A stretch of 64,000 nt of DNA, taken from positions 3,937,001-4,001,000 of the forward strand of contig NC_083386.1 in assembly GCF_031755915.1 (NCBI RefSeq), read 5' to 3'. This document shows, in pieces, positions 1 to 64,000 of this stretch (its first letter is position 1; each line of letters starts with the position of its first letter). This stretch comes from Ziziphus jujuba. Lineage: Eukaryota; Streptophyta; Magnoliopsida; Rosales; Rhamnaceae. Position numbers and translations under genes: made by a program. The notes under the pieces are model-generated. The model was not told the origin of the DNA. It was given only the letters and a program-made list of their open reading frames with translations, and ran no database searches.

Positions 1-502
1 AAAAAGTTTAGCACCAATAGAGACTTTTAAATATTTTAAATAAACTCCAACATTCACTTTGTATAAATTCCCATCTAAATTTGTCTAGATTAAGGTTTTA
101 AAAAAAGACAAATTCTTCAATTTAGCCTTAATCATTAGTTCTATGATCCCAAAACATCTTAAATAATCTCATATAACGTAAAATTAAAAAAAAATTAAAA
201 AAGAAAAACCAATCTTAATCAACTTCAAGAATTTTCAAAATCTTCCTTTCTATGCTTCAAAATTTGTTTAGAATTTCAAAATCTCCGAAGATATGAGATC
301 CCGAATAATATTAAACGGATACGAACATATTAAATTAAAAAAAATAAAAAAATCCTTAATATTAACCCTAATATCTTTTAAGACTAGAAGAAAATGAAAA
401 AGAATACTTAATTGATACTCTAGCATCGCAAAATTGAAAACAAATGTAAAAATAAAATAAACATTTATTTTCCTTTTTTTTTATAAAATTAAAAATAGAG
501 TA
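1..502. other. AT-rich intergenic DNA without recognisable gene
   Basis: Strongly AT-rich with A- and T-runs. I see no coding stretch, RNA gene or repeat boundary before the target-site duplication at 503-507. Confidence 0.6.
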
Positions 503-507
503 AATAT
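503..507. repeat. Target-site duplication AATAT of the outer solo LTR (left)
   Basis: AATAT directly precedes the LTR terminus TGTCAGG and recurs at 30452-30456 directly after the other end of the same LTR. A 5-bp duplication is normal for Ty3/gypsy integrases. Confidence 0.8.
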
Positions 508-3002
508 TGTCAGGACCCGTCCAAAATTCCTCCCCGGAACCCTAGACAAACCCTGATCCTAGGGAAATACCACTGAACCTTCCAACGGAAAATCCGGCAG
601 CACCTCCCCTAAGGGTAGGACTAACCAAAGATTTCCTGCACTGAAAACACACTTCTATAAACATCCCCTTATTCCTCCCACGTTACTACAATATAATTTC
701 ACAAATTTGCAGCACTCCAAATGAATAACAATAATTCAGTGCATAATTAATAACTAAATATCCAATACAGTATACAGAGCATTATATAAATAAATGCGAA
801 ATTAATACAATGACAGATAAAGAAGCAATACAAGATGAAGAGGAAAAAGGGAAGAAAATGCTCCTTGGATTTTCGGCAATGAACTGAGACGTTGGACTCA
901 TCCTGGACGATCAACGTCTCCCAATCCTTGAACCTAGGGAACGGAATTTAAAAATATGAGATGCTAATCATCTTAGTGAGTGACCCTATCTACTGTACAC
1001 TTTTAATATTAATAATATAACAAATAAAGGGAATTTACTTACTCAATACCAAACAATTAAATAAATAAATAAACAATAAACATTTGAAAGTAATATTTTC
1101 TCTCAAAACCCTCACTATTCACTCCGTTGGAAATGTTCCCCTTTTAAAACATTTTTAGCAAAACCCGTTATTCGTATTTCCCGAAAACCAAGGAATCAAT
1201 TAATTTAATAAATAATAATTAAATAATCCAAATATAAGTAAAATGTAAACAATATAATAAATAATTTTTGAACACTTTAGGGTTTGAAATTTTTATCTGA
1301 AAATTTATACTTGACGCACCACACCGTATACCAGTGATGCCCTTCGATACCCAGCGTCCCGAAGACCGACTGGCTGGGAGGTTAAAGAGAGAAACTTGCA
1401 TACGGCGCTTCGGCGTCCCGACAGTACCGCTGCTGAAACCGTCATCCCGGCCACAGAGGGGGGCGGCTGATGTGCAATATATAAGACTTGCCTACCCTCG
1501 GTCCAATGGCAACTAACGGGAGACATAATAACTTGCGCGCTAATCCACATATACAGTCAGAACACCAATACTGTATGAGTGCATCTAAAATAATAACCCA
1601 ATTTTCCAAAAATTTACCATGGGAATTATACCATTTTTCAAACTCACCATCCCACATTTTTCTTTAACATTTCCGATACCAAAACCACCGATAACAATAT
1701 ACAAATAATTTTTCTCATAACACAAAGTCCATCAGTTAATATTCCACGGGCATAATTATAAAATTTGAAACCACCAATTTAAACCAATCTTTCTTGAAAT
1801 ATTTAAACCAATCATGCCCAAAAATAATATTAAAATCCAGATACAATTAATAAATGAAAATACCTTACTCATGCGTAATAAATACAATTAAATCACAATA
1901 ATAATAATAATAATCGGGAATTTCTTAATAGCCCAAAATTCCGTTTAGCATCAATGGGTATATATATATAAAATAAATTAATATTTTTTTCCCAATTATA
2001 TTTAAATTCCACCACACGAGCATAATTCTAAATATCAATTTAACACCAAATAAATATAATTAATCACCCCAAAATAGTTTTAAAGGTGGGTCACTCACCT
2101 GGAGTATGCAATTAACCTAAGATCCTCCATGGGATCAATTCCACGATGCACACGTGCTCCTAGAACAACAATTCACACACAGTCAAATAAAATAATATTT
2201 TATTCAGATAAATAATACCCGGTACCCGGGGGGTTAAACACAAACGTTAACCAAAATTGACGAGTAATATACCGAATCGAAGCTTGAGTGACGAGGATTA
2301 CGAATTCGGTCTTACCTCCCGAAGATCGAACCCGAGATGGCCGGAATCTCGTCGAAAATCTTTCAGCCTTTAGAGCCTCGATTCTCCCAAACTGTGGCAA
2401 ATTGGAGGAAAAGGACAACGGATTTGGATTCAGGGGGTCGGAATTAGTGGAGAGGGACCGGAGACGGCACTGGGTACTCGCTGGAATAGGGATTTCTCCA
2501 GCGAGCTGTCGCGGTCACCGGCAACCGTCGCCGCCGCCGGCGCGTGCGATAGCTAGTGGCTGAGATTTTTGGGGGTGTTGTAGATCGAAGGGAGAGGGTC
2601 TCAATAGTACCAGCAGTGACAAGAATGGAGGCCGGAATGTGGAGATCTCAGACATTTAAGGAATCGGCGCCGTCGCCAGAAAAAGCCCCGATCTGGGAGC
2701 GTCGGCGATCGGTTGGCCATGAAATTTTTTGGGGGTATGCCGAAAATGAGGAGGTGGTGAGGGGTGGCTGGCGCATGTAGCCTGAAAATGGCCAGAAATG
2801 GGTCAAACGGCGGTGGCAGGTGGTGGAGGGGAAAAATCGTCGTCGCCGAAAAACGCTCCAATCCTGGCGCGTTACCGGTCAGTTGGCCGTGAGATTTGGG
2901 TGGTCGATCAGAATTGAGGAGGCGGAGGCAGTGGGGTGACACATGTGGGGAAAGGGTGGCCGAAAAATAGCTAAATGGCAATGCCCGGTCGTTTCTCTCT
3001 CT

Positions 3003-3043
<41 letters not shown>

Positions 3044-3361
3044 TTCCCCGCCGGCCCGACCATTTTGCCAAAATAAAAGCCACCGTGGGTGACACTGTTC
3101 ACCCATGTGGACCTCTCAGATGTCGACACATGGCATCACTGTTCACTTACGCCAGATATAATAAAATATTACGGTATTCGTAAAACTTGCATGTTCATAA
3201 CTTTGTAACCAGATGTCCAATTTAAGCGTGCCACTAGTCTATGAACTCGTATCGACGAGAACTTTACAACCATATGAAAGTCAAAGCAAAATTCTACAAC
3301 CATAAAAAGTCAACTCCCAGCACCTTTTGGACAATTTGAATCTCGTCTTGCTTTGCTCATA
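508..3361 (-). mobile_element. Outer solo LTR of the gypsy family, left part
   Basis: Runs from TGTCAGGACCCG to the point where the tandem array is inserted; the remaining 219 bp follow the array at 30233-30451. The reconstructed LTR would be about 3,073 bp. It aligns along its whole length with the array LTRs but is clearly diverged, so it is older. Element orientation is minus (U3 on the right). It carries the family's intron-like GT-AG segment (minus strand, about 2098 to 934), a CT repeat near 3001-3040 and the conserved palindromic motif near 961-977. No internal region accompanies it and it has its own target duplication, so it is a solo LTR made by LTR-LTR recombination before the array inserted. 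Confidence 0.88.
3357..3361. repeat. Target-site duplication TCATA of the tandem array (left)
   Basis: TCATA abuts the first base of LTR1 and recurs at 30228-30232 immediately after LTR6. In a related uninterrupted LTR the same place reads ...TCCATAACTTTC, so the flanks join correctly when the array and one TCATA are removed. Confidence 0.9.
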
Positions 3362-3778
3362 TGTCAGGACCCGTCCAGAATTCCTCCTCCGGAACCCTAG
3401 ACAGCCCTGATCCCAGGGAAATACCACCGAACCTTCCAACGGAAAATCCGGCAGCACCTCCCCTAAGGGATTTACTTACCACAAATTTACCTGCACTGAA
3501 AACACACTTCAAAAAAAAACATCTCCTTATCCCTCCCACAAACTACAAACTGATTCCACAAATTCCGGCACTTCTCAAAGCAACAACAGTCCAGTGCATA
3601 AATAAAACAGAAGTATTCCAATAGTATACAGAGCTTTAAGAAGTGCTAAACAACAGAGATACAACAAGGCTGAAAAGAAATAATACACTGAAATGAAAGG
3701 GTACAAAGAAACTTCTCGAAACACAACAGCAGCGGAAAACTTGGTTCGCTCCGGAAGAACGTCTACCACCACTTGCAC

Positions 3779-4905
3779 CTAAGGGAACGGAATTTAAGAG
3801 TGTGAGATGCTAATCATCTCCGTGAGTAACCCGAACTACTGAACACCTTTTAATAATAATAATAAAATAATAACAATTAAGGAGTGGAACAAATACCAAC
3901 AATTAATAATAAATAATAATAACCTTTGGAAAATAATGATTTCCCTCAAAACTCTCACCAATCGCTCCGTTTGAAATGTTCCATTTTTAAAACCTTTTCG
4001 CAAAACCCAATGTGCATACCTCCCAAAAACCAAGGGATTAAATAATTTAACAACAACAATTAAATAAATACATACCCCAAATATATAATAAAAATATAAT
4101 AAATTATAATAAATAAATTTTGAACACCTTTGGGGTTTAAACCATTATTTGCAATTACACCGACAATTACACCTGACGCACCACACCATATACCGGTGAT
4201 GCCCTCCGATACCCAGCGTCCCGAGCACCGACTGGCGGGAGGTTAAAGAGAGAAACCTGCAGTGGTCACTTCGGCGTCCCGACAGTACCGACTGCTAAAA
4301 AAAAACCATCACCCGGCCAAGGAGGGGGGCGGCTGTGCGCAACAATAACCTTGCCTGCCCACGGTCCAATGGCAACTCACGGGTGAAGTAATAACCGCAC
4401 GCTAAACCACATAATAACCGCGTGCTAAACCACGTGTCCATACACCATACACCAGAACACCAATACTGTATGAGTGCGTCTAAAAATAAACATAAACAAC
4501 CAACCGTACCGTTTTTCCAAAAACCACCGTGGGAAGTATACCAAAATTTCACAAAACACCATCCCACATATTTTATCCAATCACCCGGTACGAAACAGCG
4601 ATAACAACAAACCACAATTTCTCGAAATACGAAATGCAACCATAAAAATACCGCGGGCATAATTTATAAAATTTAACCAAATATTTTCACAAAATATTTA
4701 ACCCAATTATGCCCGAGAAATCACATTTGAAACCACGTAAAATTAATACCGAAACATACCTTGCTCATGCATAACAAATAAATTAAATTAAACCGCATTA
4801 AAACCATAATTAAACCACACCACATGAGCGTAATTAAATACTAAATTAAATACCAATTAAATTTAATTAATTGCCCAAAATAATTTTTGAAGGTGGGTCA
4901 CTCAC
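3779..4905 (-). other. Intron-like segment inside LTR1 (GT-AG, minus strand)
   Basis: On the element strand CCAG|GTGAGT (donor at 4906/4905) is followed by a 1,127-bp AT-rich stretch that ends with TTCCCTTAG| (acceptor at 3779/3778). Flanking DNA, at least on the donor side, is GC-richer. The same donor and acceptor are kept in the diverged family LTRs at 45244-46525, 47932-49106, 51841-53366 and about 2098-934. I infer a leader intron; no transcript evidence is available. Confidence 0.5.
3804..3820. promoter_or_regulatory. Conserved 17-bp palindrome next to the acceptor
   Basis: GAGATG-CTAAT-CATCTC, perfect 6-bp arms, 26-42 bp inside the proposed intron from the acceptor. It is retained in the diverged LTRs (for example near 46486 and 53327) while surrounding AT-rich DNA varies. 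Confidence 0.45.
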
Positions 4906-5071
4906 CTGGAGAGCGCAAATCAACTAAGATCCTCCTCGGGATCCACTCCACTACTCGCGCGTGCACCTAAACAACCACAGTGCACAAACCAAAAATATTA
5001 ATATTTTAGTCGGGTAATTCCCAAATGGATACCCGGGGAGCGAACACCAAGCGACATCTAAGGGTTACGAG

Positions 5072-5078
5072 TTATATA
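5072..5078 (-). promoter_or_regulatory. Candidate TATA box of LTR1
   Basis: The minus strand reads GGTATATAACTCG, about 170 nt upstream of the splice donor at 4906. Related TATATTA-type motifs occupy the same place in other family LTRs (near 45070 and 47757). Transcription would start near 5040-5047. Confidence 0.4.
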
Positions 5079-5901
5079 CCGAATCGAAGCTCGCGTGATG
5101 AGGATCACGGATTCGGTCTTACTTTCCGGTGATCGAACCCGACGGGGTCGGAATCTCGCCGGAAAGCTTTTCGAGTTTCGGCTCCGCAATTCTCCCAAAC
5201 CGTCGCGAATTGGCGGAAACGGAAGTCGGATTTGGGTTCAGGAGGTCGAACACTGCGGACTGGAGCTGGCCGGAATTTTCGGGTACTCGCCGGAACAGTA
5301 ATTTCCGGCAGGCCGCCACGTCACCGGCAACCGTCACCGGAACAGTATTTTCCGACGGTGGCCGTTTGCTGTGAAATTTTGCAGATTTGTAGATCGTGAG
5401 GAGAGCAATCCAACGGGACCGACGGTGAACAAAACGGAGGTCGGACGGCGGAGAAATCACCGTTTGAAGATTTTCGACCCCTCGCCGGAAAACGCTCCGA
5501 TCCCGGCGCGTCGGTGGTCCGATGGCCGTGATTTTTGGTGGGTAGGCCGGACTTGAGGAGAGGATCAAGGCTGTCAGGCGCGTGTGGCCGGAAAGTGGCC
5601 GGAACAGTGCCGATTCGCGGTGGCCGGCGGTGGAGGGGAAAAATCGCCGCCAAACTTCGGACGTCCGATCCGGGCGCGTCCGGCGGCCGTTTGCCGTGAA
5701 ATTTGGAGGTTTTGCCGGAAATGAGGTGGGCAAGCTTTCTGTCCGGCGCGTGTACAGTAACTCGGCCGGAACAGTGGCAAAAATCCGGTGGCCGGCGGTG
5801 GCTCTCTCTCTCTCTTTCTCTCTCCTCTCTCTCTTCTCTCTCTTTCTCTCTCTTCCCCGAGAGTTTTTCAAAATTAAAACCCTGCGTGACACTGTTCATG
5901 C

Positions 5902-5930
5902 CACGTGGACCACTCAGAAGCTGACACGTG
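5902..5930 (-). promoter_or_regulatory. Pair of G-box motifs (CACGTG) in LTR1 U3
   Basis: CACGTG occurs at 5902-5907 and 5925-5930, with flanks GCCACGTGGA and ACACGTGGCC. LTR2, LTR3, LTR4 and LTR6 keep both; LTR5 has lost the first (GCCGCGTGG). G-boxes bind bZIP and bHLH factors in plants. Confidence 0.4.
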
Positions 5931-6272
5931 GCCGTTCACTGTTCACGACCCAAAAAAAATATTAAAATAATACGGTATCCGGTAAACTTCAAACGTCCAT
6001 AACTTTTTAACCGGATGTCCGTTTTGAGCGTGCCGCTAGTCTGTGAACTCGTATCGACGAGCACTTCACAACCATGCATGAGTCAAAGCTCAATTCCCCA
6101 TAAACAAAAAGTCAACTCCAGCACCCCTTGGACAGTTTGGACCGCAACTTGTTTCGTCCATAACTTTCAAACCGTAGCTCCGTTTTCGACGTGCTACCAG
6201 TCTACGAACTCGTGGCATCGTGCACTTCGCCATGGTACCCTAGTCAACTCAAAATTCTCACCGAGTCAAAAA

Positions 6273-6322
6273 GTCAACTTTTGATCCCTTTGGTCAACGG
6301 TCAACAGTCAACCTCGGTCAAC
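6273..6322 (-). promoter_or_regulatory. W-box-like cluster in LTR1 U3
   Basis: Five GTTGAC motifs on the element strand (plus-strand GTCAAC at 6273, 6293, 6300, 6307 and 6317) lie within 50 bp, with two more at 6243 and 6111. TTGAC(C/T) is the core bound by WRKY factors. The cluster recurs in other family LTRs (about 44030-44080 and 50610-50660). Confidence 0.5.
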
Positions 6323-6361
6323 GTGCACGGATTCCGGTGCGATTTGGGACGGGGTGTTACA

Positions 6362-6374
6362 GCCTTCCCCCCTT
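6362..6374 (-). other. Polypurine tract, unit 1
   Basis: The minus strand reads AAGGGGGGAAGGC directly before the 3' LTR start TGTAACACC. This purine run is the expected plus-strand DNA primer site. Confidence 0.85.
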
Positions 6375-6453
6375 ACAAAAATTTCGTCCTCGAAATTTCC
6401 GCGCGTCACTAGAACAGATAAGGGTTCTGATCACGCACTTGCGCTTCGGGCTC

Positions 6454-7503
6454 CTACGTCGCTTCCTCGACTAAGTGGTTCCTTACCAACCAATCCATGC
6501 CCAAACTTACTTCAAGTCCGAATAGATCCAACAGGATCAGATCCGCTTCCATCACTTGATCTTCGATGCAGAAGAAACATTCCTTGATTAACTGGCTAGG
6601 CCACAAGGATTCTCCTACAGGAGTGGCTATTTCTAGCAGACATTCTAAAGGAGTAGGGGTCATACCGACCCGAACGACAGACTCTCTTGAGATGAACGAA
6701 TGTGTTGCTCCCGGGTCTATAAGTACACATGTGTCATTACCAAAAATAGTCAAAGTACCTGTGAAATCGTCGGGCGTAGTCCTGGCTCCCTGCTGCGTCA
6801 TAGCAAACACCCGGCCTTGACTTGTCTGCTGGGGTCTCCTTCCTCTACCTCGACTCGATCCTGCAGACGGCTGGACTGATCCCGAAGAAACTCCTACTGG
6901 CTGACTCCCCTGGGAACTCTGTCCTGGAAATACTCCCGTATGCTGTGTCCGTCGACCTGCTCCTAGCACACTGCCGCTACCATAAGGGCAATCCCTCCTT
7001 ATGTGGCCTGGCTGCCCACACCGAAAGCATAAACCATCCAACTGACACTGCCCAGAATGATTCCCCCTACAAAGTGGACAAATCCGCGGAGAACCAATGC
7101 GTGACTGCTGGTACGAGCTTGTATCCACACTGATCGAATGGCGAGCTGGCTGGGGCATACGATAACTATCTCTCCTCTGGAATCTGCCTCGTGGGCTTAA
7201 CCCATCATTGTCTGAGCCTGAACTATGGCTTCTTTTAGTTGCCCCCTGTTGAGGTACTCCGCTATACGAACCTTCGAAAGATCTGCGCCTTGAGGGTCTG
7301 CGTATCTCCTCCTGTCTCTCTAGCTCGAGCGCTGCATCCCTGGCGGACTGATAGGTGGGATGTACTGATCCAGAAAGGGTGTAGCCGATGCTCTCTTTCA
7401 ATCCATCTATGAACCTCATCTTCTTCGTGTGATCGTCAGGAATCAGGTGCATGCAGAATTCTGATAGTTCTCGGAATCTCCTCTCGTACTCGGTCACTGT
7501 CAT
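6454..7503 (-). pseudogene. Gag C-terminal part, zinc knuckle, partial protease and chromodomain tail, unit 1
   Basis: 349-residue frame. Residues 1-60 continue the gag capsid domain. Residues 66-135 are Ser/Arg-rich. C142-x2-C-x3-H-x3-C is an atypical knuckle and C159-x2-C-x4-H-x4-C172 is a classical CCHC zinc knuckle for nucleic-acid binding. A retropepsin-like motif (D263-P-G-A-T-H-S-F) and the flap-distal GMDWL (335-339) mark a partial aspartic protease. Immediately after, residues 341-349 resemble the end of a chromodomain, which normally lies more than 2.5 kb downstream after integrase. The frame stops at TAG (6454-6456), but 14 further open codons (6412-6453) continue the chromodomain-like tail to a second stop. 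Reverse transcriptase, RNase H and integrase are missing. It overlaps the upstream gag frame by 4 nt; the ATG is probably an internal Met, not a true start. This copy has Leu at residue 155 where the other units have Met. Confidence 0.88.
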
Positions 7504-7934
7504 GTTCCCCTGTCGCAGTTCCTCGAACTCTCTCCTTCTTGCCTCACGATAGGCAGGAGGACAAACTCAGTAGAGAAGGCAATCTTGAACTGATCCCACG
7601 TATGCCTTCTGCGGGTCTTCTCCATCTGCCACCACTTCCGGGCGTCTCCCTCTAACATGAACCCAGAAATCCTCACCATATCTTCATCGGGGCACTGCAT
7701 CCCCTCTTCCAAGATTTTCTCCATGCTGGATAGCCACTTCAAGGCTGCTGCTGGGCCTTGGCTCCCATCGAACTCCACGGCTCCTAAACGTCGAGCTTGA
7801 TCCACAGATCGATTACTAGAGCTTGAACCCCCTAAGGCTCTAGTTAGTTGAGAGACCAGATTTCTAAGGCTAGAACGACTTCCGGAACTCTCAGCAGAGC
7901 GTTCCCGAGTCCTACGTGTGTCCCGCCGACTCAT
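7500..7934 (-). pseudogene. Gag N-terminal part, unit 1
   Basis: 144-residue frame starting MSRRDTRRTRERSAES. Residues 1-50 are Arg/Ser-rich. Residues 62-120 (ALKWLSSMEKILEEG ... ARKWWQ ... WDQFKIAF) match the plant gypsy retrotransposon gag domain, which builds the particle shell. The capsid domain breaks near 7556-7562, where the reading frame shifts by one base; 19 out-of-frame codons follow, and the correct frame is resumed in the downstream 349-residue ORF. The identical break occurs in all five units. It could be a fossil mutation or, less likely, a programmed frameshift. The ATG lies about 140 bp inside the internal region after the PBS, a normal position for gag. Confidence 0.88.
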
Positions 7935-8061
7935 CGTAGTAGATTATGAGGAAACAAACAAGAGTTTAGAAACAGGGACACTTAAGCACGATTACGAAAG
8001 GAAGGAATTTACGGATGGGCTGTACAGCAATGCACAGTCCCTTAGGATTACAAGAACCTAT

Positions 8062-8073
8062 GCTCTGATACCA
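8062..8073 (-). other. Primer binding site (tRNA-iMet type), unit 1
   Basis: The minus strand reads TGGTATCAGAGC, two bases after the LTR terminus CCTGACA. This matches the 3' end complement of plant initiator tRNA-Met, the usual primer for this family. Confidence 0.88.
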
Positions 8074-8075
8074 AC

Positions 8076-11000
8076 TGTCAGGACCCGTCCAGAATTCCTC
8101 CTCCGGAACCCTAGACAGCCCTGATCCCAGGGAAATACCACCGAACCTTCCAACGGAAAATCCGGCAGCACCTCCCCTAAGGGATTTACTTACCACAAAT
8201 TTACCTGCACTGAAAACACACTTCAAAAAAAAACATCTCCTTATCCCTCCCACAAACTACAAACTGATTCCACAAATTCCGGCACTTCTCAAAGCAACAA
8301 CAGTCCAGTGCATAAATAAAACAGAAGTATTCCAATAGTATACAGAGCTTTAAGAAGTGCTAAACAACAGAGATACAACAAGGCTGAAAAGAAATAATAC
8401 ACTGAAATGAAAGGGTACAAAGAAACTTCTCGAAACACAACAGCAGCGGAAAACTTGGTTCGCTCCGGAAGAACGTCTACCACCACTTGCACCTAAGGGA
8501 ACGGAATTTAAGAGTGTGAGATGCTAATCATCTCCGTGAGTAACCCGAACTACTGAACACCTTTTAATAATAATAATAAAATAATAACAATTAAGGAGTG
8601 GAACAAATACCAACAATTAATAATAAATAATAATAACCTTTGGAAAATAATGATTTCCCTCAAAACTCTCACCAATCGCTCCGTTTGAAATGTTCCATTT
8701 TTAAAACCTTTTCGCAAAACCCAATGTGCATACCTCCCAAAAACCAAGGGATTAAATAATTTAACAACAACAATTAAATAAATACATACCCCAAATATAT
8801 AATAAAAATATAATAAATTATAATAAATAAATTTTGAACACCTTTGGGGTTTAAACCATTATTTGCAATTACACCGACAATTACACCTGACGCACCACAC
8901 CATATACCGGTGATGCCCTCCGATACCCAGCGTCCCGAGCACCGACTGGCGGGAGGTTAAAGAGAGAAACCTGCAGTGGTCACTTCGGCGTCCCGACAGT
9001 ACCGACTGCTAAAAAAAAACCATCACCCGGCCAAGGAGGGGGGCGGCTGTGCGCAACAATAACCTTGCCTGCCCACGGTCCAATGGCAACTCACGGGTGA
9101 AGTAATAACCGCACGCTAAACCACATAATAACCGCGTGCTAAACCACGTGTCCATACACCATACACCAGAACACCAATACTGTATGAGTGCGTCTAAAAA
9201 TAAACATAAACAACCAACCGTACCGTTTTTCCAAAAACCACCGTGGGAAGTATACCAAAATTTCACAAAACACCATCCCACATATTTTATCCAATCACCC
9301 GGTACGAAACAGCGATAACAACAAACCACAATTTCTCGAAATACGAAATGCAACCATAAAAATACCGCGGGCATAATTTATAAAATTTAACCAAATATTT
9401 TCACAAAATATTTAACCCAATTATGCCCGAGAAATCACATTTGAAACCACGTAAAATTAATACCGAAACATACCTTGCTCATGCATAACAAATAAATTAA
9501 ATTAAACCGCATTAAAACCATAATTAAACCACACCACATGAGCGTAATTAAATACTAAATTAAATACCAATTAAATTTAATTAATTGCCCAAAATAATTT
9601 TTGAAGGTGGGTCACTCACCTGGAGAGCGCAAATCAACTAAGATCCTCCTCGGGATCCACTCCACTACTCGCGCGTGCACCTAAACAACCACAGTGCACA
9701 AACCAAAAATATTAATATTTTAGTCGGGTAATTCCCAAATGGATACCCGGGGAGCGAACACCAAGCGACATCTAAGGGTTACGAGTTATATACCGAATCG
9801 AAGCTCGCGTGATGAGGATCACGGATTCGGTCTTACTTTCCGGTGATCGAACCCGACGGGGTCGGAATCTCGCCGGAAAGCTTTTCGAGTTTCGGCTCCG
9901 CAATTCTCCCAAACCGTCGCGAATTGGCGGAAACGGAAGTCGGATTTGGGTTCAGGAGGTCGAACACTGCGGACTGGAGCTGGCCGGAATTTTCGGGTAC
10001 TCGCCGGAACAGTAATTTCCGGCAGGCCGCCACGTCACCGGCAACCGTCACCGGAACAGTATTTTCCGACGGTGGCCGTTTGCTGTGAAATTTTGCAGAT
10101 TTGTAGATCGTGAGGAGAGCAATCCAACGGGACCGACGGTGAACAAAACGGAGGTCGGACGGCGGAGAAATCACCGTTTGAAGATTTTCGACCCCTCGCC
10201 GGAAAACGCTCCGATCCCGGCGCGTCGGTGGTCCGATGGCCGTGATTTTTGGTGGGTAGGCCGGACTTGAGGAGAGGATCAAGGCTGTCAGGCGCGTGTG
10301 GCCGGAAAGTGGCCGGAACAGTGCCGATTCGCGGTGGCCGGCGGTGGAGGGGAAAAATCGCCGCCAAACTTCGGACGTCCGATCCGGGCGCGTCCGGCGG
10401 CCGTTTGCCGTGAAATTTGGAGGTTTTGCCGGAAATGAGGTGGGCAAGCTTTCTGTCCGGCGCGTGTACAGTAACTCGGCCGGAACAGTGGCAAAAATCC
10501 GGTGGCCGGCGGTGGCTCTCTCTCTCTCTTTCTCTCTCCTCTCTCTCTTTCTCTCTCTTCTCTCTCTTTCTCTCTCTTCCCCGAGAGTTTTTCAAAATTA
10601 AAACCCTGCGTGACACTGTTCATGCCACGTGGACCACTCAGAAGCTGACACGTGGCCGTTCACTGTTCACGACCCAAAAAAAATATTAAAATAATACGGT
10701 ATCCGGTAAACTTCAAACGTCCATAACTTTTTAACCGGATGTCCGTTTTGAGCGTGCCGCTAGTCTGTGAACTCGTATCGACGAGCACTTCACAACCATG
10801 CATGAGTCAAAGCTCAATTCCCCATAAACAAAAAGTCAACTCCAGCACCCCTTGGACAGTTTGGACCGCAACTTGTTTCGTCCATAACTTTCAAACCGTA
10901 GCTCCGTTTTCGACGTGCTACCAGTCTACGAACTCGTGGCATCGTGCACTTCGCCACGGTACCCTAGTCAACTCAAAATTCTCACCGAGTCAAAAAGTCA

Positions 11001-11085
11001 ACTTTTGATCCCTTTGGTCAACGGTCAACAGTCAACCTCGGTCAACGTGCACGGATTCCGGTGCGATTTGGGACGGGGTGTTACA
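8076..11085 (-). repeat. LTR2 of the array (3,010 bp)
   Basis: Long AT allele and long CT allele. Apparently identical in structure to LTR3. Shared between the unit to its left and the unit to its right. Confidence 0.95.
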
Positions 11086-11098
11086 GCCTTCCCCCCTT
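11086..11098 (-). other. Polypurine tract, unit 2
   Basis: Same AAGGGGGGAAGGC run next to LTR2. Confidence 0.85.
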
Positions 11099-11177
11099 AC
11101 AAAAATTTCGTCCTCGAAATTTCCGCGCGTCACTAGAACAGATAAGGGTTCTGATCACGCACTTGCGCTTCGGGCTC

Positions 11178-12227
11178 CTACGTCGCTTCCTCGACTAAGT
11201 GGTTCCTTACCAACCAATCCATGCCCAAACTTACTTCAAGTCCGAATAGATCCAACAGGATCAGATCCGCTTCCATCACTTGATCTTCGATGCAGAAGAA
11301 ACATTCCTTGATTAACTGGCTAGGCCACAAGGATTCTCCTACAGGAGTGGCTATTTCTAGCAGACATTCTAAAGGAGTAGGGGTCATACCGACCCGAACG
11401 ACAGACTCTCTTGAGATGAACGAATGTGTTGCTCCCGGGTCTATAAGTACACATGTGTCATTACCAAAAATAGTCAAAGTACCTGTGAAATCGTCGGGCG
11501 TAGTCCTGGCTCCCTGCTGCGTCATAGCAAACACCCGGCCTTGACTTGTCTGCTGGGGTCTCCTTCCTCTACCTCGACTCGATCCTGCAGACGGCTGGAC
11601 TGATCCCGAAGAAACTCCTACTGGCTGACTCCCCTGGGAACTCTGTCCTGGAAATACTCCCGTATGCTGTGTCCGTCGACCTGCTCCTAGCACACTGCCG
11701 CTACCATAAGGGCAATCCCTCCTTATGTGGCCTGGCTGCCCACACCGAAAGCATAAACCATCCATCTGACACTGCCCAGAATGATTCCCCCTACAAAGTG
11801 GACAAATCCGCGGAGAACCAATGCGTGACTGCTGGTACGAGCTTGTATCCACACTGATCGAATGGCGAGCTGGCTGGGGCATACGATAACTATCTCTCCT
11901 CTGGAATCTGCCTCGTGGGCTTAACCCATCATTGTCTGAGCCTGAACTATGGCTTCTTTTAGTTGCCCCCTGTTGAGGTACTCCGCTATACGAACCTTCG
12001 AAAGATCTGCGCCTTGAGGGTCTGCGTATCTCCTCCTGTCTCTCTAGCTCGAGCGCTGCATCCCTGGCGGACTGATAGGTGGGATGTACTGATCCAGAAA
12101 GGGTGTAGCCGATGCTCTCTTTCAATCCATCTATGAACCTCATCTTCTTCGTGTGATCGTCAGGAATCAGGTGCATGCAGAATTCTGATAGTTCTCGGAA
12201 TCTCCTCTCGTACTCGGTCACTGTCAT
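11178..12227 (-). pseudogene. Gag C-terminal, zinc knuckle, partial protease, unit 2
   Basis: Same 349-residue frame as unit 1, with the CCHC knuckle, DPG protease motif, protease-to-chromodomain join and terminal TAG. The only difference I see from unit 1 is Met at residue 155 in place of Leu, a state shared with units 3-5. Confidence 0.88.
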
Positions 12228-12658
12228 GTTCCCCTGTCGCAGTTCCTCGAACTCTCTCCTTCTTGCCTCACGATAGGCAGGAGGACAAACTCAGTAGAGA
12301 AGGCAATCTTGAACTGATCCCACGTATGCCTTCTGCGGGTCTTCTCCATCTGCCACCACTTCCGGGCGTCTCCCTCTAACATGAACCCAGAAATCCTCAC
12401 CATATCTTCATCGGGGCACTGCATCCCCTCTTCCAAGATTTTCTCCATGCTGGATAGCCACTTCAAGGCTGCTGCTGGGCCTTGGCTCCCATCGAACTCC
12501 ACGGCTCCTAAACGTCGAGCTTGATCCACAGATCGATTACTAGAGCTTGAACCCCCTAAGGCTCTAGTTAGTTGAGAGACCAGATTTCTAAGGCTAGAAC
12601 GACTTCCGGAACTCTCAGCAGAGCGTTCCCGAGTCCTACGTGTGTCCCGCCGACTCAT
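12224..12658 (-). pseudogene. Gag N-terminal part, unit 2
   Basis: Identical at protein level to unit 1, including the frameshift within the capsid domain (near 12280-12286). Confidence 0.88.
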
Positions 12659-12785
12659 CGTAGTAGATTATGAGGAAACAAACAAGAGTTTAGAAACAGG
12701 GACACTTAAGCACGATTACGAAAGGAAGGAATTTACGGATGGGCTGTACAGCAATGCACAGTCCCTTAGGATTACAAGAACCTAT

Positions 12786-12797
12786 GCTCTGATACCA
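12786..12797 (-). other. Primer binding site, unit 2
   Basis: TGGTATCAGAGC on the minus strand, adjoining LTR3. Confidence 0.88.
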
Positions 12798-12799
12798 AC

Positions 12800-15700
12800 T
12801 GTCAGGACCCGTCCAGAATTCCTCCTCCGGAACCCTAGACAGCCCTGATCCCAGGGAAATACCACCGAACCTTCCAACGGAAAATCCGGCAGCACCTCCC
12901 CTAAGGGATTTACTTACCACAAATTTACCTGCACTGAAAACACACTTCAAAAAAAAACATCTCCTTATCCCTCCCACAAACTACAAACTGATTCCACAAA
13001 TTCCGGCACTTCTCAAAGCAACAACAGTCCAGTGCATAAATAAAACAGAAGTATTCCAATAGTATACAGAGCTTTAAGAAGTGCTAAACAACAGAGATAC
13101 AACAAGGCTGAAAAGAAATAATACACTGAAATGAAAGGGTACAAAGAAACTTCTCGAAACACAACAGCAGCGGAAAACTTGGTTCGCTCCGGAAGAACGT
13201 CTACCACCACTTGCACCTAAGGGAACGGAATTTAAGAGTGTGAGATGCTAATCATCTCCGTGAGTAACCCGAACTACTGAACACCTTTTAATAATAATAA
13301 TAAAATAATAACAATTAAGGAGTGGAACAAATACCAACAATTAATAATAAATAATAATAACCTTTGGAAAATAATGATTTCCCTCAAAACTCTCACCAAT
13401 CGCTCCGTTTGAAATGTTCCATTTTTAAAACCTTTTCGCAAAACCCAATGTGCATACCTCCCAAAAACCAAGGGATTAAATAATTTAACAACAACAATTA
13501 AATAAATACATACCCCAAATATATAATAAAAATATAATAAATTATAATAAATAAATTTTGAACACCTTTGGGGTTTAAACCATTATTTGCAATTACACCG
13601 ACAATTACACCTGACGCACCACACCATATACCGGTGATGCCCTCCGATACCCAGCGTCCCGAGCACCGACTGGCGGGAGGTTAAAGAGAGAAACCTGCAG
13701 TGGTCACTTCGGCGTCCCGACAGTACCGACTGCTAAAAAAAAACCATCACCCGGCCAAGGAGGGGGGCGGCTGTGCGCAACAATAACCTTGCCTGCCCAC
13801 GGTCCAATGGCAACTCACGGGTGAAGTAATAACCGCACGCTAAACCACATAATAACCGCGTGCTAAACCACGTGTCCATACACCATACACCAGAACACCA
13901 ATACTGTATGAGTGCGTCTAAAAATAAACATAAACAACCAACCGTACCGTTTTTCCAAAAACCACCGTGGGAAGTATACCAAAATTTCACAAAACACCAT
14001 CCCACATATTTTATCCAATCACCCGGTACGAAACAGCGATAACAACAAACCACAATTTCTCGAAATACGAAATGCAACCATAAAAATACCGCGGGCATAA
14101 TTTATAAAATTTAACCAAATATTTTCACAAAATATTTAACCCAATTATGCCCGAGAAATCACATTTGAAACCACGTAAAATTAATACCGAAACATACCTT
14201 GCTCATGCATAACAAATAAATTAAATTAAACCGCATTAAAACCATAATTAAACCACACCACATGAGCGTAATTAAATACTAAATTAAATACCAATTAAAT
14301 TTAATTAATTGCCCAAAATAATTTTTGAAGGTGGGTCACTCACCTGGAGAGCGCAAATCAACTAAGATCCTCCTCGGGATCCACTCCACTACTCGCGCGT
14401 GCACCTAAACAACCACAGTGCACAAACCAAAAATATTAATATTTTAGTCGGGTAATTCCCAAATGGATACCCGGGGAGCGAACACCAAGCGACATCTAAG
14501 GGTTACGAGTTATATACCGAATCGAAGCTCGCGTGATGAGGATCACGGATTCGGTCTTACTTTCCGGTGATCGAACCCGACGGGGTCGGAATCTCGCCGG
14601 AAAGCTTTTCGAGTTTCGGCTCCGCAATTCTCCCAAACCGTCGCGAATTGGCGGAAACGGAAGTCGGATTTGGGTTCAGGAGGTCGAACACTGCGGACTG
14701 GAGCTGGCCGGAATTTTCGGGTACTCGCCGGAACAGTAATTTCCGGCAGGCCGCCACGTCACCGGCAACCGTCACCGGAACAGTATTTTCCGACGGTGGC
14801 CGTTTGCTGTGAAATTTTGCAGATTTGTAGATCGTGAGGAGAGCAATCCAACGGGACCGACGGTGAACAAAACGGAGGTCGGACGGCGGAGAAATCACCG
14901 TTTGAAGATTTTCGACCCCTCGCCGGAAAACGCTCCGATCCCGGCGCGTCGGTGGTCCGATGGCCGTGATTTTTGGTGGGTAGGCCGGACTTGAGGAGAG
15001 GATCAAGGCTGTCAGGCGCGTGTGGCCGGAAAGTGGCCGGAACAGTGCCGATTCGCGGTGGCCGGCGGTGGAGGGGAAAAATCGCCGCCAAACTTCGGAC
15101 GTCCGATCCGGGCGCGTCCGGCGGCCGTTTGCCGTGAAATTTGGAGGTTTTGCCGGAAATGAGGTGGGCAAGCTTTCTGTCCGGCGCGTGTACAGTAACT
15201 CGGCCGGAACAGTGGCAAAAATCCGGTGGCCGGCGGTGGCTCTCTCTCTCTCTTTCTCTCTCCTCTCTCTCTTTCTCTCTCTTCTCTCTCTTTCTCTCTC
15301 TTCCCCGAGAGTTTTTCAAAATTAAAACCCTGCGTGACACTGTTCATGCCACGTGGACCACTCAGAAGCTGACACGTGGCCGTTCACTGTTCACGACCCA
15401 AAAAAAATATTAAAATAATACGGTATCCGGTAAACTTCAAACGTCCATAACTTTTTAACCGGATGTCCGTTTTGAGCGTGCCGCTAGTCTGTGAACTCGT
15501 ATCGACGAGCACTTCACAACCATGCATGAGTCAAAGCTCAATTCCCCATAAACAAAAAGTCAACTCCAGCACCCCTTGGACAGTTTGGACCGCAACTTGT
15601 TTCGTCCATAACTTTCAAACCGTAGCTCCGTTTTCGACGTGCTACCAGTCTACGAACTCGTGGCATCGTGCACTTCGCCACGGTACCCTAGTCAACTCAA

Positions 15701-15809
15701 AATTCTCACCGAGTCAAAAAGTCAACTTTTGATCCCTTTGGTCAACGGTCAACAGTCAACCTCGGTCAACGTGCACGGATTCCGGTGCGATTTGGGACGG
15801 GGTGTTACA
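12800..15809 (-). repeat. LTR3 of the array (3,010 bp)
   Basis: Long AT and long CT alleles. I could not find a difference from LTR2 by eye, so the LTR2-LTR3 interval is probably the most recent duplication. Confidence 0.95.
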
Positions 15810-15822
15810 GCCTTCCCCCCTT
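15810..15822 (-). other. Polypurine tract, unit 3
   Basis: Same purine run next to LTR3. Confidence 0.85.
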
Positions 15823-15901
15823 ACAAAAATTTCGTCCTCGAAATTTCCGCGCGTCACTAGAACAGATAAGGGTTCTGATCACGCACTTGCGCTTCGGGCT
15901 C

Positions 15902-16951
15902 CTACGTCGCTTCCTCGACTAAGTGGTTCCTTACCAACCAATCCATGCCCAAACTTACTTCAAGTCCGAATAGATCCAACAGGATCAGATCCGCTTCCAT
16001 CACTTGATCTTCGATGCAGAAGAAACATTCCTTGATTAACTGGCTAGGCCACAAGGATTCTCCTACAGGAGTGGCTATTTCTAGCAGACATTCTAAAGGA
16101 GTAGGGGTCATACCGACCCGAACGACAGACTCTCTTGAGATGAACGAATGTGTTGCTCCCGGGTCTATAAGTACACATGTGTCATTACCAAAAATAGTCA
16201 AAGTACCTGTGAAATCGTCGGGCGTAGTCCTGGCTCCCTGCTGCGTCATAGCAAACACCCGGCCTTGACTTGTCTGCTGGGGTCTCCTTCCTCTACCTCG
16301 ACTCGATCCTGCAGACGGCTGGACTGATCCCGAAGAAACTCCTACTGGCTGACTCCCCTGGGAACTCTGTCCTGGAAATACTCCCGTATGCTGTGTCCGT
16401 CGACCTGCTCCTAGCACACTGCCGCTACCATAAGGGCAATCCCTCCTTATGTGGCCTGGCTGCCCACACCGAAAGCATAAACCATCCATCTGACACTGCC
16501 CAGAATGATTCCCCCTACAAAGTGGACAAATCCGCGGAGAACCAATGCGTGACTGCTGGTACGAGCTTGTATCCACACTGATCGAATGGCGAGCTGGCTG
16601 GGGCATACGATAACTATCTCTCCTCTGGAATCTGCCTCGTGGGCTTAACCCATCATTGTCTGAGCCTGAACTATGGCTTCTTTTAGTTGCCCCCTGTTGA
16701 GGTACTCCGCTATACGAACCTTCGAAAGATCTGCGCCTTGAGGGTCTGCGTATCTCCTCCTGTCTCTCTAGCTCGAGCGCTGCATCCCTGGCGGACTGAT
16801 AGGTGGGATGTACTGATCCAGAAAGGGTGTAGCCGATGCTCTCTTTCAATCCATCTATGAACCTCATCTTCTTCGTGTGATCGTCAGGAATCAGGTGCAT
16901 GCAGAATTCTGATAGTTCTCGGAATCTCCTCTCGTACTCGGTCACTGTCAT
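15902..16951 (-). pseudogene. Gag C-terminal, zinc knuckle, partial protease, unit 3
   Basis: Protein identical to unit 2, with the same deletion join and TAG. Lies between LTR3 and LTR4. Confidence 0.88.
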
Positions 16952-17382
16952 GTTCCCCTGTCGCAGTTCCTCGAACTCTCTCCTTCTTGCCTCACGATAG
17001 GCAGGAGGACAAACTCAGTAGAGAAGGCAATCTTGAACTGATCCCACGTATGCCTTCTGCGGGTCTTCTCCATCTGCCACCACTTCCGGGCGTCTCCCTC
17101 TAACATGAACCCAGAAATCCTCACCATATCTTCATCGGGGCACTGCATCCCCTCTTCCAAGATTTTCTCCATGCTGGATAGCCACTTCAAGGCTGCTGCT
17201 GGGCCTTGGCTCCCATCGAACTCCACGGCTCCTAAACGTCGAGCTTGATCCACAGATCGATTACTAGAGCTTGAACCCCCTAAGGCTCTAGTTAGTTGAG
17301 AGACCAGATTTCTAAGGCTAGAACGACTTCCGGAACTCTCAGCAGAGCGTTCCCGAGTCCTACGTGTGTCCCGCCGACTCAT
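16948..17382 (-). pseudogene. Gag N-terminal part, unit 3
   Basis: Protein identical to units 1 and 2, with the same frame break near 17004-17010. Confidence 0.88.
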
Positions 17383-17509
17383 CGTAGTAGATTATGAGGA
17401 AACAAACAAGAGTTTAGAAACAGGGACACTTAAGCACGATTACGAAAGGAAGGAATTTACGGATGGGCTGTACAGCAATGCACAGTCCCTTAGGATTACA
17501 AGAACCTAT

Positions 17510-17521
17510 GCTCTGATACCA
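17510..17521 (-). other. Primer binding site, unit 3
   Basis: TGGTATCAGAGC on the minus strand, adjoining LTR4. Confidence 0.88.
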
Positions 17522-17523
17522 AC

Positions 17524-20523
17524 TGTCAGGACCCGTCCAGAATTCCTCCTCCGGAACCCTAGACAGCCCTGATCCCAGGGAAATACCACCGAACCTTCCA
17601 ACGGAAAATCCGGCAGCACCTCCCCTAAGGGATTTACTTACCACAAATTTACCTGCACTGAAAACACACTTCAAAAAAAAACATCTCCTTATCCCTCCCA
17701 CAAACTACAAACTGATTCCACAAATTCCGGCACTTCTCAAAGCAACAACAGTCCAGTGCATAAATAAAACAGAAGTATTCCAATAGTATACAGAGCTTTA
17801 AGAAGTGCTAAACAACAGAGATACAACAAGGCTGAAAAGAAATAATACACTGAAATGAAAGGGTACAAAGAAACTTCTCGAAACACAACAGCAGCGGAAA
17901 ACTTGGTTCGCTCCGGAAGAACGTCTACCACCACTTGCACCTAAGGGAACGGAATTTAAGAGTGTGAGATGCTAATCATCTCCGTGAGTAACCCGAACTA
18001 CTGAACACCTTTTAATAATAATAATAAAATAATAACAATTAAGGAGTGGAACAAATACCAACAATTAATAATAAATAATAATAACCTTTGGAAAATAATG
18101 ATTTCCCTCAAAACTCTCACCAATCGCTCCGTTTGAAATGTTCCATTTTTAAAACCTTTTCGCAAAACCCAATGTGCATACCTCCCAAAAACCAAGGGAT
18201 TAAATAATTTAACAACAACAATTAAATAAATACATACCCCAAATATATAATAAAAATATAATAAATAAATTTTGAACACCTTTGGGGTTTAAACCATTAT
18301 TTGCAATTACACCGACAATTACACCTGACGCACCACACCATATACCGGTGATGCCCTCCGATACCCAGCGTCCCGAGCACCGACTGGCGGGAGGTTAAAG
18401 AGAGAAACCTGCAGTGGTCACTTCGGCGTCCCGACAGTACCGACTGCTAAAAAAAAACCATCACCCGGCCAAGGAGGGGGGCGGCTGTGCGCAACAATAA
18501 CCTTGCCTGCCCACGGTCCAATGGCAACTCACGGGTGAAGTAATAACCGCACGCTAAACCACATAATAACCGCGTGCTAAACCACGTGTCCATACACCAT
18601 ACACCAGAACACCAATACTGTATGAGTGCGTCTAAAAATAAACATAAACAACCAACCGTACCGTTTTTCCAAAAACCACCGTGGGAAGTATACCAAAATT
18701 TCACAAAACACCATCCCACATATTTTATCCAATCACCCGGTACGAAACAGCGATAACAACAAACCACAATTTCTCGAAATACGAAATGCAACCATAAAAA
18801 TACCGCGGGCATAATTTATAAAATTTAACCAAATATTTTCACAAAATATTTAACCCAATTATGCCCGAGAAATCACATTTGAAACCACGTAAAATTAATA
18901 CCGAAACATACCTTGCTCATGCATAACAAATAAATTAAATTAAACCGCATTAAAACCATAATTAAACCACACCACATGAGCGTAATTAAATACTAAATTA
19001 AATACCAATTAAATTTAATTAATTGCCCAAAATAATTTTTGAAGGTGGGTCACTCACCTGGAGAGCGCAAATCAACTAAGATCCTCCTCGGGATCCACTC
19101 CACTACTCGCGCGTGCACCTAAACAACCACAGTGCACAAACCAAAAATATTAATATTTTAGTCGGGTAATTCCCAAATGGATACCCGGGGAGCGAACACC
19201 AAGCGACATCTACGGGTTACGAGTTATATACCGAATCGAAGCTCGCGTGATGAGGATCACGGATTCGGTCTTACTTTCCGGTGATCGAACCCGACGGGGT
19301 CGGAATCTCGCCGGAAAGCTTTTCGAGTTTCGGCTCCGCAATTCTCCCAAACCGTCGCGAATTGGCGGAAACGGAAGTCGGATTTGGATTCAGGAGGTCG
19401 AACACTGCGGACTGGAGCTGGCCGGAATTTTCGGGTACTCGCCGGAACAGTAATTTCCGGCAGGCCGCCACGTCACCGGCAACCGTCACCGGAACAGTAT
19501 TTTCCGACGGTGGCCGTTTGCTGTGAAATTTTGCAGATTTGTAGATCGTGAGGAGAGCAATCCAACGGGACCGACGGTGAACAAAACGGAGGTCGGACGG
19601 CGGAGAAATCACCGTTTGAAGATTTTCGACCCCTCGCCGGAAAACGCTCCGATCCCGGCGCGTCAGTGGTCCGATGGCCGTGATTTTTGGTGGGTAGGCC
19701 GGACTTGAGGAGAGGATCAAGGCTGTCAGGCGCGTGTGGTCGGAAAGTGGCCGGAACAGTGCCGATTCGCGGTGGCCGGCGGTGGAGGGGAAAAATCGCC
19801 GCCAAACTTCGGACGTCCGATCCGGGCGCGTCCGGCGGCCGTTTGCCGTGAAATTTGGAGGTTTTGCCGGAAATGAGGTGGGCAAGCTTTCTGTCCGGTG
19901 CGTGTACAGTAACTCGGCCGGAACAGTGGCAAAAATCCGGTGGCCGGCGGTGGCTCTCTCTCTCTCTTTCTCTCTCCTCTCTCTCTTTCTCTCTCTTCTC
20001 TCTCTTTCTCTCTCTTCCCCGAGAGTTTTTCAAAATTAAAACCCTGCGTGACACTGTTCATGCCACGTGGACCACTCAGAAGCTGACACGTGGCCGTTCA
20101 CTGTTCACGACCCAAAAAAAATATTAAAATAATACGGTATCCGGTAAACTTCAAACGTCCATAACTTTTTAACCGGATGTCCGTTTTGAGCGTGCCGCTA
20201 GTCTGTGAACTCGTATCGACGAGCACTTCACAACCATGCATGAGTCAAAGCTCAATTCCCCATAAACAAACAGTCAACTCCAGCACCCCTTGGACAGTTT
20301 GGACCGCAACTTGTTTCGTCCATAACTTTCAAACCGTAGCTCCGTTTTCGACGTGCTACCAGTCTACGAACTCGTGGCATCGTGCACTTCGCCACGGTAC
20401 CCTAGTCAACTCAAAATTCTCACCGAGTCAAAAAGTCAACTTTTGATCCCTTTGGTCAACGGTCAACAGTCAACCTCGGTCAACGTGCACGGATTCCGGT
20501 GCGATTTGGGACGGGGTGTTACA
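17524..20523 (-). repeat. LTR4 of the array (3,000 bp)
   Basis: Short AT allele near 18250-18265 with long CT allele. Several private substitutions lie between about 19210 and 20275 (for example GTCAGTGG near 19663 and AACAGTCAAC near 20268), more than in LTR2 or LTR3. Confidence 0.95.
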
Positions 20524-20536
20524 GCCTTCCCCCCTT
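20524..20536 (-). other. Polypurine tract, unit 4
   Basis: Same purine run next to LTR4. Confidence 0.85.
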
Positions 20537-20615
20537 ACAAAAATTTCGTCCTCGAAATTTCCGCGCGTCACTAGAACAGATAAGGGTTCTGATCACGCAC
20601 TTGCGCTTCGGGCTC

Positions 20616-21665
20616 CTACGTCGCTTCCTCGACTAAGTGGTTCCTTACCAACCAATCCATGCCCAAACTTACTTCAAGTCCGAATAGATCCAACAGGATC
20701 AGATCCGCTTCCATCACTTGATCTTCGATGCAGAAGAAACATTCCTTGATTAACTGGCTAGGCCACAAGGATTCTCCTACAGGAGTGGCTATTTCTAGCA
20801 GACATTCTAAAGGAGTAGGGGTCATACCGACCCGAACGACAGACTCTCTTGAGATGAACGAATGTGTTGCTCCCGGGTCTATAAGTACACATGTGTCATT
20901 ACCAAAAATAGTCAAAGTACCTGTGAAATCGTCGGGCGTAGTCCTGGCTCCCTGCTGCGTCATAGCAAACACCCGGCCTTGACTTGTCTGCTGGGGTCTC
21001 CTTCCTCTACCTCGACTCGATCCTGCAGACGGCTGGACTGATCCCGAAGAAACTCCTACTGGCTGACTCCCCTGGGAACTCTGTCCTGGAAATACTCCCG
21101 TATGCTGTGTCCGTCGACCTGCTCCTAGCACACTGCCGCTACCATAAGGGCAATCCCTCCTTATGTGGCCTGGCTGCCCACACCGAAAGCATAAACCATC
21201 CATCTGACACTGCCCAGAATGATTCCCCCTACAAAGTGGACAAATCCGCGGAGAACCAATGCGTGACTGCTGGTACGAGCTTGTATCCACACTGATCGAA
21301 TGGCGAGCTGGCTGGGGCATACGATAACTATCTCTCCTCTGGAATCTGCCTCGTGGGCTTAACCCATCATTGTCTGAGCCTGAACTATGGCTTCTTTTAG
21401 TTGCCCCCTGTTGAGGTACTCCGCTATACGAACCTTCGAAAGATCTGCGCCTTGAGGGTCTGCGTATCTCCTCCTGTCTCTCTAGCTCGAGCGCTGCATC
21501 CCTGGCGGACTGATAGGTGGGATGTACTGATCCAGAAAGGGTGTAGCCGATGCTCTCTTTCAATCCATCTATGAACCTCATCTTCTTCGTGTGATCGTCA
21601 GGAATCAGGTGCATGCAGAATTCTGATAGTTCTCGGAATCTCCTCTCGTACTCGGTCACTGTCAT
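20616..21665 (-). pseudogene. Gag C-terminal, zinc knuckle, partial protease, unit 4
   Basis: Protein identical to units 2 and 3. The neighbouring LTR4 carries several private SNPs but this internal region does not, so mutation or conversion acted unevenly along the unit. Confidence 0.88.
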
Positions 21666-22096
21666 GTTCCCCTGTCGCAGTTCCTCGAACTCTCTCCTTC
21701 TTGCCTCACGATAGGCAGGAGGACAAACTCAGTAGAGAAGGCAATCTTGAACTGATCCCACGTATGCCTTCTGCGGGTCTTCTCCATCTGCCACCACTTC
21801 CGGGCGTCTCCCTCTAACATGAACCCAGAAATCCTCACCATATCTTCATCGGGGCACTGCATCCCCTCTTCCAAGATTTTCTCCATGCTGGATAGCCACT
21901 TCAAGGCTGCTGCTGGGCCTTGGCTCCCATCGAACTCCACGGCTCCTAAACGTCGAGCTTGATCCACAGATCGATTACTAGAGCTTGAACCCCCTAAGGC
22001 TCTAGTTAGTTGAGAGACCAGATTTCTAAGGCTAGAACGACTTCCGGAACTCTCAGCAGAGCGTTCCCGAGTCCTACGTGTGTCCCGCCGACTCAT
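21662..22096 (-). pseudogene. Gag N-terminal part, unit 4
   Basis: Protein identical to the other units, with the same frame break near 21718-21724. Confidence 0.88.
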
Positions 22097-22223
22097 CGTA
22101 GTAGATTATGAGGAAACAAACAAGAGTTTAGAAACAGGGACACTTAAGCACGATTACGAAAGGAAGGAATTTACGGATGGGCTGTACAGCAATGCACAGT
22201 CCCTTAGGATTACAAGAACCTAT

Positions 22224-22235
22224 GCTCTGATACCA
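22224..22235 (-). other. Primer binding site, unit 4
   Basis: TGGTATCAGAGC on the minus strand, adjoining LTR5. Confidence 0.88.
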
Positions 22236-22237
22236 AC

Positions 22238-25200
22238 TGTCAGGACCCGTCCAGAATTCCTCCTCCGGAACCCTAGACAGCCCTGATCCCAGGGAAATAC
22301 CACCGAACCTTCCAACGGAAAATCCGGCAGCACCTCCCCTAAGGGATTTACTTACCACAAATTTACCTGCACTGAAAACACACTTCAAAAAAAAACATCT
22401 CCTTATCCCTCCCACAAACTACAAACTGATTCCACAAATTCCGGCACTTCTCAAAGCAACAACAGTCCAGTGCATAAATAAAACAGAAGTATTCCAATAG
22501 TATACAGAGCTTTAAGAAGTGCTAAACAACAGAGATACAACAAGGCTGAAAAGAAATAATACACTGAAATGAAAGGGTACAAAGAAACTTCTCGAAACAC
22601 AACAGCAGCGGAAAACTTGGTTCGCTCCGGAAGAACGTCTACCACCACTTGCACCTAAGGGAACGGAATTTAAGAGTGTGAGATGCTAATCATCTCCGTG
22701 AGTAACCCGAACTACTGAACACCTTTTAATAATAATAATAAAATAATAACAATTAAGGAGTGGAACAAATACCAACAATTAATAATAAATAATAATAACC
22801 TTTGGAAAATAATGATTTCCCTCAAAACTCTCACCAATCGCTCCGTTTGAAATGTTCCATTTTTAAAACCTTTTCGCAAAACCCAATGTGCATACCTCCC
22901 AAAAACCAAGGGATTAAATAATTTAACAACAACAATTAAATAAATACATACCCCAAATATATAATAAAAATATAATAAATTATAATAAATAAATTTTGAA
23001 CACCTTTGGGGTTTAAACCATTATTTGCAATTACACCGACAATTACACCTGACGCACCACACCATATACCGGTGATGCCCTCCGATACCCAGCGTCCCGA
23101 GCACCGACTGGCGGGAGGTTAAAGAGAGAAACCTGCAGTGGTCACTTCGGCGTCCCGACAGTACCGACTGCTAAAAAAAAACCATCACCCGGCCAAGGAG
23201 GGGGGCGGCTGTGCGCAACAATAACCTTGCCTGCCCACGGTCCAATGGCAACTCACGGGTGAAGTAATAACCGCACGCTAAACCACATAATAACCGCGTG
23301 CTAAACCACGTGTCCATACACCATACACCAGAACACCAATACTGTATGAGTGCGTCTAAAAATAAACATAAACAACCAACCGTACCGTTTTTCCAAAAAC
23401 CACCGTGGGAAGTATACCAAAATTTCACAAAACACCATCCCACATATTTTATCCAATCACCCGGTACGAAACAGCGATAACAACAAACCACAATTTCTCG
23501 AAATACGAAATGCAACCATAAAAATACCGCGGGCATAATTTATAAAATTTAACCAAATATTTTCACAAAATATTTAACCCAATTATGCCCGAGAAATCAC
23601 ATTTGAAACCACGTAAAATTAATACCGAAACATACCTTGCTCATGCATAACAAATAAATTAAATTAAACCGCATTAAAACCATAATTAAACCACACCACA
23701 TGAGCGTAATTAAATACTAAATTAAATACCAATTAAATTTAATTAATTGCCCAAAATAATTTTTGAAGGTGGGTCACTCACCTGGAGAGCGCAAATCAAC
23801 TAAGATCCTCCTCGGGATCCACTCCACTACTCGCGCGTGCACCTAAACAACCACAGTGCACAAACCAAAAATATTAATATTTTAGTCGGGTAATTCCCAA
23901 ATGGATACCCGGGGAGCGAACACCAAGCGACATCTAAGGGTTACGAGTTATATACCGAATCGAAGCTCGCGTGATGAGGATCACGGATTCGGTCTTACTT
24001 TCCGGTGATCGAACCCGACGGGGTCGGAATCTCGCCGGAAAGCTTTTCGAGTTTCGGCTCCGCAATTCTCCCAAACCGTCGCGAATTGGCGGAAACGGAA
24101 GTCGGATTTGGGTTCAGGAGGTCGAACACTGCGGACTGGAGCTGGCCGGAATTTTCGGGTACTCGCCGGAACAGTAATTTCCGGCGGGCCGCCACGTCAC
24201 CGGCAACCGTCACCGGAACAGTATTTTCCGACGGTGGCCGTTTGCTGTGAAATTTTGCAGATTTGTAGATCGTGAGGAGAGCAATCCAACGGGACCGACG
24301 GTGAGCAAAACGGAGGTCGGACGGTGGAGAAATCACCGTTTGAAGATTTTCGACCCCTCGTCGGAAAACGCTCCGATCCCGGCGCGTCGGTGGTCCGGAA
24401 AATGGCCGGAACAGTGCCGATTCGCGGTGGCCGGCGGTGGAGGGGAAAAATCGCCGCCAAACTTCGGACCTCCGATCCGGGCGCGTCCAGCGGCCGTTCG
24501 CCGTGAAATTTGGAGGTTTTGCCGGAAATGAGGTGGGCAAGCTTTCTGTCCGGCGCGTGTACAGTAACTCGGCCGGAACAGTGGAAAACTCCGGTGGCCG
24601 GCGGTGGCTCTCTCTCTCTCTTTCTCTCTCTTCCCCGAGAGTTTTTCAAAATTAAAACCCTGCGTGACACTGTTCATGCCGCGTGGACCAATCAGAAGTT
24701 GACACGTGGCATTTCACTGTTCAAGGCTGTCAGGCGCGTGTGGCCGGACTTGAGGAGAGGATCAAGGCTGTCAGGCGCGTGTGGTCGGAAAATGGCCGGA
24801 ACAGTGCCGATTCGCGGTGGCCGGCGGTGGAGGGGAAAAATCGCCACCAAACTTCGGACCTCCGATCCGGGCGCGTCCAGCGGCCGTTCGCCGTGAAATT
24901 TGGAGGTTTTGCCGGAAATGAGGTGGGCAAGCTTTCTGTCCGGCGCGTGTACAGTAACTCGGCCGGAACAGTGGAAAACTCCGGTGGCCGGCGGTGGCTC
25001 TCTCTCTCTCTTTCTCTCTCTTCCCCGAGAGTTTTTCAAAATTAAAACCCTGCGTGACACTGTTCATGCCGCGTGGACCAATCAGAAGTTGACACGTGGC
25101 ATTTCACTGTTCACTGACCCAAAAAAACATTAAAATAATACGGTATCCGGTAAACTTCAAACGTCCATAACTTTTTAACCGGATGTCCGTTTTGAGCGTG

Positions 25201-25523
25201 CCGCTAGTCTGTGAATTCGTATCGACGAGCACTTCACAACCATGCATGAGTCAAAGCTCAATTCCCCATAAACAAAAAGTCAACTCCGGCACCCCTTGGA
25301 CAGTTTGGACCGCAACTTGTTTTGTCCATAACTTCCAAACCGTAGCTCCGTTTTCGACGTGCTACCAGTCTACGAACTCGTGGCATCGTGCACTTCGCCA
25401 CGGTATCCTAGTCATCTCGCAATTCCCACCGAGTCAAAAAGTCAACTTTTGACCCCCTTCGGTCAACGGTCAACCTCGGTCAACGTGCACGGATTCCGGT
25501 GCGATTTGGGACGGGGTGTTACA
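22238..25523 (-). repeat. LTR5 of the array (3,286 bp, divergent half)
   Basis: The first 1.9 kb matches the other LTRs. From about 24185 to 25480 it carries a dense block of private substitutions and indels and a tandem duplication of about 328 bp (24396-24723 and 24786-25113). This half looks derived from a different family member. Confidence 0.95.
24396..25113. repeat. Tandem duplication of about 328 bp inside LTR5
   Basis: 24396-24723 is repeated at 24786-25113 (period 390 bp) with about one difference, joined by a 62-bp spacer made of repeated short LTR pieces (GGCTGTCAGGCGCGTGTGG occurs twice). It includes the GC-rich segment, the CT repeat and the CACTGTTCA motif. Only LTR5 has it. 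Confidence 0.85.
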
Positions 25524-25536
25524 GCCTTCCCCCCTT
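25524..25536 (-). other. Polypurine tract, unit 5
   Basis: Same purine run next to LTR5. Confidence 0.85.
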
Positions 25537-25615
25537 ACAAAAATTTCGTCCTCGAAATTTCCGCGCGTCACTAGAACAGATAAGGGTTCTGATCACGCAC
25601 TTGCGCTTCGGGCTC

Positions 25616-26665
25616 CTACGTCGCTTCCTCGACTAAGTGGTTCCTTACCAACCAATCCATGCCCAAACTTACTTCAAGTCCGAATAGATCCAACAGGATC
25701 AGATCCGCTTCCATCACTTGATCTTCGATGCAGAAGAAACATTCCTTGATTAACTGGCTAGGCCACAAGGATTCTCCTACAGGAGTGGCTATTTCTAGCA
25801 GACATTCTAAAGGAGTAGGGGTCATACCGACCCGAACGACAGACTCTCTTGAGATGAACGAATGTGTTGCTCCCGGGTCTATAAGTACACATGTGTCATT
25901 ACCAAAAATAGTCAAAGTACCTGTGAAATCGTCGGGCGTAGTCCTGGCTCCCTGCTGCGTCATAGCAAACACCCGGCCTTGACTTGTCTGCTGGGGTCTC
26001 CTTCCTCTACCTCGACTCGATCCTGCAGACGGCTGGACTGATCCCGAAGAAACTCCTACTGGCTGACTCCCCTGGGAACTCTGTCCTGGAAATACTCCCG
26101 TATGCTGTGTCCGTCGACCTGCTCCTAGCACACTGCCGCTACCATAAGGGCAATCCCTCCTTATGTGGCCTGGCTGCCCACACCGAAAGCATAAACCATC
26201 CATCTGACACTGCCCAGAATGATTCCCCCTACAAAGTGGACAAATCCGCGGAGAACCAATGCGTGACTGCTGGTACGAGCTTGTATCCACACTGATCGAA
26301 TGGCGAGCTGGCTGGGGCATACGATAACTATCTCTCCTCTGGAATCTGCCTCGTGGGCTTAACCCATCATTGTCTGAGCCTGAACTATGGCTTCTTTTAG
26401 TTGCCCCCTGTTGAGGTACTCCGCTATACGAACCTTCGAAAGATCTGCGCCTTGAGGGTCTGCGTATCTCCTCCTGTCTCTCTAGCTCGAGCGCTGCATC
26501 CCTGGCGGACTGATAGGTGGGATGTACTGATCCAGAAAGGGTGTAGCCGATGCTCTCTTTCAATCCATCTATGAACCTCATCTTCTTCGTGTGATCGTCA
26601 GGAATCAGGTGCATGCAGAATTCTGATAGTTCTCGGAATCTCCTCTCGTACTCGGTCACTGTCAT
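25616..26665 (-). pseudogene. Gag C-terminal, zinc knuckle, partial protease, unit 5
   Basis: Protein identical to units 2-4. It lies directly beside the strongly divergent half of LTR5, yet the internal region is unchanged; the divergence stops close to the LTR border. Confidence 0.88.
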
Positions 26666-27096
26666 GTTCCCCTGTCGCAGTTCCTCGAACTCTCTCCTTC
26701 TTGCCTCACGATAGGCAGGAGGACAAACTCAGTAGAGAAGGCAATCTTGAACTGATCCCACGTATGCCTTCTGCGGGTCTTCTCCATCTGCCACCACTTC
26801 CGGGCGTCTCCCTCTAACATGAACCCAGAAATCCTCACCATATCTTCATCGGGGCACTGCATCCCCTCTTCCAAGATTTTCTCCATGCTGGATAGCCACT
26901 TCAAGGCTGCTGCTGGGCCTTGGCTCCCATCGAACTCCACGGCTCCTAAACGTCGAGCTTGATCCACAGATCGATTACTAGAGCTTGAACCCCCTAAGGC
27001 TCTAGTTAGTTGAGAGACCAGATTTCTAAGGCTAGAACGACTTCCGGAACTCTCAGCAGAGCGTTCCCGAGTCCTACGTGTGTCCCGCCGACTCAT
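26662..27096 (-). pseudogene. Gag N-terminal part, unit 5
   Basis: Protein identical to the other units, with the same frame break near 26718-26724. This is the unit next to LTR6, the element's original 5' LTR. Confidence 0.88.
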
Positions 27097-27223
27097 CGTA
27101 GTAGATTATGAGGAAACAAACAAGAGTTTAGAAACAGGGACACTTAAGCACGATTACGAAAGGAAGGAATTTACGGATGGGCTGTACAGCAATGCACAGT
27201 CCCTTAGGATTACAAGAACCTAT

Positions 27224-27235
27224 GCTCTGATACCA
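27224..27235 (-). other. Primer binding site, unit 5
   Basis: TGGTATCAGAGC on the minus strand, adjoining LTR6. Confidence 0.88.
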
Positions 27236-27237
27236 AC

Positions 27238-30227
27238 TGTCAGGACCCGTCCAGAATTCCTCCTCCGGAACCCTAGACAGCCCTGATCCCAGGGAAATAC
27301 CACCGAACCTTCCAACGGAAAATCCGGCAGCACCTCCCCTAAGGGATTTACTTACCACAAATTTACCTGCACTGAAAACACACTTCAAAAAAAAACATCT
27401 CCTTATCCCTCCCACAAACTACAAACTGATTCCACAAATTCCGGCACTTCTCAAAGCAACAACAGTCCAGTGCATAAATAAAACAGAAGTATTCCAATAG
27501 TATACAGAGCTTTAAGAAGTGCTAAACAACAGAGATACAACAAGGCTGAAAAGAAATAATACACTGAAATGAAAGGGTACAAAGAAACTTCTCGAAACAC
27601 AACAGCAGCGGAAAACTTGGTTCGCTCCGGAAGAACGTCTACCACCACTTGCACCTAAGGGAACGGAATTTAAGAGTGTGAGATGCTAATCATCTCCGTG
27701 AGTAACCCGAACTACTGAACACCTTTTAATAATAATAATAAAATAATAACAATTAAGGAGTGGAACAAATACCAACAATTAATAATAAATAATAATAACC
27801 TTTGGAAAATAATGATTTCCCTCAAAACTCTCACCAATCGCTCCGTTTGAAATGTTCCATTTTTAAAACCTTTTCGCAAAACCCAATGTGCATACCTCCC
27901 AAAAACCAAGGGATTAAATAATTTAACAACAACAATTAAATAAATACATACCCCAAATATATAATAAAAATATAATAAATAAATTTTGAACACCTTTGGG
28001 GTTTAAACCATTATTTGCAATTACACCGACAATTACACCTGACGCACCACACCATATACCGGTGATGCCCTCCGATACCCAGCGTCCCGAGCACCGACTG
28101 GCGGGAGGTTAAAGAGAGAAACCTGCAGTGGTCACTTCGGCGTCCCGACAGTACCGACTGCTAAAAAAAAACCATCACCCGGCCAAGGAGGGGGGCGGCT
28201 GTGCGCAACAATAACCTTGCCTGCCCACGGTCCAATGGCAACTCACGGGTGAAGTAATAACCGCACGCTAAACCACATAATAACCGCGTGCTAAACCACG
28301 TGTCCATACACCATACACCAGAACACCAATACTGTATGAGTGCGTCTAAAAATAAACATAAACAACCAACCGTACCGTTTTTCCAAAAACCACCGTGGGA
28401 AGTATACCAAAATTTCACAAAACACCATCCCACATATTTTATCCAATCACCCGGTACGAAACAGCGATAACAACAAACCACAATTTCTCGAAATACGAAA
28501 TGCAACCATAAAAATACCGCGGGCATAATTTATAAAATTTAACCAAATATTTTCACAAAATATTTAACCCAATTATGCCCGAGAAATCACATTTGAAACC
28601 ACGTAAAATTAATACCGAAACATACCTTGCTCATGCATAACAAATAAATTAAATTAAACCGCATTAAAACCATAATTAAACCACACCACATGAGCGTAAT
28701 TAAATACTAAATTAAATACCAATTAAATTTAATTAATTGCCCAAAATAATTTTTGAAGGTGGGTCACTCACCTGGAGAGCGCAAATCAACTAAGATCCTC
28801 CTCGGGATCCACTCCACTACTCGCGCGTGCACCTAAACAACCACAGTGCACAAACCAAAAATATTAATATTTTAGTCGGGTAATTCCCAAATGGATACCC
28901 GGGGAGCGAACACCAAGCGACATCTAAGGGTTACGAGTTATATACCGAATCGAAGCTCGCGTGATGAGGATCACGGATTCGGTCTTACTTTCCGGTGATC
29001 GAACCCGACGGGGTCGGAATCTCGCCGGAAAGCTTTTCGAGTTTCGGCTCCGCAATTCTCCCAAACCGTCGCGAATTGGCGGAAACGGAAGTCGGATTTG
29101 GGTTCAGGAGGTCGAACACTGCGGACTGGAGCTGGCCGGAATTTTCGGGTACTCGCCGGAACAGTAATTTCCGGCAGGCCGCCACGTCACCGGCAACCGT
29201 CACCGGAACAGTATTTTCCGACGGTGGCCGTTTGCTGTGAAATTTTGTAGATTTGTAGATCGTGAGGAGAGCAATCCAACGGGACCGACGGTGAACAAAA
29301 CGGAGGTCGGACGGCGGAGAAATCACCGTTTGAAGATTTTCGACCCCTCGCCGGAAAACGCTCCGATCCCGGCGCGTCGGTGGTCCGATGGCCGTGATTT
29401 TTGGTGGGTAGGCCGGACTTGAGGAGAGGATCAAGGCTGTCAGGCGCGTGTGGCCGGAAAGTGGCCGGAACAGTGCCGATTCGCGGTGGCCGGCGGTGGA
29501 GGGGAAAAATCGCCGCCAAACTTCGGACGTCCGATCCGGGCGCGTCCGGCGGCCGTTTGCCGTGAAATTTGGAGGTTTTGCCGGAAATGAGGTGGGCAAG
29601 CTTTCTGTCCGGCGCGTGTACAGTAACTCGGCCGGAACAGTGGCAAAAATCCGGTGGCCGGCGGTGGCTCTCTCTCTCTCTTTCTCTCTCCTCTCTCTCT
29701 TCTCTCTCTTTCTCTCTCTTCCCCGAGAGTTTTTCAAAATTAAAACCCTGCGTGACACTGTTCATGCCACGTGGACCACTCAGAAGCTGACACGTGGCCG
29801 TTCACTGTTCACGACCCAAAAAAAATATTAAAATAATACGGTATCCGGTAAACTTCAAACGTCCATAACTTTTTAACCGGATGTCCGTTTTGAGCGTGCC
29901 GCTAGTCTGTGAACTCGTATCGACGAGCACTTCACAACCATGCATGAGTCAAAGCTCAATTCCCCATAAACAAAAAGTCAACTCCAGCACCCCTTGGACA
30001 GTTTGGACCGCAACTTGTTTCGTCCATAACTTTCAAACCGTAGCTCCGTTTTCGACGTGCTACCAGTCTACGAACTCGTGGCATCGTGCACTTCGCCACG
30101 GTACCCTAGTCAACTCAAAATTCTCACCGAGTCAAAAAGTCAACTTTTGATCCCTTTGGTCAACGGTCAACAGTCAACCTCGGTCAACGTGCACGGATTC
30201 CGGTGCGATTTGGGACGGGGTGTTACA
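27238..30227 (-). repeat. LTR6 of the array (2,990 bp)
   Basis: Rightmost LTR, the element's 5' LTR on the minus strand. Short AT allele, like LTR4, and short CT allele, like LTR1. It ends at TGTTACA followed by the target duplication TCATA. Confidence 0.95.
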
Positions 30228-30232
30228 TCATA
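30228..30232. repeat. Target-site duplication TCATA of the tandem array (right)
   Basis: Partner of 3357-3361. Confidence 0.9.
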
Positions 30233-30451
30233 ACTTTCAAACCGTAGCTCCGTTTTCGACGTGCTACTAGTCTACGAACTTGTGCCAACGTGTACTTCAT
30301 AACGGTACCTCAGTCAACCTAGAATTCCATCCAAGTCAAAAAGTCAACTTTTGACCCCTTGGTCAACTGTCAAAGTCAAAGTCAACGGACAACGGTCAAC
30401 CTCGGTCAAATTTGAGAAAACTTCCGTTCTATTTTGGGACGGGGTGTTAAA
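30233..30451 (-). mobile_element. Outer solo LTR, right part
   Basis: Continues the LTR interrupted at 3361, with the second U3 module (ACTTTCAAACCGTAGCTCCG), a run of GTCAA motifs and the terminus GGGACGGGGTGTTAAA, in which the expected final ACA is AAA. AATAT follows at 30452-30456 as the second target duplication. Confidence 0.87.
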
Positions 30452-30589
30452 AATATTCCTTTTAATTTTCTAATAAAATTTAAATAATCCTCATGAACCA
30501 AACCTATTAGAATAAAAATCTTCTTTTTTTAAAAAAAAAATTAGTTATAAAATTTTGAAAGATAATTATATATATACACCATATATTAC

Positions 30590-30724
30590 AATTATTATTA
30601 TTACTATTATTATTATTGTTATTATTATTATTATTATTATGATTATTATTATTATCATTAATCATATCATCATCATCATCATCATCATTATAATTATCAG
30701 CATCATCATCATCATCATCATCAT
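30590..30724. repeat. Trinucleotide microsatellite (ATT/ATC)n
   Basis: Long imperfect run of ATT then ATC triplets. The Asn/Asp-rich and Ile-rich frames across it are repeat artefacts, not genes. Confidence 0.9.
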
Positions 30725-31285
30725 TGTAACAGCGCATTCCACCCGTATGTGATATTGTCCGTTTTGGGCCAAACCCGTATGGTTTTAAAAGATCTCGTAA
30801 GAGAAAGTTATCCACACCCTCTTATAAGACATTCCCCTTTCCAACCGATGTGGGATCTCACAATCCACCCTCCTTGGGGCCCAGCGTCCTCATTGGCACA
30901 CCGATCCGGGTACTGGCTCTGATACCATCTGAAACAGCCCAGACCACCTGTATGCGATATTGTCCGCTCTGGGCCCTAAGGAGGGTGAATTGTGAGATCC
31001 CACATCGGTTGAAAAGGGGAACGAAACATGCCTTATAAGAGGGTATGGATACCTTTCCCTTGCAAGGCCTTTTAAAAACCGTGCGGGCTGGGTTGTAAGA
31101 GGATTCCCCAGGTCCAAAGCAGACAATATCGCATGCGGATGGTTTGGGCTGTTACAGATGCGATATTGTTCACTTTGGGAAATCTCCCGCACGGTTTTAA
31201 AAGGCCTCGCAAGGAAAATGTATCCATACTTTTTTATAAGGCATATTTCGTTTTCATTTTCAATCGGTATGGGATCTCACAATCA
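30725..31285. mobile_element. Cluster of TRIM-like repeats in both orientations
   Basis: 30725-30929 starts TGTAACAGC and ends GGCTCTGATACCATC, so the reverse complement contains a PBS-like TGGTATCAGAGCC (30914-30927). A second start (TGAAACAGCCC) at 30930 runs about 46 bp, then an inverted copy occupies about 30976-31156, ending in GCTGTTACA. A further plus-oriented partial copy spans 31157-31285. Shared blocks include GCGATATTGTCC and GGGATCTCACAAT. Short size, TG...CA-like ends and the primer site suggest a terminal-repeat retrotransposon in miniature; it codes for nothing. Confidence 0.65.
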
Positions 31286-31395
31286 TCATCACCATCATTA
31301 TTATTATGGTCATTATTGTTATCGTTATCATTGCCATAATGGTTACCTTTATTGTTATGTTATCATTATCATTATTATTATTGCCTCCTAGTATT
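31286..31395. repeat. Trinucleotide microsatellite (ATC/ATT)n
   Basis: Imperfect ATC/ATT repeat bordering the TRIM cluster, similar to the one on its other side. Confidence 0.8.
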
Positions 31396-31779
31396 ATCAT
31401 TATAAAATTCTAATATCAAAATTTATAAATGGTTAATTATTTTTTATTTTTTAATACTATACACCAGTAATTAAGTATAATTTTGTATTTGAGTGTTTTC
31501 ATTTCAATATTTTTAATATAATTTTTTCATTTTATTTAAACATATAATTTTATAATTGAATTTAATAGGTTAATAGGGTTTGGATTAGTTATATATATAA
31601 GAATTTAATGAATAAATTTGAATTTACATATTCCTACACGAAAATTTAACATGTGGTATTTGGGTTGGAGAAATTTTGATAAAAACACAATAGAACGCAA
31701 CATATCGTTAGCTAGGCGATGGTAAAAATGTAATCGTAATAAATAAATACTCTGAACTGGTATTAGACAATGTCAATGT

Positions 31780-32110
31780 GCTCCACTGATCTATAATGGA
31801 GTGGGGTTTACGGGCCGTGCATGGCCCAACCAGCCATCCGAGTCCACACTTTTTTGGTGTAGGATCCAATTACAAGGCCTGACTAATTTATGGAGAGCCC
31901 GTTTAACTCTTCTTTTTTTTTTTTTTCTTTTTTTTTTTTTAAGTTTATTTCTTTATTTTTATACCTCTGCACTAAGATTTTGATTGAAATTTAATTACAA
32001 AAATAATTCATGTTTTCATATTCTAATATACAGATATATACTTTTCTCTCTCTCTTCTTTTTCTTTTTTTTTTTTTTTTTTTGTTTTTTTTAATGGTGTC
32101 TTTTCATGCA
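31780..32110. repeat. Duplicated block A, copy 1
   Basis: Aligns with 54790-55100, for example GAGTCCACA followed by a T-run and GGTGT, then ATTTTGATTGAAAT and AAAATAATTCATG in the same order and spacing. Long T-runs at 31911-31940 and 32060-32085 interrupt it. No coding content seen. Confidence 0.7.
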
Positions 32111-32289
32111 GGCTATCCATCACGATAAGGGTCACAATGATAGCTTAACTTATATATACTTGGGTGGCTTTGTAAATGCAGTGAGTTCACACGTTAATCA
32201 TTGGTGGCTCATGCAGGTTGGAAATTCTCTAACTGAGCCAAGTAAATATTTGGTGTCCTATATTTTATTTTTTTGTTAATTTATATTTT

Positions 32290-33060
32290 ATCAAATTTAT
32301 TATATATAAAATAAGGATAATTCTATACTCGTCAAATTTGTTTACTAAAATTTTAATCACCGATAAATTTTCATTGTTTTATTAGTTTTTATTATCCACT
32401 TATAGGTCATTATTAATTTTCATTCAATAATAAATGACCATATCAAATGACAAGGGTTTAGAATTTTAATGAAGTTTTTAAATCTTTATAGCATTATTGA
32501 TATAAATGCGAGGGACAATACCATTGAACCAATTTTATTTGATAATTTAATAGAATTTTAAAAAATTCACTTTTTCATGATTTTAAATTTTTAGTTAAAA
32601 GAAAACAAATTAAAGAAATGGCATGCAAAACCAAACTCATTAACCAATTTCGGTCCCATTTTTATTATCACGATATTTCTAGAATAAGTCCAGAAATAGT
32701 TGCTTAGGGATTAGTTGCACTTGATGTATATTATATTACATAAAACAAATTAAATATGTATTGATTAAATAAATAAATTGGAAATATAGTAAGTATAGAA
32801 ATATTATATTATGATAATTTACTATTGCAAGGAAATTATCCCAGCAAGATAGAGAACAGAAGCACATACATAGAGAAGCCTATAAAGCATTAATGCTGCA
32901 TGCACAGAGCACTTTCAACTACAGCCTTATTCATAAAGCGTTCACACACATATAGACATGGAGGAATATCTGTGCATATATTGGCAAATATAATTGCCAA
33001 TATGCACAGTTTACTTTACAGTTTACTTCACGTAAGCATATTAAGAGGTGAATCAAGACA
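32290..33060. other. AT-rich intergenic DNA
   Basis: No coding stretch, RNA gene or clear repeat terminus found. Confidence 0.5.
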
Positions 33061-33159
33061 CCATAAAAAATTTGGGTAATTGCTACGCGGTTAATTCATC
33101 GAGTATATCACTTTTTATTACCTTATCTCGTTTAGGTAATAAAATTGGATTGTCACATG

Positions 33160-33600
33160 TCTATCATAATAAATTTGTCATGCAGCATTTTCATGACAAA
33201 CTTTTTAATTTATCATCGTAAAAGTAATCAACTACAACAAGATATATTTTTGTCATACATTGGAGAATAACATCAGTTTTTGTCACTTAACCCTTCTCTT
33301 TTTATTATTGTATGTACACATTGTCACCGATACAATTGTAGAAACTAGTCAAACTTATCCGTGAGTGACAATACATGCGTTAGATAACAAACTATTATTT
33401 GTCACTTAAACCACAGCAGCACATTTGATTTATCATTTAAAACATCAATGACATTTGATTTGTCATTGAGCCCTTCCAGTGACGAATAAATAACTTTTTG
33501 TCACTAATTTATTACTATATGACATAAAATATGGTTTAGTTATTCAATTTATAACCCAAACTACTTTTTGTTTGGTGACAATAATTTTGTAACTAAAAAT
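33160..33600. repeat. Subterminal-type repeat region with GTCAC/GTGAC motifs
   Basis: TTTGTCAC, TTTGTCAT and GTGACAA recur about ten times in both orientations (near 33175, 33199, 33250, 33283, 33375, 33400, 33450, 33480, 33508 and 33575). Such clustered short motifs are typical of subterminal regions of CACTA-type transposons, but I find no matching terminal inverted repeat pair. Confidence 0.4.
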
Positions 33601-33699
33601 AATATATCAATTACCAATATTATTTGATAAAAATTGTTTTTTTATTACTATTACTAATTAATTATAGTATCTTATTTACAGATATAAAATGATATTTCT

Positions 33700-34680
33700 G
33701 AAATGTAATTAACATACAAAAATAATACTTTATTAAACGGTTATCCTGTACACAAAATTCATTAAACACCAACTAAAACTATATAATGTACATCAGATAC
33801 AATAAGATTACATTAAAAGGACAATATAAACAGATACAGTTTGTAATTCTAGGGGAAAAAAACATATATACAAGATGGTTGCCTATACCGACTAAATCCT
33901 TACAATCTCCATCTTTCAATGCAGTCTATTAGTACATTTTCCAAGGATCCTATATTTAAAAAAAAAAAAAAAAATGAATCATTCAGTAGAAATCTAATTT
34001 AATTAGCAAAGAGAAAAGTATATGGGAATCATTAATAATCACAATATTAAAGTATAAAATGCCATCAATATTGAGAACAATCTTTCAAATGCAATAAGAA
34101 CAATTCTTAGATGAAAATTTTCCAATTAAAAATTAGGGCAAGAAATGAAAACTTTTAACTTTTTTTCTGCAAACTGGCATAACAAAGGAGGACAAATGTT
34201 TTACTGAACTTAACTCTTTTCAAGGCATTTGGAAAAAAACTGAAGTATAAAGTCAGCTTAGGCATTTACCTTATTGTCTTTTATATTGAAATAGGATCTT
34301 TGCAAAATTTTAATGAATAGGAAGCACTTGCTTTCAACAATCTAGAAGAAAAGATAATAAAAAAAAATAAAAACTTTCTTTTCATCTGTAATGCAAACCA
34401 AACAAATAGCTAAAAGCCGCCATATATCTAGATATGATACAATTATACTATCTAATCAAAATTAATCAAGGGTCAGGGTGGTTGCTTTAATAGCAATGAT
34501 AAGACCAATTTTTATTAAAATGATACAAGTATGCCATCCTAACTAGCTTTTTATGTAATGTACCTAATAAATTGATATCCATTTAAGCGATCTCAAACAT
34601 AACCAAGAAATTTTGTGTGGAAAGGAACATGTGTTGTTGGTTTACTAGTTTATTCTATCAGACTGTCATCCAAATTAACT
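33700..34680. other. AT-rich DNA downstream of the MATE fragment
   Basis: No exon-like stretch recognised. Part of it may be the former 3' region of the EDS5-like fragment on the minus strand. Confidence 0.4.
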
Positions 34681-34689
34681 TACCAGCTC

Positions 34690-36156
34690 TTTTACTTGAG
34701 CAGCATTCTGGCCTGTATAACATCTTAAAGTTTTCAAAATAGTTTTGGTAAAAGAAGTGTAGATATAGATCTGTCAAGGTGTTACATATCCATGAATATT
34801 AAGGATTTAGAACGGAGAATTCTACGTAACATATTTCTCGCAACAGAAAACACAAGAAACCATTTTGGTTTCAACTTAGCGAGGGAGCAACTGATACAAC
34901 CAAGACCAACAACAGACTTTAAGAATTACAAACCTTTTCCAAACTACAGTTGACTCGATATAACAATTTGGGCATAAATGATTGTGCTGTCTGAGAGAGA
35001 GGTTCACCACATAGTGTACACATGCATAATGTTTGAACCATGGCCTAGGGGAAATGGTTATTCATAAATGAAAATGCCCATAAGTTTTCTACATAAATAA
35101 GTCTCAGCAGAGAAATGAAACAAACAATTTTAACCGTGAGAAAGAAACCTGATGAGCAGCCATGGTGTGGGTGCCCATGGATGTAGCAACATACGTAAAT
35201 ACAGAGTAAAAAGCCACCTAAAAATTGAAATGTCTCAGATGCATAAAATTAATCAAAAGAGACGAGAAGTATCAATATAATTGAGCAAAATGTGACCTTT
35301 GATATCATTGTTACAAATACAGGAGCAGCAAGCTCATGTATTGTCAAAAGTTCTTTGGGTGAAGGAATAGAGATGGCAAAAGCATTGTATTCTTTCTTGT
35401 TTAGATCGTTAATCATCATATATCCTGCTACAACCAAAACTTAAGTTTGTTAATGGCAATGCAAAACAGACAAAAGTGATTAAAGATTTTATTTGGATGT
35501 GTCTTTAGAACACAAAACAAATATTCTACCAAAAGCCAAAGCTTAATAATATAATATTCTAAAGTTTATCCACGATACTTGTGATACCATTTTTGCCCAT
35601 GCTGCACCGGCAATGCCGTAGCCTAAATATCTAGAGAGCAGTATATCATCAACACCATTTATAATAGTGGCTGCGCCAAAGCCTTTAAAGGTCCCCAGTA
35701 ATCTTTCATGCCAAGACTAGGAAACAGAATGCAAGCATCAGAATATGAACTTGATGAAATAACAACTGTCCTTAGTCTAATTATAACTCAAATTAAAAAG
35801 TTTTTGTTGACATAATTTCACTATAATCAAATCATAATAGAGATTTTGGTTTCCAAATAGCTAACTCGTCTACTTATTGACTCATATTTGGTTAGATATG
35901 AGATGTTTATTCGGTGTGGAACTTTCTTATGTTTAATGCCGAATTTTCTCCTTCCACAGAAACTTTATTTTAGAGATCTTCATCATATTTCCTAGAGAAT
36001 TTGTTGGTGACTTTAAAGAAAGAGACCAAATAATATTTTGAACCAAAAATTATTTTTTTCAATAAAAGTTATAAAATATCTAATGCATTGGAAAAGATAA
36101 GTAACCCTGCACTTTGAGCAACCCAACCAATAAGAATTGCAGGCGATGCCAAGCTT
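34690..36156 (-). pseudogene. EDS5-like MATE transporter fragment
   Basis: Plant EDS5 proteins (MATE family) are chloroplast-envelope transporters linked to salicylic-acid export. Exon-like blocks in order: 36106-36156 (LASPAILIGWVAQSA), 35579-35716 ([12 protein letters not shown], then [15 protein letters not shown]), 35297 to about 35436 ([18 protein letters not shown], then [11 protein letters not shown]), 35149-35218 (VAFYSVFTYVATSMGTHTMA) and 34934-35044 ([17 protein letters not shown]). A short ARMLLK block lies near 34700. Borders fit GT-AG rules. It is broken: a one-base frameshift lies in the second block (near 35675), the third block does not join in phase, and TAA follows ARMLLK. 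The N-terminal half and C-terminus are missing. Recognition rests on remembered family motifs. Confidence 0.75.
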
Positions 36157-36727
36157 CTAATCTATCAACAGAAAATATTCTGTTCAATAAAAAAATTGCC
36201 TAAGCAAATAAAGCACAACGGTATATCATGAAAATCAAGTAGGATAAAGAAGTCTATCTTGGCCATAGAAGAACATCAAGTGGAAGTACAAGCCATGACA
36301 AGCAACCATACAAATAAATAAATTACAGAGTACAAAAGTAAATTACAACTGTTATAGATAAGTACAAGGAAGATAAGTACTGTGAGTCATATATAACTCA
36401 GCATCAAAAAGAAGCTACCACTGTCAAGGAGGTTAATACGCTCTGCCAAAGAGCTGATTAACAAACAATCAGCTCAAGAGAATCCTACCATACGCAGAGC
36501 TCTACCATTGGAAAGAAGAAAGAATTTCTTTATGATATTGTTTATTAGTTGACTTCTTACACTTTATATGATAGTAGCCTTAAACAATGATTCTTTAATT
36601 TTGTAAAATCTGTATCTATTTTATACTCTCTTGTATGACCATGTCAAACACAGTTTTAAATCAAATACAGAATATCAAATTCTTCAATTATGACTCTAAG
36701 AGAAAGTTTAGGAGCAATGTTTTGTAC

Positions 36728-37175
36728 CTGATATAGTGATCTTCCATCTCCAAAGATGAAATCCATGGAGCCTTGAATGAAGCAATCTTCAACGTGGTGC
36801 CTTCCACTCCTATATAAAAGTGTGTCTTGTGCACCATGCATACCACATCCATAAAATGCAGCTTTATCTCCATAAACTTGAAGGGCTATTGCTTGAGCAT
36901 CCTCTACTCCAGGACTGGAGGAGGAGCTGTGTTCTTCAAGAACGACAAAAAAATAGAAGGAATTAAGCTGTCATCAAACAAAATTTTTACTTTAATATTA
37001 GAGTAAATAGAATTAATGCCAATAATATACCTGATAGCTAAGATTGCAGGCAATGAAGTTAGAAGCTAGGATGTCAACCGAAAAACTATTAAATGTCCTC
37101 CCCTTGAGCCTGCAGTGTCATTCCATGATAGAAATGTGTTGACATAGCCCTTGCCTTCCAACATCAAATTTGTTT
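36728..37175 (-). pseudogene. Pectinesterase (pectin methylesterase) fragment
   Basis: Pectinesterases remove methyl esters from cell-wall pectin. Two exon-like blocks are visible. 37175-37031 encodes MLEGKGYVNTFLSWNDTAG, then in another frame TFNSFSVDILASNFIACNL, and ends CAG|GTATAT. 36933-36728 encodes VYGDKAAFYGCGMHGAQDTL, then RSGRHHVEDCF and GSMDFIFGDGRSLYQ, and ends CAG|GTACAA. The GAQDTL and DFIFG signatures, with catalytic aspartates, are intact. At least two frameshifts (near 37105 and near 36915) and loss of the first and last exons make it a pseudogene. It lies between the COG2-like and MATE-like fragments on the same strand. Confidence 0.82.
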
Positions 37176-37667
37176 TGTTTTCAGGCTATCACCTTCTCCC
37201 TGCCAACCAGTATGAGTTTTATTAGACTTCCTTGAAGCTATCTCACATTAACAAACCAATGCATCAAGCTTTCCAACAACAAACCAGCAATATATTCAAT
37301 CTGATCTATACGCAAGCTAATATATTCCTAAACGATGAAAAATCATTCAGCTATGATACAAGCATGACAGCCGGCTTTTATATCAGATTTAAAGTCAACG
37401 ATTACGGAAAGCAGCAACCAAATGTTACAACAAGAACAGGCAAATCAAAAAGCATATATCAATGAGATAAGCAAACAAGAAACCAGATTTCGTTAATCAA
37501 AAAGAGGAATTACAAGCACGCTAACATATACAGCCCCTGTTCTATAAACCAGAGCATCCCTCACTGTTTTCCTCTAAAAACCCTGAAAGCCTCTCCTTCT
37601 GTTTTCACACACACGGGTTCAGTTTGAAATGCACGTGCAATCTTAGACCAAAACATAATCATAGACA

Positions 37668-37990
37668 CCTTAGAGACCACGTGAAACGTATCGAGCAAAA
37701 GCTCCAACCCTCTCTGGCAGAGGCAGCCTCCGATCTGTATATCAAACCATTCTTCAAAGCCCCAAGCTCGCACTCCACCGAACCCCCTGAACTGCTGGAT
37801 CTTCTCCTTGAGTTATGGCACGGGTATTGGCTCTGGAGGTCGAATCAAAGAGTGTGGAATGGAATGAAATTCGAAGCTCAGAATGATTCAGAATCGAAAT
37901 TCTGCGAGTGAAAGAGAGTAGGCTTAAACCAGAGCGGGTGGGCATCTAGTAGGTCAGAGAAGAGGTCCATGGCTAATCTATTGGTGGCTG
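37668..37990 (-). pseudogene. COG2-like fragment (Golgi tethering complex subunit 2, exon 1)
   Basis: COG2 is a subunit of the conserved oligomeric Golgi tethering complex. The ATG at 37970 opens MDLFSDLLDAHPLWFKPTLF and continues NFDSESF to a TGA near 37878. About 100 bp later the frame GSVECELGALKNGLIYRSEA appears, then after a one-base shift LELLLDTFHVVSK, ending at AAG|GTGTCT, which fits a splice donor (37668). These blocks match the N-terminal part of plant COG2 in order, with an internal deletion of the middle of the exon. GC content is higher than its surroundings. Upstream purine-rich DNA (38041-38100) may be the old 5' leader. Confidence 0.72.
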
Positions 37991-38232
37991 GTGTGTTTGC
38001 AGTGGCGGTCGTCTTCTAGGAGTCGAAATCTTGGACTCCATCGGAATAGGAAGTGAATTAAGGTCGGAGATCAAGGGAGGGGGAGAGGGAAAGCGAGATG
38101 GTTAGATTGAAAATTTTTGGAAATTCTTAAAAATAATTGTATAAATGCATACGATATTATCGGTTAGGACAGTATATGATGCGGTCCGTCTTTGCGGATT
38201 CATTGTACGTAGATTCGTATCATTGACGATAG

Positions 38233-38271
38233 TTTTGAAAAAAATTATTGGTGATAATTTTTTTTTCAAAA
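38233..38271. repeat. Short foldback (inverted repeat)
   Basis: TTTTGAAAAAAATTAT and its near-complement ATAATTTTTTTTTCAAAA are separated by about 5 bp. It lies just outside the COG2-like fragment and could mark an element end or a hairpin. Confidence 0.5.
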
Positions 38272-38339
38272 CAGCATTAATAGGGTAAATTTGTATACAA
38301 CCAACTGTACCATATTATTGTCCATTATCAATTTATATT

Positions 38340-40263
38340 TATAGTTTCGGATTAGTAATAATATTAAACCCACATGATAAAGCGGATTAGTTTCAATATT
38401 TTCTATTTATATCCACAAAGATATAAGTTTGAATTATATCAAAGAATTTAGATAGTTTATAATTTAAATAATATATTAAAAAAATATTAAAACTAGATGA
38501 TAACAAGGGATTAACGATGGTTGAACACAATAAAAATATGTTCATAGGTTAAGAATTATATCTTGCTATTATAAATTCATAAATTCATAGTTAAAAAAAA
38601 AATATAAATTCATATTCACTAAATATTTTACCATACTTTTTGATAATATTAATATTATTTTCTGATTGGTAATATTCTAATTCATCTACTTAATATTAAA
38701 AAAATAAATATTATTATTACTATTATTATTATTATTATTATTATTTTCATACTGTTAAGAGCATTTTTCAATGACGTTTTCCACCGTTAAAAAAATCTGC
38801 CACCTTTGTATCGCTAAAAAGATTTGCTACGTCAGCTAAAATGGATAATTTTTATAAAAAATTCTTTTCAATGATTCTGTAGAAAAGCTTGTTAAGTTTA
38901 TGTGATAAAAAATAATAATAATAATAAAAAATAGAAGCCATTTAATAAGGAAAAAAATCCAGTGGTCCCTGAATTATTTTCATCTATAAAACCCTTCCAT
39001 TTAAACTTTAATAAGTGTTAAAAATTTAGTTGATTAAGATTTTAAATAGTCAAACCAAACAAATCAAAATAGAAGATAATTGTATTGAAATAAAAGTACT
39101 AAATGTGGAAAAAAAAATTGCCATTTGTTGAAATTTAAATAGAGGAGCTTTGCGAAGAAAGGTGATTTAAAACCACTTCATTTTTCTCCGGCTAACAAAA
39201 TATTTACTTGTTGAGAGTCTATTTAGACATGCTTATTCAGCAATTTAACCTCTCTGTCTCCTCTCCTTCTGTTCCAAAACCTCAACTCTCTACCTACTGT
39301 GTTTAAACTAGGGATTTAAATGTATCTCTGTATATATATGTTCTTTTCATCTTTCCATTTTCGAGTCCTGAGGAGCTGCAGCATGTGTCGGATTAGGGGT
39401 TCGCACCCATACCACGAAAAAAGCTATTTAATCTTTCTTTCTTTCATTTTTTTTTTCCCCCCCTCCATTTCTAGAAAATTACACTTTTTACAAACATCTT
39501 ATTTACATTATATATAATCAAGTTGATATGTTAGATTTTCCACAATGATTTTTTTTTATTAATCTTTAAATCATATTAAAAATTAATTAATATATTAAAA
39601 TTCAATTTAAAAAAATAAAATTTGTTAGAATTGATGAATTATAAATATATTTTTAAATTTTACATTTTAAAGCAATTTAAAAATTAAAAAAAAATATGAT
39701 AATAATAAAATTATCGTATTAATTTAATTTGATAAGTGTTATATATATATATATATATATATTTGAATTTTAAATGATACAATATTAAAACTTTTTCTAT
39801 GGAAAATAATATAAAGTTTACTATGGTTAGTTTTTGGTATCCCTGAATAGGATACATTTACTATGAGGCGTTCCATTGTTTATAAAGTGAGGCATAAACC
39901 TCAAAAGAATCCAGACATAGAATTTTCCGGTATAAAAAATAATGTAGAAAATATTAAATATATTTAAAACTATTAGAAATGATATATTTAAAATACATTA
40001 TTCTTTATTAAATTTTTATTAAAAATAAATAAAAATTAAAATGATGTAATTTTAAAACAATTGTATACTATTGGTTCGCTTTTATTAAATTGTAACCTAA
40101 GAAACTTCTAGTTTGTCATATGTAAATATTATATTTTAAGATTTGGAAGCGCACTTAGTGTGGGCTGTGGATCCATTTTCTGTTGGTATGGGCTTTTATC
40201 AATCTGTTCTTCTTTATCTAAAGGTGGGTTGGGTATATGGGGTAAGGCTTACTATTAAAGTGT
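38340..40263. repeat. Duplicated block B, copy 1
   Basis: Aligns with about 57280-59520, for example TTAACGATGGTT at 38511, AGCTAAAATGGAT at 38837 and GTGTGGGCTGTGGATCCATTT at 40158, all found in the same order in copy 2. Contains an (ATT)n run at 38710-38745. No gene seen. Confidence 0.75.
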
Positions 40264-40489
40264 AAGGCTCAAAAAGAAGGAAAATAAATAAATAAATAAA
40301 TAAATAAAAAGGGGGGAATTTGACCCGTGCCCATTTTTCAGAGGACCCGGTGAAATATTCCTTCTCAGCTTAGGTAGTTTTTGTTTTACCCATTTATTTT
40401 TTAATATTTCTAAATTACCCTTAATTAATATAAAACCAAGTAAAATTTCATTTTCCTTTCTGGTAAAACACCAGCTCCACTTTGGTTCT

Positions 40490-40735
40490 TCAAATCATTG
40501 TTAACATTCCTTTCATTAGCGAAGCCTTCAAACTCCTCAACCTGCCATTGAAGTGTTCGAAGGCAGCCTTTATAACAGGATCTTCATCCCATATAGCCTC
40601 TAACTGATTACCAAGGTACTCTTCGTCTTGGGAATGGTTCGACAGAATATCCAAAACTGCCATCACACTTGTCGCTTGGTTCTGATAAGGGAAGCACTGC
40701 AGAAGCGCTACTTCGGGTCTCTTCAAGAACTTTTT
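40490..40735 (-). pseudogene. Lipoxygenase C-terminal fragment
   Basis: The minus-strand frame encodes VMAVLDILSNHSQDEEYLGN, then WDEDPVIKAAFEHFNGRLRS. This is the segment just before the C-terminus of plant lipoxygenases (HSxDEEYLG followed by a charged helix). Lipoxygenases oxygenate linolenic or linoleic acid and feed jasmonate synthesis. The terminal iron-ligand isoleucine and upstream catalytic histidines are not present. It sits in a segment of about 870 bp (40264-41137) that is absent from the second copy of the duplicated block, so it arrived as an insertion or was lost there. Flanked by poly-T and poly-A runs. Confidence 0.65.
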
Positions 40736-41149
40736 TCCATGTATCAAGCTTTTTTTTTTTTTTTTTGTTTTTTTTTTGTTTTTCATGTAGAAAGAAGAAA
40801 GATAAGAGAAGAAAATAGAGTTTTTTTTTTTTGGTTTTTGTTTTCAATGAGAGGGATTATCTGTGGAAAGAAAAAAGAAAAAGTGCAGGAATTTAGGACA
40901 AAATAGCTGCAGGATTGTCTGGTGTGGGTCTTTCTTTCGAAGGAAAAATTTAAAAAAAAAAAAGAAAAAAAAGGGATACTTAAGTCATTTTAATTTTTAT
41001 TAAGGATAAAATAGATAAAGAATGGTAAATGAAAAAAGTATGAGAAAAGCATAGGTATATTTCATTAAACCCTTCAGACGAAGGGTAATGGGCTGAATTC
41101 CCCAAAAAAAAAAAAAAAAAAAAAAAGGAAAAGTGGAAGACCGACTACT

Positions 41150-41930
41150 TGAATGAGGATGATAAGCAAATTCAATATACCTTTTTTTGGAACACTTAAG
41201 GAGGTGCAGTGACAAAAATTTCAGACAGATTTTATGGAAATATCATCAACAATATTGGAAAAACACCATAGCCGACATCGATAATGGAGGTAACAAAAAT
41301 TTGTTTCGATGTTGTAGATTTTGTTGACAAAACGTATGAAAATCAGTGATATTGTTAATATCAGCAAGAATAGAAAGTCAACTAGACAAGATTCGATAAT
41401 ATTTTTGAAATTATCGTCCATAAGAAGAAATATGCATAACTTTTGCATGTGGTTGCTGGAATTAAGAGATGAAGACGAAAAACTTGGGCTGCTGGATTTG
41501 GAAAAAACTGTTTGGGCTTTGTTTAAAACATAAAGTTTTGGGCTTTTGAATTAATTATGTTGGACTTCTTAAAAGTTAAAACTCAAGTTTTTTTATTTTT
41601 TATTTTTTTCCTTATTGGAAAATGGAAAACCGAAGCATAATTAGATGAATTATTATTATTATCTATATATAGATATTGTGTCAAATGTGGACTAATGTTT
41701 TTGAAAAAATTGGCAAACTTTTTTTAAAATTAATCATAAAAATGTGAACTTGAAAACAAACAAAAAATTATACTTAGAAAAAAAAAAACGTTGTTCATAT
41801 ATAAAATATTTACTTCAAAAAATAACTTTTTTAAGGTTACGTTTGAAAATTTAGTTTTTTTTTTTTTTCCTAAAAGCATTTAAAAAATTAATTAGCTCGA
41901 TGGCAAAGTAGTGCTATAAGGTAAACTCTT
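41150..41930. other. Unassigned AT-rich region
   Basis: Short open frames only (for example 41321-41533 plus, 70 codons), without recognisable domains. A poly-A run of about 24 bases lies at 41103-41126. Confidence 0.4.
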
Positions 41931-41965
41931 TTAAATGAAAACAAAATGGTTGTTTTGAGAGGATG

Positions 41966-41966
<1 letters not shown>

Positions 41967-42020
<54 letters not shown>
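41967..42020. repeat. Microsatellite (AAT)n
   Basis: About 18 uninterrupted AAT triplets. Confidence 0.95.
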
Positions 42021-42021
<1 letters not shown>

Positions 42022-42559
42022 GCCTGGCTTTTTTTTTCTTTTTTTCATATTTATTACTTTATAAAGTTTAGTGCTTGTAACAATGCATTGTCAATTGATA
42101 TAGCAATTCTAAATGGTTATAATTAAAATTTTATTTTTTTAAAAAAAAGATGTTTTTGTAATTTTTTCAAAATTTTCATTAACATTTTCATAAAATTAAA
42201 TATCTTATATTCCTATTGATACCAACATTTTCATCATTGTATATAACATTCTGACATATCCACTTTTTGCTTTAATTAAAAAAGATAGACTTATTGGATA
42301 ATCCAATTAGCTTACTTAAGATAAAATATTTGTATAATTGGCATTTATTGCTTAAATTTGAATTTATCAAAGAATTTACTATATTTTAGTGTTAACAAAC
42401 ACTATATTTCCTTCATTTACAATAATTTTTAATATTTGTGTACTATTTTATTATGATTATATTTTAATTATTGTATTTTTTAAATTATTTTACTGTATTA
42501 ATTATTTCTTATATAAAAATCTATATTCTAATTTAAATATTAACAAATGTAATAATAGC

Positions 42560-42990
42560 CTCTCATATGCACCAAAATGTAACAACAACCTCTTATATTC
42601 TCATATTACCCAAAAAATAAAAAAATTCTCATATTTGCGTGTTTCCATTGATAGACAACCACTTCAGCAGCAAAGGCAACAACCACATCGGCTCACTCAT
42701 GTTTCACACAAAAAGAACTAGAAGGACTTTGCATCAGCAGTTATAAACGATAGGCCTAATGTTGTCTCTAAAGGTTTAGCTAGGAGAAAAACAAATTCAA
42801 GAGTTTGATGATATTTATACTCGCTGTTTTAAAAATATTTCTATTTATTTATTTATTTATTTTTTGGTTTTAAATCTCGAGGTATCCCACGGGAAGCAAC
42901 TTGTGGTCAGGTCCAAGCCGAAGCCTGAGCGGGGAATAGTCCATCCTAAAAAGCTGATAACTACGAAACAAATTCTAAAGGTTTAGCTAG
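42560..42990. repeat. Duplicated block C, copy 1
   Basis: Aligns with about 62290-62720: CAACCACTTCAGCAGCAA, CATCAGCAGTTATAAACGAT and GGTATCCCACGGGAAGCAAC recur in the same order. Non-coding as far as visible. Confidence 0.8.
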
Positions 42991-43559
42991 GAGCAAAACA
43001 AATCTCTTATTAACTATTCAATGCTTTCACGACTCTTGCATTGGCTGGACTATCCATCGCATATATGCATTTGCATGCATGTTTCTTCATGACTGACAAT
43101 TCGGATCACTAATCTCTGATTACTCACCGATTAATTTGGAAATATTCACCATTTTGTCTTTGCCCATAAACCTCCGTCTTATGGCATGTGCTTTGTCATA
43201 TTCTATGCGCAAAAAAATATTTTTATAGAATAAAAAAAACAAATTCTATAATTCAATAATATTAAGGTAATTCTACACTTACTAAATTTATTAATCAAAT
43301 TTTTGATCATCATGAGTTGGGATTGTTTCAGTAGTAATTATTCAATTGAAAATGGCCACACATATATATTTCATATTCCTCTAGTTTTAGCAGCCCACTG
43401 GCTATAACTAAATAACAGATATGAAGAGAATGATAACTTTCATTAATAACGTTAAACAGTTATATACATGAGTGATAGTAAATGATAAACTCGGATAACT
43501 AACTACAAGGTACAAGTGATAAGTCTGGTATATACAAGAGATAAAGATGACAAGTATAG

Positions 43560-43991
43560 AACCGGTTGCATAAGCTTGTAGTGGGGATGGTGCACAAGGG
43601 AAAGAAGGTTGCTGTTGAGGAGTATAGGTCCATTGCTGACGAAGTAAAGGACAAAATCTGGCTGAGTGGCCTTGAACAGAGCACAGTTGGGCAAACGAGA
43701 CACTGGATTGGTCGATGCCACCGGGGTAAAGATGGGTTTTCGAGGGGATGATGCAGAACCAGTGTAGCGGGATAGATGGTGTCTGAAAGTGTGATTTTTG
43801 CTGGAGGAGGATCGGCTGGCCGTGTTCACTGTCATGGGAAGATCTGCAGATTTTATTTCAAGTCTTTATCTATAGTTTTCATGCTCCACCAATTTTTCAT
43901 AGAGTTCTTCAAAAGAAATTGGTGTGTCTCGTGTTCTAAAGGCAACAAAAATAGTTTCAAAGTCATTGGACAAACTGTTGATGACATACAA
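43560..43991 (-). pseudogene. Ty1/copia-type gag fragment, interrupted by a gypsy LTR
   Basis: The minus strand carries LYVINSLSNDFETIFVAF followed by RTRDTPISFEELYEKLVEHE (about 43991-43868), the conserved copia gag (UBN2-type) segment. After a stop and frame change comes a degenerate zinc knuckle, QLCSVQGHSARFCP (about 43702-43655), whose first cysteine is replaced by alanine. The upstream part of gag is cut off at 43991/43992 by the LTR. No protease or polymerase is found beside it. Confidence 0.72.
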
Positions 43992-46947
43992 TGTAACACC
44001 CCGTCCCAAACCACATCGGAATTCTTGTACCTTGACCGAGGTTGACCGTTGACCGAGTGGGTCAAAAGTTGACTTTTTGTTCCGGTTGAAATTTCTAGTT
44101 GACCGTGGTACCGTAGCGAAGTACATGATGCCCCGAGTTCGTAGACTAGTCGCACGTCGAAAACGGAGCTACGGTTTGAAAGTTATGGGTAAAACAAGTC
44201 GAGATTCAAACTGTCCAAAAGGTGCCAGGAGTTGACTTTTTATGGTTGCAGAATTTTGTTTTGACTTTTGTATGGTTGTAAAATACTCGTTGATACAAGT
44301 TCATAGACTAGCAGCACGCTTAAATTGGACATCTGGTTAAAAAGTTATGGACGTGTGAAGTTTTCCGACTACCATAATATTTTAATATATCTGGCTTAAG
44401 TGAACAGTAATGCCACATGTCGACATCTGAAGGTCCACGTGGGTGAACAGTGTCACCCACGGTGGCTTTTATTTTGGCAAAACAGGGGGGAGGAGAGAGA
44501 AAGAGAGAGAGGGAGAGAGAAAACCACCGGCCGCCGGAGTTGCCAACATTTCCAGCCGAACCTTGTCACACGCACCGGCCAGGCAGGAGAGCCTCTCTAT
44601 TCCCGGCCAACCCCCAAAATTTCACAGCCAACCGACCGGCGATGCTCCCAAATCGGGGCTTTTCCGGCGGCGGCGTCGATTTCTTCAACCGCCGAGATCT
44701 CCACGTTCCGGCCTCCATTCTTGTCACCATCGGTCCCGTTGAGACCCTCTCCCTTCAACCTATAAAACCCCCAAAAATCTCGGCCACCAGCCACCGTACG
44801 TGCTGCTGCCGGTGACGGTTACCGGTGATCGCGACGGCTCACCGAGGAAATCACTATTCCGGCGAGTACCCAGTTGCACCGCCGGTCCCTCCCCACTAAT
44901 TCTGACCCCCTGAACTCAGATCCAGGGTCCTTTTCCTCCAATTCGTGACGGTTTGAGAGAATCGAAGAGTTGAATCCCGAAAGCTTTCCGGCGAGATTCA
45001 TGCCACCTCGGGTTCGATCTCTGAGAAGTAAGACCGGATTTGTAATCCTCATCGCTCAAGCTTCGATTTGGTATATTACTCGTCAATTTTGGTTGTCGTT
45101 TGTGTTCGCTCCCCAGGTACCCATTTGGGAGTTACCCGATTAAAATATTAAAATAATTGGTTTGTGTATTGTGGATATTTTAGGTGCACGTGTGGGTAGT
45201 GGAGTTGATCCTGCGGAGGATCTTGATTGATATACGTGCTTAAGGTGAGTGACCCACCTTTAAAACTATTTTGGGGTGATTAATTATATTTATTTTGTGT
45301 TAATTTGATATCTAGAATTATGCTCATGTGGTGGAATTTAAATATAATTTTGAAAAAAATATTATTTTATATGTATACATATGTTTATTGCTGCTAAATG
45401 AAAATTTGGATTATTAATGAATTTCTGATTATTATTGTGATTTAATTGTATATATCATGCATGAGCATGGTGGTTTCAATTAATTAATTATATTTGGATT
45501 TTAATATTATTTTTGGGCATGATTTGATTTTTAAATATTTCAAGGAAAATATTTGTTTAAGTTGGTAGTTTCAATTTTTTGTAATTACGCCCATGGAACA
45601 TTATGTGATTTAATTTATTATATTTCAGAAATATTTATGCCATTGGAAATTTTGAATATTTAAATTGGTGGAATTCAGAGCTGGTGGATTTGAAAATTAT
45701 GGTATTTATGCGATGAATTTATGACGATGATTATAAAGGAATTATGGAAAATTTACGGGTTTAATTGGATGGAATAAACCTGGTATGTTTATGGAAAATT
45801 TGAGATTTTGAAATGTATTGATTTATGATTTTTAGATGCACCATACACATACTGGTGTTCTGTATATATGGATGTGATTAGTGCGCACATGGATGTGATT
45901 AGCATGCAGGTGGGTGTGAGTAGCGCGCAGGTAATTTATGGGGTTGTCCTGTGTTTGTCATCGGATGAGGGTAGGCCGCCCCTCCATGTCCGGGACGCCT
46001 GTTTGCAGCGGCGCGGTGGGACGCCACGCGATCGTATGCCGGTTTCTCTCTTTAACCTCCTGTCTGGCGGTACCTTAGGACGCTGGGTACTGTTGGCGCC
46101 ACTGGTATATAGTGGGTGCATCAAGTGATTTTTAGAACTTGGATTTCAAAATAAATATTTTGAAATTGTATTTAAATTAAGAATATATTTAATTTTGTTC
46201 TTATTGTTTATTTCAAATGGAAGTTTCAAATTTGATTTAATACTTTCCCTTACTTAATTATTCAATAAATTGATTCCTTGGTTTTCGAGAAATACAAATA
46301 ATGGGTTTTGCAAAAATGTTTTAAAAGGGGAACCTTTCCAACGGAGTGAATAGTGAGGGTTTTGAGAGAAAATATTAATTTCAATTAATTATTAATTATC
46401 TACTTACTTATTTATTCTTAATTAATCAAATGTATTATAACTATCGTTGCTTTGTAATTATACAGTAGATAGGGTCACTCACTGAGATGATTAGCATCTC
46501 ATATTTTTAAATTTCGTTTCTCTAGGTACCAGATTTTGTCGGCGTTCATCCGGAGCAAACTTGATCTTCATCGCTGTCGTAATTCGAGACGTTCTCCTTG
46601 TCTTCATTTATTTCAATTGTAACATTTCTTTCATCCTGGTTGTATAATTTTTATACTTAATAGTACTTCATGAAGCTCTGTATACTGTTCTGAACATTTA
46701 TGTATTAATTATGCACTGATTTACTATTATTCAATTGGAGTGCTGTAAATTTATGGAATCAAATTGTAGTATTATGGGAGGAATAAGGGGATAAATATAG
46801 AAGTGTGTTTTCAGTGCAGGAAATTTGTGGTAAGTCCAACCCTTAGGGGAGGTTCTGTCAGATTTTCCATTGTAGGGTCCGGTAGGGTTTCCCTGAGATC
46901 AAGGCTTGTCTAGGGTTCCGGTGAGGAATTTTGGACGGGTCCTGACA
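43992..46947 (+). mobile_element. Gypsy-family 5' LTR (2,956 bp)
   Basis: Starts TGTAACACCCCGTCCC and ends GGGTCCTGACA, opposite in orientation to the array. Contains the GTTGAC cluster (about 44036-44080), the two U3 modules, the donor AAG|GTGAGT (45244), the acceptor CTCTAG| (46525) and the conserved palindrome near 46486. The PBS follows directly. Diverged from the array LTRs by many substitutions. Confidence 0.9.
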
Positions 46948-46949
46948 GT

Positions 46950-46961
46950 TGGTATCAGAGC
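46950..46961 (+). other. Primer binding site (tRNA-iMet type)
   Basis: TGGTATCAGAGC, two bases after the LTR end, followed by about 40 bp identical or nearly identical to the start of the array's internal region, which then stops near 47001. Confidence 0.85.
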
Positions 46962-47001
46962 ATAGGTTCTTATAATCCTAAGGGACTGTGCATTGCTGTA
47001 C

Positions 47002-49523
47002 GCCTAAATTGGACATCTGGTTAAAAAGTTATGGACATGTGAAGTTTTCCGAATACTGTAATATTTTATTATATCTGGCTTAAATGCACAGTAACACCAC
47101 TTGTCGACGTCTGAGTGGTCCACATGGGTGAATAGTATCACCCACGGTGACTTTTATTTGGCAAAACGATGGGGGAGGAGAGACAAAGAGAGAGAGGGAG
47201 AAAGAAAATCGCCAGCCACCGGAGTTGCAAAATTTTCCGGCTGATTCTTGCCACACGCGCTGGACAGACGGGTGCGCCTCTCCATTCCCGGCCAAACCCC
47301 AAAATTTCATGGCCAACCGACCGGCGACGCGCCCGGATCGGGGCTTTTTCCGACTGCGGCGCCGATTCCTTCATCAACCGAGATCTCTACATTCCGGTCT
47401 CCGTTCTTGTCACCGCCAGTACCGTTGAGACCCTCTCCCTCTGATCTACAAAACCCCCAAAAATCTCAGCCACCAGCCACCGCATGCGTCGCCACCGGCG
47501 ACGATTGCCGGAGACCGCGACGGCTCGCCGGAGAAATTCCTATTCCGGGGAGTACCTAGTCCCGTCTCCGGTCCCTCTCCACTAATTTCGACCCCCTGAA
47601 TCCAAATCCGGTGTCCTTTTCCTCCAATTCGCGACGGTTTGAGAGAATCGAAGAGTTGAATCCCGAAAGCTTTCCGGCGAGATTTCGGCCACCTCGGGTC
47701 CGATCTCCGGGAAGTAAGACCGGATTCATGATCCTCGTCACTCAAGATTCGATTCGATATATTACTCATCAATTTTGGTTGTCATTTGTGTTCGCTCCCC
47801 GGGTACCCATTTAGGTGTTATCCGATTAAAATATTAATATATTTGGTTTGGTGTATTGTGGATGTTTTAGGTGCACGTGTGGGTAGTGGAGTTGATACTG
47901 CGGAGGATCTTGATTGATATACGTGCTTAAGGTGAGTGACCCATCTTTAAAAATATTTTAGGGTAATTAATTATGTTTATTTCGTGTTAATTTGATATCT
48001 GGAATTATGCTCATGTGGTGGAAATTTAATTACAATTGTGGAAAAATATTATTTTATAAATACGTATATGTTTATTGGTGCTAAACGGAATTTTGGGTTA
48101 TTAAGAAATACCCGATTTTTATTATTGTGATTTAATTGTATTTATTACACATGAGCAAAGTATTTTCATTAATTAATTGTGTGGTTTTTATATTATTTTT
48201 TGGGCATAATTGGTTTAAATATTTTAAGAAAAATATTTGTTTAAATTGGTGGATTTAAATTTGATAATTATGCCCGTGGAATATTATTTGATGGATTTTG
48301 TGCTACGAGAAAAATTATTTGTATATCGTTATCGATGGTTTCGTACCGGAAATGTTAAAGGAAAATGTGGGATGGTGAATTTGAAATTGGTATATTTCCC
48401 ACGGTGATTTTTAGAAAATCAGTACGGTAATAAGAAATTTAATAATTGGTTTTAGACGCACTCATACAGTATTGGTGTTCTGGCTGTATATGTGGATTAA
48501 CGTGCAAGTTATTATGTCTCCCGTGAGTTGCCATTGGACCGAGGGCAGGCAAGTTTTATATAGTACACATAGCCACCCCCCTTCGTGGCCGGGATGACGG
48601 TTTCAACAGTGGCGCTGTCGGGACGCCGAAGCGTCATATGCAAGTTTCTTTCTTTAACCTCCCCGCCAGTCGGTGCTCAGGACGCTGGGTATCGGAGGGC
48701 ATCACTGATATATGGTGTGGTGTGTCAAGTATAAATTTTCAGATAGAAATTTCAAACCCCAAAGTGTTCAAAAATTATTTATTGTATTTTATTACATTTT
48801 ATTTATATTTGGGGTATTTATCTATTGTTTATTAAATTAATTGATCCTTTGGTTTTCGGGAAATACAAATAACGGGTTTTGTGAAAATGTTTTAAAAAGG
48901 GGAACATTTTCAACGGAGTGAATAGTGAGGGTTTTGAGTGAAATTATTACTTTCAATTGTCTATTTTTTATTTATCTATTTAATTGTTTGGTATTAAATA
49001 AGTAAATTTCTTTATTTGTTATATTATTGATATTAAAAGTGTTCAGTAGATAGGGTCACTCACTGAGATGATTAGCATCTCATATTTTTAAATTCCGTTC
49101 CCTTAGGTGCAAGGGGTGGTAGACGTTCTTCCGGAACGAACCTAATCTCCGTCGCTGTCTCAGTTCGAGAAGTTACCTTTGTCTTCATTTATTTCAATTG
49201 TAATATTTCTTTCATCCTTGTTGTATTCTATACTTAATAGTACTTCATGAAGCTCTGTATACTGTCTCGGACATTTATGTATTAATTATGCACTGGATTA
49301 CTGTTATTCATTTGGAGTGTTGTAAATTTGTGGAATCAACCTGTAGTTTGTGGGAGGAATAAGGGGATGAATTTAGAAGTGTGTTTTCAGTGTAGGAAAG
49401 TTGTGGTAAGTCCAACCCTTAGGGGAGGTTCTGCCGGATTTTCCATTGGAGGGTCCGGTAGGGTTTCCCTGGGATCATAGCTTGTCTAGGGTTCTGGTGA
49501 GGAATTTTGGACGGGTCCTGACA
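47002..49523 (+). mobile_element. Truncated second LTR joined to the leader (2,522 bp)
   Basis: From ...GCTGTAC the sequence jumps to GCCTAAATTGGACATC, about 320 bp inside an LTR, and then follows the LTR to its end GGGTCCTGACA at 49523. The entire coding part, the polypurine tract and the LTR start are deleted. Intron-like segment 47932-49106. Flanking 5-mers (TACAA and AAAAT) do not match. Confidence 0.87.
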
Positions 49524-49739
49524 AAAATCATCATATTTTTTGCCCTTTTCCCTTATCTTAATGGGCAACTCATGTAATTAACGTGGGTCACCGGATACAT
49601 TTTTCCTTTTTTTATAAACAAAAACACAAAATGAAAAGAAACGAGTAATTTATTTGGATTTCAAATTGTAATATCAACTAAACAAATATTGAAACACACT
49701 CAAATAACTAATATCAACTAAATTACGTAATAAGTTTTG

Positions 49740-50083
49740 AGTCATATTCAATGATGCTGAAAAGCAAGGTCGCTTAGTATTGTTTGTAGTGACACTAACT
49801 GAGTTTTTGTTTCGTACTGTTGCTAATTGTTTGTCGCTAGATCATAATTTTTTGGAATATAGCGACGTTATGTGAGGTATGTCGCTAATATTATTATTGA
49901 GCGACATGTCATCTCGCATTCTTTCTTACGTCACAATATGGGTGTCACTATATCTCAATTGTGTTATATGTAGCGACTACGAGTGAGGTTCGTCGCTATT
50001 ATTATTATTCAGCGACGTGCTATCGCGTATTTTTGTATTAGGTCGCCATATTACTGTCTCTAAATCGCTATTTTCGCGTAGTG
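49740..50083. mobile_element. CACTA (En/Spm-type) transposon terminus
   Basis: The right edge TTTTCGCGTAGTG reads CACTACGCGAAAA on the minus strand, a typical CACTA inverted-repeat end. Interior subterminal motifs GTCGCT and AGCGAC occur about nine times in both orientations (for example 49833, 49860, 49880, 49898, 49971, 49992 and 50013). The opposite end is not identified in the window and no transposase is present. Confidence 0.65.
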
Positions 50084-50344
50084 ATATAACATTTCTATGT
50101 GAACAAGATAAAAATAATTGTTGGTAGTCATAATACACTTACCTAACCACCAATATGATGTCACGGACGTATATACATATGAAACTGTATGGAGCAGTCA
50201 AATGTATACCTAAATTTTAATGTGCACACAAATATTAAACATGTTAGATCAACAACATTGACAAATAATATATTTATTGACTTGGAAACTTAATAGTCAA
50301 TAGGTAGTGATCCACCCTATTATATTCCACTCTATTAATCATTC

Positions 50345-50478
50345 TTTAAATTCATGTCGACACATAACCAATTTTCTATATGTTCATTAATCATTAATCT
50401 ATCGACACTTATTTAAATTCATGTTGACACATAACCAATTTTCTATATTTTCATTAATCATTAATCTGTCGACACTAC
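50345..50478. repeat. Tandem duplication, 67-bp period
   Basis: 50345-50411 is repeated at 50412-50478 (TTTAAATTCATGT(C/T)GACACA...), with a few substitutions. Confidence 0.85.
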
Positions 50479-50570
50479 TAAGTTTTCTTACCATTATTGT
50501 ATATACATGTACATATATCATGAATTATTTATGTTGTATCCTTAACTTATAAATCTTAATACACCATTAT

Positions 50571-53500
50571 TGTAACACCCTGTCCCAAAGTACAACGGAA
50601 GTTTTCCAACTTTGACCGAGGTTGACCGTTGATCGTTCATGGAATGGGTTAAAAATTGACTTTTTGACTCGGATGGAATTCTAGGTTGATTGAGGTACTG
50701 TTACGAAGTACACGTTGGCACGAGTTCGTAGACTAGTAGCACGTTGAAAACGGAGCTACGGTTTGAAAGATATGAGCAAAATAAGTTGAGGTCCAGACTG
50801 TCCAAGGAATGCCGAAGTTGATTTTTTATTCATGCAAAGTTGAGCTTTGACTCATACATGGTTGTGAAGTACTCGTCGATACGAGTCTGTAGACTAGCGG
50901 CACGTCCGATTTGGACATGTGGTTTGAAAGTTATGGACTTGTAGAGTTTTTCAAATACTGTATTATTTTAATATTATTTTTAAACGTGTAACAATGTGCC
51001 ACGTGTGACTTAATAAATGTGACCATGTATCACCATGATGAGATGCCACATGTCAACCATGCTTAATACCATATTATTTTATTATTCTTATTTTACATAG
51101 TAATATTATTTTTAATATTATTTAATTATTTTATTTTATTTTCTTTTTCTTTCTTTTTCTTTTCTTTTTTTTCTTTTTTTTTTCTCTCCTTTCCCCCACG
51201 TGGGAAAAAAGGGCCACAGGCCCCTTCTTCTTTCTTCTTCTTCTTCCTCCTTCTTCTTCCTTTCCCTTCCTTTCTCCCTCTTGGGTTCATGCCGTTTTTT
51301 TTTTATTAAGGCCACCGGATGGTCACACGCGTCGGCCAAGGAAGAAGCCCGTTCGCCGACGACACCGACCTCCAAATTTCCCAGCCAGATGCCGCCGGAC
51401 GTGCCCAGGTCGGGCCGGTGAAGTCAGCGTTTTCCCCGATTCTCGCCGTTTCCGGCCAACCCTGTCCAATCTTCCACCCTTTTCCCCCTATTTTGGGTCC
51501 TCTGAGTTCAAATATGGCCTCCAATTATTTAAATTCGAAGTGGTTGGAGAGTTATGAGGAGATGAAATTCAGCCGGTACTTCCCGGGCAAATTTCGGCCA
51601 CCACTGGTGGAATTGGGGTCAATGGAGGCCGGTAATGCGATCCTCGTTCCATAAGCTTTGTTTCGGTATATTATTCATCAATTTTGGTTAACTTTTGTGT
51701 TTAACCCCTCCGGGTACCGGATATTATTTACCCGAATAAAATATTATTTTATTTGACTATGTGTGAATTGTTGTTCTAGGAGCACGTGTGCGTCGTGGAA
51801 TTGATCCCATGGAAGATCTTAGATTATTTGCGTGCTCCAGGTGAGTGACTCACCTTAAAAACTATTTTCGGGTGATGATTATATTTATTTGGTGATATTT
51901 GAATATTTGGAAAATATATGTATGTCGTTGGAATTTTATAAAATTGGGTATTTATTTTATAATGTCAAATTTCGGATGTTTGGTTATATGCATACATATA
52001 TATATTTTGATGCCATGATTGAATATTGGAGAAATTCAAAGAATTTATGATTTAAATTCTGGATTACTATTATTATTATTATTACCGAGAATTTTCATGT
52101 GCAATCAAGGGCTTATGAAAAGAAAATATATTTAAATATTTTTGCGAGCCTTATATATTATTTTGGAGGAAAAATTGATTTAAAGGATTTGTAGAAAAAT
52201 ATTAGTATGATGGTACTGTATGTTTTAAAAAAGTAATTATGCATTTATAATGTGAGGTGGTTGATTTCATGGTTTTGAGTAAACCATATTTCTTTTCTAT
52301 ATTGATGATTTATGGTGAGAAATGCAAGGATTGTGGGATTGGAGATTTTTATAACTCCCACGGTAGATTTCGAAAATTTTGGGTAATAATAAAAATGGGC
52401 TATTGGTATTTATTTTATTTTAATTATTTTAGACGCACCTATGCAGTACTAGTATTCTATACTGTACATGAGATTGTGATTAGCGCGCAGGTTTTAGTCT
52501 CCCGTGAGTTACCTATGAACCTGAGGGCAAGCCGGTTTAGTATAGTGCACATAACCGCCCTCCTCCTAGGCCGGGATGACAGTCTCCCGTGAGTTACCTA
52601 TGAACCTGAGGGCAGGCCGGTTTAGTATAATGCACATAATCGCCCTCCTCCTAGGTCGGGATGACAGGTTTTAGCAGCGGCTCTGTCGGGATGCCGAAGC
52701 AACCGTATGCCGGTTCTCTCTTTAACCCCCGCCTAAGGGTGCTCGGGACGTTGAGTACCGTAGGGCATCACTGGTATATAGTGTGGTGCGTCAGGCTATT
52801 TTCGATTTAAATTTTTAAGCCTATTATTTGGAAACACTATTCAATTAAGATGGTTAATTTATTTAAATTTTGCCGTTTATTTCAAACAAATAATTTTTAT
52901 GGCATTTTTTTATGATTTATTATTTGTTATTAAACATTTTGCTTTATTTCGGATTATTTTTTTGAGTGCATTGGATTCCAAATATTGTTGCATTTTATTG
53001 GTAATTATTGATTAAACATTTTCATATAAATTGCCGTGCTCTATATTATTATTTGCATGATTTTGTATTTTAAATGTTGATATTCCATTTAGTTATTATT
53101 TAATTAATTATTTATTGGCTACCTTGATTTTGGGGAAATATAATTGCTGGGTTTTGTGAAATGTTTTAAAAGGGGAACTTTTCCAACCGAGTGAACCGTG
53201 AGGGTTTTGAGAGAAATATTATTTTCAATTAATTATTATGTATTTACTCATTTATTGTTAAATATTCAAATGTGCTATAATTTTCGTTACTATTATAATT
53301 GTACAGTAGATAGGGTCACTCATTGAGATGATTAGCATCTCACGTTTTTAAATTCCGTTACCTTAGATTCGGGCTGGTAGACGACATCAGAATCAAGCTC
53401 GACGTTTGTTGCTGTTGAGTTTCAAAAAGTTATGCTTCCTTGTATTCTATTGTATTATTGTTTCCTATTTTATGTTGTATAACTTTCACACTCATCTGTA

Positions 53501-53779
53501 ACTTATGATGCTCTGTATATTTACTGGACCTATTGTATCAATACTGCATGAATTTCCTGTTTATTTTATCGGAGTGCTGAAAGTTGTAGATTAAATTGTA
53601 GTAATGTGGGAGGAATAAGGGGATGTTTCTAGAAGTGTGTTTTCAATACAGGAAAATTGTGGTAAGTCTAACCCTTAGGGGAGATTCTGTCAGATTTTCC
53701 ATTGGAGGATCCGGTAGGGTTTCCCTGCGATCAGGGCTTGTCTAAAGTTCCGATAAAGAATTTTGAACGGATCCTAACA
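50571..53779 (+). mobile_element. Diverged solo LTR of the gypsy family (3,209 bp)
   Basis: Starts TGTAACACCCTGTCCC and ends GGATCCTAACA, aligned in order with the other LTRs: GTTGAC motifs, U3 modules, GC-rich segment near 51300-51650, donor CCAG|GTGAGT (51841), acceptor CCTTAG| (53366) and palindrome near 53327. No PBS or internal region follows. Possible target duplication ATTAT (50566-50570) and AGTAT (53780-53784... read as 5 bases after the LTR) with one mismatch. CpG-to-TpG changes are frequent, so it is old. Confidence 0.85.
52496..52665. repeat. 85-bp tandem duplication inside the solo LTR
   Basis: 52496-52580 is repeated at 52581-52665 (AGTCTCCCGTGAGTTACC ...) with four or so differences. 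Other family LTRs have a single copy of this segment. Confidence 0.9.
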
Positions 53780-53789
53780 AGTATGATCA

Positions 53790-54780
53790 AAATTATATAT
53801 ATTATATAATCTATAAGATATTGTCTTAATTCCGCAACCATTGGACGTCATAATTGTATTTTTTTTTTTAATTTGCTTATATTAATTTAAATTCAAATTT
53901 ATGTTTAAATATGTATTAGTCTTCCTTCAAGAAAGAAAAAAAATGTATTAGCTAATGAAGACGTGACAATTAATAATAAAAAATTATACGGGCGACAATC
54001 CTACTTATCTAGAACTTTTGTATGTGTTTATGATATCCTGAGATGAGTATTTATTGATAAAAATACAAAACTGATGTGAGAGGAGCAGAGAAGCATGATG
54101 CAAGCTTTGAACATTAACAAAAAATTGAGAATGGGCTCAAGCTTGGATTGGGTGATATATATATGTATATAATTTTATTAAAAGAACATGCATCCATTGA
54201 TATCTGATAATATTTACTTCATATTTTTGATAGACTTATATGAGATTACGGATTAACGAAAAAAATACTATTGTATCCTTAATTATTTGAGAATCACAGC
54301 AAATATGATCTATACAAATGAGCAACCAAGCGCCTATCAATCGTTCTGATCGTAAAATTATCAGAACTTCCTTTTCAAGTTCTTTGATTGCTTCAAATTT
54401 TTAAAAAATTAATTTGTGATATTAAATCCTACAAGTTTAATCAAATTCAATTAGATATAATTTTGAATAATAAAGTTAAATCCACATTTCAAATGGGCCC
54501 AAATATCTAGAATGGAGCTTAGCCTGTTTACATCCTTTTTATAATTTTACTCGAAATACTTAATATTTGATCAAATGTGCATATCTTACATTAAAACAAA
54601 AAAGAAAAAAGAAAAAAGAAAAAATAGAAAGAAAAGAAAAAACATGAAAGAGATAAGTTGCAAGTATTTTTTTTCATATATATTCCATCTATAGAGAGAG
54701 ATAGAGAGAGAAAGCAGGATTACACTAGCTAGTCTATGAGACAAAATACCCTAAAATGGAATTAACAGAAAGGCTGTTGC
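53790..54780. other. AT-rich intergenic DNA
   Basis: No coding stretch or repeat border recognised; A/G-rich runs near 54595-54650 and 54695-54715. Confidence 0.5.
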
Positions 54781-54789
54781 GCGAGACGA

Positions 54790-55100
54790 TGTATCTCCAT
54801 TAATTTGCGAGAAAGGCAAGGCCTCTACGGCCGTTCATAGCAGAACCAGCCGTTCAGTTCATGAGTCCACATTTTTTTTATGGTGTGGGGTTTTTATCTA
54901 TAAGGGCTGACGGGTGCATTTAAAGCTCATTCAACTCTTTCTTTGGTTTTTTTATTTTATTTTTTGATTTTTATACTAATGAAATAATATTTTGATTGAA
55001 ATTTTATTACTAAAATAATTCATGTATTAATATTCTAATATATAAATATATATACTTTTTTTTTATGAATAATATATAAATATATACTTGATAGCATTTT
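54790..55100. repeat. Duplicated block A, copy 2
   Basis: Diverged partner of 31780-32110, in the same orientation. Confidence 0.7.
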
Positions 55101-55670
55101 CCACCCGGGTTCGACTATAGTCTACATCCATCGTGGAAAATGACGGATTGATAGCTTCACTTGATATACAGTAACACTTAATAAATGAATAATTTTACTA
55201 AATGAATAAAATTATACTATGACGTCATGGGGAAAAAATTATAAATTGAAATTAAAAATATGTTTTATTTGGTCTTCTGGATATGTATTTGACATTGATG
55301 TGTAAACATAAACCACCATTACGGGGAAAATACAAATTAAATTACTAATATTAAAAAACAATCATGAAAATAGTATACATCATCGAAATGACATCTTTTA
55401 TAAATATGAAACCACATTATTAATATGATTTTTAATTATCATATGCAATATAAATTCATCCATCTATAATTTTCTACAACATTATATGACAATAAACTAA
55501 AATATGCACATCCTAGGTAAACAAATTTTATGTGTACATCTATGACTGAAATATGATACACATTATTTATATTGTATTATTGTTCAATTTTAGTCATACA
55601 CAAGTAATTACATAACAAATTTTTCTTTTTGGGAAAAAAAAAATTACATAGTACATACCTTTATCAATTA

Positions 55671-55846
55671 GTTTATCACCCCAAAAAAAAAGTTTAAATT
55701 CAAAACAAATGAGAATAATTTTAATAACATTCTTCTAAAAAATTGTTCTCCATAATTAGTTTATCACCCCAAAAAAAAAAGTTTAAATTCAAAACAAATG
55801 AGAATAATTTTAATAACATTCTTCTAAAAAATTGTTCTCCATAAGG
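55671..55846. repeat. Tandem duplication, 88-bp period
   Basis: 55671-55758 is repeated at 55759-55846 almost without change (GTTTATCACCCC followed by an A-run and AAATGAGAATAATTTTAATA). Confidence 0.9.
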
Positions 55847-55849
55847 AAG

Positions 55850-56150
55850 TTTGTATAATATCAATAACATAAAGAGCATTTATTTTGAATAAAAAGATTT
55901 TTTTTTTTTTTTTACCACGATTAAAGAAGTTACGGGCGATAGTTTTAGAAAAAAAGAAACACGATAACTCTATATATTAAAATTTTTTATATCAATAATT
56001 ATAATAACAGAATGTTATGATTTTCTAAATTAAGATACAATGTAAATAAATCAGAACAGATTAAAAATTGTAAATAACAAACATATCCCAATACATTTGC
56101 ATTATATGCTATTGTGAATATTTTTATACATATAAGCTAAAGTTGTCGGT

Positions 56151-56181
<31 letters not shown>

Positions 56182-57270
56182 TGTGATATTGAATATATAC
56201 ACATACTCAAGATTCTTTTTTTGTAATAAAATTGATGAACCAGTTGGAATTTAGTTCCAATATCTTCCAAAATGTTTGAATTTTACTAATAATGTGATTG
56301 AAAATTACTAATTTATATAATAAATTTTAATAAAATATTTAATTTTATTATTTTTGTGTTAAATTTTAAAAATAAATATTTTTAATAATAATTATTTAAA
56401 TTGTTATAATTATCCACCAACACAAAGATATATATGCGTTTTTCAAACCGTAGAAAACAGGACTATATACTATGACAAACAGGACCAATGGACCATGTAC
56501 TTGCTTAAGACGACGGGGTAGTATGTACTGTGGGCCATGCATGTGACAAACTGAAAATCATTGTAAATTTAAATTAACTTTAATGAATAAACATCAATAT
56601 CACATCGAACAAGACACAGCTAATATCCGGAGATTGTTTGTGTATTCAATTTGAATTTTTCACTGCCTTCATATTTCAGTTCTCTTCGTGGCTAAGCACC
56701 CAGATTTTACAATGAAATGGTAGCGGTGGCACTATTTGTCCCACACACGTGTTTAATTGACTCTCCATCCGGAGGGTGGTCACTGTATCTTCATCACCTC
56801 AAAAGTAATTAAAAATCTTCACAATATTATAACTTAAATTATTGAATTAAATTAAATACAATGACATTTACTACCTATCCACTTTGAATGATTCGCAGAT
56901 TAATATTTATATTTAAAAAGCCTAGCAAGTATGCATAGCATCCTTGATTTTAAAAAAAGGTCTGGAGTTAAAGATTCGGTATTAATTGATAATTTTAAAA
57001 TATATTTGAGACAATGATGCAGTTTGCAGTACTAATCTTCCTTTGGTGCCCGATGTCTAAAATTATTAGTATAATAGGATAATGTATTGACCCAGATACT
57101 AGGATGATATTTAATATATATATATATATATATTTTTTTTTTTTCTTTTTAAAATCAAAGAACTGAAAAAATAAGGGCAGTGGAACATTTCTTAACCTTT
57201 TAAGATCTGGAGCTCTAGGACCTGGTAAAATTCTACACTATATGACAGTATGATATAAATGCATATGATA
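55850..57270. other. AT-rich intergenic DNA
   Basis: Contains (AT)n tracts near 56155-56180 and 57114-57132. No coding signal recognised. Confidence 0.5.
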
Positions 57271-57279
57271 TTATTAGTG

Positions 57280-58374
57280 TTTGGGTTTGTTTTAATAATG
57301 TTGGATTAGTAACAATATAGATAACTAATAGGTTAACGATGGTTAAACACGATCACAACTTTTTCATACGTTAAGGAATATATTTTTGATAATATAAATT
57401 CATATTTATTAAATATTTTAGATATTCAATATTATTTTCTTATATATAATATTCTAATTCATCTATTTAATATTAAAATAAATAAATTTAATTATCTTTT
57501 TTACTTTATTCATAATATTAATAGCATGTTCAATTAAAATAATTTGCCACCTTTCTATTGCTAAGAAAACTTGCCACATTAGCTAAAATGGATGGTCTTT
57601 ATAAATATTCCCTCCATTGATTTTGTGAAAAAACTTTATCAAATTGATGTGATAAAAAAGAAAATTGAAGCTGTCTAATAAGGAGAAAAATCAAATGGTC
57701 ACCACTTTCATCTACAAAGTCCCTCCATTTAAATTTTAACAAGTATTAAAAATTTAGTTGACTAAGATTTTGAATAGTCAAACCAGAAAAATCAAAATAG
57801 AAGATAATTGTATTGAGAAAAAAAGTATTAAATTTTGAAAAAAAATATTTTTAATGGTTAAATACTGAAAATAAAATAAAATATTAAATTGGAAAAAAAA
57901 AATTTACTTGGCAAAATAGGAACAAAAAATTCCAAACATTTAACTGGGGAAAATATTTAATGAAAGGAATTTTAAGTGAAAAAATGGGGAAAAAAAAAAA
58001 GGAATTTAAAATCCTGATCATGCAATAATATTTGCCACTTGTTGAAATTTGAATGGAGGGACAAATTTTGCCACTGCGTTAAATTTGAATAAAAATATTT
58101 TAGAGGGACTTTGTGAAGAAAGGTAGTCCAAAAACCACCTAATTTTTCTCCATCTAACAAACTATATACTTGTTGAGGGTCTTAGTAAACATGTTCACTC
58201 AACAATTTAGCCTTTATCTCCTCTCCTTCTCTTCCAAAACGTCAACTTTCTCTCTCTACCTAATTTCAACAAGTGGTTTAAATATAGGTATAAACAGGTT
58301 ATTTTTATCTTTCCATTTTCGAATCATGAGGAGCTGCAGGGACTTTTAGAAAATTGCTCCTTTTACAAACAACT

Positions 58375-58429
<55 letters not shown>

Positions 58430-59520
58430 CAGGTGGAATGTTGATTTTGGTAATTAATAGTCACATTAAAAATTAAAATTTTAAAAATTAATTAATAATT
58501 AAAATATAAATATATTAAAATTCAATTTTTAAAAATAAAATCTATCAAAACCGATGAATTATAAATGAATTTTTAAATTTCACTTTTTAAAACAATTTAA
58601 AAATTAAAAAAATTAAGTTGGTAAAAATATCAAATTTGCTTGTTAAGAGCTTAAGTATATATATACATATATATATCTATAGAGATTAGACTATGTTTAA
58701 AAAACCATGTTTGATTTTAAATGATACAATATTTGAACTTTTATCTATGGAAAATAATATAAAGTTTAATATGATAAGTTTTTGGAATCAGTTAAAAAAA
58801 TATACAGTTACTATTTTTTTTTTCATTTGGAGTGGCTTTTAGTTCTTTAAATATACATATGGAAAGAAAATGAAAAAATTAAAATAACCCTGCCCACAGC
58901 TCATGAATTCCAATTAAATATTAAATTCTGATAGCTTGTTTACTCGTAAATAGACAGTCAGAAATCAGAATTAAAATATTCCCCTTATCGTTTCTTTTGA
59001 TTTTATATGTAATTTCAGAATACATGTCCATGTATATATTAAAAACGTAACCTACATGATATGATATGAATTTAATTGTTTATACTTAAAGGCAATGTTT
59101 TAAAAAACAAAAGCATAAAATGAGGTGCTCCATTTTTCACTTAAAACACATATATACTTGAAGGCATTTCATATATACTTTTCCGATATAAAAAATAATG
59201 CATAAAATATTAAACATATTTAAAATTATTAGAATTAACACACTTAAAACACATTATACTTTATTAGTTTTTTGTTAAAAATAAATAAAAATTAAAATGA
59301 TGTATTTTTAAAACAATTGTATACTATTAGTTCGTTTTTATTAAACTGTAAAGTAAGAAACTTTTAATTTATTATATGTAAACATTATATTTTAAGATTT
59401 GGTAGAGCACTTAGTGTGGGCTGTGGATCCATTTTAATTTGATATGGGCTTATGTCAATCTTTTCTACTTTATCTAAAGGTGGGTTGGGTATGTTGGGTA
59501 AAGGCTTACTATTAAAGTGT
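57280..59520. repeat. Duplicated block B, copy 2
   Basis: Diverged partner of 38340-40263, same orientation. Includes a long (AT)n microsatellite at about 58380-58426. Confidence 0.75.
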
Positions 59521-59588
59521 TAGGCCGACTACTTGAATGAGGATGAGCGTCGCCGAGTCTTCAGACGCATTAAAGCCATGCTTGCAGG
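59521..59588 (+). other. Possible exon remnant, unidentified
   Basis: The plus strand reads TTAG|GCC then a frame encoding DYLNEDERRRVFRRIKAMLA, ending GCAG|GTTTAC, which fits an acceptor and donor. The first third (CCGACTACTTGAATGAGGAT) is also present at 41138-41157 next to the lipoxygenase fragment. I do not recognise the protein. Confidence 0.35.
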
Positions 59589-59599
59589 TTTACTTTTCA

Positions 59600-59925
59600 A
59601 TATTATAAAATTAAAATAATAATAATAATAATAAAAGATTTAACACATAAATCAAGTGAGTTTCAATTTTTAACATCCACATCCATATGTCTGCCATCAT
59701 AAAAGTAGTAGGTTGATCAATTCGAAGATAGTTCTAAAAATGGGTCTCACATGCTCTGACCTATTTGGTTTTTATGAGCTAATCTTTTAATTTGTTTAAT
59801 GTTAAAAAATTTAATATGGGAAAGTGATTCAATAAATATAATAAATTAACTTTTTTGTAAAATCATGCATGAACTATTTTTAATATCCACATTCACATGT
59901 ATGTCAGTATTTAGGAGATCATTTA

Positions 59926-59976
<51 letters not shown>

Positions 59977-60860
59977 GTTAAAAATGGCAAATTCAAAACT
60001 TAATATAAGATTAAGTAAACAATCATAACACTTGCTAATTTTATAATTAAAGTGCTCATTTTTAACATTATACATAAATAATATGGATAACCTCGTACAA
60101 TATATTAACAGACAAGCAAATAATTACGTCTATGAGTACATATGATGTGCAATGTGCAATTTTTTTTGGTGAATATGTGCAATGTGCAATTACACATCAA
60201 AATATTTTTTATTCATTAAAAAATAAAACTTAAATGCCTTGTTTGTCTTTATCCAAAACCAACTCATACATTACACATCAGGAAAAAAGAAAATTTGGTA
60301 TACATACACATATATATCTATTTATATATATTACCAAACTCAAATCAAGTGTAATGTCAAAGCTTCTTTTTAAGTTGAGATTTAATCATTGAATTCCAAA
60401 ATAATTTATTTTTTCTAATTAATATTTTAGTATGTCATTAAATTCATATTTATCAACATTTTAAAATTTAAATCTTAATTTTTGATATACTCCAAAATCG
60501 ATAAAGAAAAATCCAAAGTTAAAACTATCATTTTATTTTGATATTAAAATTATCATATCTTCCTATGTAAGTTTGACAATAATATATATCACCCTGGCAG
60601 CTTATATATGCTTATTATTTTTTCTTTTTTCTTTTCCTGGCTACTGTTGTTCTTTTAAAGCCGTATATCTTCCATCTTCTTGGGTTGAATATCCAGCACA
60701 TGAATATTCTCTCTTCCCCACCTTTTTTGTCTTTGCAAAAAACTCTTGTATATTATAGAAGTCCATAATGTACATTTCAAACACCAGGATGAGAGAAATT
60801 ATTTTAAATATAAAGGGGACATTATTGTAAATGATAAAAAAAAAAAACATGCATCTTATA
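59600..60860. other. AT-rich intergenic DNA with microsatellites
   Basis: (GT)n(AT)n at about 59927-59970. No convincing coding sequence. Confidence 0.5.
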
Positions 60861-60861
60861 G

Positions 60862-61471
60862 CAGCTGCTATGTTATACTCTATCATGCTTTTTGTGGCAA
60901 AAAAATATTAATATACAATACAAGCCAAAAATATTTGCTGCGTATAGTGGCAACTACAACATGCTTTGTTATATCCTCCAGTTTTAACATGGTACACTGT
61001 TGACCTCATATGTGAAATATCGCATTTTGAATATTTTCATTTGCAACTAGTTGATTACTAGTTTATTGTGTATATGACCATTTGAATTTGAAATTATCAT
61101 CCAAAGAAACCGTGTTTGTACATTATCTTCTACTTTAATTTTTCAACCTTTTATTTCTGTACGATGTCTTTGCATCTGCTATGTCATTCTCTATCCACAC
61201 ACATGCTTTTTGTGGCATAAAAATTGATCTATACAAGCCAATAATATTTGCTACGTATAGTGGCAATTCATACAACATGCTATGTTATATCTTCTAGTTT
61301 TAGCATATGTGGTACACTGTTGATCTTATATTTAAAATAGTGCATTTTAAATCTTTTCATTTTCAACTACTTAACTATTATTTTTTTGTGTATGACCATT
61401 TGAATTTGAAATTATTGTCTAAGGAAACTGTGCTTGTATATCATCTTCTACTTTACCTTTTCAACCTTTTC
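60862..61471. repeat. Direct duplication of about 305 bp
   Basis: About 60862-61155 and 61170-61471 share GCTTTTTGTGGCA, AATATTTGCT(G/A)CGTATAGTG and GACCATTTGAATTTGAAATT in the same order, with moderate divergence. Confidence 0.8.
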
Positions 61472-61479
61472 TTTTTTTC

Positions 61480-62280
61480 TTTTTTGCTTTTTTTTGGATA
61501 CATTTCCATGTTTATATATTTAGAAATTGGACATGGGTTATTTATATAAGAGTAATGCTACAATTTACTAAGAGTATATGTGTTACTTTTTGATTGATTA
61601 ATATATTAATATAATCTGAAAATTGATGAATGAACCTTTAAAGGGATAAATATTACTAAATATAAACCAATCAAATAATGACATATATATCTTTGATAGG
61701 TATATTGGTGAGCTAGATGGTATCTAAAATATTGTTCTTTATACAGTACATATTTATATGACCTTATATATATACATATAAAATAATCAGTAATTTTATA
61801 CATATATAAATTGATTTTTTCAATGGTATGTTACGAGTGTAAATTAATTTTTGCCGCCACAAATGAACGAGCTAGAAAGACACATCGTTTGCCTAAAATC
61901 ATACATTTAAAGGTCACCTTATTTTCATTGATAGAAAAAGTATTTTGGATTTGAAGTGCAAAACTTGTTTGTCAACTCAATTATTGATACCCAGTTGGGT
62001 GTGAATTGTACATTTTTGACGTGTATATATATAGATGACTTCCCCCAAATACACAAAATGCACGTTTGAATTGCTGTGGCAACCGAACAGATAAGAAAGA
62101 GACACCCCAGCTGCCTAAAAGCATATGTATCTGTAACAGCCCGGGACTTCACAGTATCACTGTACCAGTAGTGGTAATAGTATCAAATAATTGCTGAATT
62201 TGTCAACAAAAAAGGCTTGCGGGACTCTTTGCTCCTCCAGCGAGTATCCCCTAGGGCTGGTAAGCTTATCTATTTATCAT
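61480..62280. other. AT-rich region, no gene recognised
   Basis: Short open frames without domains. TGTAACAGCCCGGG at 62132 resembles the start of a plant LTR, but no partner end was found. Confidence 0.4.
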
Positions 62281-62289
62281 CTTGAATGT

Positions 62290-62720
62290 GCACCAAATGT
62301 ATTAACAACCTCTCATATTTGCATATTACCCAAAAAAAAAAAAAACTCTCATATTTGCGTGTATGCATTGATATACAACCACTTCAGCAGCAATGTCAAC
62401 AACCACATCAGCTCACTCATGTTTCACACAAAGAGAACTAGAAGGACTTTACATCAGCAGTTATAAACGATAGACTAATTTTATCTCTAAAGGTTTAGCT
62501 AGGAGCAAAATAAATTCAAGAGTTTGATGATATTGATAATTGTCGCTTTTAAAATATTTCTATTTATTTATTTATTTATTTATTTTGGTTTAAACCACGA
62601 GGTATCCCACGGGAAGCAACTTGTGGCCAGGGCCAAGCCAACATCTGAGCGGGGATTAGTCCCATCCTTGAAAGCTGATGACTACGAAACAAATTCTAAA
62701 GGTTAGGCAGGAGCAAAACA
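62290..62720. repeat. Duplicated block C, copy 2
   Basis: Diverged partner of 42560-42990 in the same orientation. Confidence 0.8.
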
Positions 62721-62766
62721 ATTTCAAGAGACAACTTATTTACACCTGTATATCACTATGAAAAAG

Positions 62767-62882
62767 ATAAGCATTAGCCGCGGAATTGCTAGCTGTAGTT
62801 AATATGCAAACAAGTTGAAGTTAATGGGTTAGCATATTAATATGCTAATGCTTATTACAGTAAATCTAAACCCATTAACTTC
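62767..62882. repeat. Foldback with nested palindrome
   Basis: GAAGTTAATGGGTT (62817-62830) pairs with AACCCATTAACTTC (62869-62882). Between them lies the perfect palindrome AGCATATTAATATGCT (62831-62846). ATAAGCATTAG (62767) also pairs with CTAATGCTTAT (62845). Possibly a small foldback element or MITE remnant. Confidence 0.6.
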
Positions 62883-62889
62883 TTGTCAT

Positions 62890-64000
62890 TTTTAAATCAT
62901 ATTATCAGGTCATGACTCAAATTGCCACATCTAGGTCTATTGAAAACATTATATTACAACATGACATTGGCAACTGTTGCATTTTCTAGAGAATTGTCTA
63001 GCTTCTCAAATATTGTGGACCAAATGCAATCCTGCCTCAAAGCTTAATGAGCCAAGGTTCAATCTCCATATTGGTTGCACAAATTTCCTTGTGGAAATCT
63101 CATAAAAAGAGTAATCAGCTTAATCATGCCTCATACAATGTAAGGTAAAGAAAAATCTTTCTTGTATAAAAAAAAATCAATAATTGTGTATTGGATACTT
63201 TTGAGTATGGCTTGCCATGTCTTTAACTTATCACAAAATAAATCGCCATTTAACAAGTGCTTTATCAATGGCTCCATCCAAAATAGGGTAATGATCATTG
63301 AAAAAACCTCGTGATGCTAAGATAAACCTTGTGAGAACACCTTTTGTTGATGAGGTAAGCCTTATGAGAACATCTTTTGTTGCCTCGTGAAAACATCTTT
63401 TACTCAATCATGAAAATATTGATCTTGGGCAAAAATGTTATTAGTATGATTCTAGTAAAACCATTATCAATTTCTAAGGCGAACCGTGTGAGAGCATCTG
63501 CATTTGCATTCTAAATTTGGAAATTTGAAAATGGATCTAAATCATGACCAACTGAGAGCCACTATGGATCTACAACTTTTTTGAAATAAGCAATAGAATG
63601 AGATGGTTATGAAACGTTCATACAAGATTGAATGTTATCTAAAAAATTCTTTTAAACAGTTATTATTGGGAGGATGGTGGAAAATTGGTTTTTGATCTTC
63701 TTAGGCTCACCTTTATCTCTCAAATGAATAAGAAAGGAAGACACTTGTATAATGTTCATGCTAGAATAAACACTACCTTTGGAACTTTTCTCGATATTCA
63801 TTGTGGTTGTTGTTTGTCTTAACACATTATGAGCTTTCATTGTTGTAGGAAAGCTGTGCCCTTCTTCTTGCGCTAAATATTTATGCAAAAATCTGGTTCA
63901 ACCTAAATTCTCACCTCAATCTTTGACTTGCAAAAGATATCAAGAACCCTGGGAGTTTATAAGGCACCAGCTAAAGGGACTCCGACATTCAAGCTAATGT
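62890..64000. other. Unassigned region at the right edge
   Basis: Contains short repeats around 63300-63420 (CTCGTGA and ACATCTTTT motifs). The last part, read on the minus strand (AGTCCCTTTAGCTGGTGCC), resembles an LTR-retrotransposon leader but is cut by the window edge. No gene is claimed. Confidence 0.35.

Follow-up and report, generated by a model that had tools for sequence, protein, structure and literature searches.

Positions 3362–30227 of the window (the whole 64-kb stretch of DNA analyzed) hold a tandem LTR-retrotransposon array, which probably derives from one insertion of a defective element and probably expanded on the spot as the 3-kb LTRs of that element underwent unequal exchange. 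Self-comparison and border reading give six near-identical LTRs (2990–3286 bp) that alternate with five interiors of 1714 bp each, with an LTR first and last, as the initial annotation had described. The array is oriented on the minus strand, with the following parts:

3357..3361, no strand: TCATA, left target-site duplication of the array
3362..6361, minus strand: LTR1 (3′ LTR when the array is read in element orientation), 3000 bp
6362..8075, minus strand: internal region 1, bounded by a purine tract on the left and a primer site on the right, with two-frame gag, CCHC and aspartic protease
8076..11085, minus strand: LTR2, 3010 bp, identical to LTR3
11086..12799, minus strand: internal region 2, identical to regions 3, 4, and 5
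12800..15809, minus strand: LTR3, 3010 bp
15810..17523, minus strand: internal region 3
17524..20523, minus strand: LTR4, 3000 bp, with six single-base variants, all on the U3 side
20524..22237, minus strand: internal region 4
22238..25523, minus strand: LTR5, a mosaic with a diverged U3-side patch, 3286 bp
25524..27237, minus strand: internal region 5
27238..30227, minus strand: LTR6 (5′ LTR when the array is read in element orientation), 2990 bp
30228..30232, no strand: TCATA, right target-site duplication of the array

In the border reading, all six LTRs start with TGTCAGGACC and end with GTGTTACA. TCATA stands at both outermost borders and at none of the 10 inner LTR borders; among LTR borders, therefore, only the outer ones carry it, as previously claimed. 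The same string also occurs inside every interior, twice in each, away from the borders. In element orientation, interior 1 starts with GTTGGTATCAGAGCA (the primer site) and ends with AAGGGGGGAAGGC, and the same end letters are found in all five interiors. The TG...CA LTRs, the primer site after the 5′ LTR and the purine tract before the 3′ LTR agree with the ends of an LTR retrotransposon of the Ty3/gypsy type. In self-BLAST, 16.3-kb stretches of the array align at 99.7%, so that chance similarity between the repeats is not an issue. The period is 4.7 kb for units 1–4 and, because of LTR5, 5.0 kb for unit 5. The 4.7-kb unit proposed initially thus applies to units 1–4 but not to unit 5, and the LTRs are of unequal lengths with LTR5 a mosaic.

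The array is embedded in a solo LTR that is older, belongs to a related family and has its own target-site duplication (AATAT):

503..507, no strand: AATAT, left target-site duplication of the host solo LTR
508..3361, minus strand: left part of the host solo LTR (including TCATA at 3357–3361), with BLAST pieces 72–77% identical to the array LTRs
30233..30451, minus strand: right part of the host solo LTR, continuous with 508–3361 on alignment to the LTR at 50571–53779
30452..30456, no strand: AATAT, right target-site duplication of the host solo LTR

The empty site can be read from two related LTRs, which align straight across the insertion point of the array; the joined flanks match the related LTR at 50571–53779 over 418 columns at 79.7%, with 21 gap positions. 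One insertion event at this site is well supported, because there is one target duplication with clean ends, an alignable empty site, a common gag break and a single variable base in the interiors. Nested independent insertions are rejected, since target duplications are absent from all 10 inner LTR borders and one gag break is present in all five interiors. A paper on maize Wukong favors recombination between two adjacent elements; at the present locus, recombination of two nearby independent elements is unlikely, both flanks belonging to one host LTR with matching AATAT.

The coding content of the interiors is the following:

6454..7503, minus strand: open frame with the end of gag, the CCHC knuckle and the aspartic protease (region 1)
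11178..12227, 15902..16951, 20616..21665, and 25616..26665, minus strand: repeats of the frame with the gag end, CCHC and protease
7503..7943, minus strand: N-terminal gag piece in a different frame, with the same break in all five units

The domain search finds RVP_2 (E 2e-26) and zf-CCHC (E 6e-07) in the frames of all five interiors, while the gag matches are weak and below cut-off (Ty3_capsid at 16.5 bits vs. a cut-off of 29.1 bits). Neither reverse transcriptase nor integrase is found in the array units, and the protease is the only pol part seen. The element, likely a plant one, is defective and likely of the Ty3 type; the type is to be read with the fact that the protease–RT–RNaseH–integrase order, which defines the type, is unreadable where the protease alone is found and its frame stops 92 bp short of the end of the interior. 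Among the best 120 of 140 matches in the protein search, the top one is an ENA contig (96% over 71% of the query), and the nearest named protein, from Ziziphus jujuba, matches at 70% over 75% of the query. There are no tRNA genes and no Rfam families in the 64-kb window. The term “gag-only,” used for the element at first, is inexact, as a zinc knuckle and an aspartic protease occur in every interior and gag runs over two frames. TR-GAGs are non-autonomous elements with gag as the only coding part. The present element is alike in being a non-autonomous LTR element that keeps gag pieces without reverse transcriptase and integrase; it differs in the retention of the protease and in a gag split over two frames.

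The five interiors vary at one base in 1714 (regions 2–5 are identical and region 1 differs). This single difference and the identical gag break point to one parent copy as the likely source of all five. Over 4724 bp, no difference separates units 2 and 3, in line with a late duplication. The same identity could come from a false expansion in the assembly, and a wrong join of two haplotypes is compatible with a single sequence. However, with private variants in LTR1, LTR4, LTR5, LTR6, and interior 1, an exact false repeat is possible for units 2 and 3 only, and the flanks are clean; a misassembly of several copies of a single element, or of two haplotypes, is highly improbable.

The base changes in the LTRs are all on the U3 side, with none in the first 1699 columns of LTRs 1, 4, 5, and 6 compared to LTR2 (LTR3 being equal to LTR2). 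LTR1 and LTR6 are separated by two base differences and one 10-bp indel. As a counterpoint to in-place exchange, this near-identity would fit just as well if every unit dated back to the insertion. A second counterpoint is given by the indels at LTR columns 734 (10 bp, pattern + + + - + -) and 2786, both in slippage-prone repeats, which fit no single simple exchange history. LTR4 has six of the nine base changes outside the LTR5 patch, a share reached in 0.08% of simulations under a uniform clock and a star tree; plain exchange with mutation is thus not the whole story. With LTR4 left out of this test, the three remaining changes cannot separate the rival models.

On its U3 side, LTR5 contains a patch that is 4.3% diverged, with a tandem duplication of ∼343 bp. 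Among 40 sites at which LTR5 differs from LTRs 1, 2, and 6, the related LTRs found in the window agree with LTR5 at 17 and with the array at 16; at 6 sites they are tied or different, and at 1 they are absent. The underlying alignment is noisy (the relatives are 63–76% identical to LTRs 2 and 5 in it). At the six variants of LTR4, the related LTRs agree with the array at five and with LTR4 at one. Given the 17-to-16 split against 5-to-1 for LTR4, the patch alleles look imported rather than mutated in place, and simple decay is unlikely. Among self-BLAST pieces of at least 150 bp, there is no donor for the patch in the window; the best match of the LTR5 U3 side outside the array is 81%, vs. about 80% for the sister LTRs. 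The U3 is the promoter part of the LTR. It may be, and we consider this unlikely, that the U3 side alone is swapped among family members within the locus with the LTR bodies and interiors frozen, the array being then a store of alternative promoters for one identical interior.

In-place growth would have started with a first insertion made by the helper proteins of an autonomous relative. Mispairing of LTRs on sister or homologous chromatids would then have raised the number of units, by one or several per event, and during later repair LTR5, perhaps also LTR4, could have received a U3 patch copied from a different member of the family. In reverse, the same exchange would reduce the locus to a single element or to a solo LTR, and the host solo LTR may be a product of such shrinkage. 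According to the Cassandra paper, inter-chromosomal exchange should leave the units different, and such mechanisms explain only part of the tandems.

The initial annotation offered amplification of one insertion in place or integration of a concatemer; the single insertion is well supported, and in-place LTR–LTR exchange is in our view the better option, not a proven one. A ready-made concatemer, inserted by integrase in one step and likely stemming either from a transcript of several units (by read-through, or by transcription of a one-LTR circle) or from cDNAs that had recombined, would give one target duplication from the start and near-identical units. It has precedent in the multi-unit Cassandra transcripts and the one-LTR-circle route discussed in print, and template switches among packaged RNAs could yield base changes confined to U3. 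On the other hand, it requires a cDNA of ∼27 kb or the recombination of several cDNAs, and if the source were a single circle, the diverged LTR5 patch would call for an additional event. The Cassandra paper also argues that packaging is easier for small elements, whereas the unit here is about 4.7 kb. We consider the concatemer possible but rather unlikely. New cDNAs might also have recombined homologously into the LTRs of the resident element without integrase, one unit each time, by the yeast route cited in PMC11899658. Units would be added without new target duplications, and the mosaic LTR5 (perhaps LTR4) fits recombination at LTRs; but separate cDNAs should bring differing interiors, and with four of five identical and the fifth one base off, the source would have to be the same each time, which makes this route very unlikely.

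Tandem LTR arrays are already known in plants, and the locus is a clear, well-preserved new example, not a new phenomenon. Arrays of many units and polymorphism in unit number have been published. PMC11899658 describes tandem LTR-retrotransposons in rice (full-size elements), Arabidopsis, almond, and cotton. Of the 28 clear cases in rice, 10 have perfect 5-nt target duplications; gypsy elements are enriched in rice and Arabidopsis, and not significantly so in cotton and almond. As in those tandems, highly similar LTRs and interiors alternate here, with an LTR at both ends and retrotransposon protein domains in the interiors; a single target-site duplication surrounds the array, with none at the inner LTR borders. 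Each of the two rice loci that are treated at length contains three LTRs and two interiors, in contrast to six and five here, in an element without pol beyond the protease and with 3-kb LTRs.

The same architecture is seen in TRIM and Cassandra arrays: a five-LTR TRIM array with target duplication (PMC4717578), cases with six and seven LTRs and target duplications in most multi-LTR elements (PMC4528315), and Cassandra arrays in which PCR shows as many as 13 LTRs (PMC7215508, where a text search for target site duplications finds nothing). All these are small elements (under 1500 bp by the criterion of PMC4717578) and without protein genes, whereas the present unit of ∼4.7 kb codes for gag and protease pieces and falls outside the TRIMs. 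To say that the element behaves like a satellite, as initially proposed, is overstated for five units between single target duplications, satellites being long homogeneous arrays of many units. A 2025 rice study left open whether tandem LTR arrays are built at the site itself or ahead of insertion. A young five-unit array with patchy LTR variants contains more information on order than three-LTR cases, and its alleles, compared across individuals, could tell which of the two routes was taken. Repeat annotation could miss or miscount loci of such a pol-less element with 3-kb LTRs.

The array (3362–30227, 26,866 bp) is a strict alternation of six LTRs and five interiors, as read from a self-BLAST of the window and from the borders. 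LTR1 to LTR6, numbered from left to right, measure 3000, 3010, 3010, 3000, 3286 and 2990 bp; all five interiors are 1714 bp long, and on the plus strand every array LTR runs from TGTCAGGACC to GTGTTACA. TCATA, the target-site duplication, directly flanks the first and last LTRs and occurs at 0 of the 10 inner LTR borders. The initial annotation had described six LTRs and five interiors of identical length over 26.9 kb, with TCATA confined to the outer borders, and both descriptions are borne out.

The solo LTR that surrounds the array (508–3361 and 30233–30451) is older, belongs to a related family and has its own AATAT duplication (503–507 and 30452–30456). When the flanks are joined with one TCATA kept (419 bp, junction after position 200), positions 1–417 align to the related LTR at 50571–53779 (79.7%, with 21 gap positions). 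Positions 1–341 align to the LTR at 43992–46947 (86.3%), which also yields a short second piece (228–317, 75%). Such alignment across the joined flanks is that expected of an empty site, and a single insertion event is well supported.

The element lies on the minus strand. In element orientation, interior 1 opens with GTTGGTATCAGAGCA, taken here to be an initiator-methionine tRNA-type primer site, and closes with the purine tract AAGGGGGGAAGGC. A single base varies among the five interiors, the only one at which interiors 2–5 differ from interior 1. The main open frame of the unit (349 aa) contains in all five copies an aspartic protease, RVP_2 (E 2e-26), and a CCHC knuckle (E 6e-07); it stops 92 bp short of the interior end, and its start matches no more than the end of Retrotrans_gag, below cut-off at E 0.0048. 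The N-terminal gag piece (147 aa, 23.9 bits vs. a cut-off of 24.1) is in a separate frame, and this frame break is common to all five units. Eight other open stretches of at least 60 aa in interior 1 (maximum 109 aa) give no Pfam match at E 0.1. Since the searches turned up neither reverse transcriptase nor integrase in the array interiors, and pieces of gag and protease are present, the element is, as judged from its sequence, non-autonomous and not strictly gag-only; the earlier label "gag-only" is inexact. A relative, P0004, carries RVP_2 and a partial reverse transcriptase match (RVT_1, 28.4 bits vs. a cut-off of 29.6). Among the best 120 of 140 matches, the closest named proteins are from plants, Ziziphus jujuba first, which makes a flowering plant the likely host, perhaps one close to the order of Ziziphus.

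Units 2 and 3 (each an interior plus an LTR) are identical over 4724 bp, LTR2 and LTR3 included. Over LTR columns 1–1699, LTRs 1, 4, 5, and 6 show no base difference from LTR2, and the sole difference is a slippage-type 10-bp indel. Beyond these columns, a single private base marks each of LTR1 and LTR6; LTR4 shows variants at six bases, one of them also in LTR5; and LTR5 differs from LTR2 at 41 of 962 aligned columns (4.3%), with large indels in addition. Because an LTR read in element orientation has U3 at its 5′ end, the variable part is the U3 side, placed by orientation rather than by a mapped U3/R border. The diverged U3 patch of LTR5 contains a 343-bp internal duplication: at 24381–25113, about 340 bp of the patch are tandemly doubled (98.8% identity), and self-BLAST gives nothing comparable in any of the array's five remaining LTRs.

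Private variants in LTR1, interior 1, LTR4, LTR5, and LTR6 anchor the unit order, so that an exact false repeat could involve no units but 2 and 3. A joining of two haplotypes in the assembly is conceivable from one sequence.

At 40 sites separating LTR5 from LTRs 1, 2, and 6, four related LTRs of the window back LTR5 at 17 and the array at 16 (six tied or different, one absent), in a vote drawn from one noisy alignment with relatives 63%–76% identical to LTRs 2 and 5. In-place mutation should leave the relatives mainly on the side of the array, and for the six LTR4 variants they do back the array at five. Because of the split of 17 vs. 16, unlike that in LTR4, a sister lineage is the most likely source from which the LTR5 patch was copied. 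Of nine base changes outside this patch, LTR4 holds six, which a uniform star clock yields in 0.08% of 200,000 simulations (0.5% when the site shared with LTR5 is dropped, leaving five of eight). The placement of all six at or past column 1700 has a chance of 0.7%. A second, closer import into LTR4 is possible.

LTR1 and LTR6 differ by two bases and one indel. Plant substitution rates are 7e-9 to 1.3e-8 per site per year; at these rates, which may not be those of this host, the divergence corresponds to about 26,000–48,000 years.

The initial annotation proposed one insertion followed by in-place exchange, or a concatemer. The single insertion stands, and unequal exchange in place is the probable origin of the five units: it would act between identical 3-kb LTRs, known steps would suffice, and it explains the identical neighbors, units 2 and 3. 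A concatemer formed before insertion accounts for the same array anatomy and is an unlikelier, tentative alternative. In the available excerpts, a 2025 study of plant arrays (PMC11899658) weighs both routes and chooses neither, the Wukong paper (PMC4528315) prefers recombination between adjacent elements, and the Cassandra paper (PMC7215508) lets exchange account for only part of its tandems.

The array is a further example of published plant LTR arrays and not the first of its type, since rice, TRIM, maize and Cassandra arrays are known. For one rice genome, the same excerpts report 66 LTR-related candidate tandems, of which 28 were clear on manual inspection and 10 of these had a perfect 5-nt target duplication; the pangenome total is 266 candidates, and Arabidopsis, almond and cotton have tandems as well (PMC11899658). 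They also describe two maize elements, one of six LTRs and one of seven (PMC4528315), and, by PCR, as many as 13 LTRs with 12 interiors (PMC7215508). In the part of PMC4717578 at hand, 35 of 43 plant genomes contain TRIM arrays, and one such array has five LTRs and a target duplication. With five units of a larger element and readable patches, the present array can help decide how arrays form.

Elsewhere in the window, a related element in the orientation opposite to the array (43992–49523) has a full LTR (43992–46947), immediately followed by the primer-site-like GTTGGTATCA and, after some 50 bp, by a second LTR whose start is absent (47000–49523); most of its interior seems deleted. The LTR at 50571–53779, also opposite in orientation, is older, of related families, and possibly flanked by a decayed duplication (ATTAT/AGTAT). 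Self-BLAST aligns 38787–43001 with 57534–62721 in five blocks, 76%–89% alike and in the same order, likely an older segmental duplication; in three frames these regions give no Pfam match above cut-off and one weak match (Cys_rich_CPCC, E 0.023). A further Pfam match lies elsewhere:

36659–36970, minus strand, pectinesterase (PF01095) match in an open stretch, E 2.6e-17

The stretch probably represents an exon from a gene or pseudogene of the host. Beside the array, 30774–31087 is an inverted repeat with a 75% match to its own reverse complement (self-BLAST); it may be a foldback or MITE-like element that has decayed.
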